Source of the DNA: Aphrocallistes beatrix
Lineage: Eukaryota; Porifera; Hexactinellida; Sceptrulophora; Aphrocallistidae
Assembly (NCBI GenBank): GCA_963281255.1
Contig: OY725488.1
Span: 7,599,524-7,663,523 of the forward strand
Length of the DNA stretch: 64,000 bases
Direction: 5' to 3'
The position numbers and the translations under genes were made by a program. The notes under the pieces are model-generated. The model was not told where the DNA came from, searched no databases, and was given only the letters and a program-made list of their open reading frames with translations. The number at the start of each line of letters is the position of its first letter. Within the stretch, counting starts at the first letter, position 1. Positions 1-64,000 of this stretch are shown here, piece after piece.

Positions 1-3000
1 ACTGATCGAAATGTATAACCCAAAATACCCATTCTCTACATAATGCCACAGCACACCCAGTGGTGGACTGATCGAAAAGTATAACCCAAAATACCCATTC
101 TCTACATAATGCCACAGGACAACCAGTGGTGGACTGATCGAAAAGCATAACCCAAAATACCCATTCTCTACATAATGCCACAGGACAACCAGTGGTGGAC
201 TGATCGAAAAGTATAACCCAAAATACCCATTCTCTACATAATGCCACAGGACAACCAGTAGTGGACTGATCGAAAAGTATAACCCAAAATGCCCGTTCTC
301 TACATAATGCCACAGGACACCCAGTGGTGGACTGATCGAAAAGTATAACCCAAAATACCCATTCTCTACATAATGCCACAGGACAACCAGTAGTGGACTG
401 ATCGAAAAGTATAACCCAAAATGCCCATTCTCTACATAATGCCACGGGCCACCAGTGGTGGACTGATCGAAAAGTATAACCCAAAATGCCCGTTCGACAA
501 ATAATGCCACAGGACACCAAGTGGTAGACTGATCGATAAATATAACCCAAATGCCCGTTCTCTTCATAATGCCACAGGACACCAAGTGGTAGACTGATCG
601 ATAAATATAACCCAAATGCCCGTTCTCTACATAATGCCACAGGACAACCAGTGGTGGACTGATCGAAAAGTATAACCCAAAATGCCCGTTCTCTACATAA
701 TGCCACAGGACACCCAGTGGTGGACTAATCGAAAAGTATAACCCAAAATGCCCGTTCTCTACATAATGCCACAGGACACCCAGTGGTGGACTGATCGAAA
801 AGTATAACCCAAAATACCCGTTCTCTACATAATGCCACAGGACACCCAGAGGTGGACTGATCGAAAAGTATAACCCAAAATGCCCATTCTCTACATAATG
901 CCACAGGCCACCAGTGGTGGACTGATCGAAAAGTATAACCCAAAATGCCCGTTCGACAAATAATGCCACAGGACACCAAGTGGTAGACTGATCGATAAAT
1001 ATAACCCAAATGCCCGTTCTCTTCATAATGCCACAGGACACCAAGTGGTAGACTGATCGATAAATATAACCCAAATGCCCGTTCTCTACATAATGCCACA
1101 GGACAACCAGTGGTGGACTGATCGAAAAGTATAACCCAAAATGCCCATTCTCTACATAATGCCAGAGGACAACCAGTGGTGGACTGGTCGAAAAGTATAA
1201 CCCAAAAATACCAATTCTCTACATAATGCCACAGCACACCCAGTGGTGGGGTAATCGAAAAGTATAACCCAAATGTCCGTTCTCTACATAATACCACAGG
1301 ACAACCAGTGGTGGACTGATCGAAAAGTATAACCCAAAATGCCCGTTCTCTACATAATGCCACAGGACACCCAGTGGTGGACTGATCGAAATGTATAACC
1401 CAAAATACCCATTCTCTACATAATGCCACAGCACACCCAGTGGTGGACTGATCGAAAAGTATAACGCAAAATACCCATTCTCTACATAATGCCACAGGAC
1501 AACCAGTGGTGGACTGATCGAAAAGCATAACCCAAAATACCCATTCTCTACATAATGCCACAGGACAACCAGTGGTGGACTGATCGAAAAGTATAACCCA
1601 AAATACCCATTCTCTACATAATGCCACAGGACAACCAGTAGTGGACTGATCGAAAAGTATAACCCAAAATGCCCGTTCTCGACATAATGCCACAGGACAC
1701 CCAGTGGTGGACTGATCGAAAAGTATAACCCAAAATACCCGTTCTCTACATAATGCCACAGGACACCCAGTGGTGGACTGATCGAAAAGTATAACCCAAA
1801 ATGCCCGTTCGACACATAATGCCACAGGACACCAAGTGGTAGACTGATCGATAAATATAACCCAAATGCCAGTTCTCTACATAATGCCACAGGACACCAA
1901 GTGGTAGACTGATCGATAAATATAACCCAAATGCCCGTTATCTACATAATGCCACAGGACAACCAGTGGTGGACTGATCGAAAAGTATAACCCAAAATAC
2001 CCGTTCTCTACATATTGCCACAGGACACCAAGTGGTAGACTGATCGATAAATATAACCCAAATGCCCGTTCTCTACATAATGCCACAGGACAACCAGTGG
2101 TGGACTGATCGAAAAGTATAACCCAAAATGCCCGTTCTCTACATAATGCCACAGGACACCCAGTGGTGGACTGATCGAAATGTATAACCCAAAATACCCA
2201 TTCTCTACATAATGCCACAGCACACCCAGTGGTGGACTGATCGAAAAGTATAACGCAAAATACCCATTCTCTACATAATGCCACAGGACAACCAGTGGTG
2301 GACTGATCGAAAAGCATAACCCAAAATACCCATTCTCTACATAATGCCACAGGACACCCAGTGGTGGACTGATCGAAAAGTATAACCCAAAATACCCGTT
2401 CTCTACATAATGCCACAGGACACCCAGAGGTGGACTGATCGAAAAGTATAACCCAAAATGCCCCTTCTCTACATAATGCCACAGGCCACCAGTGGTGGAC
2501 TGATCGAAAAGTATAACCCAAAATGCCCGTTCGACAAATAATGCCACAGGACACCAAGTGGTAGACAGATCGATAAATATAACCCAAATGCCCGTTCTCT
2601 TCATAATGCCACAGGACACCAAGTGGTAGACTGATCGATAAATATAACCCAAATGCCCGTTCTCTTCATAATGCCACAGGACACCAAGTGGTAGACTGAT
2701 CGATAAATATAACCCAAATGCCCGTTCTCTACATAATGCCACAGGACAACCAGTGGTGGACTGATCGAAAAGTATAACCCAAAATGCCCGTTCTCTACAT
2801 AATGCCACAGGACACCCAGTGGTGGACTAATCGAAATGTATAACCCAAAATACCCATTCTCTACATAATGCCACAGCACACCCAGTGGTGGACTGATCGA
2901 AAAGTATAACGCAAAATACCCATTCTCTACATAATGCCACAGGACAACCAGTGGTGGACTGATCGAAAAGTATAACCCAAATAGCCCGTTCTCGACATAA

Positions 3001-6000
3001 TGCCACAGGACACCCAGTGGTGGACTGATCGAAAAGTATAACCCAAAATACCCGTTCTCTACATAATGCCACAGGACACCCAGTGGTGGACTGATCGAAA
3101 AGTATAACCCAAAATGCCCGTTCGACACATAATGCCACATGACACCAAGTGGTAGACTGATCAATAAATATAACCCAAATGCCCGTTCTCTACATAATGC
3201 CACAGGACAACCAGTGGTGGACTGATCGAAAAGTATAACCCAAAATGCCCGTTCTCTACATAATGCCACAGGACACCCAGTGGTGGACTGATCGAAAAGT
3301 ATAACCCAAAATACCCGTTCTCTACATAATGCCACAGGACACCCAGAGGTGGACTGATCGAAAAGTATAACCCAAAATGCCCATTCTCTACATAATGCCA
3401 CAGGCCACCAGTGGTGGACTGATCGAAAAGTATAACCCAAAATGCCCGTTCGACAAATAATGCCACAGGACACCAAGTGGTAGACTGATCGATAAATATA
3501 ACCCAAATGCCCGTTCTCTTCATAATGCCACAGGACACCAAGTGGTAGACTGATCGATAAATATAACCCAAATGCCCGTTCTCTACATAATGCCACAGGA
3601 CAACCAGTGGTGGACTGATCGAAAAGTATAACCCAAAATGCCCATTCTCTACATAATGCCAGAGGACAACCAGTGGTGGACTGGTCGAAAAGTATAACCC
3701 AAAAATACCAATTCTCTACATAATGCCACAGCACACCCAGTGGTGGGGTAATCGAAAAGTATAACCCAAATGTCCGTTCTCTACATAATACCACAGGACA
3801 ACCAGTGGTGGACTGGTCGAAAAGTATAACCCAAAAATACCAATTCTCTACATAATGCCACAGCACACCCAGTGGTGGGGTAATCGAAAAGTATAACCCA
3901 AATGTCCGTTCTCTACATAATACCACAGGACAACCAGTGGTGGACTGATCGAAAAGTATAACCCAAAATGCCCGTTCTCTACATAATGCCACAGGACACC
4001 CAGTGGTGGACTGATCGAAATGTATAACCCAAAATACCCATTCTCTACATAATGCCACAGCACACCCAGTGGTGGACTGATCGAAAAGTATAACGCAAAA
4101 TACCCATTCTCTACATAATGCCACAGGACAACCAGTGGTGGACTGATCGAAAAGCATAACCCAAAATACCCATTCTCTACATAATGCCACAGGACAACCA
4201 GTGGTGGACTGATCGAAAAGTATAACCCAAAATACCCATTCTCTACATAATGCCACAGGACAACCAGTAGTGGACTGATCGAAAAGTATAACCCAAAATG
4301 CCCGTTCTCGACATAATGCCACAGGACACCCAGTGGTGGACTGATCGAAAAGTATAACCCAAAATACCCGTTCTCTACATAATGCCACAGGACACCCAGT
4401 GGTGGACTGATCGAAAAGTATAACCCAAAATGCCCGTTCGACACATAATGCCACAGGACACCAAGTGGTAGACTGATCGATAAATATAACCCAAATGCCA
4501 GTTCTCTACATAATGCCACAGGACACCAAGTGGTAGACTGATCGATAAATATAACCCAAATGCCCGTTATCTACATAATGCCACAGGACAACCAGTGGTG
4601 GACTGATCGAAAAGTATAACCCAAAATACCCGTTCTCTACATATTGCCACAGGACACCAAGTGGTAGACTGATCGATAAATATAACCCAAATGCCCGTTC
4701 TCTACATAATGCCACAGGACAACCAGTGGTGGACTGATCGAAAAGTATAACCCAAAATGCCCGTTCTCTACATAATGCCACAGGACACCCAGTGGTGGAC
4801 TGATCGAAATGTATAACCCAAAATACCCATTCTCTACATAATGCCACAGCACACCCAGTGGTGGACTGATCGAAAAGTATAACGCAAAATACCCATTCTC
4901 TACATAATGCCACAGGACAACCAGTGGTGGACTGATCGAAAAGCATAACCCAAAATACCCATTCTCTACATAATGCCACAGGACACCCAGTGGTGGACTG
5001 ATCGAAAAGTATAACCCAAAATACCCGTTCTCTACATAATGCCACAGGACACCCAGAGGTGGACTGATCGAAAAGTATAACCCAAAATGCCCCTTCTCTA
5101 CATAATGCCACAGGCCACCAGTGGTGGACTGATCGAAAAGTATAACCCAAAATGCCCGTTCGACAAATAATGCCACAGGACACCAAGTGGTAGACAGATC
5201 GATAAATATAACCCAAATGCCCGTTCTCTTCATAATGCCACAGGACACCAAGTGGTAGACTGATCGATAAATATAACCCAAATGCCCGTTCTCTTCATAA
5301 TGCCACAGGACACCAAGTGGTAGACTGATCGATAAATATAACCCAAATGCCCGTTCTCTACATAATGCCACAGGACAACCAGTGGTGGACTGATCGAAAA
5401 GTATAACCCAAAATGCCCGTTCTCTACATAATGCCACAGGACACCCAGTGGTGGACTAATCGAAATGTATAACCCAAAATACCCATTCTCTACATAATGC
5501 CACAGCACACCCAGTGGTGGACTGATCGAAAAGTATAACGCAAAATACCCATTCTCTACATAATGCCACAGGACAACCAGTGGTGGACTGATCGAAAAGT
5601 ATAACCCAAATAGCCCGTTCTCGACATAATGCCACAGGACACCCAGTGGTGGACTGATCGAAAAGTATAACCCAAAATACCCGTTCTCTACATAATGCCA
5701 CAGGACACCCAGTGGTGGACTGATCGAAAAGTATAACCCAAAATGCCCGTTCGACACATAATGCCACATGACACCAAGTGGTAGACTGATCAATAAATAT
5801 AACCCAAATGCCCGTTCTCTACATAATGCCACAGGACAACCAGTGGTGGACTGATCGAAAAGTATAACCCAAAATGCCCGTTCTCTACATAATGCCACAG
5901 GACACCCAGTGGTGGACTGATCGAAAAGTATAACCCAAAATACCCGTTCTCTACATAATGCCACAGGACACCCAGAGGTGGACTGATCGAAAAGTATAAC

Positions 6001-7950
6001 CCAAAATGCCCATTCTCTACATAATGCCACAGGCCACCAGTGGTGGACTGATCGAAAAGTATAACCCAAAATGCCCGTTCGACAAATAATGCCACAGGAC
6101 ACCAAGTGGTAGACTGATCGATAAATATAACCCAAATGCCCGTTCTCTTCATAATGCCACAGGACACCAAGTGGTAGACTGATCGATAAATATAACCCAA
6201 ATGCCCGTTCTCTACATAATGCCACAGGACAACCAGTGGTGGACTGATCGAAAAGTATAACCCAAAATGCCCATTCTCTACATAATGCCAGAGGACAACC
6301 AGTGGTGGACTGGTCGAAAAGTATAACCCAAAAATACCAATTCTCTACATAATGCCACAGCACACCCAGTGGTGGGGTAATCGAAAAGTATAACCCAAAT
6401 GTCCGTTCTCTACATAATACCACAGGACAACCAGTGGTGGACTGATCGAAAAGTATAACCCAAAATGCCCGTTCTCTACATAATGCCACAGGACACCCAG
6501 TGGTGGACTGATCGAAATGTATAACCCAAAATACCCATTCTCTACATAATGCCACAGCACACCCAGTGGTGGACTGATCGAAAAGTATAACGCAAAATAC
6601 CCATTCTCTACATAATGCCACAGGACAACCAGTGGTGGACTGATCGAAAAGCATAACCCAAAATACCCATTCTCTACATAATGCCACAGGACAACCAGTG
6701 GTGGACTGATCGAAAAGTATAACCCAAAATACCCATTCTCTACATAATGCCACAGGACAACCAGTAGTGGACTGATCGAAAAGTATAACCCAAAATGCCC
6801 GTTCTCGACATAATGCCACAGGACACCCAGTGGTGGACTGATCGAAAAGTATAACCCAAAATACCCGTTCTCTACATAATGCCACAGGACACCCAGTGGT
6901 GGACTGATCGAAAAGTATAACCCAAAATGCCCGTTCGACACATAATGCCACAGGACACCAAGTGGTAGACTGATCGATAAATATAACCCAAATGCCAGTT
7001 CTCTACATAATGCCACAGGACACCAAGTGGTAGACTGATCGATAAATATAACCCAAATGCCCGTTATCTACATAATGCCACAGGACAACCAGTGGTGGAC
7101 TGATCGAAAAGTATAACCCAAAATACCCGTTCTCTACATATTGCCACAGGACACCAAGTGGTAGACTGATCGATAAATATAACCCAAATGCCCGTTCTCT
7201 ACATAATGCCACAGGACAACCAGTGGTGGACTGATCGAAAAGTATAACCCAAAATGCCCGTTCTCTACATAATGCCACAGGACACCCAGTGGTGGACTGA
7301 TCGAAATGTATAACCCAAAATACCCATTCTCTACATAATGCCACAGCACACCCAGTGGTGGACTGATCGAAAAGTATAACGCAAAATACCCATTCTCTAC
7401 ATAATGCCACAGGACAACCAGTGGTGGACTGATCGAAAAGCATAACCCAAAATACCCATTCTCTACATAATGCCACAGGACACCCAGTGGTGGACTGATC
7501 GAAAAGTATAACCCAAAATACCCGTTCTCTACATAATGCCACAGGACACCCAGAGGTGGACTGATCGAAAAGTATAACCCAAAATGCCCCTTCTCTACAT
7601 AATGCCACAGGCCACCAGTGGTGGACTGATCGAAAAGTATAACCCAAAATGCCCGTTCGACAAATAATGCCACAGGACACCAAGTGGTAGACAGATCGAT
7701 AAATATAACCCAAATGCCCGTTCTCTTCATAATGCCACAGGACACCAAGTGGTAGACTGATCGATAAATATAACCCAAATGCCCGTTCTCTTCATAATGC
7801 CACAGGACACCAAGTGGTAGACTGATCGATAAATATAACCCAAATGCCCGTTCTCTACATAATGCCACAGGACAACCAGTGGTGGACTGATCGAAAAGTA
7901 TAACCCAAAATGCCCGTTCTCTACATAATGCCACAGGACACCCAGTGGTG
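1..7950. repeat. Satellite domain A: HOR of 2,497-2,629 bp
   Basis: Identical ordered blocks recur at 1,219-1,890, 3,848-4,519 and 6,345-7,016, and again at 1,877-2,587, 4,506-5,216 and 7,003-7,713. The spacing is 2,629 bp for the first interval and 2,497 bp for the second. The 132-bp difference is two monomers, visible as a tandem duplication just before 3,848 (about 3,716-3,847). Copies are nearly base-identical, which indicates recent amplification or homogenisation. Confidence 0.9.
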
Positions 7951-10900
7951 GACTAATCGAAATGTATAACCCAAAATACCCATTCTCTACATAATGCCAC
8001 AGCACACCCAGTGGTGGACTGATCGAAAAGTATAACGCAAAATACCCATTCTCTACATAATGCCACAGGACAACCAGTGGTGGACTGATCGAAAAGTATA
8101 ACCCAAATAGCCCGTTCTCGACATAATGCCACAGGACACCCAGTGGTGGACTGATCGAAAAGTATAACCCAAAATACCCGTTCTCTACATAATGCCACAG
8201 GACACCCAGTGGTGGACTGATCGAAAAGTATAACCCAAAATGCCCGTTCGACACATAATGCCACAGGACACCAAGTGGTAGACTGATCAATAAATATAAC
8301 CCAAATGCCCGTTCTCTACATAATGCCACAGGACAACCAGTGGTGGACTGATCGAAAAGTATAACCCAAAATGCCCGTTCTCTACATAATGCCACAGGAC
8401 ACCCAGTGGTGGACTGATCGAAATGTATAACCCAAAATACCCATTCTCTACATAATGCCACAGCACACCCAGTGGTGGACTGATCGAAAAGTATAACGCA
8501 AAATACCCATTCTCTACATAATGCCACAGGACAACCAGTGGTGGACTGATCGAAAAGCATAACCCAAAATACCCATTCTCTACATAATGCCACAGGACAA
8601 CCAGTGGTGGACTGATCGAAAAGTATAACCCAAAATACCCATTCTCTACATAATGCCACAGGACAACCAGTGGTGGACTGATCGAAAAGTATAACCCAAA
8701 ATACCCATTCTCTACATAATGCCACAGCACACCCAGAGGTGGACTGATCGAAAAGTATAACGCAAAATACCCATTCTCTACATAATGCCACAGGACAATC
8801 AGTGGTGGACTGATCGAAAAGCATAACCCAAAATACCCATTCTCTACATAATGCCACAGGACAACCAGTGGTGGACTGATGGAAAAGTATAACTCAAAAT
8901 ACCCATTCTCTACATAATGCCACAGGACAACCAGTGGTGGACTGATCGAAAAGTATAACCCAAAATGCCCGTTCTCGACATAATGCCACAGGACACCCAG
9001 TGGTGGACTGATCGAAAAGTATAACCCAAAATACCCGTTCTCTACATAATGCCACAGGACACCTAGTGGTGGACTGATCGAAAAGTATAACCCAAAATGC
9101 CCGTTCGACACATAATGCCACAGGACACCAAGTGGTAGACTGATCGATAAATATAACCCAAATGCCAGTTCTCTACATAATGCCACAGGACACCAAGTGG
9201 TAGACTAATCGATAAATATAACCCAAATGCCCGTTATCTACATAATGCCACAGGACAACCAGTGGTGGATTGATCGAAAAGTATAACCCAAAATACCCGT
9301 TCTCTACATAATGCCACAGGACACCAAGTGGTAGACTGATCGATAAATATAACCCAAATGCCCGTTCTCTACATAATGCCACAGGACAACCAGTGGTGGA
9401 CTGATCGAAAAGTATAACCCAAAATGCCCGTTCTCTACATAATGCCACAGGACACCCAGTGGTGGACTGATCGAAATGTATAACCCAAAATACCCATTCT
9501 CTACATAATGTCACAGCACACCCAGTGGTGGACTGATCGAAAAGTATAACGCAAAATACCCATTCTCTACATAATGCCACAGGACAACCAGTGGTGGACT
9601 GATCGAAAAGCATAACCCAAAATACCCATCCTCTACATAATGCCACAGGACAACCAGTGGTGGACTGATCGAAAAGTATAACCCAAAATACCCATTCTCT
9701 ACATAATGCCACAGGACAACCAGTGGTGGACTGATCGAAAAGTATAACCCACAATGCCCGTTCTCTACATAATGCCACAGGACAACCAGTGGTGGACTGA
9801 TCGAAAAGTATAACCCAAAATGCCCGTTCTCTACATAATGCCACAGGACACCCAGTGGTGGACTGATCGAAATGTATAACCCAAAATACCCATTCTCTAC
9901 ATAATGCCACAGGACAACCAGTGGTGGACTGATCGAAAAGTATAACCCAAAATGCCCGTTCTCTACATAATGCCACAGGACAACCAGTGGTGGACTGATC
10001 GAAAAGTATAACCCAAAATGCCCGTTCTCTACATAATGCCACAGGACACCCAGTGGTGGACTGATCGAAATGTATAACCCAAAATACCCGTTCTCGACAT
10101 AATGCCACAGGACACCCAGTGGTGGACTGATCGAAAAGTATAACCCAAAATACCCGTTCTCTACATAATGCCACAGGACACCCAGTGGTGGACTGATCGA
10201 AAAGTATAACCCAAAATGCCCGTTCGACACATAATGCCACAGGACACCAAGTGGTAGACTGATCGATAAATATAATCCAAATGCCAGTTCTCTACATAAT
10301 GCCACAGGACACCAAGTGGTAGACTGATCGATAAATATAACCCAAATGCCCGTTATCTACATAATGCCACAGGACAACCAGTGGTGGATTGATCGAAAAG
10401 TATAACCCAAAATACCCGTTCTCTACATAATGCCACAGGACACCAAGTGGTAGACTGATCGATAAATATAACCCAAATGCCCGTTCTCTACATAATGCCA
10501 CAGGACACCCAGTGGTGGACTGATCGAAATGTATAACCCAAAATACCCATTCTCTACATAATGCCACAGCACACCCAGTGGTGGACTGATCGAAAAGTAT
10601 AACCCAAAATGCCCGTTCTCTACATAATGCCACAGGACACCCAGTGGTGGACTGATCGAAATGTATAACCCAAAATACCCATTCTCTACATAATGCCACA
10701 GCACACCCAGTGGTGGACTGATCGAAAAGTATAACCCAAAATACCCATTCTCTACATAATGCCACAGGACACCCAGTGGTGGACTGATCGAAATGTATAA
10801 CCCAAAATACCCGTTCTCTACATAATGCCACAGGACACCCAGTGGTGGACTGATCGAAAAGTATAACCCAAAATACCCGTTCTCTACATAATGCCACAGG

Positions 10901-11170
10901 ACACCCAGTGGTGGACTGATCGAAAAGTATAACCCAAAATGCCCATTCTCTACATAATGCGATAGTCACCAGTGGTGGACTGATCGAAAAGTATAACCCA
11001 AAATGCCCGTTTGACACATAATGCCACAGGACACCAAGTGGTAGACTGATCGATAAATATAACCCAAATGCCAGTTCTCTACATAATGCCACAGGACACC
11101 AAGTGGTAGACTGATCGATAAATATAACCCAAATGCCAGTTCTCTACATAATGCCACAGGACACCAAGTG
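7950..11170. repeat. Satellite domain B: block duplicated at 25.5-30.2 kb
   Basis: This segment reappears later in the array. The block at 8,894-9,121 matches 26,502-26,729 and the stretch starting at 9,511 matches 27,119 (offset 17,608). The stretch at 10,423 matches 27,899 (offset 17,476, two monomers fewer), and 10,966-11,157 matches 30,020-30,211 (offset 19,054). It contains private variants such as ATGTCACAGC near 9,508 and a TTGATCG change near 9,270 that mark the duplicate. Confidence 0.8.
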
Positions 11171-14100
11171 GTAGACTGATCGATAAATATAGCCCAAATG
11201 CCCGTTATCTACATAATGCCACAGGACAACCAGTGGTGGACTGATCGAAAAGTATAACCCAAAATACCCATTCTCTACATAATGCCACAGGACAACCAGT
11301 GGTGTACTGATCGAAAAGTATAACCCAAAATACACATTCTCTACATAATGCCACAGGACAACCAGTGGTGGACTGATCGAAAAGTATAACCCAAAATGCC
11401 CGTTCTCTACATAATGCCACAGGACACCCAGTGGTGGACTGATCGAAAAGTATAACCCAAAATACCCATTCTCTACATAATGGCACAGGACAACCAGTGG
11501 TGGACTGATCGAAAAGTATAACCCAAAATGCCCGTTCTCGACATAATGCCACAGGACACCCAGTGGTGGACTGATCGAAAAGTATAACGCAAAATACCCG
11601 TTCTCTACATAATGCCACAGGACACCCAGTGGTGGACTGATCGAAAAGCATAACCCAAAATACCCATTCTCTACATAATGCCACAGGACAACCAGTGGTG
11701 GACTGATCGAAAAGTATAACCCAAAATACCCATTCTCTACATAATGCCACAGGACAACCAGTTGTGTACTGATCGAAAAGTATAACCCAAAATACACATT
11801 CTCTACATAATGCCACAGGACAACCAGTGGTGGACTGATCGAAAAGTATAACCCAAAATGCCCGTTCTCTACATAATGCCACAGGACACCCAGTGGTGGA
11901 CTGATCGAAAAGTATAACCCAAAATACCCATTCTCTACATAATGGCACAGGACAACCAGTGGTGGACTGATCGAAAAGTATAACCCAAAATGCCCGTTCT
12001 CGACATAATGCCACAGGACACCCAGTGGTGGACTGATCGAAAAGTATAACGCAAAATACCCGTTCTCTACATAATGCCACAGGACACCCAGTGGTGGACT
12101 GATCGAAAAGCATAACCCAAAATACCCATTCTCTACATAATGCCACAGGACAACCAGTGGTGGACTGATCGAAAAGTATAACCCAAAATACCCATTCTCT
12201 ACATAATGCCACAGGACAACCAGTGGTGGACTGATCGAAAAGTATAACCCAAAATGCCCATTCTCTACATAATGCGACAGTCACCAGTGGTGGACTGATC
12301 GAAAAGTATAACCCAAAATGCCCGTTTGACACATAATGCCACAGGACACCAAGTGGTAGACTGATCGATAAATATAACCCAAATGCCAGTTCTCTACATA
12401 ATGCCACAGGACACCAAGTGGTAGACTGATCGATAAATATAACCCAAATGCCCGTTATCTACATAATGCCACAGGACAACCAGTGGTGGACTGATCGAAA
12501 AGTATAACCCAAAATACCCGTTCTCTACATAATGCCACAGGACACCAAGTGATAGACTGATCGATAAATATAACCCAAATGCCCGTTCTCTACATAATGC
12601 CACAGGACAACCAGTGGTGGACTGATCGAAAAGTATAACGCAAAATACCCATTCTCTACATAATGCCACAGGACAACCAGTGGTGGACCGATCGAAAAGT
12701 ATAACCCAAAATGCCCATTCTCTACATAATGCCACAGGCCACCAGTGGTGGACTGATCGAAAAGTATCACCCAAATACCCGTTCTCTATATTATGCCACA
12801 GGACACCCAGTGGAGGACTGATCGAAAAGTATAACCCAAAATGCCCATTCTCTACATAATGCCAGAGGACAACCAGTGGTGGACTGGTCGAAAAGTATAA
12901 CCCAAAAATACCAATTCTCTACATAATGCCACAGCACACCCAGTGGTGGGGTAATCGAAAAGTATAACCCAAATGTCCGTTCTCTACATAATGCCACAGG
13001 ACACCCAGTGGTGGACTGATCGAAAAGTATAACCCAAAATACCCGTTCTCTACATAATGCCACAGGACACCAAGTGATAGACTGATCGATAAATATAACC
13101 CAAATGCCCGTTCTCTACATAATGCCACAGGACAACCAGTGGTGGACTGATCGAAAAGTATAACGCAAAATACCCATTCTCTACATAATGCCACAGGCCA
13201 CCAGTGGTGGACTGATCGAAAAGTATCACCCAAATACCCGTTCTCTATATTATGCCACAGGACACCCAGTGGAGGACTGATCGAAAAGTATAACCCAAAA
13301 TGCCCATTCTCTACATAATGCCAGAGGACAACCAGTGGTGGACTGGTCGAAAAGTATAACCCAAAAATACCAATTCTCTACATAATGCCACAGCACACCC
13401 AGTGGTGGGGTAATCGAAAAGTATAACCCAAATGTCCGTTCTCTACATAATGCCACAGGACAACCAGTGGTGGACTGATCGAAAAGTATAACTCAAAATA
13501 CCCATTCTCTACATAATGCCACAGGACAACCAGTGGTGGACTGATCGAAAAGTATAACCCAAAATACCCATTCTCTACATAATGCCACAGGACAACCAGT
13601 GGTGGACTGATCGAAAAGTATAACCCAAAATGCCCGTTCTCGACATAATACCACAGGACACCCAGTGGTGGACTGATCTTAAAGTATAACCCAAAATACC
13701 CGTTCTCTACATAATGCCACAGGACACCCAGTGGTGGACTGATCGATAAATATAACCCAAATGCCAGTTCTCTACATAATGCCACAGGACACCAAGTGGT
13801 AGACTGATCGATAAATATAACCCAAATGCCAGTTCTCTACATAATCCCACAGGACACCAAGTGGTAGACTGATCGATAAATATAGCCCAAATGCCCGTTA
13901 TCTACATAATGCCACAGGACAACCAGTGGTGGACTGATCGAAAAGTATAACCCAAAATACCCATTCTCTACATAATGCCACAGGACAACCAGTGGTGTAC
14001 TGATCGAAAAGTATAACCCAAAATACACATTCTCTACATAATGCCACAGGACAACCAGTGGTGGACTGATCGAAAAGTATAACCCAAAATACCCATTCTC

Positions 14101-17100
14101 TACATAATGCCACAGGACAACCAGTTGTGTACTGATCGAAAAGTATAACCCAAAATACACATTCTCTACATAATGCCACAGGACAACCAGTGGTGGACTG
14201 ATCGAAAAGTATAACCCAAAATACCCATTCTCTACATAATGGCACAGGACAACCAGTGGTGGACTGATCGAAAAGTATAACCCAAAATGCCCGTTCTCGA
14301 CATAATGCCACAGGACACCCAGTGGTGGACTGATCGAAAAGTATAACGCAAAATACCCGTTCTCTACATAATGCCACAGGACACCCAGTGGTGGACTGAT
14401 CGAAAAGCATAACCCAAAATACCCATTCTCTACATAATGCCACAGGACAACCAGTGGTGGACTGATCGAAAAGTATAACCCAAAATACCCATTCTCTACA
14501 TAATGCCACAGGACAACCAGTGGTGGACTGATCGAAAAGTATAACCCAAAATGCCCATTCTCTACATAATGCGACAGTCACCAGTGGTGGACTGATCGAA
14601 AAGTATAACCCAAAATGCCCGTTTGACACATAATGCCACAGGACACCAAGTGGTAGACTGATCGATAAATATAACCCAAATGCCAGTTCTCTACATAATG
14701 CCACAGGACACCAAGTGGTAGACTGATCGATAAATATAACCCAAATGCCCGTTATCTACATAATGCCACAGGACAACCAGTGGTGGACTGATCGAAAAGT
14801 ATAACCCAAAATACCCGTTCTCTACATAATGCCACAGGACACCAAGTGATAGACTGATCGATAAATATAACCCAAATGCCCGTTCTCTACATAATGCCAC
14901 AGGACAACCAGTGGTGGACTGATCGAAAAGTATAACGCAAAATACCCATTCTCTACATAATGCCACAGGACAACCAGTGGTGGACCGATCGAAAAGTATA
15001 ACCCAAAATGCCCATTCTCTACATAATGCCACAGGCCACCAGTGGTGGACTGATCGAAAAGTATCACCCAAATACCCGTTCTCTATATTATGCCACAGGA
15101 CACCCAGTGGAGGACTGATCGAAAAGTATAACCCAAAATGCCCATTCTCTACATAATGCCAGAGGACAACCAGTGGTGGACTGGTCGAAAAGTATAACCC
15201 AAAAATACCAATTCTCTACATAATGCCACAGCACACCCAGTGGTGGGGTAATCGAAAAGTATAACCCAAATGTCCGTTCTCTACATAATGCCACAGGACA
15301 CCCAGTGGTGGACTGATCGAAAAGTATAACCCAAAATACCCGTTCTCTACATAATGCCACAGGACACCAAGTGATAGACTGATCGATAAATATAACCCAA
15401 ATGCCCGTTCTCTACATAATGCCACAGGACAACCAGTGGTGGACTGATCGAAAAGTATAACGCAAAATACCCATTCTCTACATAATGCCACAGGCCACCA
15501 GTGGTGGACTGATCGAAAAGTATCACCCAAATACCCGTTCTCTATATTATGCCACAGGACACCCAGTGGAGGACTGATCGAAAAGTATAACCCAAAATGC
15601 CCATTCTCTACATAATGCCAGAGGACAACCAGTGGTGGACTGGTCGAAAAGTATAACCCAAAAATACCAATTCTCTACATAATGCCACAGCACACCCAGT
15701 GGTGGGGTAATCGAAAAGTATAACCCAAATGTCCGTTCTCTACATAATGCCACAGGACAACCAGTGGTGGACTGATCGAAAAGTATAACTCAAAATACCC
15801 ATTCTCTACATAATGCCACAGGACAACCAGTGGTGGACTGATCGAAAAGTATAACCCAAAATACCCATTCTCTACATAATGCCACAGGACAACCAGTGGT
15901 GGACTGATCGAAAAGTATAACCCAAAATGCCCGTTCTCGACATAATACCACAGGACACCCAGTGGTGGACTGATCTTAAAGTATAACCCAAAATACCCGT
16001 TCTCTACATAATGCCACAGGACACCCAGTGGTGGACTGATCGATAAATATAACCCAAATGCCAGTTCTCTACATAATGCCACAGGACACCAAGTGGTAGA
16101 CTGATCGATAAATATAACCCAAATGCCAGTTCTCTACATAATCCCACAGGACACCAAGTGGTAGACTGATCGATAAATATAGCCCAAATGCCCGTTATCT
16201 ACATAATGCCACAGGACAACCAGTGGTGGACTGATCGAAAAGTATAACCCAAAATACCCATTCTCTACATAATGCCACAGGACAACCAGTGGTGTACTGA
16301 TCGAAAAGTATAACCCAAAATACACATTCTCTACATAATGCCACAGGACAACCAGTGGTGGACTGATCGAAAAGTATAACCCAAAATACCCATTCTCTAC
16401 ATAATGCCACAGGACAACCAGTTGTGTACTGATCGAAAAGTATAACCCAAAATACACATTCTCTACATAATGCCACAGGACAACCAGTGGTGGACTGATC
16501 GAAAAGTATAACCCAAAATGCCCGTTCTCTACATAATGCCACAGGACACCCAGTGGTGGACTGATCGAAAAGTATAACCCAAAATACCCATTCTCTACAT
16601 AATGGCACAGGACAACCAGTGGTGGACTGATCGAAAAGTATAACCCAAAATGCCCGTTCTCGACATAATGCCACAGGACACCCAGTGGTGGACTGATCGA
16701 AAAGTATAACGCAAAATACCCGTTCTCTACATAATGCCACAGGACACCCAGTGGTGGACTGATCGAAAAGCATAACCCAAAATACCCATTCTCTACATAA
16801 TGCCACAGGACAACCAGTGGTGGACTGATCGAAAAGTATAACCCAAAATACCCATTCTCTACATAATGCCACAGGACAACCAGTTGTGTACTGATCGAAA
16901 AGTATAACCCAAAATACACATTCTCTACATAATGCCACAGGACAACCAGTGGTGGACTGATCGAAAAGTATAACCCAAAATACCCATTCTCTACATAATG
17001 GCACAGGACAACCAGTGGTGGACTGATCGAAAAGTATAACCCAAAATGCCCGTTCTCGACATAATGCCACAGGACACCCAGTGGTGGACTGATCGAAAAG

Positions 17101-17450
17101 TATAACGCAAAATACCCGTTCTCTACATAATGCCACAGGACACCCAGTGGTGGACTGATCGAAAAGCATAACCCAAAATACCCATTCTCTACATAATGCC
17201 ACAGGACAACCAGTGGTGGACTGATCGAAAAGTATAACCCAAAATACCCATTCTCTACATAATGCCACAGGACAACCAGTGGTGGACTGATCGAAAAGTA
17301 TAACCCAAAATGCCCATTCTCTACATAATGCGACAGTCACCAGTGGTGGACTGATCGAAAAGTATAACCCAAAATGCCCGTTTGACACATAATGCCACAG
17401 GACACCAAGTGGTAGACTGATCGATAAATATAACCCAAATGCCAGTTCTC
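11170..17450. repeat. Satellite domain C1: HOR of 2,297 bp
   Basis: Matching blocks at 12,394 and 14,691, 13,250 and 15,547, 13,378 and 15,675, and 13,837 and 16,134 are all 2,297 bp apart. Diagnostic variants include ATGGCACAGG (11,481; 11,943), GTATCACCCAAATACCC, CTATATTATGCC and GATCTTAAAG. Within 11.2-12.3 kb a shorter internal duplication is also visible. Confidence 0.85.
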
Positions 17451-20400
17451 TACATAATGCCACAGGACACCAAGTGGTAGACTGATCGATAAATATAACC
17501 CAAATGCCCGTTATCTACATAATGCCACAGGACAACCAGTGGTGGACTGATCGAAAAGTATAACCCAAAATACCCATTCTCTACATAATGCCACAGGACT
17601 ACCAGTGGTGGACTGATCGAAAAGTATAACCCAAAATACACATTCTCTACATAATGCCACAGGACAACCAGTGGTAGACTGATCGAAAAGTATAACCCAA
17701 AATGCCCGTTCTCGACATAATGCCACAGGACACCCAGTGGTGGACTGATCGAAAAGTATAACCCAAAATACCCGTTCTCTACATAATGCCACAGGACACC
17801 AAGTGATAGACTGATCGATAAATATAACCCAAATGCCCGTTCTCTACATAATGCCACAGGACAACCAGTGGTGGACTGATCGAAAAGTATAACGCAAAAT
17901 ACCCATTCTCTACATAATGCCACAGGACAACCAGTGGTGGACTGATCGAAAAGTATAACCCAAAATGCCCATTCTCTACATAATGCCACAGGCCACCAGT
18001 GGTGGACTGATCGAAAAGTATCACCCAAATACCCGTTCTCTATATTATGCCACAGGACACCCAGTGGAGGACTGATCGAAAAGTATAACCCAAAATGCCC
18101 ATTCTCTACATAATGCCAGAGGACAACCAGTGGTGGACTGGTCGAAAAGTATAACCCAAAAATACCAATTCTCTACATAATGCCACAGCACACCCAGTGG
18201 TGGGGTAATCGAAAAGTATAACCCAAATGTCCGTTCTCTACATAATGCCACAGGACAACCAGTGGTGGACTGATCGAAAAGTATAACTCAAAATACCCAT
18301 TCTCTACATAATGCCACAGGACAACCAGTGGTGGACTGATCGAAAAGTATAACCCAAAATACACATTCTCTACATAATGCCACAGGACAACCAGTGGTAG
18401 ACTGATCGAAAAGTATAACCCAAAATGCCCGTTCTCGACATAATGCCACAGGACACCCAGTGGTGGACTGATCGAAAAGTATAACCCAAAATACCCGTTC
18501 TCTACATAATGCCACAGGACACCAAGTGATAGACTGATCGATAAATATAACCCAAATGCCCGTTCTCTACATAATGCCACAGGACAACCAGTGGTGGACT
18601 GATCGAAAAGTATAACGCAAAATACCCATTCTCTACATAATGCCACAGGCCACCAGTGGTGGACTGATCGAAAAGTATCACCCAAATACCCGTTCTCTAT
18701 ATTATGCCACAGGACACCCAGTGGAGGACTGATCGAAAAGTATAACCCAAAATGCCCATTCTCTACATAATGCCAGAGTACAACCAGTGGTGGACTGGTC
18801 GAAAAGTATAACCCAAAAATACCAATTCTCTACATAATGCCACAGCACACCCAGTGGTGGGGTAATCGAAAAGTATAACCCAAATGTCCGTTCTCTACAT
18901 AATGCCACAGGACAACCAGTGGTGGACTGATCGAAAAGTATAACTCAAAATACCCATTCTCTACATAATGCCACAGGACAACCAGTGGTGGACTGATCGA
19001 AAAGTATAACCCAAAATACCCATTCTCTACATAATGCCACAGGACAACCAGTGGTGGACTGATCGAAAAGCATAACCCAAAATACCCATTCTCTACATAA
19101 TGCCACAGGACAACCAGTGGTGGACTGATCGAAAAGTATAACCCAAAATACCCATTCTCTACATAATGCCACAGGACAACCAGTGGTGGACTGATCGAAA
19201 AGTATAACCCAAAATGCCCATTCTCTACATAATGCGACAGTCACCAGTGGTGGACTGATCGAAAAGTATAACCCAAAATGCCCGTTTGACACATAATGCC
19301 ACAGGACACCAAGTGGTAGACTGATCGATAAATATAACCCAAATGCCAGTTCTCTACATAATGCCACAGGACACCAAGTGGTAGACTGATCGATAAATAT
19401 AACCCAAATGCCCGTTATCTACATAATGCCACAGGACAACCAGTGGTGGACTGATCGAAAAGTATAACCCAAAATACCCATTCTCTACATAATGCCACAG
19501 GACTACCAGTGGTGGACTGATCGAAAAGTATAACCCAAAATACACATTCTCTACATAATGCCACAGGACAACCAGTGGTAGACTGATCGAAAAGTATAAC
19601 CCAAAATGCCCGTTCTCGACATAATGCCACAGGACACCCAGTGGTGGACTGATCGAAAAGTATAACCCAAAATACCCGTTCTCTACATAATGCCACAGGA
19701 CACCAAGTGATAGACTGATCGATAAATATAACCCAAATGCCCGTTCTCTACATAATGCCACAGGACAACCAGTGGTGGACTGATCGAAAAGTATAACGCA
19801 AAATACCCATTCTCTACATAATGCCACAGGACAACCAGTGGTGGACTGATCGAAAAGTATAACCCAAAATGCCCATTCTCTACATAATGCCACAGGCCAC
19901 CAGTGGTGGACTGATCGAAAAGTATCACCCAAATACCCGTTCTCTATATTATGCCACAGGACACCCAGTGGAGGACTGATCGAAAAGTATAACCCAAAAT
20001 GCCCATTCTCTACATAATGCCAGAGGACAACCAGTGGTGGACTGGTCGAAAAGTATAACCCAAAAATACCAATTCTCTACATAATGCCACAGCACACCCA
20101 GTGGTGGGGTAATCGAAAAGTATAACCCAAATGTCCGTTCTCTACATAATGCCACAGGACAACCAGTGGTGGACTGATCGAAAAGTATAACTCAAAATAC
20201 CCATTCTCTACATAATGCCACAGGACAACCAGTGGTGGACTGATCGAAAAGTATAACCCAAAATACACATTCTCTACATAATGCCACAGGACAACCAGTG
20301 GTAGACTGATCGAAAAGTATAACCCAAAATGCCCGTTCTCGACATAATGCCACAGGACACCCAGTGGTGGACTGATCGAAAAGTATAACCCAAAATACCC

Positions 20401-20600
20401 GTTCTCTACATAATGCCACAGGACACCAAGTGATAGACTGATCGATAAATATAACCCAAATGCCCGTTCTCTACATAATGCCACAGGACAACCAGTGGTG
20501 GACTGATCGAAAAGTATAACGCAAAATACCCATTCTCTACATAATGCCACAGGCCACCAGTGGTGGACTGATCGAAAAGTATCACCCAAATACCCGTTCT
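17450..20600. repeat. Satellite domain C2: HOR of 1,904 bp
   Basis: Ordered variant blocks at 17,450/19,354, 17,511/19,415, 18,045/19,949, 18,173/20,077 and 18,702/20,606 are all exactly 1,904 bp apart. The private variant GGACTACCAGTGG (about 17,597 and 19,501) is present once in each copy. The repeat re-uses C1-type variants in a different order. Confidence 0.85.
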
Positions 20601-23600
20601 CTATATTATGCCACAGGACACCCAGTGGAGGACTGATCGAAAAGTATAACCCAAAATGCCCATTCTCTACATAATGCCAGAGTACAACCAGTGGTGGACT
20701 GGTCGAAAAGTATAACCCAAAAATACCAATTCTCTACATAATGCCACAGCACACCCAGTGGTGGGGTAATCGAAAAGTATAACCCAAATGTCCGTTCTCT
20801 ACATAATGCCACAGGACAACCAGTGGTGGACTGATCGAAAAGTATAACTCAAAATACCCATTCTCTACATAATGCCACAGGACAACCAGTGGTGGACTGA
20901 TCGAAAAGTATAACCCAAAATACCCATTCTCTACATAATGCCACAGGACAACCAGTGGTGGACTGATCGAAAAGTATAACCCAAAATGCCCGTTCTCGAC
21001 ATAATACCACAGGACACCCAGTGGTGGACTGATCTTAAAGTATAACCCAAAATACCCGTTCTCTACATAATGCCACAGGACACCAAGTGGTAGACTGATC
21101 GATAAATATAACCCAAATGCCAGTTCTCTACATAATCCCACAGGACACCAAGTGGTAGACTGATCGATAAATATAGCCCAAATGCCCGTTATCTACATAA
21201 TGCCACAGGACAACCAGTGGTGGACTGATCGAAAAGTATAACCCAAAATACCCATTCTCTACATAATGCCACAGGACAACCAGTGGTGTACTGATCGAAA
21301 AGTATAACCCAAAATACACATTCTCTACATAATGCCACAGGACAACCAGTGGTGGACTGATCGAAAAGTATAACCCAAAATACCCGTTCTCTACATAATG
21401 CCACAGGACACCAAGTGATAGACTGATCGATAAATATAACCCAAATGCCCGTTCTCTACATAATGCCACAGGACAACCAGTGGTGGACTGATCGAAAAGT
21501 ATAACGCAAAATACCCATTCTCTACATAATGCCACAGGCCACCAGTGGTGGACTGATCGAAAAGTATCACCCAAATACCCGTTCTCTATATTATGCCACA
21601 GGACACCCAGTGGAGGACTGATCGAAAAGTATAACCCAAAATGCCCATTCTCTACATAATGCCAGAGTACAACCAGTGGTGGACTGGTCGAAAAGTATAA
21701 CCCCAAAATACCAATTCTCTACATAATGCCACAGCACACCCAGTGGTGGGGTAATCGAAAAGTATAACCCAAATGTCCGTTCTCTACATAATGCCACAGG
21801 ACAACCAGTGGTGGACTGATCGAAAAGTATAACTCAAAATACCCATTCTCTACATAATGCCACAGGACAACCAGTGGTGGACTGATCGAAAAGTATAACC
21901 CAAAATACCCATTCTCTACATAATGCCACAGGACAACCAGTGGTGGACTGATCGAAAAGTATAACCCAAAATGCCCGTTCTCGACATAATACCACAGGAC
22001 ACCCAGTGGTGGACTGATCTTAAAGTATAACCCAAAATACCCGTTCTCTACATAATGCCACAGGACACCAAGTGGTAGACTGATCGATAAATATAACCCA
22101 AATGCCAGTTCTCTACATAATCCCACAGGACACCAAGTGGTAGACTGATCGATAAATATAGCCCAAATGCCCGTTATCTACATAATGCCACAGGACAACC
22201 AGTGGTGGACTGATCGAAAAGTATAACCCAAAATACCCATTCTCTACATAATGCCACAGGACAACCAGTGGTGTACTGATCGAAAAGTATAACCCAAAAT
22301 ACACATTCTCTACATAATGCCACAGGACAACCAGTGGTGGACTGATCGAAAAGTATAACCCAAAATACCCATTCTCTACATAATGCCACAGGACAACCAG
22401 TTGTGTACTGATCGAAAAGTATAACCCAAAATACACATTCTCTACATAATGCCACAGGACAACCAGTGGTGGACTGATCGAAAAGTATAACCCAAAATGC
22501 CCGTTCTCTACATAATGCCACAGGACACCCAGTGGTGGACTAATCGAAATGTATAACCCAAATACCCATTCTCTACATAATGCCACAGCACACCCAGTGG
22601 TGGACTGATCGAAAAGTATAACGCAAAATACCCATTCTCTACATAATGCCACAGGACAACCAGTGGTGGACTGATCGAAAAGTATAACCCAAAATACCCG
22701 TTCTCTACATAATGCCACAGGACACCAAGTGATAGACTGATCGATAAATATAACCCAAATGCCCGTTCTCTACATAATGCCACAGGACAACCAGTGGTGG
22801 ACTGATCGAAAAGTATAACGCAAAATACCCATTCTCTACATAATGCCACAGGACAACCAGTGGTGGACCGATCGAAAAGTATAACCCAAAATGCCCATTC
22901 TCTACATAATGCCACAGGCCACCAGTGGTGGACTGATCGAAAAGTATCACCCAAATACCCGTTCTCTATATTATGCCACAGGACACCCAGTGGAGGACTG
23001 ATCGAAAAGTATAACCCAAAATGCCCATTCTCTACATAATGCCACAGGACAACCAGTGGTGGACTGATCGAAAAGTATAACCCAAAATACCCATTCTCTA
23101 CATAATGCCACAGGACAACCAGTTGTGTACTGATCGAAAAGTATAACCCAAAATACACATTCTCTACATAATGCCACAGGACAACCAGTGGTGGACTGAT
23201 CGAAAAGTATAACCCAAAATACCCATTCTCTACATAATGGCACAGGACAACCAGTGGTGGACTGATCGAAAAGTATAACCCAAAATGCCCGTTCTCGACA
23301 TAATGCCACAGGACACCCAGTGGTGGACTGATCGAAAAGTATAACGCAAAATACCCGTTCTCTACATAATGCCACAGGACACCCAGTGGTGGACTGATCG
23401 AAAAGCATAACCCAAAATACCCATTCTCTACATAATGCCACAGGACAACCAGTGGTGGACTGATCGAAAAGTATAACCCAAAATACCCATTCTCTACATA
23501 ATGCCACAGGACAACCAGTGGTGGACTGATCGAAAAGTATAACCCAAAATGCCCATTCTCTACATAATGCGACAGTCACCAGTGGTGGACTGATCGAAAA

Positions 23601-25530
23601 GTATAACCCAAAATGCCCGTTTGACACATAATGCCACAGGACACCAAGTGGTAGACTGATCGATAAATATAACCCAAATGCCCGTTATCTACATAATGCC
23701 ACAGGACAACCAGTGGTGGACTGATCGAAAAGTATAACCCAAAATACCCATTCTCTACATAATGCCACAGGACAACCAGTGGTGGACTGATCGAAAAGTA
23801 TAACCCAAAATGCCCATTCTCTACATAATGCCACAGGCCACCAGTGGTGGACTGATCGAAAAGTATCACCCAAATACCCGTTCTCTATATTATGCCACAG
23901 GACACCCAGTGGAGGACTGATCGAAAAGTATAACCCAAAATGCCCATTCTCTACATAATGCCAGAGGACAACCAGTGGTGGACTGGTCGAAAAGTATAAC
24001 CCAAAAATACCAATTCTCTACATAATGCCACAGCACACCCAGTGGTGGGGTAATCGAAAAGTATAACCCAAATGTCCGTTCTCTACATAATGCCACAGGA
24101 CAACCAGTGGTGGACTGATCGAAAAGTATAACTCAAAATACCCATTCTCTACATAATGCCACAGGACAACCAGTGGTGGACTGATCGAAAAGTATAACCC
24201 AAAATACACATTCTCTACATAATGCCACAGGACAACCAGTGGTAGACTGATCGAAAAGTATAACCCAAAATGCCCGTTCTCGACATAATGCCACAGGACA
24301 CCCAGTGGTGGACTGATCGAAAAGTATAACCCAAAATACCCGTTCTCTACATAATGCCACAGGACACCAAGTGATAGACTGATCGATAAATATAACCCAA
24401 ATGCCCGTTCTCTACATAATGCCACAGGACAACCAGTGGTGGACTGATCGAAAAGTATAACGCAAAATACCCATTCTCTACATAATGCCACAGGCCACCA
24501 GTGGTGGACTGATCGAAAAGTATCACCCAAATACCCGTTCTCTATATTATGCCACAGGACACCCAGTGGAGGACTGATCGAAAAGTATAACCCAAAATGC
24601 CCATTCTCTACATAATGCCAGAGTACAACCAGTGGTGGACTGGTCGAAAAGTATAACCCAAAAATACCAATTCTCTACATAATGCCACAGCACACCCAGT
24701 GGTGGGGTAATCGAAAAGTATAACCCAAATGTCCGTTCTCTACATAATGCCACAGGACAACCAGTGGTGGACTGATCGAAAAGTATAACTCAAAATACCC
24801 ATTCTCTACATAATGCCACAGGACAACCAGTGGTGGACTGATCGAAAAGTATAACCCAAAATACCCATTCTCTACATAATGCCACAGGACAACCAGTGGT
24901 GGACTGATCGAAAAGTATAACCCAAAATGCCCGTTCTCGACATAATACCACAGGACACCCAGTGGTGGACTGATCTTAAAGTATAACCCAAAATACCCGT
25001 TCTCTACATAATGCCACAGGACACCCAGTGGTGGACTGATCGATAAATATAACCCAAATGCCAGTTCTCTACATAATGCCACAGGACACCAAGTGGTAGA
25101 CTGATCGATAAATATAACCCAAATGCCAGTTCTCTACATAATCCCACAGGACACCAAGTGGTAGACTGATCGATAAATATAGCCCAAATGCCCGTTATCT
25201 ACATAATGCCACAGGACAACCAGTGGTGGACTGATCGAAAAGTATAACCCAAAATACCCATTCTCTACATAATGCCACAGGACAACCAGTGGTGTACTGA
25301 TCGAAAAGTATAACCCAAAATACACATTCTCTACATAATGCCACAGGACAACCAGTGGTGGACTGATCGAAAAGTATAACCCAAAATACCCATTCTCTAC
25401 ATAATGCCACAGGACAACCAGTTGTGTACTGATCGAAAAGTATAACCCAAAATACACATTCTCTACATAATGCCACAGGACAACCAGTGGTGGACTGATC
25501 GAAAAGTATAACCCAAAATGCCCGTTCTCT
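20600..25530. repeat. Satellite domain C3: 985-bp HOR and mixed C-type monomers
   Basis: Blocks at 20,606/21,591, 20,734/21,719 and 21,128/22,113 are 985 bp apart. Copies carry the GATCTTAAAG, ATAATCCCACAGG and GGGGTAATCG variants. From 22.7 to 25.5 kb C1/C2-type blocks recur in rearranged order, for example 24,675-25,082 matching 15,675-16,082. One copy has a 1-bp change from CCCAAAAATACC to CCCCAAAATACC near 21,701. Confidence 0.8.
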
Positions 25531-28500
25531 ACATAATGCCACAGGACACCCAGTGGTGGACTAATCGAAATGTATAACCCAAATACCCATTCTCTACATA
25601 ATGCCACAGCACACCCAGTGGTGGACTGATCGAAAAGTATAACGCAAAATACCCATTCTCTACATAATGCCACAGGACAACCAGTGGTGGACTGATCGAA
25701 AAGTATAACCCAAAATGCCCGTTCTCGACATAATGCCACAGGACACCCAGTGGTGGACTGATCGAAAAGTATAACCCAAAATACCCGTTCTCTACATAAT
25801 GCCACAGGACACCCAGTGGTGGACTGATCGAAAAGTATAACCCAAAATGCCCGTTCGACACATAATGCCACAGGACACCAAGTGGTAGACTGATCAATAA
25901 ATATAACCCAAATGCCCGTTCTCTACATAATGCCACAGGACAACCAGTGGTGGACTGATCGAAAAGTATAACCCAAAATGCCCGTTCTCTACATAATGCC
26001 ACAGGACACCCAGTGGTGGACTGATCGAAATGTATAACCCAAAATACCCATTCTCTACATAATGCCACAGCACACCCAGTGGTGGACTGATCGAAAAGTA
26101 TAACGCAAAATACCCATTCTCTACATAATGCCACAGGACAACCAGTGGTGGACTGATCGAAAAGCATAACCCAAAATACCCATTCTCTACATAATGCCAC
26201 AGGACAACCAGTGGTGGACTGATCGAAAAGTATAACCCAAAATACCCATTCTCTACATAATGCCACAGGACAACCAGTGGTGGACTGATCGAAAAGTATA
26301 ACCCAAAATACCCATTCTCTACATAATGCCACAGCACACCCAGAGGTGGACTGATCGAAAAGTATAACGCAAAATACCCATTCTCTACATAATGCCACAG
26401 GACAATCAGTGGTGGACTGATCGAAAAGCATAACCCAAAAATACCCATTCTCTACATAATGCCACAGGACAACCAGTGGTGGACTGATGGAAAAGTATAA
26501 CTCAAAATACCCATTCTCTACATAATGCCACAGGACAACCAGTGGTGGACTGATCGAAAAGTATAACCCAAAATGCCCGTTCTCGACATAATGCCACAGG
26601 ACACCCAGTGGTGGACTGATCGAAAAGTATAACCCAAAATACCCGTTCTCTACATAATGCCACAGGACACCTAGTGGTGGACTGATCGAAAAGTATAACC
26701 CAAAATGCCCGTTCGACACATAATGCCACAGGACACCAAGTGGTAGACTGATCGATAAATATAACCCAAATGCCCGTTCTCTACATAATGCCACAGGACA
26801 CCAAGTGGTAGACTAATCGATAAATATAACCCAAATGCCCGTTATCTACATAATGCCACAGGACAACCAGTGGTGGATTGATCGAAAAGTATAACCCAAA
26901 ATACCCGTTCTCTACATAATGCCACAGGACACCAAGTGGTAGACTGATCGATAAATATAACCCAAATGCCCGTTCTCTACATAATGCCACAGGACAACCA
27001 GTGGTGGACTGATCGAAAAGTATAACCCAAAATGCCCGTTCTCTACATAATGCCACAGGACACCCAGTGGTGGACTGATCGAAATGTATAACCCAAAATA
27101 CCCATTCTCTACATAATGTCACAGCACACCCAGTGGTGGACTGATCGAAAAGTATAACGCAAAATACCCATTCTCTACATAATGCCACAGGACAACCAGT
27201 GGTGGACTGATCGAAAAGCATAACCCAAAATACCCATCCTCTACATAATGCCACAGGACAACCAGTGGTGGACTGATCGAAAAGTATAACCCAAAATACC
27301 CATTCTCTACATAATGCCACAGGACAACCAGTGGTGGACTGATTGAAAAGTATAACCCAAAATGCCCGTTCTCTACATAATGCCACAGGACAACCAGTGG
27401 TGGACTGATCGAAAAGTATAACCCAAAATGCCCGTTCTCTACATAATGCCACAGGACACCCAGTGGTGGACTGATCGAAATGTATAACCCAAAATACCCA
27501 TTCTCTACATAATGCCACAGGACAACCAGTGGTGGACTGATCGAAAAGTATAACCCAAAATGCCCGTTCTCTACATAATGCCACAGGACAACCAGTGGTG
27601 GACTGATCGAAAAGTATAACCCAAAATGCCCGTTCTCTACATAATGCCACAGGACACCCAGTGGTGGACTGATCGAAAAGTATAACCCAAAATGCCCGTT
27701 CGACACATAATGCCACAGGACACCAAGTGGTAGACTGATCGATAAATATAATCCAAATGCCAGTTCTCTACATAATGCCACAGGACACCAAGTGGTAGAC
27801 TGATCGATAAATATAACCCAAATGCCCGTTATCTACATAATGCCACAGGACAACCAGTGGTGGATTGATCGAAAAGTATAACCCAAAATACCCGTTCTCT
27901 ACATAATGCCACAGGACACCAAGTGGTAGACTGATCGATAAATATAACCCAAATGCCCGTTCTCTACATAATGCCACAGGACACCCAGTGGTGGACTGAT
28001 CGAAATGTATAACCCAAAATACCCATTCTCTACATAATGCCACAGCACACCCAGTGGTGGACTGATCGAAAAGTATAACCCAAAATGCCCGTTCTCTACA
28101 TAATGCCACAGGACACCCAGTGGTGGACTGATCGAAATGTATAACCCAAAATACCCATTCTCTACATAATGCCACAGCACACCCAGTGGTGGACTGATCG
28201 AAAAGTATAACCCAAAATACCCATTCTCTACATAATGCCACAGGACACCCAGTGGTGGACTGATCGAAATGTATAACCCAAAATACCCGTTCTCTACATA
28301 ATGCCACAGGACACCCAGTGGTGGACTGATCGAAAAGTATAACCCAAAATACCCGTTCTCTACATAATGCCACAGGACACCCAGTGGTGGACTGATCGAA
28401 AAGTATAACCCAAAATGCCCATTCTCTACATAATGCGACAGTCACCAGTGGTGGACTGATCGAAAAGTATAACCCAAAATGCCCGTTTGACACATAATGC

Positions 28501-30215
28501 CACAGGACACCAAGTGGTAGACTGATCGATAAATATAACCCAAATGCCCGTTCTCTACATAATGCCACAGGACAACCAGTGGTGGACTGATCGAAAAGTA
28601 TAACCCAAAATGCCCGTTCTCTACATAATGCCACAGGACACCCAGTGGTGGACTGATCGAAATGTATAACCCAAAATACCCATTCTCTACATAATGTCAC
28701 AGCACACCCAGTGGTGGACTGATCGAAAAGTATAACGCAAAATACCCATTCTCTACATAATGCCACAGGACAACCAGTGGTGGACTGATCGAAAAGCATA
28801 ACCCAAAATACCCATCCTCTACATAATGCCACAGGACAACCAGTGGTGGACTGATCGAAAAGTATAACCCAAAATACCCATTCTCTACATAATGCCACAG
28901 GACAACCAGTGGTGGACTGATTGAAAAGTATAACCCAAAATGCCCGTTCTCTACATAATGCCACAGGACAACCAGTGGTGGACTGATCGAAAAGTATAAC
29001 CCAAAATGCCCGTTCTCTACATAATGCCACAGGACACCCAGTGGTGGACTGATCGAAATGTATAACCCAAAATACCCATTCTCTACATAATGCCACAGGA
29101 CAACCAGTGGTGGACTGATCGAAAAGTATAACCCAAAATGCCCGTTCTCTACATAATGCCACAGGACAACCAGTGGTGGACTGATCGAAAAGTATAACCC
29201 AAAATGCCCGTTCTCTACATAATGCCACAGGACACCCAGTGGTGGACTGATCGAAAAGTATAACCCAAAATGCCCGTTCGACACATAATGCCACAGGACA
29301 CCAAGTGGTAGACTGATCGATAAATATAATCCAAATGCCAGTTCTCTACATAATGCCACAGGACACCAAGTGGTAGACTGATCGATAAATATAACCCAAA
29401 TGCCCGTTATCTACATAATGCCACAGGACAACCAGTGGTGGATTGATCGAAAAGTATAACCCAAAATACCCGTTCTCTACATAATGCCACAGGACACCAA
29501 GTGGTAGACTGATCGATAAATATAACCCAAATGCCCGTTCTCTACATAATGCCACAGGACACCCAGTGGTGGACTGATCGAAATGTATAACCCAAAATAC
29601 CCATTCTCTACATAATGCCACAGCACACCCAGTGGTGGACTGATCGAAAAGTATAACCCAAAATGCCCGTTCTCTACATAATGCCACAGGACACCCAGTG
29701 GTGGACTGATCGAAATGTATAACCCAAAATACCCATTCTCTACATAATGCCACAGCACACCCAGTGGTGGACTGATCGAAAAGTATAACCCAAAATACCC
29801 ATTCTCTACATAATGCCACAGGACACCCAGTGGTGGACTGATCGAAATGTATAACCCAAAATACCCGTTCTCTACATAATGCCACAGGACACCCAGTGGT
29901 GGACTGATCGAAAAGTATAACCCAAAATACCCGTTCTCTACATAATGCCACAGGACACCCAGTGGTGGACTGATCGAAAAGTATAACCCAAAATGCCCAT
30001 TCTCTACATAATGCGACAGTCACCAGTGGTGGACTGATCGAAAAGTATAACCCAAAATGCCCGTTTGACACATAATGCCACAGGACACCAAGTGGTAGAC
30101 TGATCGATAAATATAACCCAAATGCCAGTTCTCTACATAATGCCACAGGACACCAAGTGGTAGACTGATCGATAAATATAACCCAAATGCCAGTTCTCTA
30201 CATAATGCCACAGGA
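25530..30215. repeat. Satellite domain B': expanded copy of domain B with 1,578-bp HOR
   Basis: This is the second copy of domain B. Inside it the blocks starting at 27,119, 27,768 and 27,899 recur at 28,697, 29,346 and 29,477, all exactly 1,578 bp apart, so the duplicate has gained an extra tandem HOR unit relative to the copy at 8-11 kb. Private variants such as ATTGAAAAG near 27,342 and 28,920 distinguish this domain from its source. Confidence 0.82.
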
Positions 30216-33200
30216 CACCAAGTGGTAGACTGATCGATAAATATAGCCCAAATGCCCGTTATCTACATAATGCCACAGGACAACCAGTGGTGGACTGATC
30301 GAAAAGTATAACCCAAAATACCCATTCTCTACATAATGCCACAGGACAACCAGTGGTGTACTGATCGAAAAGTATAACCCAAAATACACATTCTCTACAT
30401 AATGCCACAGGACAACCAGTGGTGGACTGATCGAAAAGTATAACCCAAAATGCCCGTTCTCTACATAATGCCACAGGACACCCAGTGGTGGACTGATCGA
30501 AAAGTATAACCCAAAATACCCATTCTCTACATAATGCCACAGGACAACCAGTGGTGGACTGATCGAAAAGTATAACCCAAAATGCCCGTTCTCTACATAA
30601 TGCCACAGGACAACCAGTGGTGGACTGATCGAAAAGTATAACCCAAAATGCCCGTTCTCTACATAATGCCACAGGACACCAAGTGGTGGACTGATCGAAA
30701 AGTATAACCCAAAATGCCCGTTCGACACATAATGCCACAGGACACCAAGTGGTAGACTGATCGATAAATATAATCCAAATGCCAGTTCTCTACATAATGC
30801 CACAGGACACCAAGTGGTAGACTGATCGATAAATATAACCCAAATGCCCGTTATCTACATAATGCCACAGGACAACCAGTGGTGGATTGATCGAAAAGTA
30901 TAACCCAAAATACCCGTTCTCTACATAATGCCACAGGACACCAAGTGGTAGACTGATCGATAAATATAACCCAAATGCCCGTTCTCTACATAATGCCACA
31001 GGACACCCAGTGGTGGACTGATCGAAATGTATAACCCAAAATACCCATTCTCTACATAATGCCACAGCACACCCAGTGGTGGACTGATCGAAAAGTATAA
31101 CCCAAAATGCCCGTTCTCTACATAATGCCACAGGACACCCAGTGGTGGACTGATCGAAAAGTATAACCCAAAATACCCGTTCTCTACATAATGCCACAGG
31201 ACAACCAGTGGTGGACTGATCGAAAAGTATAACCCAAAATACCCATTCTCTACATAATGCCACAGGACAACCAGTGGTGTACTGATCGAAAAGTATAACC
31301 CAAAATACACATTCTCTACATAATGCCACAGGACAACCAGTGGTGGACTGATCGAAAAGTATAACCCAAAATGCCCGTTCTCTACATAATGCCACAGGAC
31401 ACCCAGTGGTGGACTGATCGAAAAGTATAACCCAAAATACCCATTCTCTACATAATGGCACAGGACAACCAGTGGTGGACTGATCGAAAAGTATAACCCA
31501 AAATGCCCGTTCTCGACATAATGCCACAGGACACCCAGTGGTGGACTGATCGAAAAGTATAACGCAAAATACCCGTTCTCTACATAATGCCACAGGACAC
31601 CCAGTGGTGGACTGATCGAAAAGCATAACCCAAAATACCCATTCTCTACATAATGCCACAGGACAACCAGTGGTGGACTGATCGAAAAGTATAACCCAAA
31701 ATACCCATTCTCTACATAATGCCACAGGACAACCAGTTGTGTACTGATCGAAAAGTATAACCCAAAATACACATTCTCTACATAATGCCACAGGACAACC
31801 AGTGGTGGACTGATCGAAAAGTATAACCCAAAATGCCCGTTCTCTACATAATGCCACAGGACACCCAGTGGTGGACTGATCGAAAAGTATAACCCAAAAT
31901 ACCCATTCTCTACATAATGGCACAGGACAACCAGTGGTGGACTGATCGAAAAGTATAACCCAAAATGCCCGTTCTCGACATAATGCCACAGGACACCCAG
32001 TGGTGGACTGATCGAAAAGTATAACGCAAAATACCCGTTCTCTACATAATGCCACAGGACACCCAGTGGTGGACTGATCGAAAAGCATAACCCAAAATAC
32101 CCATTCTCTACATAATGCCACAGGACAACCAGTGGTGGACTGATCGAAAAGTATAACCCAAAATACCCATTCTCTACATAATGCCACAGGACACCCAGTG
32201 GTGGACTGATCGAAATGTATAACCCAAAATACCCGTTCTCTACATAATGCCACAGGACACCCAGTGGTGGACTGATCGAAAAGTATAACCCAAAATACCC
32301 GTTCTCTACATAATGCCACAGGACACCCAGTGGTGGACTGATCGAAAAGTATAACCCAAAATGCCCATTCTCTACATAATGCGACAGTCACCAGTGGTGG
32401 ACTGATCGAAAAGTATAACCCAAAATGCCCGTTTGACACATAATGCCACAGGACACCAAGTGGTAGACTGATCGATAAATATAACCCAAATGCCAGTTCT
32501 CTACATAATGCCACAGGACACCAAGTGGTAGACTGATCGATAAATATAACCCAAATGCCAGTTCTCTACAAAATGCCACAGGACACCAAGTGGTAGACTG
32601 ATCGATAAATATAGCCCAAATGCCCGTTATCTACATAATGCCACAGGACAACCAGTGGTGGACTGATCGAAAAGTATAACCCAAAATACCCATTCTCTAC
32701 ATAATGCCACAGGACAACCAGTGGTGTACTGATCGAAAAGTATAACCCAAAATACACATTCTCTACATAATGCCACAGGACAACCAGTGGTGGACTGATC
32801 GAAAAGTATAACCCAAAATGCCCGTTCTCTACATAATGCCACAGGACACCCAGTGGTGGACTGATCGAAAAGTATAACCCAAAATACCCATTCTCTACAT
32901 AATGGCACAGGACAACCAGTGGTGGACTGATCGAAAAGTATAACCCAAAATGCCCGTTCTCTACATAATGCCACAGGACACCCAGTGGTGGACTGATCGA
33001 AAAGTATAACCCAAAATACCCATTCTCTACATAATGGCACAGGACAACCAGTGGTGGACTGATCGAAAAGTATAACCCAAAATGCCCGTTCTCGACATAA
33101 TGCCACAGGACACCCAGTGGTGGACTGATCGAAAAGTATAACGCAAAATTCCCGTTCTCTACATAATGCCACAGGACACCCAGTGGTGGACTGATCGAAA

Positions 33201-35065
33201 AGCATAACCCAAAATACCCATTCTCTACATAATGCCACAGGACAACCAGTGGTGGACTGATCGAAAAGTATAACCCAAAATACCCATTCTCTACATAATG
33301 CCACAGGACAACCAGTTGTGTACTGATCGAAAAGTATAACCCAAAATACACATTCTCTACATAATGCCACAGGACAACCAGTGGTGGACTGATCGAAAAG
33401 TATAACCCAAAATGCCCGTTCTCTACATAATGCCACAGGACACCCAGTGGTGGACTGATCGAAAAGTATAACCCAAAATACCCATTCTCTACATAATGGC
33501 ACAGGACAACCAGTGGTGGACTGATCGAAAAGTATAACCCAAAATGCCCGTTCTCGACATAATGCCACAGGACACCCAGTGGTGGACTGATCGAAAAGTA
33601 TAACGCAAAATACCCGTTCTCTACATAATGCCACAGGACACCCAGTGGTGGACTGATCGAAAAGCATAACCCAAAATACCCATTCTCTACATAATGCCAC
33701 AGGACAACCAGTGGTGGACTGATCGAAAAGTATAACCCAAAATACCCATTCTCTACATAATGCCACAGGACACCCAGTGGTGGACTGATCGAAATGTATA
33801 ACCCAAAATACCCGTTCTCTACATAATGCCACAGGACACCCAGTGGTGGACTGATCGAAAAGTATAACCCAAAATACCCGTTCTCTACATAATGCCACAG
33901 GACACCCAGTGGTGGACTGATCGAAAAGTATAACCCAAAATGCCCATTCTCTACATAATGCGACAGTCACCAGTGGTGGACTGATCGAAAAGTATAACCC
34001 AAAATGCCCGTTTGACACATAATGCCACAGGACACCAAGTGGTAGACTGATCGATAAATATAACCCAAATGCCAGTTCTCTACATAATGCCACAGGACAC
34101 CAAGTGGTAGACTGATCGATAAATATAACCCAAATGCCAGTTCTCTACAAAATGCCACAGGACACCAAGTGGTAGACTGATCGATAAATATAGCCCAAAT
34201 GCCCGTTATCTACATAATGCCACAGGACAACCAGTGGTGGACTGATCGAAAAGTATAACCCAAAATACCCATTCTCTACATAATGCCACAGGACAACCAG
34301 TGGTGTACTGATCGAAAAGTATAACCCAAAATACACATTCTCTACATAATGCCACAGGACAACCAGTGGTGGACTGATCGAAAAGTATAACCCAAAATGC
34401 CCGTTCTCTACATAATGCCACAGGACACCCAGTGGTGGACTGATCGAAAAGTATAACCCAAAATACCCATTCTCTACATAATGGCACAGGACAACCAGTG
34501 GTGGACTGATCGAAAAGTATAACCCAAAATGCCCGTTCTCTACATAATGCCACAGGACACCCAGTGGTGGACTGATCGAAAAGTATAACCCAAAATACCC
34601 ATTCTCTACATAATGGCACAGGACAACCAGTGGTGGACTGATCGAAAAGTATAACCCAAAATGCCCGTTCTCGACATAATGCCACAGGACACCCAGTGGT
34701 GGACTGATCGAAAAGTATAACGCAAAATACCCGTTCTCTACATAATGCCACAGGACACCCAGTGGTGGACTGATCGAAAAGCATAACCCAAAATACCCAT
34801 TCTCTACATAATGCCACAGGACAACCAGTGGTGGACTGATCGAAAAGTATAACCCAAAATACCCATTCTCTACATAATGCCACAGGACAACCAGTGGTGG
34901 ACTGATCGAAAAGTATAACCCAAAATGCCCATTCTCTACATAATGCGACAGTCACCAGTGGTGGACTGATCGAAAAGTATAACCCAAAATGCCCGTTTGA
35001 CACATAATGCCACAGGACACCAAGTGGTAGACTGATCGATAAATATAACCCAAATGCCAGTTCTC
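30215..35065. repeat. Satellite domain D: HOR of 1,837 and 1,579 bp
   Basis: Blocks at 30,790, 32,627 and 34,206 start the same ordered series, at intervals of 1,837 and 1,579 bp. Those at 32,388/33,967 and 32,566/34,145 confirm the 1,579-bp period. The variant CTCTACAAAATGCC occurs once per unit (near 32,567 and 34,146). Confidence 0.82.
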
Positions 35066-36920
35066 TACATAATGCCACAGGACACCAAGTGGTAGACTGA
35101 TCGATAAATATAACCCAAATGCCCGTTATCTACATAATGCCACAGGACAACCAGTGGTGGACTGATCGAAAAGTATAACCCAAAATACCCATTCTCTACA
35201 TAATGCCACAGGACTACCAGTGGTGGACTGATCGAAAAGTATAACCCAAAATACACATTCTCTACATAATGCCACAGGACAACCAGTGGTAGACTGATCG
35301 AAAAGTATAACCCAAAATGCCCGTTCTCGACATAATGCCACAGGACACCCAGTGGTGGACTGATCGAAAAGTATAACCCAAAATACCCGTTCTCTACATA
35401 ATGCCACAGGACACCAAGTGATAGACTGATCGATAAATATAACCCAAATGCCCGTTCTCTACATAATGCCACAGGACAACCAGTAGTGGACTGATCGAAA
35501 AGTATAACGCAAAATACCCATTCTCTACATAATGCCACAGGACAACCAGTGGTGGACTGATCGAAAAGTATAACCCAAAATGCCCATTCTCTACATAATG
35601 CCACAGGCCACCAGTGGTGGACTGATCGAAAAGTATCACCCAAATACCCGTTCTCTATATTATGCCACAGGACACCCAGTGGAGGACTGATCGAAAAGTA
35701 TAACCCAAAATGCCCATTCTCTACATAATGCCAGAGGACAACCAGTGGTGGACTGGTCGAAAAGTATAACCCAAAAATACCAATTCTCTACATAATGCCA
35801 CAGCACACCCAGTGGTGGGGTAATCGAAAAGTATAACCCAAATGTCCGTTCTCTACATAATGCCACAGGACAACCAGTGGTGGACTGATCGAAAAGTATA
35901 ACTCAAAATACCCATTCTCTACATAATGCCACAGGACAACCAGTGGTGGACTGATCGAAAAGTATAACCCAAAATACACATTCTCTACATAATGCCACAG
36001 GACAACCAGTGGTAGACTGATCGAAAAGTATAACCCAAAATGCCCGTTCTCGACATAATGCCACAGGACACCCAGTGGTGGACTGATCGAAAAGTATAAC
36101 CCAAAATACCCGTTCTCTACATAATGCCACAGGACACCAAGTGATAGACTGATCGATAAATATAACCCAAATGCCCGTTCTCTACATAATGCCACAGGAC
36201 AACCAGTGGTGGACTGATCGAAAAGTATAACGCAAAATACCCATTCTCTACATAATGCCACAGGACAACCAGTGGTGGACTGATCGAAAAGTATAACCCA
36301 AAATGCCCATTCTCTACATAATGCCACAGGCCACCAGTGGTGGACTGATCGAAAAGTATCACCCAAATACCCGTTCTCTATATTATGCCACAGGACACCC
36401 AGTGGAGGACTGATCGAAAAGTATAACCCAAAATGCCCATTCTCTACATAATGCCAGAGGACAACCAGTGGTGGACTGGTCGAAAAGTATAACCCAAAAA
36501 TACCAATTCTCTACATAATGCCACAGCACACCCAGTGGTGGGGTAATCGAAAAGTATAACCCAAATGTCCGTTCTCTACATAATGCCACAGGACAACCAG
36601 TGGTGGACTGATCGAAAAGTATAACTCAAAATACCCATTCTCTACATAATGCCACAGGACAACCAGTGGTGGACTGATCGAAAAGTATAACCCAAAATAC
36701 CCATTCTCTACATAATGCCACAGGACAACCAGTGGTGGACTGATCGAAAAGTATAACCCAAAATGCCCGTTCTCGGAATAATACCACAGGGCACCCAGTG
36801 GTGGACTGATCTTAAAGTATAACCCAAAATACCCGTTCTCTACATAATGCCACAGGACACCCAGTGGTGGACTGATCGATAAATATAACCCAAATGCCAG
36901 TTCTCTACATAATGCCACAG
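35065..36920. repeat. Satellite domain E: HOR of 723 bp
   Basis: Blocks at 35,394/36,117, 35,660/36,383 and 35,788/36,511 are exactly 723 bp apart, close to eleven monomers. The units contain the CTATATTATG, AGTATCACCC and GGGGTAATCG variants seen in domain C, so E probably derives from C. Confidence 0.8.
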
Positions 36921-37760
36921 GACACCAAGTGGTAGACTGATCGATAAATATAACCCAAATGCCCGTTATCTACATAATGCCACAGGACAACCAGTGGTGG
37001 ACTGATCGAAAAGTATAACCCAAAATACCTGTTCTCTACATAATGCCACAGGACTCCCAGTGGTGGACTGATCGAAAAGTATAACCCAAAATACCCGTTC
37101 TCTACATAATGCCACAGGACACCAAGTGATAGACTGATCGATAAATATAACCCAAATGCCCGTTCTCTACATAATGCCACAGGACAACCAGTGGTGGACT
37201 GATCGAAAAGTATAACCCAAAATGCCCGTTCTCGACATAATGCCACAGGACACCCAGTGGTGGACTGATCGAAAAGTATAACCCAAAATACCCGTTCTCT
37301 ACATAATGCCACAGGACACCCAGTGGTGGACTGATGAAAAGTATAACCCAAAATGCCCATTCTCTACATAATGCCACAGGCCACCAGTGGTGGACTGATC
37401 GTAAAGTATAACCCAAATGCCCGTTCGACACATAATGCCACAGGACACCAAGTGGTAGACTGATCGATAAATATAACCCAAATGCCCGTTATCTACATAA
37501 TGCCACAGGACAACCAGTGGTGGACTGATCGAAAAGTATAACCCAAAATACCTGTTCTCTACATAATGCCACAGGACTCCCAGTGGTGGACTGATCGAAA
37601 AGTATAACCCAAAATACCCGTTCTCTACATAATGCCACAGGACACCAAGTGATAGACTGATCGATAAATATAACCCAAATGCCCGTTCTCTACATAATGC
37701 CACAGGACAACCAGTGGTGGACTGATCGAAAAGTATAACTCAAAATACCCATTCTCTACA
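36920..37760. repeat. Satellite domain F: 523-bp duplication
   Basis: The rare combination TACCTGTTCTC followed by GGACTCCCAGTGG occurs at about 37,026 and 37,549, giving a 523-bp period. One monomer has lost a C (GGACTGATGAAAAG near 37,328). Confidence 0.7.
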
Positions 37761-39820
37761 TAATGCCACAGGACAACCAGTGGTTGGCCTGATCGAAAAG
37801 TATAACCCAAAATACCCATTCTCTACATAATGCCACAGGACAACCAGTGGTGGACTGATCGAAAAGTATAACCCAAAATACCCATTCTCTACATAATGCC
37901 ACAGGACAACCAGTGGTGGACTGATCGAAAAGTATAACCCAAAATGCCCGTTCTCTACATAATGCCACAGGACGCCAAGTGGTGAACTGATCGAAAAGTA
38001 TAACCCAAAATACCCATTCTCTACATAATGCCACAGCATACCCAGTGGTGGACTGATCGAAAAGTATAACCCAAAATGCCCGTTCTTTACATAATGCAAC
38101 AGGACACCCAGTGGTGGACTGATCGAAAAGTATAACCCAAAATGCCCATTCTCTACATAATGCCACAGGCCACCAGTGGTGGACTGATCGAAAGGTATAA
38201 CCCAAAATGCCCGTTCGACACATAATGCCACAGGACACCAAGTGGTAGACTGATCGATAAATATAACCCAAATGCCAGTTCTCTACATAATGCCACAGGA
38301 CACCCAGTGGTGGAATGATCGAAAAGTATAACCCAAAATGCCCATTCTCTACTTAATGCCACAGGCCACCAGTGGTGGACTGATCGAAAAGTATAACCCA
38401 AAATGCCCGTTCGACAAATAATGCCACAGGACACCAAGTGGTAGACTGATCGATAAATATAACCCAAATGCCCGTTCTCTACATAATGCCACAGGACACC
38501 AAGTGGTAGACTGATCGATAAATATAACCCAAAATGCCCGTTCTCTACATAATGCCACAGCACACCCAGTGGTGGACTGATCGAAAAGTATAACGCAAAA
38601 TACCATTCTCTACATAATGCCACAGGACAACCAGTGGTGGACTGATCGAAAAGCATAACCCAAAATATCCATTCTCTACATAATGCCACAGGACAACCAG
38701 TGGTGGACTGATCGAAAAGTATAACCCAAAATACCCATTCTCTACATAATGCCACAGGACAACCAGTGGTGGACTGATCGAAAAGTATAACCCAAAATGC
38801 CCGTTCTCTACATAATGCCACAGGACACCCAGTGGTGGACTGATCGAAAAGTATAACCCAAAATACCCGTTCTCTAAATAATGCCACAGGGCACCCAGTG
38901 GTGGACTGATCGAAAAGTATAACCCAAAATGCCCATTCTCTACATAATGCGACAGTCACCAGTGGTGGAATGATCGAAAAGTATAACCCAAAATGCCCAT
39001 TCTCTACATAATGCCACACGACAACCAGTGGTGGACTGATTGAAAAGTATAACCCAAAATGCCCGTTCTCTACATAATGCCACAGGACACCAAGTGGTAG
39101 ACTGATCGATAAATATAACCCAAATGCCCGTTATCTACATAATGCCAAAGGACAACCAGTGGTGGACTGATCGAAAAGTATAACCCAAAATACCCATTCT
39201 ATACATAATGCCACAGGACAACCAGTGGTGGACTGATCGAAAAGTATAACCCAAAATACACATTCTCTACATAATGCCACAGGACAACCAGTGGTGGACT
39301 GATCGAAAAGTATAACCCAAAATGCCCGTTCTCTACATAATGCCACAGCACACCCAGTGGTGGACTGATCGAAAAGTATAACCCAAAATGCCCGTTCTCT
39401 ACATAATGCAACAGGACACCCAGTGGTGGACTGATCGAAAAGTATAACCCAAAATGCCCATTCTCTACATAATGCCACAGGCCACCAGTGGTGGACTGAT
39501 CGAAAAGTATAACCCAAAATGCCCGTTCGACACGTAATGCCACAGGCCACCAGTGGTGGACTGATCGAAAAGTATAACCCAAAATGCCCGTTCGACACAT
39601 AATGCCACAGGACACCAAGTGGTAGACTGATCGATAAATGTAACCCAAATGCCCGTTCGACACATAATGCCACAGGACACCCAGTGGTGAACTGATCGAA
39701 AAGTATAACCCAAAATGCCCATTCTCCACATAATGCCACAGGACACCCAGTGGAGGACTGATCGAATAGTATAACCCAAAATGCCCATTCTCTACATAAT
39801 GCCACAGGACAACCAGTGGT
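37760..39820. repeat. Satellite domain G: divergent monomers without clear HOR
   Basis: Monomers here carry many private changes, for example GGTTGGCCTGATC near 37,782, GGACGCCAAGTGG near 37,971, CTTTACATAATGCAAC near 38,085, CTACTTAATGCC near 38,349 and CGACACGTAATGCC near 39,528. I found no long exact period. Divergent monomers without an HOR are usually older, less homogenised satellite. Confidence 0.65.
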
Positions 39821-42800
39821 GGACTTATCGAAAAGTATCACCCAAAATACCCGTTCTCTACATTATGCCACAGGACACCCAGTGGTAGACTGATCGATAA
39901 ATATAACCCAAATGCCCGTTCTCTACATAATGCCACAGGACAACCAGTGGTGGACTGATCGAAAAGTATATGCCATAATGCCCGTTCTCTACATAATGCC
40001 ACAGGACACCCAGTGGTGGACTGATCGAAAAGTATAACCCAAAATGCCCATTCTCTACATAATGCCACAGGACACCAAGTGGTAGACTGATCGATAAATA
40101 TAACCCAAATGCCCGTTCTCTACATAATGCCACAGGACACCAAGTGGTAGACTGATCGATAAATATAACCCAAATGCCCGTTATCTACATAATGCCACAG
40201 GATAACCAGTGGTGGACTGATCAAAAGCATAACCCAAAATACCCATTCTCTACATAATGCCACAGGACAACCAGTGGTGGACTGATCGAAAAGTATAACC
40301 CAAAATACCCATTCTCTACATAACGCCACAGGACAACCAGTGGTGGACTGATCGAAAAGTATAACCCAAAATACCCGTTCTCTACATAATGCCACAGGAC
40401 ACCCAGTGGTGGACTGATCGAAAAGTATATTCCAAAATACCCGTTCTCTACATAATGCCACAGGGCGCCAAGTGGTGGACTGATCGAAAAGTATAACCCA
40501 AAATGCCCATTCTCTACATAATGCCACAGGACAACCAGTGGTGGATTGATCGAAAAGTATAACCCAAAATGCCCGTTCTCTACATAATGCCACAGGACAC
40601 CCAGTGGTGGATTGATCGAAAAGTATAACCCAAAATGCCCGTTCTCTACATAATGCCACAGGACACCCAGTGGTGGACTGATCGAGAAGTATAACCCAAA
40701 ATACCCGTTCTCTACATAATGCCACAGGACACCCAGTGGTGGACTGATCGAAAAGTATAACCCAAAATGCCCATTCTCTACATAATGCCACAGGCCACCA
40801 GTGGTGGACTGATCGAAAAGTATAACCCAAAATACCCGTTCTCTACATAATGCCACAGGACACCAAGTGGTAGACTGATCGATAAATGTAACCCAAATGC
40901 CCGTTCGACACATAATGCCACAGGACACCCAGTGGTGAACTGATCGAAAAGTATAACCCAAAATGCCCATTCTCCACATAATGCCACAGGACACCCAGTG
41001 GAGGACTGATCGAATAGTATAACCCAAAATGCCCATTCTCTACATAATGCCACAGGACAACCAGTGGTGGACTTATCGAAAAGTATCACCCAAAATACCC
41101 GTTCTCTACATTATGCCACAGGACACCCAGTGGTAGACTGATCGATAAATATAACCCAAATGCCCGTTCTCTACATAATGCCACAGGACAACCAGTGGTG
41201 GACTGATCGAAAAGTATATGCCATAATGCCCGTTCTCTACATAATGCCACAGGACACCCAGTGGTGGACTGATCGAAAAGTATAACCCAAAATGCCCATT
41301 CTCTACATAATGCCACAGGACACCAAGTGGTAGACTGATCGATAAATGTAACCCAAATGCCCGTTCGACACATAATGCCACAGGACACCCAGTGGTGAAC
41401 TGATCGAAAAGTATAACCCAAAATGCCCATTCTCCACATAATGCCACAGGACACCCAGTGGAGGACTGATCGAATAGTATAACCCAAAATGCCCATTCTC
41501 TACATAATGCCACAGGACAACCAGTGGTGGACTTATCGAAAAGTATCACCCAAAATACCCGTTCTCTACATTATGCGACAGGACACCCAGTGGTAGACTG
41601 ATCGATAAATATAACCCAAATGCCCGTTCTCTACATAATGCCACAGGACAACCAGTGGTGGACTGATCGAAAAGTATATGCCATAATGCCCGTTCTCTAC
41701 ATAATGCCACAGGACACCCAGTGGTGGACTGATCGAAAAGTATAACCCAAAATGCCCATTCTCTACATAATGCCACAGGACACCAAGTGGTAGACTGATC
41801 GATAAATATAACCCAAATGCCCGTTCGACACATAATGCCACAGGACACCCAGTGGTGAACTGATCGAAAAGTATAACCCAAAATGCCCATTCTCCACATA
41901 ATGCCACAGGATAACCAGTGGTGGACTGATCAAAAGCATAACCCAAAATACCCATTCTCTACATAATGCCACAGGACAACCAGTGGTGGACTGATCGAAA
42001 AGTATAACCCAAAATACCCATTCTCTACATAACGCCACAGGACAACCAGTGGTGGACTGATCGAAAAGTATAACCCAAAATACCCGTTCTCTACATAATG
42101 CCACAGGACACCCAGTGGTGGACTGATCGAAAAGTATATTCCAAAATACCCGTTCTCTACATAATGCCACAGGGCGCCAAGTGGTGGACTGATCGAAAAG
42201 TATAACCCAAAATGCCCATTCTCTACATAATGCCACAGGACAACCAGTGGTGGATTGATCGAAAAGTATAACCCAAAATGCCCGTTCTCTACATAATGCC
42301 ACAGGACACCCAGTGGTGGATTGATCGAAAAGTATAACCCAAAATGCCCGTTCTCTACATAATGCCACAGGACACCCAGTGGTGGACTGATCGAGAAGTA
42401 TAACCCAAAATACCCGTTCTCTACATAATGCCACAGGACACCCAGTGGTGGACTGATCGAAAAGTATAACCCAAAATGCCCATTCTCTACATAATGCCAC
42501 AGGCCACCAGTGGTGGACTGATCGAAAAGTATAACCCAAAATACCCGTTCTCTACATAATGCCACAGGACACCAAGTGGTAGACTGATCGATAAATGTAA
42601 CCCAAATGCCCGTTCGACACATAATGCCACAGGACACCCAGTGGTGAACTGATCGAAAAGTATAACCCAAAATGCCCATTCTCCACATAATGCCACAGGA
42701 CACCCAGTGGAGGACTGATCGAATAGTATAACCCAAAATGCCCATTCTCTACATAATGCCACAGGACAACCAGTGGTGGACTTATCGAAAAGTATCACCC

Positions 42801-44378
42801 AAAATACCCGTTCTCTACATTATGCCACAGGACACCCAGTGGTAGACTGATCGATAAATATAACCCAAATGCCCGTTCTCTACATAATGCCACAGGACAA
42901 CCAGTGGTGGACTGATCGAAAAGTATATGCCATAATGCCCGTTCTCTACATAATGCCACAGGACACCCAGTGGTGGACTGATCGAAAAGTATAACCCAAA
43001 ATGCCCATTCTCTACATAATGCCACAGGACACCAAGTGGTAGACTGATCGATAAATATAACCCAAATGCCCGTTCTCTACATAATGCCACAGGACACCAA
43101 GTGGTAGACTGATCGATAAATATAACCCAAATGCCCGTTATCTACATAATGCCACAGGATAACCAGTGGTGGACTGATCAAAAGCATAACCCAAAATACC
43201 CATTCTCTACATAATGCCACAGGACAACCAGTGGTGGACTGATCGAAAAGTATAACCCAAAATACCCATTCTCTACATAACGCCACAGGACAACCAGTGG
43301 TGGACTGATCGAAAAGTATAACCCAAAATACCCGTTCTCTACATAATGCCACAGGACACCCAGTGGTGGACTGATCGAAAAGTATATTCCAAAATACCCG
43401 TTCTCTACATAATGCCACAGGGCGCCAAGTGGTGGACTGATCGAAAAGTATAACCCAAAATGCCCATTCTCTACATAATGCCACAGGACAACCAGTGGTG
43501 GATTGATCGAAAAGTATAACCCAAAATGCCCGTTCTCTACATAATGCCACAGGACACCCAGTGGTGGATTGATCGAAAAGTATAACCCAAAATGCCCGTT
43601 CTCTACATAATGCCACAGGACACCCAGTGGTGGACTGATCGAGAAGTATAACCCAAAATACCCGTTCTCTACATAATGCCACAGGACACCCAGTGGTGGA
43701 CTGATCGAAAAGTATAACCCAAAATGCCCATTCTCTACATAATGCCACAGGCCACCAGTGGTGGACTGATCGAAAAGTATAACCCAAAATACCCGTTCTC
43801 TACATAATGCCACAGGACACCAAGTGGTAGACTGATCGATAAATATAACCCAAATGCCCGTTATCTACATAATGCCACAGGATAACCAGTGGTGGACTGA
43901 TCAAAAGCATAACCCAAAATACCCATTCTCTACATAATGCCACAGGACAACCAGTGGTGGACTGATCGAAAAGTATAACCCAAAATACCCATTCTCTACA
44001 TAACGCCACAGGACAACCAGTGGTGGACTGATCGAAAAGTATAACCCAAAATACCCGTTCTCTACATAATGCCACAGGACACCCAGTGGTGGACTGATCG
44101 AAAAGTATAATCCAAAATACCCGTTCTCTACATAATGCCACAGGGCGCCAAGTGGTGGACTGATCGAAAAGTATAACCCAAAATGCCCATTCTCTACATA
44201 ATGCCACAGGACAACCAGTGGTGGACTGATCGAAAAGTATAACCTAAAATAATCATTCTCTACATAATGCCACAGGATACCCAGTGGAGGACTGATCGAA
44301 AAGTATAACACAAAATACCCATTCTCTACATAATGCCACAGGACGCCCAGTGGTGGACTGATCGAAAAGTATAACCCA
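39820..44378. repeat. Satellite domain H: 1,248/1,709-bp HOR and array edge
   Basis: The marker GGACTTATCG followed by AGTATCACCC occurs at 39,821, 41,069, 41,529 and 42,778, giving intervals of 1,248, 460 and 1,249 bp. The large block 40,120-40,830 recurs at 43,077-43,787 (2,957 bp) and partly at 41,763-42,539. From about 44,240 the last monomers accumulate changes (ATAATCATTC, GGATACCCAGTGGAGG, AACACAAAATACC), and the homology stops inside a monomer at ATAACCCA. Confidence 0.8.
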
Positions 44379-44498
44379 CTAACGGTCTGTCACCGTTATT
44401 GCTATAGTACTCCTTCTAACAAATTGATCTAGAATTCTTATATTGTTAACCATTGTCATATCATAATCACATTTGTAAATAATACATGATTTCAAGAG

Positions 44499-44504
44499 AA
44501 AAAA
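44499..44504 (-). terminator. Pol III T6 terminator of the tRNA-like sequence
   Basis: Six consecutive T residues on the minus strand, three nucleotides beyond the discriminator-like A of the tRNA-like sequence. The position and length match a standard RNA polymerase III terminator and support at least past transcription. Confidence 0.55.
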
Positions 44505-44507
44505 TAT

Positions 44508-44579
44508 TGACTTCTTCGGGATTCGAACCCGCGCCAATCTGTTATCGACTCAATGCGCTAACCACTCGGCCACGAAGTC
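44508..44579 (-). tRNA. tRNA-like sequence, probably tRNA pseudogene or tRNA-derived element
   Basis: On the minus strand a 72-nt sequence runs from GACTTCG to AGAAGTC plus A. It has a good A box (TGGCCGAGTGG) and a perfect B box (GGTTCGAATCC), and its T-loop TTCGAAT is canonical. The acceptor stem pairs at six of seven positions; the seventh pair and the first T-stem pair are broken by two adjacent A residues. The D stem is imperfect and the anticodon arm does not form a normal five-bp stem. If the loop is read as TCGATAA the anticodon position reads GAT, but with C instead of T at position 33, so the isotype is uncertain. A similar A-box region occurs in class II serine tRNAs, but no long variable arm is present. 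A run of six T residues follows three bases after the 3' end. Best read as a Pol III-competent tRNA relic or SINE-type head. Confidence 0.6.
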
Positions 44580-44904
44580 CCACGTCTTTGAAATCTTTTG
44601 AAATTATATCAGTATCAATGCTTCGTGTGGAGTAGTGGGGTTAGCCAGTGGTGGGATGACTGATGAATTTGAACAAGTTAATCTGAACACGATAGGGTAT
44701 GCGTCGTTAACATAGGAAAATTTACTCAATCGAAGGATGTGAAAGCGGGGCGTTCCACCAAGAACAGAACGGGTGTATTGTATGGGTTGGTTAATTGTAA
44801 TAGTGATTCGAGTCATGTCATACGTATACATAGACTTATCAAGTTGCAGGTATTCTTAGCAAGGTACTACTCGTGTTGATCTAGTCATTATTGATTAGTA
44901 CAAG

Positions 44905-44985
44905 CACGCTTCGCTTGCTTGCGCTGCGCGGCTTGCGGACACTGTGTATCCGCAGAGTCGCCCTGCGGGCGCCTGGAGTCACTCA
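44905..44985. repeat. GC-rich dispersed element, copy 1
   Basis: A GC-rich island in AT-rich DNA, with the strings CTTCGCTTGCTTGCGC, GCGGACAC and GTGT followed by CC. The reverse complement of the segment around 56,985-57,055 carries the same strings in the same order, so this looks like one of two diverged, oppositely oriented copies of a repeat. No terminal repeats or coding capacity are visible. Confidence 0.45.
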
Positions 44986-45195
44986 ATCAAACATATTTTG
45001 GATTTTTTTCCTTTATATAAATATTGTAAACAAAGGTCGACGAATAATTTCTCATATGGATCCGAAAATATAATATTCAAAATCTACAGCACTAAAAACC
45101 CCATGTCAACCGTTGAAAGCAAGTTTCTAGCATATTTTTGAGATTTGTTTACTTTATGTATCTATTTTTCAGAACTTAGAGAAAAAGAGTCTTGC

Positions 45196-45210
45196 ATGAT
45201 AAAATGCTAA
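45196..45210 (+). promoter_or_regulatory. Short upstream reading frame overlapping the GNPTG start
   Basis: ATG ATA AAA TGC TAA begins eight bases before the GNPTG ATG and ends inside its second codon, in a different frame. If it lies in the mRNA it would compete for initiating ribosomes. Whether it is transcribed depends on the 5' end; the acceptor-like AG at 45,171-45,172 lies upstream, so it would be included. Confidence 0.35.
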
Positions 45211-46322
45211 AAATCATGGTTTTATATGCACTTCTAATCGCTGTGCGTCCATTCGATATGAACTCTCTCATGAGTCATTCCTCTATAAAACGATCTGACA
45301 AAATAAACGAAGGCACTTCTGTGCGGATAGTAGAACCTAGTCATTTTGGAATGAATTCCAGTCCGCGCAAATTGAAGATTGATTCCTTAGTGGATCCTAG
45401 CAAGGCAGAGGGTCCCTCCCATCTGCTCCAACTAAGAGGACACTGTTTCAAACTTGAGAATGAAGAGTATACCTTTGAATTTTGTCCTTTCTATAACGTC
45501 AGTCAGCGTGAGGTGAGCACTCGTTGGAATCCTTACTACGGGTTGCTGGGCGTGTGGAGTGGTTGGATCTTTGACAATACCTCGGACTACATCACGGGAA
45601 TGCAGTACACGCATGGAGACACCTGTGGCGAGGGAGGATACAAGAAGTCTGAGATTTTCTTCCAATGCAGTGAGGTGAACAACAGCCTGCACTGGGCGAA
45701 TGAGACAGAGAGGTGTATGTTTAAGTTTATTTTCTTGACGCAACTGGTATGTCGGGAAGAGTGGCTTGCAGTGTTTCCACACCTCAAAGATAGCAATCGA
45801 GAGGCCTGGCTTCGCGTACAGTTGGATCACTCTCTCGGCTATCTGACAGAGAAGGGGGTCTGCCATGTGAAGAAAGAGATACTAAAGGAGGTAGGGTGGG
45901 TACACGAGTTGAATTTAACAAGACTGAAGAATCACGAGGCCCAACAGAAGAATGGTGGCCAATCTCTCTATGATCGCTCCTCATACATCAGATCTCAGCC
46001 TCTAGATTGCAGTGGGTGTGAGAAAGAACTGAAGATGGCCAATAACCAACTGAACCGAACACTCACGATTCTACAGCAAATAAATGCAACCCTGCTATCC
46101 AATGCTAATAATCAGTCTGCTGATTCCGTCGTCACTTCTCTGATTGAATTGCTAGCCTATGCTACGCCAACTACAACTGCATCACATCTCACTACTAACG
46201 AGACTGTTGCTAACCTTACAAGCAGCAGCAATGAAGGGGTAGAAGTATTGCGAGAGACCGACACCCCTTTAGATGAATTAAGTGAATTTGTAGAGATAGA
46301 GGAGGATCACAATCCTTCTTAG
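45204..46322 (+). CDS. GNPTG: N-acetylglucosamine-1-phosphotransferase subunit gamma (GNPTG), single exon
   Basis: 372 aa. GNPTG is the regulatory subunit of the Golgi GlcNAc-1-phosphotransferase that starts mannose-6-phosphate tagging of lysosomal hydrolases. The N-terminus (MLKIMVLYALLIAV) looks like a signal peptide. Residues about 76-190 form an MRH lectin-like domain with six cysteines (C81, C94, C141, C155, C171, C183) and the family motifs FEFCPFYNVS and LLGVWSGW. N-glycosylation sequons occur at N98, N125, N159 and N166. The Ser/Thr-rich tail after about residue 290 makes it longer than the human protein (305 aa). I chose ATG 45,204 because it gives the signal peptide; the frame is open upstream but only from a TTG. 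A four-codon upstream frame at 45,196 overlaps this start. An acceptor-like TTTTTCAG ends 31 bp upstream. Identification is strong; glucosidase II beta shares the MRH fold but lacks this layout. Confidence 0.9.
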   Translation: MLKIMVLYALLIAVRPFDMNSLMSHSSIKRSDKINEGTSVRIVEPSHFGMNSSPRKLKIDSLVDPSKAEGPSHLLQLRGHCFKLENEEYTFEFCPFYNVSQREVSTRWNPYYGLLGVWSGWIFDNTSDYITGMQYTHGDTCGEGGYKKSEIFFQCSEVNNSLHWANETERCMFKFIFLTQLVCREEWLAVFPHLKDSNREAWLRVQLDHSLGYLTEKGVCHVKKEILKEVGWVHELNLTRLKNHEAQQKNGGQSLYDRSSYIRSQPLDCSGCEKELKMANNQLNRTLTILQQINATLLSNANNQSADSVVTSLIELLAYATPTTTASHLTTNETVANLTSSSNEGVEVLRETDTPLDELSEFVEIEEDHNPS

Positions 46323-46808
46323 TTCATTTAGGTCCTGAAGATTGTTCATTTTCATAATATATGTACTGGTTTAATACATAAATGAGAGGCAATATTCTCG
46401 TATTTGCAATTGTATACTCGTATCATCGGAGTATGTATAGCACATTGTACACGTTGCACGTACTGTTGCATGAGAGAGGGACAATCACCATTACAATCCT
46501 ACTCAGAATATCCTTCCATATCGTTCATATGTCTGGTTCGTGTTCATTCTTTGGTTTATGTTCCTTCTTCCAATTTACCTAATCTGACCTGACATGCATA
46601 CAACTTCTGAAATTACATCTTTATTGTGTGGATTCATAATTACTAATTAAATATTCCGTAACAGGTGCTACGATTGCAACACTAGTTTACCCTAGTGATG
46701 AGAGGTCTAGTTTTGAATTAAATTATCTTGAATTTAAAATACATAGCTACAATTATTTAATATCTGATTGCTCCCATGTGTTACAAAATATAAATTAAAT
46801 ATTTAGAT
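46323..46808. other. Intergenic, AT-rich
   Basis: 486 bp between GNPTG and the zinc-finger gene. An ATTAAA at 46,646-46,651 may be the GNPTG polyadenylation signal; no AATAAA is seen closer. A 66-codon frame starting at 46,382 has no recognisable features. The region ends with TTAAATATTTAG two bases before the next ATG. Confidence 0.6.
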
Positions 46809-47738
46809 ATGTCCTCTGGCTTTTTTCCGAGTTATTATGGAGATAAAATTGCTTCAAAAAGGTCAGTGTCTGGTTCTCCCTCTAGGACGAGTAGGCGTTA
46901 CTTCTGCGTAGAGTGTGATAGAGAGTACACCTCTGCTTATTCCTTATACAGACATTTCTCAGTTATTCATAGAATTAGCTACGACAAGCAGGCTAGTCTG
47001 TCGCCCCCGTCTCCTGCAAAATCTCTTCCAGAAACTTCTACCGTGCCGTCATGTGAAGAACCTGTTCCGATCGATAAATCCTGTCCTTTGTGTTCAGTCT
47101 CCTTAGGTCGGAGCTCGTACGCACGACACATGATCAGCGAGCATGACACCGAACCTTTTGTCTGTACGACATGTGGCTATCGCTTTACCGAATATAAGGA
47201 GCTTATCTCGCACAAACAAATTCATATTGAAGGCAAACAGGCGTCGGTTAGAAGTGTCGACCATTCCAGCATTGAAAGTGAAGAGAATGAATCTAATCTT
47301 TCAGCTCCAGTTAGTTCACCTGCTAAGAAAAATGTTCTTAAATGTGAATATTGTCTGAAAGAGTTAGCCACGTTGTGGCATATGTTTGGTCACTCTACCA
47401 GCCATAATGCCTCATTCCTGGAACCGGGCAAGAATGGAATGTATAATTGCAACTTCTGCAACAAGAAGTTTATACGTCGAGGTCACATTTCTAGTCATTT
47501 GTACAACCACCGTGATCTCCTGAAGTGCAAGTCTTGCGACAAACAGTGCTTCAGCTGGGAAGGCTGGAATCAACACGTCAAACAATGTGCTCCAGACTCG
47601 ACTGCTGATGAGTCTTTTGCACCTCCTCCTGATAGTGAAAATATTACGGAAAGCGAACAATTATCCAGTCAAGACGAAAAACAGAAGTCGAGTCAAGAGA
47701 TATTCCCCGACTCCTATGGGTCTGAGGATACCATCTAA
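46809..47738 (+). CDS. C2H2 zinc-finger protein, six fingers, single exon
   Basis: 309 aa, probably a nuclear DNA- or RNA-binding protein. Six zinc fingers can be read: C33/C36/H49/H54, C92/C95/H107/H112, C119/C122/H135/H139, C179/C182/H195/H199, C214/C217/H230/H234 and C240/C243/H256/C260. The last ends in cysteine (C2HC type). Fingers 1, 2 and 3 are separated by long Ser/Pro-rich linkers (about residues 55-90 and 141-175) and lack TGEKP-type linkers. The C-terminus from about 261 is acidic and Ser/Gln-rich with no finger. I cannot assign an orthologue; linkers of this kind argue against a KRAB-type or long tandem array. It is a single uninterrupted frame and the start codon follows an AG by two bases. 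Confidence 0.8.
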   Translation: MSSGFFPSYYGDKIASKRSVSGSPSRTSRRYFCVECDREYTSAYSLYRHFSVIHRISYDKQASLSPPSPAKSLPETSTVPSCEEPVPIDKSCPLCSVSLGRSSYARHMISEHDTEPFVCTTCGYRFTEYKELISHKQIHIEGKQASVRSVDHSSIESEENESNLSAPVSSPAKKNVLKCEYCLKELATLWHMFGHSTSHNASFLEPGKNGMYNCNFCNKKFIRRGHISSHLYNHRDLLKCKSCDKQCFSWEGWNQHVKQCAPDSTADESFAPPPDSENITESEQLSSQDEKQKSSQEIFPDSYGSEDTI

Positions 47739-48326
47739 TCATTCCTCGAGTCGATGCTTCTTCATTATTTTTCAGAGAAACAATCTTCACTTTTTGTAGA
47801 CCTTTCCCGTAAACACTAAATTTTAATTGATTTTAAATTTTCAACTACGTCGTATACTATTAGTAAATCCGTTTGTAATTCCTAGGTATTTACAGTTATT
47901 TTCAGAATAAAAGACGTGATTTACACTTGCACCAGAGTGATGGCTATTAGGTTGTGATTTGAAATATATGTATTTTAAATTATGCAGATCCATTATAAGA
48001 GCATGGGGGACTGGGGGGGGAGGGACCCCAATTTCTTATGAGTGAGGAGACCCACTTTCCAGATCTCTCATTTTCTACTCTTATCATGGGTAGAGCTTCC
48101 TACCCCATGATGAGAGTAGATCTGATTGAATATGGAACCATTCCAAGCTCAATTCGTGAACTAATTACCTTAACAATGTAATGACTTAAGCGCTTCATCA
48201 GCAAATAATATTTTCGAATCCTACGCCAACTAGACTTTATGACGAATTGATTTAAAGTTCATGCGAACTACACTATGATAGCACAACTGACCATACTTAT
48301 GCCAATATAGTAGATATTACTTAAGT
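47739..48326. other. Intergenic with polyA signal and hairpin
   Basis: 588 bp. An AATAAA at 47,906-47,911 is a good polyadenylation signal for the zinc-finger gene, 168 bp after its stop. A G-rich stretch lies at about 48,006-48,027 and a near-perfect inverted repeat at 48,075-48,119. The last 200 bp upstream of RRP4 show no evident TATA box. Confidence 0.65.
48075..48119. repeat. Hairpin-forming inverted repeat
   Basis: Left arm CTACTCTTATCATGGGTAG (48,075-48,093) and right arm CTACCCCATGATGAGAGTAG (48,100-48,119) are complementary except for one transition and one extra C, around a six-base loop. AGATCT lies outside both arms (48,061-48,066 and 48,118-48,123). It may be a transposon remnant or a structured RNA element in a UTR; it is shorter than a usual microRNA precursor. 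Confidence 0.6.
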
Positions 48327-49187
48327 ATGGCGGAAGTACCCGTATTGCATTCAGAAGGCAAATCAAGTAAAAAATATGTCTTTGTGACGCCAGGCGAGGT
48401 GATAACCCAGGAGCCAGACTATATGCGCGGCCACGGCAGCTACAGTGATGATAAGTCTCACCTCAGGGCTTCTGTGAGTGGACGGGTAGAAAAGGTGAAC
48501 AAATTGATTTGTGTGCGGGGAGTGAAAGGGCGCTACCAGGGGGAAGTAGGGGATGTTGTGGTGGGAAGGGTGGTAGAGGTGGGGCAGAAACGATGGAAGA
48601 TTGATACAAACTCAAGACTTGATTCGATTCTTCATCTGGCGTCCATCAACCTGCCCGGAGGGGTCCTCCGTCGGAGATCGGAGGAGGATGAGCTGTTGAT
48701 GAGAGAGTATTTCTGCGAGGGAGAGTTGATCAGCGCCGAAGTCCAGCAGGTGTATGAAGACGGGTGTCTGTCGCTTCATACTCGATCTCTAAAATACGGG
48801 AAACTTCGGTACGGTACTCTCGTGAAGGTACCTCCCTACCTGATAAAGCCTTGCAAGAGCCATTTCCACAACCTCTCATCCAGCGTGAGCATCTTGATCG
48901 GTAAGAACGGCTGGGTTTGGGTGAGTCCCCGTCTCCTGGAGAACTCAGGGGACATAGGGGGGGAGACGGAAGATAACCTCCCTGAAGTGACGCCAGAAAT
49001 CCGCTCTACCATAGCCAGACTGGTGAACTGCATCCGTGCTCTCGTCGAGTACAGAGTGCTGCTGTATGAGACGAGCATCTCCTGCTGCTATGAGGACTCT
49101 CTCAAGTACAGCGAACTGAAGGAACTGATGAGGAGTGAGGCGCAGCAAGAGATCGTAATGCGAGCAAGCAACTTAGACTCCAGCTGA
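48327..49187 (+). CDS. EXOSC2: Exosome complex component RRP4 (EXOSC2), single exon
   Basis: 286 aa, close to human EXOSC2 (293 aa). RRP4 is one of the three S1/KH cap subunits that sit on the hexameric ring of the RNA exosome and guide RNA into the channel. It acts in rRNA 3' processing and RNA decay in nucleus and cytoplasm. The N-terminal domain carries the motif FVTPGEVIT at residues 19-27. An S1 domain follows at about 73-155, with GDVVVGRVVEVGQKRWKID and LASINLPGG. A KH-like domain covers about 165-270 with ILIGKNGWVWVSP at 189-201. The start is the first ATG, one base after an AAG. A polyadenylation signal lies 29 bp past the stop. RRP40 is excluded by this motif set. Its downstream neighbour RLP24 also acts in ribosome biogenesis. 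Confidence 0.93.
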   Translation: MAEVPVLHSEGKSSKKYVFVTPGEVITQEPDYMRGHGSYSDDKSHLRASVSGRVEKVNKLICVRGVKGRYQGEVGDVVVGRVVEVGQKRWKIDTNSRLDSILHLASINLPGGVLRRRSEEDELLMREYFCEGELISAEVQQVYEDGCLSLHTRSLKYGKLRYGTLVKVPPYLIKPCKSHFHNLSSSVSILIGKNGWVWVSPRLLENSGDIGGETEDNLPEVTPEIRSTIARLVNCIRALVEYRVLLYETSISCCYEDSLKYSELKELMRSEAQQEIVMRASNLDSS

Positions 49188-49215
49188 TCATTGATAATTT
49201 TGATTTGATTTAATT

Positions 49216-49221
49216 AATAAA
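49216..49221 (+). promoter_or_regulatory. Polyadenylation signal AATAAA of RRP4
   Basis: A canonical AATAAA 29 bp after the RRP4 stop codon, implying a very short 3' UTR. Confidence 0.6.
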
Positions 49222-49652
49222 TGATGCGATTTAAAGTGTAACTACGGAAAGAAGCTATGACTAATATTGGGAAAGTAAGTCGCAGGTCTTCTAATAATAT
49301 TCAGTGCAGAAGTGAAGACGGCCAGGCTGTTAACAACCATTGGCTTTTACCAGCAATTCTTTACTATGTACATAATTAACCTTTATCCTTACAATATTCT
49401 AACTCCATGATCCACGAATTTTTAATTTGTCAACTATACTCGGTATATTGGCTAATGTTACTAGCAATTACTTTGTTGTTATTAAAAGGGTAAATTCAAA
49501 ATTGAAAAATTGCAATTTTAACACCGAGGTTTACCTATAACAGCAAATGAATTCTGGTAAAAGCGATGAACTTTTAAACAACGTAGTAAAATCAGAGCCT
49601 GGAAAGTAAATGGAATTGTCAGGGGGACAAGAGTGTAATTGTTAATTAGATG

Positions 49653-49699
49653 CTGTTACTCGTAACAGTTGACAGCAGAAATAGCTATAGCTGTAACAG
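49653..49699. promoter_or_regulatory. GTAACAG palindrome plus third half-site upstream of RLP24
   Basis: CTGTTACTCGTAACAG (49,653-49,668) is a perfect 7-bp inverted repeat with a two-base spacer. A third GTAACAG lies at 49,693-49,699. The half-site fits the YAACNG core bound by Myb-type proteins. The position, 58-104 bp before the ATG, suits a promoter element; binding is inference. Confidence 0.35.
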
Positions 49700-49756
49700 A
49701 TCTCTACCATCCCTGCTCATATCCGATGTTTATTCTGCATATTTTAAAGTTTAGTA

Positions 49757-50269
49757 ATGAGACTAGAGAAGTGTTACTTCTGTTCTTCCTCCGTCTATCC
49801 AGGACACGGCACCACCTTCGTTCGAAATGATTGTAAATCATTTCGGTTTTGTCGTCCTAAGTGTCACAAGGCGTTCAAGAAGTCCCGCAACCCGCGTAAA
49901 CTCCGCTGGACGAAAGCGTTCCGGAAAGCTTCCGGGAAGGAGTTGACACTCGACTCCGTTTTTGAGTTCGAGAAGAGAAGGAACGTTCCAGTGCGGTACA
50001 GCCGCGAGCTGTGGCTCCAGACTCTGAGCTCGATGAAGCGCGTGGAAGAGATCCGAGTGAAGCGCTCGAACAAGTTTATCAAAGACCGCCTGAGGCGAGG
50101 GATTCAGCTGCAAAGGAAGTCCGACTTGAAAGATATCCAGCGGAGCATCCACCTGCTGAGGGGACCGAGCTCTGCCGAGAATCGCCTCAAGGCCATCGAG
50201 GGGATGGCTCGGAGACTGAAGGAGAGTCAGAGCATGGACAAGGAGTCTCCCATGGAAGTGGAATCTTAG
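49757..50269 (+). CDS. RSL24D1: Ribosome biogenesis protein RLP24 (RSL24D1), single exon
   Basis: 170 aa, near the human length (163 aa). RLP24 is a placeholder on pre-60S particles: it occupies the eL24 site, recruits and activates the AAA ATPase Drg1/SPATA5 in the cytoplasm, and is then exchanged for eL24. Residues 1-64 form the L24e domain with the zinc-binding cysteines C6, C9, C32 and C36 and the motif [12 protein letters not shown]. The basic helical region 85-120 ([21 protein letters not shown]-like) and the C-terminal extension separate it from eL24 itself. The start is the first ATG in frame. The next gene, IFT46, begins only 144 bp after the stop and no AATAAA lies between, so the two may share a transcript. 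Confidence 0.92.
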
Positions 50270-50413
50270 AGAATTGAATTTAGGAGTAAATTTATTGTCT
50301 TGTCAGGTATCATTAGATTTATCCATTGTCCAGTATGTAGGATGATTCTCGCCCTTAATTCATTCATAACGCATGACGTTGTGTGTTGTCGTCATGCTAG
50401 CTAGCCGCATGGA

Positions 50414-51517
50414 ATGTCAAGACAGACAGCTGACAAGCAACTGATCTCGCACGTTGTCTCCAATCAACCCTACGACGAATCGATTGAGCTGAGTGACTCG
50501 GAGGAGGTTGCTAGTGAGTCTGCAAGTCCTAGAATGGCCAGTAGGGACAAACCGAATTTCCAATCAGAGCAGGCGGATGTGTTGAAGGCGTCTCCAGAAT
50601 CCGACGCAGACTCGGAATTCACGAAAGATGAAATGCTCGGGTCGAGACCTTCTCGACCTAACAGGGAGCGGATCCTTCCGATTGGACAGGATGAGAAGGA
50701 GAGAGGGGAGCAGGGGGAGTTCAGTGACGAAGATGAGACGGAATCTAGCGATGACGAGGAAGAGGAGGAGCGTCCTATCGAGGGTGCATACGACCCTGCC
50801 GATTACGCTCATCTCCAGGTCTCTCAGGAGGTGAAGGACCTGTTTCTCTACATCTCGCGCTACACGCCTCAGATCATCGACCTCGAGCACAAGGTGAAGC
50901 CCTTCATCCCGGACTACATCCCCTCAGCCGGAGACATCGACGCGTTCATCAAGGTGTCCCGCCCAGACGGGAAGTCAGATGTGCTCGGGATATCCGTGCT
51001 GGATGAACCAGCTGCCAGTCAGTCTGACCCCAACGTGCTGGACCTCCAGCTACGCGCCATCTCCAAGCAGGCCGCGCCTCGCGCTCTCACCGTCAAGACG
51101 CTGGCGGACGTGCAGCGCAACCCGAAAGCCATCGACTCCTGGGTGGACTCCATCTCGGAGCTGCACCGCAACAAGCCCGCGCAGACCGTGCACTACAGCA
51201 AACCGATGCCAGAGGTCGAAGCCCTCATGCAGACGTGGCCGCCAGAGTTCGAGGCTCTCTTAAAGAACTCCAAGCTACCTTCTGCCGAGCTGGACTGCGA
51301 TCTGGAGCAGTACGTAGACATGGTGTGTGCTCTGCTAGACATTCCAGTCCAGCAGAACCGTATCCATGCACTACATCTCCTATTCACGCTGTTCCTGGAG
51401 TTCAAATCTTCTCAGCACTTCAAAGAGTCCGCTGCTCTCCAAGGCACTGTGCACAAGCGCAGCGAAAGCGTGATCACATCTGCAGACGTCAATGACGGCA
51501 ATAATCTTGCTCTGTGA
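50414..51517 (+). CDS. IFT46: Intraflagellar transport protein 46 (IFT46), single exon
   Basis: 367 aa; the human protein is 304 aa. IFT46 is a core subunit of the IFT-B train, which carries cargo into cilia, and it links to outer dynein arm transport. Residues 1-120 are acidic and low-complexity (DEDETESSDDEEEEER at 105-120). The conserved IFT46 domain begins at about 123 with GAYDPADYAHLQVS, followed by DLFLYISRYTPQIIDLEHK, the FIPDYIPSAGDIDAFIKV motif (164-181) and a C-terminal helical part around QNRIHALHLLFTLFLEF. The start is the first ATG that fits the frame; another ATG five bases upstream is out of frame and stops after eleven codons. The gene shows that the organism builds motile or sensory cilia. 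Confidence 0.93.
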   Translation: MSRQTADKQLISHVVSNQPYDESIELSDSEEVASESASPRMASRDKPNFQSEQADVLKASPESDADSEFTKDEMLGSRPSRPNRERILPIGQDEKERGEQGEFSDEDETESSDDEEEEERPIEGAYDPADYAHLQVSQEVKDLFLYISRYTPQIIDLEHKVKPFIPDYIPSAGDIDAFIKVSRPDGKSDVLGISVLDEPAASQSDPNVLDLQLRAISKQAAPRALTVKTLADVQRNPKAIDSWVDSISELHRNKPAQTVHYSKPMPEVEALMQTWPPEFEALLKNSKLPSAELDCDLEQYVDMVCALLDIPVQQNRIHALHLLFTLFLEFKSSQHFKESAALQGTVHKRSESVITSADVNDGNNLAL

Positions 51518-51736
51518 TCCTACCCTTATCTCCTGCGACCCTGTCACTCTGTCAGATCGGATCAGTACTCATTTAATTGTGATAGTATTATGCTGCTTGA
51601 TCAAGAGACTAATTTCAGAATTTGTTTAATTTATATACGTAGTTACGTATTATAGTTTCGTCTTAGAAGAGTAGAGTTGCATTCTTACCTTTAGTTTAAG
51701 TATCACGTTTCCATCATTAGAGATTCTAAGTATCGA

Positions 51737-53707
51737 ATGGACGTCCTGAACCCCATCACCTCCCTCTCCCTCTCCAGCTTCCTGGAGGCCCAGGCGGACT
51801 GCTGCAGGTGTAATGGCTCTAGGTCGGGTCTCATCATGCTGGACTGCTACCACTCGGTCTGTGAAGACTGTGTGTACAAGTGCGCCGATTCTGAATCCAA
51901 CCACCTGGTCAGGTGTCCCATCGCTGTGTGTCGGCACTGTACCATGTTCCAAGACCGCACCCCCTACAACCTGTTGGCGCAGGACCTCGCCTTCGTGCAG
52001 GACCTGAAGCAGAAGGCTAGCGCCAACCAGCTGGCTTGCTGCACCTGCGCGGGCAGGCAGGGCGAGACAGGGCAGTTCTTCTGTCTGGAGTGCCTCTTAG
52101 TGTTCTGCAAGGAAGATGTGAAGGTGCATAGAAAGGCCGGCCGATCTGTCTCAAAGCGGCATCCATTGCTGACGCGGGAGGAAGTGAACGGCATGTCGCA
52201 GGAGGAGCTGCTAAGGGAACTTCAGTGCAGGTTCGGCGGCTGTTACCGACACGAAGGTTTCCTCATTGAGAAGTACAGCGCGGTGAATGGAGACTATCTC
52301 TGTGAGAGATGCGCCTCGAAGGATTTCATGGACCACCTCATGTACTCGACGCAGGACATCCTAGCCACCTCGAAGAGCGTCCTTGTCAAGTCTTTGAAGA
52401 AAGCACAGAAGACCAGCTCCCAATCCCTGCATCTGATCGCTTCCCTCAACAAGGAATTCTCCAAGGTCATGCGCACCAAGGATGATGTGCTGAACCAGGT
52501 CGCCGACTTCTACAACAACTTGCTGACGGAGATAGAGAACCTACGCGAACAGATGCTCAGCAGAATCAGCGCGAAATTTGACGCCAATCTTGAGGAGCTG
52601 AGTGCATGCATCGGGAGCGTCCAGGGCCTGGCGGACATCCACCAGCGAGTGTTCAATTACACGGAGCTCTCCTACCACTTCAGCTCTGGCAGGCATCTCT
52701 ACTCCAGCTACGAGGCCCTGCAAGAAAAGCTAGCCAAGCTGTCTTCTGACATCGCCGCTTTCAAGATGCCGAATTTCGGAGAAGTTGCGTTTTCAGTTCA
52801 TAGGCCTCCCGACGCCTGTCAGGAGCTCCTGGATGGCTTCGCTACTCTGCACCTGGGCTCCAAGTACGAGTCAGGGGAACTCATCCAGGGTCCAGCTATT
52901 GTCCTGCCGGAGCCTCTGCTCTGGATTAACGGGATAGCCTTGAACGAAGATGGAGGAATGTTCGTAGCAGATGGGAACAACTCGTGCGTACACATGTTCT
53001 CGGATGAGGGGTATGTTAAGAAGATCGGGGACAAGACGGTTCTCAAGTGTCCCATGGGTGTAGCTGTGTCCGGTAACTTTATCTACATCACGGACTGGAT
53101 GGCGCACGCACTCCTGTGCTACAACATCTCTGGAAAACTGATTAAAAAAACAGGTAGCAACGGATCTAGCCCGCAGGAATTCTGGTGTCCAAAAGGAATC
53201 ACAATCAGTGAGTCTAGAGAAAAAGTGTTCATTGCAGACCTTGGCAACAACCGCATTAAGATTTATGGTCTGGACTTAGAGCTGAAATCCTACTTCTCTC
53301 ACGACGAGATTCACAGACCTAAAGATGTCGCATTGACAGAGGATGAGTTAATCGTACTGGACAGCAACAGTCCATTTCTGCACATGTTTGACTTCAGTGG
53401 CAACCTGCTACGCCACCTGGTGGATAGGTCTCACTCAGTCCAGCTGCAGGACCCAGCCTTCTTCACGCTAGACGCGGAGGGAAATGTGGTGATAGCAGAC
53501 GAGGTAGGGAACTGCATAGGCGTTTTCTACCTCCCGGAGAGCAAGTATGTACAGCACTCCCTGGTCAATAATGACAGAACCAGGTTTTCTGAACCTACTG
53601 GGATAGCAGCTGATTTGAACGGTTCTCTCATTATCGGTAATAATGGCAATAAAGAAATTATTAAATGTTCCATAAAGACACCATCTACGGGCAAAAACTC
53701 TATATGA
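51737..53707 (+). CDS. RING/B-box/coiled-coil protein with NHL repeats (TRIM-NHL type), single exon
   Basis: 656 aa. The layout is that of TRIM-NHL proteins: E3 ubiquitin ligases, some also RNA-binding regulators of development. A RING-like domain uses C22, C25, C37, H39, C42, C45, C60 and C65. A first B-box lies at about 101-142 (C102, C104, C116, C119, C124, H131, H142) and a second Cys/His cluster at about 164-192. A coiled-coil region covers about 205-370. The C-terminal third (about 390-650) has a series of NHL-type blades with recurring patterns such as GIALNEDGGMFVADGNNSCVHMF, broken as PKGITISESREKVFIADLGN and PTGIAADLNGSLIIGNNGN. There is no filamin domain, unlike TRIM71 and TRIM2/3, so I give no orthologue. 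IFT46 ends 219 bp upstream. The first ATG is used. Confidence 0.82.
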   Translation: MDVLNPITSLSLSSFLEAQADCCRCNGSRSGLIMLDCYHSVCEDCVYKCADSESNHLVRCPIAVCRHCTMFQDRTPYNLLAQDLAFVQDLKQKASANQLACCTCAGRQGETGQFFCLECLLVFCKEDVKVHRKAGRSVSKRHPLLTREEVNGMSQEELLRELQCRFGGCYRHEGFLIEKYSAVNGDYLCERCASKDFMDHLMYSTQDILATSKSVLVKSLKKAQKTSSQSLHLIASLNKEFSKVMRTKDDVLNQVADFYNNLLTEIENLREQMLSRISAKFDANLEELSACIGSVQGLADIHQRVFNYTELSYHFSSGRHLYSSYEALQEKLAKLSSDIAAFKMPNFGEVAFSVHRPPDACQELLDGFATLHLGSKYESGELIQGPAIVLPEPLLWINGIALNEDGGMFVADGNNSCVHMFSDEGYVKKIGDKTVLKCPMGVAVSGNFIYITDWMAHALLCYNISGKLIKKTGSNGSSPQEFWCPKGITISESREKVFIADLGNNRIKIYGLDLELKSYFSHDEIHRPKDVALTEDELIVLDSNSPFLHMFDFSGNLLRHLVDRSHSVQLQDPAFFTLDAEGNVVIADEVGNCIGVFYLPESKYVQHSLVNNDRTRFSEPTGIAADLNGSLIIGNNGNKEIIKCSIKTPSTGKNSI

Positions 53708-54267
53708 TCTAGGCTCCCATACTACGGTATAGATAAGTTCGTAGGTAATGTACAAAGAAAAAAACAGCTTAAACTTTAAATTTTTATTTTACCTGTGTAT
53801 CATATTAATTATTCTTCAGATTATATTTACCCTCTTTCTGAACTAACAATTTAAACTACACTTTCCTGAATTTGGATATTTTCACAAACCAAGATTTGCT
53901 CGCCCATCTCAGGGACTGATGTGCCTGCAGCCTAAGGGAGTTATTAACTCGATATGTTTAGGGATGGAACCTTTGTGGCCTGTAGGGCAGGAACTTTAAT
54001 TGTTCTGGAATATTAAGCAACTTATAATTTATCCCTTCTCTATTATTAAAGATGAGATTTTGTAATTTATCACATTTTATTATTCTGTCACATGAGAATA
54101 CGTGTGTAAGCTATGCTCATGTATTCAGTGCTTGTCCATTCTAAACTTCCAATCCTACCTACTTTCTACGTAAGACACACTCATAAAAACTCTCCTTTAG
54201 TGCATGTCCTGCGCATCTCTAGCAGTAGGTAGTAGTGCAGACTGAAATACAGAATCCTAGTCTAATA
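53708..54267. other. Intergenic, AT-rich
   Basis: 560 bp between the TRIM-NHL gene and the sorting nexin. There is no AATAAA on the plus strand close to the stop; ATTAAA at 54,045-54,050 is a possible polyA signal 340 bp downstream. A run of A residues follows at 53,757-53,764. No gene or repeat recognised. Confidence 0.55.
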
Positions 54268-55335
54268 ATGGCAACCAATGAGCCTAAGCCCGGACTGGTT
54301 AATTCCATAAAGGAGGTGAAAGGACGCAAAGAAGGCAAAACTACCCTTGTTTTGGAGATCGACGCTGTCTACAATGAAGAAATCACGACTTTTCGATTGT
54401 ATGAAGACATGCGTTGGATATTTGTCGAGTTGTCCAAAACTGTCCTTAATGGGCCCCATGTTGGCTGTATCCTGCCTCCTCTCCCTAAAATCCCTTCCGC
54501 TATATTTAACAGTGGGAGTTTCCTCGGCGAGCACTACCTCCAGGGCTTCTGTCTGTCAACTCGCGTGTTCTTGGAGCTAGTGGTGCAGCACCCCAAGTTC
54601 TCGCAGGAATCTTGTATCCAGCGCTTCTTTAGTCAAGAGAAGCTCCCCGCTCTACCTCAAGCTACGCTCGGGGATTCCATCAAAGAAGAAGCTTCTAAGA
54701 TGTTTTCTTCCATCAAATTCTACGCAACACATGACCCTGATAAAGCATTCATCGAGTACCAACGGACCCTCTCCAAGTACTACGATGCGATTCGAGAGTG
54801 TTTCGTGTACTACTCTACTAAAACAAAAGTTAATGAGCGACTTATGTTATTGTATTACGAGTTAACCAAACAAACATCGCTTTTTGCAAATGTCGTATTT
54901 TTTAAAGACAGCCCAAAGGAGTACAACGTGTTCGCTTTCTTTGAAGAGTTCCTTGAATTCAATAGGGCCAATCTCGAGTCTGTCTTTGCTGAGGTGGACC
55001 AGAACATATGTTTGTTTTTCGAGTACTACAGTAGCTACTTTGCAGCAGCACTGAATATGCTAGAGCGGAGAAATAAGAAGCTTGATTCCATTGCTCAATT
55101 GAGTAAGAAAACCAAAGACGTTGCCAAAACTGCCGAGCTTCTTGATAAGGCACATGATCAGTTGGACACCATTACGAAAAACGCGGAAAATGATCTTATG
55201 CTGCTGCAGCATCAGAAGACAATGTCTCTCTACGATGTGTTAAGAAACGCCAAGCTTTACCAAGTTAGGAAAGGTAAAGAAAACGTAAATAGATTAAAGG
55301 AAATTATCGCGGAAGTAGAAAGTATCGAGTTGTGA
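54268..55335 (+). CDS. PX-BAR sorting nexin, SNX5/6-like, single exon
   Basis: 355 aa. Sorting nexins of this layout bind phosphoinositides or cargo through PX and curve endosomal membranes through BAR, forming retromer or ESCPE-1 tubules. A PX domain covers about 24-125 (TTLVLEIDAV, TFRLYEDMRWIFVEL, GCILPPLPKIPSAIF). A helical BAR region covers about 140-350 and contains FFEYYSSYFAAALNMLERRNKK-like sequence at its centre, cut here to FFEYYSSYFAAALNML. The classical Arg-Arg-Tyr PtdIns3P pocket is not evident, which is also true of SNX5/6/32. It is about 50 residues shorter than human SNX5 and SNX6 (404 and 406 aa). I start at ATG 54,268; the frame is open eleven codons further but only from GTG. 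A polyA signal lies at 55,557-55,562. The subfamily is my best guess only. Confidence 0.68.
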   Translation: MATNEPKPGLVNSIKEVKGRKEGKTTLVLEIDAVYNEEITTFRLYEDMRWIFVELSKTVLNGPHVGCILPPLPKIPSAIFNSGSFLGEHYLQGFCLSTRVFLELVVQHPKFSQESCIQRFFSQEKLPALPQATLGDSIKEEASKMFSSIKFYATHDPDKAFIEYQRTLSKYYDAIRECFVYYSTKTKVNERLMLLYYELTKQTSLFANVVFFKDSPKEYNVFAFFEEFLEFNRANLESVFAEVDQNICLFFEYYSSYFAAALNMLERRNKKLDSIAQLSKKTKDVAKTAELLDKAHDQLDTITKNAENDLMLLQHQKTMSLYDVLRNAKLYQVRKGKENVNRLKEIIAEVESIEL

Positions 55336-55556
55336 ATACAAACTATTCAATCAATATGCTATATTTTGTGGTTGGTAATTCAAGAGTTTGTGTAATATAC
55401 TACTTATTTTTTGTTTTTGTTGATGATAATAGTATTACACTGGTTGATAATAATTATGACTTAAATTGTCCTGCCATTGTTCTTGAAAATTATCTTCTAA
55501 AAATATACCTTTTAAGTCCAAACAGAAATATCCCTCGGTTCAAATTTAGATTTGAT

Positions 55557-55562
55557 AATAAA
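55557..55562 (+). promoter_or_regulatory. Polyadenylation signal AATAAA of the sorting nexin gene
   Basis: A canonical AATAAA 222 bp after the stop codon, the first on this strand after the gene. A further AATAAA lies about 90 bp downstream. Confidence 0.5.
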
Positions 55563-56722
55563 TTCATGCATTAGTTGATGCAACATATCCGATTTATTTC
55601 CTTTGCATTTTTTTCAGAAAGTTTTCGTAAGCTTCTACGAATACTGAATCAATAAAATTATCAGCACTTAACACCTCGACATGTGAGAAACAGCTCATAC
55701 AAAACCTCGATGTCTCCTAAATTGCTTATGCATTTCTAAGAAGTTGAATCATTTAATTGAATATTGTTCTAGGTTTGTGATTGAGCAACGTGTGTTTATA
55801 TTTTTATCAGACAAATATAACGAAATGATATCACTTGTTTTCCTCGAAATGAAAGGAAACTAAGCTCTCGATTTGCTAATATCAGCTCACCATGCATTTA
55901 TAGAATGTAATTTATTTTATGAAATCAAAACGCTAGATTAGATCACGAGATCAGTTTGAATGATTTATATCATTTTTTGTACTAAGCCGAAATTAATTAC
56001 AAGATCTATCTTATGAAATAACGTACTTTTAGCTAGAGTTTAAAAATTAGTATGTTTCTAATTTAATAAATGCCAAACCATTCTAATAAAAAGCTGGCTC
56101 AGTTCATGAATAGAATAATTAAATACATTCCTCAATTGCTTTGATTGTATCTACTCACTTCTCCTGAGCTGAACTTCTCAACATGTCCTACATGTTGAAC
56201 TAAACTAGCCATTAATTCTGATATCATTATTAGCCTTGTATTAGTTGGGTTGATTGTGTTTTTTCTTAACTTTATCAAAGCACTGAATGGATTGTGCAAG
56301 GCTGGATTCATTTAAAGGTTCATCGCCTAACCATCAGTCGGTTAACGGTAGGAAAAGTATTGATCAGTGATCCGCCCCGTGTTATTTTTGTAAACATATT
56401 TTTTATTAAAACGCTGGGATTTGTTTGTTTGTTCGAATTGATTGAAAAACTTGCAAGTCGAAGAACTGTGAAAATTGGCATGTTGGTGTCAAATAGGTGA
56501 GTCTATGGCCAATTTCGAATATCTAACATTTTCACACCTACAAAAATATTCATACATTTCCTATGCATTATATATGTGAATGGCATTGCTCTCACATTAA
56601 AAATCATTGCATTGTGTACGACACCACAATAAACTGTCGTTGTTAATAATACTTCAAAGCAATAACTTGTACACATGAGTCTATATCAATTTTCACACAT
56701 TTATATACATAATTCACATCCT

Positions 56723-56763
56723 TTGATGAGTTTTGAAAAATATGCTTGATGAGTTTTGAAAAA
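56723..56763. repeat. 23-bp direct repeat, two copies
   Basis: TTGATGAGTTTTGAAAAA occurs at 56,723 and again at 56,746, a period of 23 bp. This looks like a small recent tandem duplication. Confidence 0.7.
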
Positions 56764-56984
56764 GAGACGAGCTTTCAATGGTTGAGGATGTAGATTTCTA
56801 ATATCGTTTAGAAACTATTTGATGAGTATTTTAGTTTTTGTTGTTTTACAATGTCACAGACTAGCTTCATTGGTTTACGTATATCATGGGAGTAGATCCT
56901 GAACATCGAATTTGGAGATAACATTGCGATATTTTATAAAGTTAATTTTGAACAAACAAAATTATTTGATAAGGGAGAGTCACC

Positions 56985-57055
56985 CAAAGGGAGACTGAGG
57001 GGAACACTTGTGTCCGCTATCCGCCTGCGCAAGCAAGCGAAGTTCGCTTGCTTCT
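56985..57055. repeat. GC-rich dispersed element, copy 2, with perfect palindrome
   Basis: In an AT-rich region this segment carries AAGCAAGCGAA at 57,031-57,041, a single G, and its exact reverse complement TTCGCTTGCTT at 57,043-57,053. Read on the minus strand the element shares CTTCGCTTGCTTGCGC and GCGGACAC, in order, with the element at 44,905-44,985. Copy 1 lacks the full palindrome. Confidence 0.5.
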
Positions 57056-57444
57056 ATTATTTTCAGTGATTTTAACAGAGATACATGAATATTACTTTTA
57101 AAAAGCTTAATGATACAAGGCAATTTCTATTTTTACTATAACTTCAATATCACTGACAAGTATAATAGTTTTTAAATATCCTAGTGCATAGATTTGTCAA
57201 AAAAATCAAATTTCAAAAATATTATTCTTCCCAACAGCAGCGTAGTCAGTAACTCCGATCCGGGCCTGCGGACACCTTAAACGACAAAATAAAGGTCCAC
57301 AAGCTTGGTGGGCATACTCTATCTCCTGATTATAATGCCACTGTTAATAGTAAACTTGTTCCAGCCCAAAATTGGCATTTCCCTGCCCTACAGCTATCAC
57401 TGATACCTATATTTTGTTACGATATGTTAATAAGTAGTTGACAA

Positions 57445-57777
57445 ATGGAAGAAATTGGCAAGCTGACTAAATCCCCCGGGATTGGTCCAGTACCCCCTGG
57501 CCCCGAACAGGTCAAACAAGCCGAAGCGATCAGTGACATTCTCCCGGAACTTCACGCCGACCAGAACGGAGAACTCGATTATATAGACACTCTCCCGAGG
57601 AACGTACAACGAAGAATTCAAGCCCTGAAGAAACTCCAATTCCAATATAATGAGATCGAGGCAGAATTCCTGCGAGAAGTCTCCAGACTGGAACAGCAAT
57701 TCCAAGACAGATTCCAACCCTTTCTACAAAAAAGATCGGACATTGTCGCTGGGAGTATCGAACCTAAGAATGACGAA
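57445..57777 (+). CDS. First exon of a NAP1-family nucleosome assembly protein (partial)
   Basis: 111 aa are recognisable. NAP1-family proteins are histone chaperones that bind H2A-H2B and shuttle between cytoplasm and nucleus. Residues 45-111 match the start of the NAP domain: the LPRNVQRRIQALKKLQFQYN turn followed by the long dimerisation helix (EIEAEFLREVSRLEQQFQ, then FLQKRSDIVAGSIEP). After codon 111 the similarity stops at GAA followed by GTAGGT, a plausible phase-0 splice donor; the unspliced frame runs on to 57,831 with unrelated sequence. I find no exon with the rest of the NAP domain or an acidic tail before the window ends. The gene is therefore either a broken copy or has an intron longer than 6.2 kb containing the ETS genes. 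Confidence 0.75.
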
Positions 57778-58826
57778 GTAGGTTTAATTTCGATAAATTA
57801 TTCATTTGTGGTTATGCAAACAGTATTTTAAGATTTTAAACTACTGATTTCGCAATTATCTTAGTTTCTTTTAAAATTTTGGATCTACACATTCTTTTTG
57901 AAGCTGCTTGTGAATAAGTATTGCCAATTTAATATTACGTAGTACGATTTACTCAGACGTGTTAAATAAAGCATATCAATTACTGCCGCAACTACGCATA
58001 GAAAATGTATTAATAATAATTGAGCAAAGAACTTGCTCACAGTCAGTAATCAGTACCTTCAATGCGAAGACTGATTTCTTAATTAAAACGGAGAGTTTAA
58101 ACTCGTGATATTCATTAGGGAAAATGCATTTTGATAGCATGAGGTGGCGAATCAAATTCTCCCCTATAATTCCCTAATATTTATCCCTTTATTTCCCAGT
58201 TTAAATATTCCATTGGAACCTAATGATAACTATTAAATGGCACTGAAATTGATCAGCAATATATCGATTCATACACATACAGCGCTACAATACAGGAGAT
58301 AGCAGTTCAGTATTATTAATGAAGTAATTTAAGTGTTTCTGTAGAAATGCTCACATGTAACCTGCTTACATAAGTGGAATGCAGGAATTAGCATCGAACG
58401 ATATAATTATCTGTTGAACATCTCCCCGGGAATGGGACATATACACAAATCTATATTTAAATTTATCTATTAATACTGTTGATGTATTTCATATTTTCAT
58501 TATAATTTATATTACAGTATAGGATTATTATTTATTAGCGATTTAGCTTTGTTCGCATTACCTATTCATTCAGTTACTCGTGCACGCTAACTGCTAAGAG
58601 CTTCTGTTTCGTTTTTGATTTGCCAAAGTTATTTTTTGTTAATATCGCCAAAAGAGACTTATACTAAATTCAATTAATTCATTTGAGCATTACAATATAC
58701 AATATATAGGATACATATACATACTTATATACACTATTATTGATACATACATATAATATTACAACAGAAACTAAATCCTTAAGTACACATCCATTCAGCC
58801 CATTACATGCAGATATTAGAGTGCAG
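57778..58826. other. AT-rich region between NAP exon and ETS gene
   Basis: About 1.05 kb, strongly AT-rich with ATAC/ATAT-rich low complexity at 58,690-58,760. TTTATT at 58,531-58,536 (AATAAA on the minus strand) may be the polyA signal of the ETS gene at 58,827, about 290 bp past its stop. No other exon was recognised. Confidence 0.55.
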
Positions 58827-60209
58827 TTAGTTGCTGCTGCTGCAGGCCTGCTCTCTCCTCACGAGTGGAGCAGACGATTTGAATTTCTCTCTGAGCGAAG
58901 CTAGCACATCTTGATCCCATGTGTACTCTCGTAGGCCATCAGATTTTTTCAACAACCCAGTGGTATAGTAATATCTCAAGGAACGAGCTACATTCCCATA
59001 GTTCATTTTCGCGTTGTTTTTGTATCGACCCCAGGCCTGAGCGAAACCTTTGGGATTTTTGATGAAAAATCTTCCGGCGGCCTCATCCTTCCAAACGATG
59101 TCCTTATTGTTTTTATCCGAGAGAACGGAATATGTAAAAAAGATGAGATACTTAGAATGTTTGAATTTGTAATCGCATTTGAGGAGTCTTGAGAGATTCC
59201 TTCTCCCAGTTTCGCAATTATCCCAGTTTGTTGGATTCGTTGGATTCGATATCGTATCTATGGTCGGGGTAGGGGTGCAGAAGTCCGGTGGCGGAGTGAA
59301 GCTTGGCGTGGGCGTACAGCTAGGGCTAGGTGTCGCCATGTCGTAATATGTTTCATCCCTCGGATTCCATAAGCCTAAAATAATATTATTAATTAATTAA
59401 TTTCTACAATCCAATTATTTGCTTACACTTTGGTTTAAAATTATCATGTATACTTCCTAAAATATTTATTTTTATATTATCAACTGCATTGTTCAGTTCG
59501 GATTAGCCCGAAAAATAATATCCTGAATGCCAGTGCCTCTTCTAAATGCATTACAATTTCATATTTTTATTATCAAGTATAAATTTTAGATCTTTCAGAA
59601 ATTTTATTTTTCACATCACACAATAAATTTAAACACAACTGATGAAATTTTATTTTGTGATATGTAGCCATTAGAAGATATATGCTAGTAAATTATCTGT
59701 TCAGAAGTTCAATATTTATTCCATTTCTACTGTAAAAAATTAGGAATTATGTTTAAAGATGTTCTAATTTGTGGGAAATATTATTTTTAAACAATTATAA
59801 CATTTTTTAATTATTATAAACTACCGATTTTAAGCAATCAATATACACATACGTATATTTTTCTTTTTTTATTCAATATAATGTGCATTACCACGGTAAA
59901 TTAAATTTAAAATTGTGTATTGATTTTTTCTATCCCAGTAATTAATTATTGATCCTTTTTTCACAATTTATTATTTCTAATGTAGATATTTGAAAATTCT
60001 TTGAATATTAAGAATTAATACTACTCATGCGTCTAATCTAAATATGTACCTGAGAAGATATCTGGGTATGGAGGCATCCTGTAAATTGGATCATACACAT
60101 AATGGGTGTCAAAACTGCGAGGATACACATCTGGCATCTCGTAATATGGGGCAATCTCCCCAAATCCATATTCTTGCATTTTGCAAGACGAGTTTTGGAA
60201 ATAGTTCAT
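58827..60209 (-). CDS. ETS-domain transcription factor, two exons (paralogue 1)
   Basis: Exon 1 is 60,209-60,050 and exon 2 is 59,374-58,827. Exon 1 starts MNYFQNSSCKMQEYGFGEIA and has 53 codons plus one base, ending TCAG before the donor GTACAT. The acceptor TATTTTAG precedes exon 2, and joining restores a glycine codon in frame, so the intron (675 bp) is phase 1. The predicted protein is 235 aa. The N-terminal part is Tyr/Pro-rich, then Pro/Thr-rich. The ETS domain is at about 127-207 with IVWKDEAAGRFFI, FAQAWGRYKNNAKMNYGNVA and LRYYY. The two DNA-contacting arginines of the recognition helix are kept (R184, R187). The usual Leu-Trp-x-Phe-Leu start of the domain is strongly altered. I cannot assign a subfamily. 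A TATA-like TATAAATG lies about 46 bp upstream of the ATG. Confidence 0.85.
59375..60049 (-). other. Intron of ETS paralogue 1
   Basis: 675 bp, very AT-rich, bounded on the minus strand by GTACAT at 60,049 and TATTATTTTAG ending at 59,375. It contains no evident gene or repeat. It is the only complete intron I can demonstrate in the window. Confidence 0.8.
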
Positions 60210-60254
60210 TTTATACTAAATACAAATTATTTTTGTTGATTTGCGCTGTGCTTA

Positions 60255-60262
60255 CATTTATA
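60255..60262 (-). promoter_or_regulatory. TATA-like element of ETS paralogue 1
   Basis: TATAAATG on the minus strand, 46 bp before the ATG at 60,209. The spacing would allow only a very short 5' UTR. Confidence 0.35.
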
Positions 60263-61937
60263 TGAATTTAGAAGTTAGTATTTGTGTACTATTTCCCTCT
60301 TAATGCTCACGCTAGCTAGTATCTGCTAGATTGCCCCGAAGAATTATCATCATAGAGTTTAAGCTTTTTCTTTGTATTTAGATTTTAAATGAAATTTATA
60401 TTCTGTCAGCAACCTGGGGTGCTCTTCGCACCGGTTTTCTTCATCCGACTTTGATTCTTTTCAGGAAATACTCTTTATAATTGATTTAGTCTAGTCCCTG
60501 ATTTATTTTACAAAATCTTCCCCTGCGAACTGATTTCGGATTTATATTTACTTCATATGCTTTCAGCTAAGGTTAAATTGTTCACTTCCCTTCTCTATAC
60601 ATCAGGATACCTCTTCAATCGCTCATCAATTTCCATTCATTACCCTTTAACGATATTATGTCAGACGGTATGAGTTATCTGCAAATATATTAGCTAATCT
60701 TACGAAACAAACTAATCATGATTGTTTTAGTATTCCTTTAACTATTAAATATTGTTGGTTTTTTTTGAGTGAGAACTTATCTGTCCTGCATTTTTAGTTA
60801 TAATTTCTGGACACGTGTTCAGAACCTGCTTAATATATTTCAACAACATATTAATGTAAATAGGAATCTGTAGGCATGTATGATGTCAATTGCGGATATT
60901 CTGATAATGGGTGCGAAAGTTTGTCTGCTGACAAATATATGTTTCAAATACTTGTATATTATAAAATGTACGAGTATGATTTCCCTCAAATGCATGCATC
61001 ACATTTTGTTTACAAATGCTTTGTAAGATCACATGGTCATTCTACTATCAAAGGAAATTCATTAAAGAACGATCGGTTAGATGCAGGTGCACGATCTGTG
61101 TTTTATTTGGATATTACTATACAAATGATTGAATATAATTGCACCATCTTGCCAGTAGAGCTTCCTGATTGATTTAGTTCGCATAATGGGACTTTTCCTT
61201 ACAATAATACTTAATGTTTATGTCCCCGTACGAATGTAATACTATTCTGGCAGATTATATTGTGTTTTGGCAAAAATCATAAGTAAAAAATCTAAATACA
61301 ATACATATTTTGATATATCAATTTTCAATTAATCTTGCAAAGCATACATCAATCTTTCATGAAGAAATGTACCCCTGTATCTTAAATATAACGATGACGC
61401 AAATACAGTTAGTGAAACCAGTAATTACACGAAATCCCTGAACAGAAAATTCATGGAATTAATATTTTGCGCAGGTACGTACTTCCTGAAATATCTTAAC
61501 TAGAAGACCTACCTAATGATCACATGAAATTAATATGTCCTCTAATCTCCAAGCTGGGACAGTTGTGGATGTTTTAGTTGTCCAAATCCCGACAGCAGAT
61601 CATGGGCAGGGATCACCGAAATGTCCTTGAGATGGTCATATACGGATACTTGAACACAGACCAGGATATAACAAGAGTAAAGCTGGGGTATTGAAGGAAA
61701 TCACTAGGTCTTTAGGCTAGAAATTGCATAGTATGAATTCTGTTGAATTCTTAGATATTCCAAAATGACGATTTTCCATTCCTTTACTCCTGGATCCCTA
61801 CCAATACCTTAATATCCATTTTAATATCTACATTCGTGGAGATGTATAACATTTCGCATCTTCCACTGTGAAGCGAGACGAAATATTTATAAATTTGAAA
61901 TATATTTGGATGCCAGGCATTATAAACAATACATTTA
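60263..61937. other. Intergenic between the ETS paralogues, left part
   Basis: About 1.7 kb of AT-rich sequence. A 98-codon plus-strand frame at 60,876-61,172 starts with ATG but shows no domain, signal peptide or compositional difference from its surroundings. Nothing else can be supported before the MITE. Confidence 0.5.
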
Positions 61938-62122
61938 GAGGCAGGGTCGCTTATTATGAACCCGCTTAATATGAACATTCGTTTGTTATGAACTAACCTC
62001 CTGGTCCCAATTTCATTTTTTAGATTGGATTTTTGTTGAATCAAGTCTGCTCAATATGAAGTATCTCTATTATGAACAGTTTTTTTGGTCCCCTGGTCGT
62101 TCACAATAAGCGACCCTGACTG
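61938..62122. mobile_element. MITE with 24-bp terminal inverted repeats and TA duplication, pogo/Tigger-like
   Basis: 185 bp flanked by TA on both sides (61,936-61,937 and 62,123-62,124). The ends are inverted repeats matching at 21 of 24 positions, with the shared core CAGGGTCGCTTATT and TGAAC. Next to the left end, a unit ending in TATGAAC or TTATGAAC is repeated three times (61,955-61,997), and two diverged forms occur near the right end, as expected for transposase binding sites. A TA target duplication and ends starting CAGTC with an internal TATGAAC are features of Tc1/mariner-superfamily elements of pogo/Tigger type. There is no room for a transposase, so the element is non-autonomous. 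An 86-codon minus frame over it is incidental. Confidence 0.85.
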
Positions 62123-62124
62123 TA

Positions 62125-62510
62125 TTTAACTAATTTATGATTGGTATGTACTTCCCTAGATGTGTTAGGTCAATTCATATTGTACATCTGGATGGAGTTC
62201 TATAATTTCTATAATATTTGTCACAAAGATCGATCACACAATTGTACACGCTGGAGTCTGCGGATGGAAAAGGCTCGTACTAGATTGCAATATATTTATA
62301 AACTTTTTAAATGCCAAATCATGAATTATTAGAATTGACCTTAGCTGACTCAGAGTGACTATGCTGGTGAGGCAGTTCGCATTAATGGACTGCCCTGAAT
62401 ATAGCGCCAATACCATTTTTCTAAGCCATTTTATTTATTCGTAATTTGCAATTAATTATTTTATTTAAATACTGATAATTGAGCATAATATACTGCAAAA
62501 GTATACAATT
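62125..62510. other. Intergenic between MITE and ETS paralogue 2
   Basis: 386 bp. TTTATT at 62,434-62,439 (AATAAA on the minus strand) is a likely polyA signal for the ETS gene that ends at 62,511, about 72 bp past its stop. No gene recognised. Confidence 0.6.
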
Positions 62511-63314
62511 TCATTCTTTTGTGTGAATTGTCTTTGCAAGCAAGGGAGTTCCATTTTTAAAATTTCTCTCCAGCGTTTCCAATGCTTTCTTGTCCCATCT
62601 GTAATGCCTTAGCCCTTCCGACTTCATCAACAGCTTGGAACTGTAGTAATAGCGGAAACTTCGGCTCACTTTTTGATATGACATCTCAGGCTTTTTTTTA
62701 TACCTCCCCCACTTCTTAGCGAATTCTTCAGGCTTCTGTATGCAGAATATCCCGTTTTGTTTGTCTATCCATACTATGTCATCGCAGCTGGAATCCTTCA
62801 GCTGCTCGAAGGTGTAGAGCATCAAGTATTGGGTCTTATCAAAAGAGTAATCTTTGTCAAGTAGTTTCTTGAGGTTCCTTCTTCTATACAAAGGAGTGTT
62901 GTCCCTCGGCTTGGGTGTCGTTTTCTTCGGTATGTCGTCAGAAATTCTAGATGGTTGAATTGCCATAAGTCCAATATTTCCCCAATTCTCAAATTGCAAA
63001 TCATTTGGATTATAGGGCATTTGGGGATGGTGATTGTCGAACTCGTATCCAGGTAAAGTATGAGGTTCTTCGTAAGAATAATCTTGATAGAGAGTACCAG
63101 GCGGTTGTAGGAAATTGTTGGAATACTCAATGGGTTGGTCCCCTATTGGGAAGTCTTTGTTATAAGATTTGTAAAAAAATTCTTCTGGGGTTGTGGGTTG
63201 GTACATTAAGCAAGACCCGGGTTCATGTTGTGGACAAGTTCCTTGATAGTTGTGTAGTGTAGCCGGTGACTGTGGAACCGAATTACTGTCGCAGGAGTAA
63301 AAAGAAAAATTCAT
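62511..63314 (-). CDS. ETS-domain transcription factor, single exon (paralogue 2)
   Basis: 267 aa. The N-terminal 140 residues are rich in Pro, Tyr, Asn and acidic residues and resemble a transactivation region. RRRNLKKLL (144-152) opens the conserved part. The ETS domain covers about 163-243, with DIVWIDKQNGIFCI, FAKKWGRYKKKPEMSYQKVS and FRYYYSSKLL. The recognition-helix arginines are R218 and R221. Paralogue 1, on the same strand 2.3 kb away, shares RRNL, WGRYK, SxRYYY and a similar C-terminal tail (ALETLERNF versus VLASLREKF), so the pair is a diverged tandem duplication. This copy has no intron. A TATA box lies 92 bp upstream and a polyA signal 72 bp downstream. The helix 1 and turn sequences are too diverged to name a subfamily. 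Confidence 0.88.
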   Translation of the reverse strand: MNFSFYSCDSNSVPQSPATLHNYQGTCPQHEPGSCLMYQPTTPEEFFYKSYNKDFPIGDQPIEYSNNFLQPPGTLYQDYSYEEPHTLPGYEFDNHHPQMPYNPNDLQFENWGNIGLMAIQPSRISDDIPKKTTPKPRDNTPLYRRRNLKKLLDKDYSFDKTQYLMLYTFEQLKDSSCDDIVWIDKQNGIFCIQKPEEFAKKWGRYKKKPEMSYQKVSRSFRYYYSSKLLMKSEGLRHYRWDKKALETLERNFKNGTPLLAKTIHTKE

Positions 63315-64000
63315 TTTTACTTGCGAATATTATTTTTTGTTATTGTAGTAGTAGTTGTTGTTGTTGTTTCCAATTTTATTTCGATAGTTTTAAATCTGAA
63401 CTACTCTATTTATACTGTTTCTAATATGTATTACTGAGTGTTTACATGCAATGCATCGTCTATAGATTACTTCTGTTAGCATACTCCAGGAAATAATTTT
63501 ATTTGATTGTTTATAAAACATTCCGTATTATCAAATCAATTATTTTTAGGTTTTTGTTTGTTTTAAAAATTTTCGTATACTGCTGAGTCATTTTGATTGA
63601 TTTTTTTTAAAGGCGGAATAAAATCACATGTGTAGGATTATTTTGTTTCATATTTTGCCGAAAAATTATAACTCTAATTGCATATTTTCAGAACGCCAAG
63701 TTTGCATTACTCGTTGCATAATCTGAAATTGTAAGGATGCATTTTCTATTAGCTATAACGAGGAGATTGTAACTCGATCTAAATCAATGCTTACATGGGA
63801 TGAGCGTGAGGAATACAATGGGAATTCTCCCAATTTCCCCTAAAAAATCTTCTACAATGATAGTTTACTTGACTTAACTCTGATATTTCAATTTTTTAAA
63901 AATTTCATAATACAATAGAACCTAAATACCGCTTCCTATATAATCCTGCATTTTCCCACTAACATGAGGTGATGGAAGCTCTACTGTAGTACCGGCATTG
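63315..64000. other. AT-rich region upstream of ETS paralogue 2
   Basis: Contains a short trinucleotide run (TAG/TTG repeats at about 63,346-63,367) and the TATA box. The remaining 580 bp is AT-rich with no recognisable gene or NAP exon. Confidence 0.55.
63406..63414 (-). promoter_or_regulatory. TATA box of ETS paralogue 2
   Basis: TATAAATAG on the minus strand, 92 bp before the ATG at 63,314. With initiation about 30 bp downstream, the 5' UTR would be about 60 nt. It is the clearest core promoter in the window. Confidence 0.6.

What the first reader, a model, noticed from the sequence alone, without database searches (positions are those of the whole stretch)
1..44378. A 44-kb satellite whose HOR period changes domain by domain
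One 66-bp family carries at least nine different HOR periods (2,629/2,497, 2,297, 1,904, 985, 1,578, 1,837/1,579, 723, 523, 1,248/1,709 bp), each supported by several markers at identical spacing. Domains re-use the same monomer variants in new orders. This is a fossil record of successive local amplifications, like layered expansion at animal centromeres but with a much shorter monomer than alpha satellite.
Basis: seen in the sequence. Interest (0 to 1): 0.72.

Follow-up and report, generated by a model that had tools for sequence, protein, structure and literature searches.

The report
Satellite arrays led by tRNA-like repeats
A 45-kb stretch of short repeated DNA in an unnamed small animal genome grew by many separate local duplications, and it belongs to a family of arrays that, where seen, nearly always sit just after a block of tRNA-like repeats, which points to a common repeat unit rather than to a centromere.

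Summary
The array is real. It is one 66-bp satellite family of about 683 monomers, from 379 bp before the window to base 44378. Ten of the twelve quoted periods are clear; 523 and 1837 bp are weak. But these "HORs" are mostly single tandem duplications of up to 40 monomers, seen twice and at most three times; seven exact runs span 1.5-2.6 kb. A toy model of random segment duplication and deletion gives a similar picture. The layered-amplification reading holds; the centromere comparison is not supported.

The larger finding lies outside the coordinates. The array follows a 136-bp tRNA-like (A-box/B-box) tandem repeat on the same strand. Of 29 clusters of this satellite family found in the genome, 27 have such a head 0-701 bp upstream on the same strand. 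Two heads without a near satellite hit predicted two more long arrays (about 59 and 77 kb): 7 of 7 probes hit. Of 12 heads lacking this satellite, 8 lead into a different ~31-bp repeat, 6 with its exact core. The head is constant and the satellite varies. How the unit spreads is unresolved: no transposase, terminal inverted repeat or target duplication was found.

The parts
1..44378 (+). 66-bp satellite array, part inside the window (the first 379 bp lie upstream, C1:7599145-7599523)
   Evidence: TRF; 683 monomers
1183..8215 (+). Three-copy block: 40 monomers 1183-3811, identical copy 3812-6440 (lag 2629), third partial copy from 6309 (lag 2497, 29 monomers)
   Evidence: exact monomer runs
11900..16493 (+). 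Two identical copies of 35 monomers (lag 2297)
17154..20961 (+). Two identical copies of 29 monomers (lag 1904)
26943..30098 (+). Two identical copies of 24 monomers (lag 1578)
31611..34702 (+). Two copies of 23 identical monomers at lag 24 (1579 bp)
39626..43830 (+). Interleaved duplications with lags 1709, 1248 and 2957 bp
44379..44896 (+). Right flank of the unit, shared piecewise with C7 (L020) and C13 (L021) copies
   Evidence: pairwise alignments
44508..44579 (-). Inverted tRNA-like copy just past the array (Rfam tRNA 23.6 bits, below the gathering score of 29)
   Evidence: its upstream counterpart (3 units, + strand) is outside the window at L009:9022-9365

Best explanation
The array is the overgrown tail of a dispersed composite repeat: a tandem block of 127/136-bp tRNA-like units (the head), a spacer (about 190-550 bp in 22 of 27 cases), then a tandem satellite (the tail) on the same strand. 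SHOWN: head and tail are paired in fixed order and orientation at nearly all loci found; tails range from 5 monomers to about 683 here, and to about 1,100 by inference in the longest array; some heads carry an unrelated repeat instead. INFERRED: the unit was dispersed as a non-autonomous element or by segmental duplication, and each tail then evolved on its own by tandem duplication and deletion of multi-monomer segments (unequal sister exchange or replication restart). The patchwork of 'HOR periods' is the by-product: each period is one recent duplication, overwritten by later ones.
For: 22 of 22 fetched loci (home plus L020-L040, chosen because both parts were seen there) have head(+) then satellite(+). 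Over the search hits, merged by hand, 27 of 29 satellite clusters have a same-strand head 0-701 bp upstream; the two exceptions are an inverted fragment (C13:4249921) and a 132-bp fragment (C6:4162432, surroundings not fetched). Predictive test: heads at C1:6520910(+) and C1:7899400(-) had their nearest listed satellite hits about 13 and 78 kb away; 7 of 7 200-bp probes 0.7-64 kb 3' of them are satellite in the predicted orientation. Three small fetches made before the prediction were satellite too. 8 of 12 remaining heads lead into a ~31-bp repeat; its exact core is in 6 of those 12 probes, and a slightly looser core pattern was found in no other held locus (363,958 letters held in all, overlaps counted). 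Monomers are more alike within a locus (mean 0.865) than between loci (0.745), as local homogenisation predicts. Exact two-copy runs and a toy duplication/deletion model account for the periods.
Against: Unit ends are ragged: different pairs of loci share different lengths of flank, and no TIR, target duplication or transposase belonging to the unit was found, so 'mobile element' is not proven. 2 of 12 probed heads showed no repeat (L054, L060), one (L062) only a degenerate one, one (L057) a ~39-bp repeat of unclear kinship, and 2 of the 8 '31-bp' probes (L052, L058) are loose variants. Loci are clustered (C1 6.31-10.37 Mb, C3 0.97-2.94 Mb; uniform P 4.5e-5 and 2.7e-4), which segmental duplication explains at least as well as transposition. 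Model settings were picked by hand with 8 runs each, and no one setting matched both the run coverage and the number of monomer types. The ~59-kb and ~77-kb spans rest on probes and scattered hits, not on continuous sequence. The genome searches score only the best candidates, so all cluster counts are lower bounds.
Confidence: 0.72

Rival explanations
1. The array (with the ~59-kb and ~77-kb arrays at C1 6.52-6.58 and 7.82-7.90 Mb) is centromeric or pericentromeric satellite DNA of this 12.5-Mb contig, and the tRNA-like heads act as chromatin borders as tRNA genes do at fission yeast centromeres.
For: Three long arrays within 1.4 Mb near the middle of C1. Four of five loci of the 66-bp subfamily have tRNA-like copies facing inwards on both sides. 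tRNA gene clusters border centromere domains in fission yeasts (PMC6538654, passages read).
Against: Genes lie close on both sides. Many short arrays occur on several contigs. Rfam gives no tRNA above gathering score in the window or in 14 loci, so these do not look like intact tRNA genes. No chromatin data.
Confidence: 0.12
2. The tRNA-like head drives tail growth: assembled Pol III factors stall replication forks, and repeated restart duplicates the DNA just beyond the head, whatever its sequence. (Compatible with the best explanation; it adds a cause.)
For: Heads precede at least two unrelated repeats. A- and B-box columns are better conserved between loci than the rest (0.917 against 0.847; 2 of 100 circular shifts reach this, one being the true position). 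A T-run follows some units (two of the three home units).
Against: The conservation signal is modest: the B box ranks 4th and the A box 18th of 90 windows. Heads also precede tiny tails. Shared descent of a whole composite explains the pairing without any causal role. No expression data.
Confidence: 0.15
3. The duplicated blocks are assembly artefacts (mis-joined or doubled segments).
For: Seven runs are letter-identical over 1.5-2.6 kb.
Against: Shorter exact runs of 9-14 monomers recur at many longer distances, as nested older events would leave. A second long array also shows changing spacing: the same triplet of hits recurs at offsets of 1664, 2638, 1597 and 6128 bp. The ends are non-repeat flanks with genes on one contig.
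Confidence: 0.1

Closest known systems
Helitron-associated satellites of the oyster Crassostrea gigas (PMC8268682, passages read)
   Same: Satellite arrays sit inside elements that share end boxes; eleven satDNAs examined there were linked to Helitron parts; some occur with a box on one side only; scattered over chromosomes.
   Different: Here the constant part is a tandem tRNA-like block on one side; Helitron ends were neither identified nor properly tested.
Tetris foldback transposon and TIR-220 satellite of Drosophila virilis (PMC4079207, abstract and part 1 of the Discussion read)
   Same: Non-autonomous composite whose internal tandem repeats expanded in place into satellite arrays; unequal exchange proposed.
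   Different: Tetris arrays of up to 66 copies arose from repeats inside TIRs, with 8-10 bp target duplications; here about 683 monomers, a tRNA-like head, no TIR or duplication shown.
SINE-derived satellites of squamate reptiles (PMC10702118, abstract only)
   Same: SINE material linked to tandem arrays.
   Different: There the satellite is cut from the SINE itself; here the tail is a separate repeat next to the tRNA-like head.
SVA-type composite retrotransposons (recalled; only a search listing seen)
   Same: A Pol III-derived (Alu-like) part, then a variable-number tandem repeat.
   Different: No poly-A tail, SINE-R part or target duplication shown here; tails are far longer.
Alpha-satellite HOR arrays (recalled)
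   Same: Monomers of one family grouped in larger units.
   Different: Alpha HOR units recur in many near-identical copies; here most occur twice.

Membership tests
Centromeric HOR satellite (alpha-like) | Higher-order unit repeated many times head to tail | tested here: not met
   Largest exact tandem series is 2 copies (maxcopies 2.0), 3 if the 2629/2497 series is counted
Centromeric HOR satellite (alpha-like) | CENP-A chromatin, one region per chromosome | not testable with these tools
   No chromatin data; satellite hits on 6 contigs and heads on 9 of 28, but searches score few candidates and miss very common words
Centromeric HOR satellite (alpha-like) | Gene-poor surroundings | tested here: not met
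   Pfam-recognised frames within 30 kb upstream and 20 kb downstream
Foldback transposon (Tetris-like) | Long inverted repeats carrying the tandem repeats | tested here: inconclusive
   Inverted tRNA-like copy downstream at 4 of 5 loci of the 66-bp subfamily and at L034; inverted satellite at L039; not seen in the fetched stretch of the other 16 of 22 loci
Foldback transposon (Tetris-like) | Target-site duplication and transposase | tested here: inconclusive
   None seen by eye at the ends inspected; no coding frame judged to belong to the unit in L027, L034 and L037
Helitron-associated satellite | 5' TC and 3' CTRR end with hairpin, insertion between A and T (recalled) | not tested
   Outer ends of the unit could not be fixed
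tRNA gene | Score above Rfam gathering for RF00005 | tested here: not met
   Window copy 23.6 against 29 bits; none in 14 loci; ARAGORN, bacterial code, none in window 44000-64000 or L009-L011
tRNA-like Pol III promoter | A box and B box | tested here: met
   Consensus TGGCCGAGTGG and GGTTCGAATCC over 98 units of 22 loci; box names recalled; activity untested
Dispersed satellite with common flank | Same flanking module next to arrays at many loci | tested here: met
   27 of 29 clusters found

The most novel reading that the evidence does not exclude
The tRNA-like block is a cis-acting satellite nucleator: wherever it lands, the DNA on its 3' side is turned into and kept as a tandem array, irrespective of sequence. 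One element would thus explain several unrelated satellites of a genome (66-70 bp, ~31 bp, perhaps ~39 bp).
Probability: 0.15. Interest if true: 0.85.

Novelty: new variant of a known kind. Interest (0 to 1): 0.55.

Why it matters
How satellites start and why they appear where they do is an open question. Here the start point seems marked: a recognisable tRNA-like head on one side, tails from 5 to several hundred monomers (about 1,100 inferred) on the other, and different tails behind the same kind of head. That makes origin, polarity and growth of arrays testable by comparing individuals. It also warns against reading 'HOR' and 'centromere' from period spectra: random single duplications yield similar domains.

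Tried and rejected
Rejected: an autonomous element inside the unit. Reading frames in L027, L034 and L037 gave satellite read-through, other short frames without a recognised gene and, by eye, a Tc1/mariner-like frame in L034; L024 also has a Tc1-like frame of 330 aa. Both look like separate insertions. That family name is recalled; no family search was run on any of these frames.

Rejected: a giant repetitive protein from the open minus-strand frame. The 189 65-bp monomers break the frame.

Paper searches for a tRNA-like head before satellites showed nothing of the kind in the titles and abstract starts listed; only the four papers named in the full report were opened, so this is no proof of absence. 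(pairwise scan of near-identical segments) timed out and was replaced by the monomer-code scan. Searches stopped on script errors and were rerun.

Dropped or merged before counts: hits were merged by hand into 41 head and 29 satellite clusters, some spans being extended by probes. Of the 41 heads, 27 have a same-strand satellite, 1 (C13:3523104) is an inverted copy facing one, 1 (C1:7006864) is an inverted copy without one, and 12 were probed. In one search each locus gave at most 12 monomers. Heads were found by similarity to three queries (L009, window 44379-44700, L036), satellites by five (window, L037, L036, L049, L035).

Full report
WHERE IT IS. The window is bases 7599524-7663523 of contig C1 (12.53 Mb) of a 100.5-Mb genome in 28 contigs. 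Genes on both sides look animal: integrin beta, anillin, a nucleoporin, cyclophilin and RRM frames, fumarase and FN3 domains upstream; IFT46, RRP4, an L24e-like protein, an NHL protein, a NAP fragment and two Ets domains downstream.

THE ARRAY. TRF reports one array, 1-44378, period 66. It starts 379 bp before the window (L009:9622) and is complete on the contig. A wraparound alignment splits it into 683 monomers, 125 of them distinct; mean pairwise identity of the 682 full ones is 0.909.

THE PERIODS. The spectrum of exact 40-mers shows the quoted spacings domain by domain. In blocks of 20 monomers, identity at the best lag reaches 0.97-1.00 in the main domains, against 0.949 as the maximum over 200 draws from permuted arrays; several blocks between the domains do not exceed that maximum. 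Coding monomers by exact sequence gives runs of 40 at lag 40, 35 at 35, 29 at 29, 24 at 24, 23 at 24, and 29 at lag 38; the longest run in 200 permuted orders (lags below 120) is 4. A run as long as its lag is a single tandem duplication. Only the 2629/2497 series has a third, partial copy. At 985, 1709 and 1248 bp the runs are 9, 17 and 10 monomers, about half to two thirds of the lag. 84% of monomers lie in some exact run of 5 or more, including runs of 10-14 monomers separated by 9-23 kb, read here as older events. 523 and 1837 bp are weak.

A SIMPLE MODEL. Starting from 28 monomers, random tandem duplications and deletions of up to 45 monomers plus mutation were run at 8 hand-picked settings (four mutation rates, segment limits of 20 or 45), 8 runs each. 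With the limit of 45, at mutation 0.001 and 0.002 the means are 13.1 and 11.0 distinct dominant lags (13 seen), exact-run coverage 0.81 and 0.72 (0.84 seen), 82 and 141 monomer types (125 seen), 5.9 and 4.6 tandem periods (4 seen) and about two copies per period (2.0 seen). Neither of these two settings matches everything: coverage 0.84 lies in the range of runs only at 0.001 (0.72-0.89), 125 types only at 0.002 (123-160). Segments limited to 20 monomers did not give the observed 40-monomer runs in the examples printed. The pattern does not need a function, but the model was not fitted.

THE HEAD. Just upstream are 3.5 copies of a 136-bp repeat with the A-box and B-box of a tRNA-type promoter; a run of five T follows two of the three full home units. 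It is tRNA-like, not a tRNA gene: Rfam scores 23.6 bits at the window copy against 29 required, no family passes its gathering score in the window or in 14 other loci, and ARAGORN (bacterial code) finds none. One inverted copy lies past the array at 44508-44579.

HEAD AND TAIL ELSEWHERE. Searches of the own genome with satellite and head gave 29 satellite and 41 head clusters after hand merging; the searches score only their best candidates, so these are lower bounds. 27 of 29 satellite clusters have a head on the same strand 0-701 bp upstream. Profile scans of 22 loci chosen for having both parts show head(+) then satellite(+) in 22 of 22; 4 of 5 loci of the 66-bp subfamily (home, L020, L021, L023; not L022) also have an inverted head copy downstream. 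Apart from the home array, tails of these loci are 5-32 monomers.

TWO PREDICTIONS. First, the heads at C1:6520910(+) and C1:7899400(-) had no listed satellite hit nearer than about 13 and 78 kb, while small fetches beside those distant hits (6533000, 6568000, 7821700) were all satellite without a head. If each array runs back to its head, the gaps should be satellite. Probes at C1:6522300, 6545000, 6558000, 7835000, 7860000, 7885000 and 7898500 were satellite in the expected orientation, 7 of 7, and one search then listed scattered hits from 6522281 to 6576988. So two further arrays of about 59 and 77 kb are likely, though not read through. In the first, one triplet of hits recurs at offsets of 1664, 2638, 1597 and 6128 bp, so changing higher-order spacing is not special to the home array. 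Second, 12 further heads were probed with 130 bp each. Six carry the exact core of a ~31-bp tandem repeat and two (L052, L058) a loose variant; one has a ~39-bp repeat with weak likeness to the 66-bp family (L057); one is a degenerate 66-bp relative (L062); two show no repeat (L054, L060). The 31-bp and 66-bp units are no more alike than shuffled sequence (286 of 300 shuffles score as high), and the 31-bp core pattern occurs in no other held locus (363,958 letters held in all, window, probes and overlaps included). I had expected the 66-bp family there, so the second repeat was a surprise.

IS THE HEAD FUNCTIONAL? Over 98 units of 22 loci, box columns average 0.917 between-locus identity against 0.847 for the rest of the first 100 columns; 2 of 100 circular shifts do as well, one of which is the true position. 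The B box ranks 4th of 90 windows, the A box 18th. This is suggestive only.

IS IT A MOBILE ELEMENT? Unresolved. Flanks are shared over varying lengths. One copy on C3 matches C7 at 97.6% over the 632 bp at its left edge. In the 66-bp subfamily the right flank ends near the same point in home, L020 and L021. No TIR, target duplication or own coding frame was found. The left edge shared with L021 (about L009:8550-8557) falls within about 30 bp of the 5' end of a minus-strand FN3 frame (L009:7985-8581), as if a gene had been cut there. Clustering on C1 and C3 would fit local duplication.

CENTROMERE? Not shown. Genes on both flanks, and the absence of C1 5.12-9.21 Mb from the 150 scored RVT_1 matches of 713 candidates, argue against a classic pericentromere, but three long arrays near mid-contig keep the idea alive. 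The search skips very common words: the 77-kb array did not appear when queried with its own sequence. Absence from other contigs therefore proves nothing.

PAPERS. PMC4079207: abstract and part 1 of the Discussion. PMC6538654 and PMC8268682: passages. PMC10702118: abstract and outline. Other papers were seen only as search listings. SVA and alpha-satellite statements are recalled.

VERDICT. The new part is the head-tail rule and its two different tails.

Noticed in passing
L051, L053, L055, L056, L059, L061 (loose variants in L052, L058): A second, unrelated ~31-bp repeat with core AAACTGGTCAAACCGG behind tRNA-like heads on C1, C3, C6, C13, C15 and C16.
   Followed up: partly
C1:6522142-6581286 and C1:7821444-7898699: Two more long arrays of the same satellite family (about 59 and 77 kb), inferred from probes and scattered hits.
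   Followed up: partly
L009:7985-8581 (-): A fibronectin type III frame begins within about 30 bp of the left shared edge of the repeat unit, as if a gene had been cut by it.
   Followed up: no
genome-wide; e.g. C3 1.4-3.1 Mb, C12 3.9-4.3 Mb; window 51695-53707: NHL-repeat proteins are very numerous (3391 candidate sites in the first look, 150 scored and listed) and look strongly clustered.
   Followed up: no
L029:1-1874: A 41-bp satellite at 98% matches, running off the fetched end (C3:1467000), near a head-tail unit.
   Followed up: no
window about 44993-45170; also L022, L025, L026, L032, L034, L037: A dispersed repeat with a 140-141-bp internal period lies within a few kb of several units.
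   Followed up: no
window 44900-44980: GC-rich sequence with short inverted repeats (CGCTTCGCTTGCTTGCGC...) just past the shared right flank; the stretch around it also matches L021 and L022.
   Followed up: no
window 45180-55335: Seven mostly intronless-looking reading frames in 10 kb, all on the + strand.
   Followed up: no
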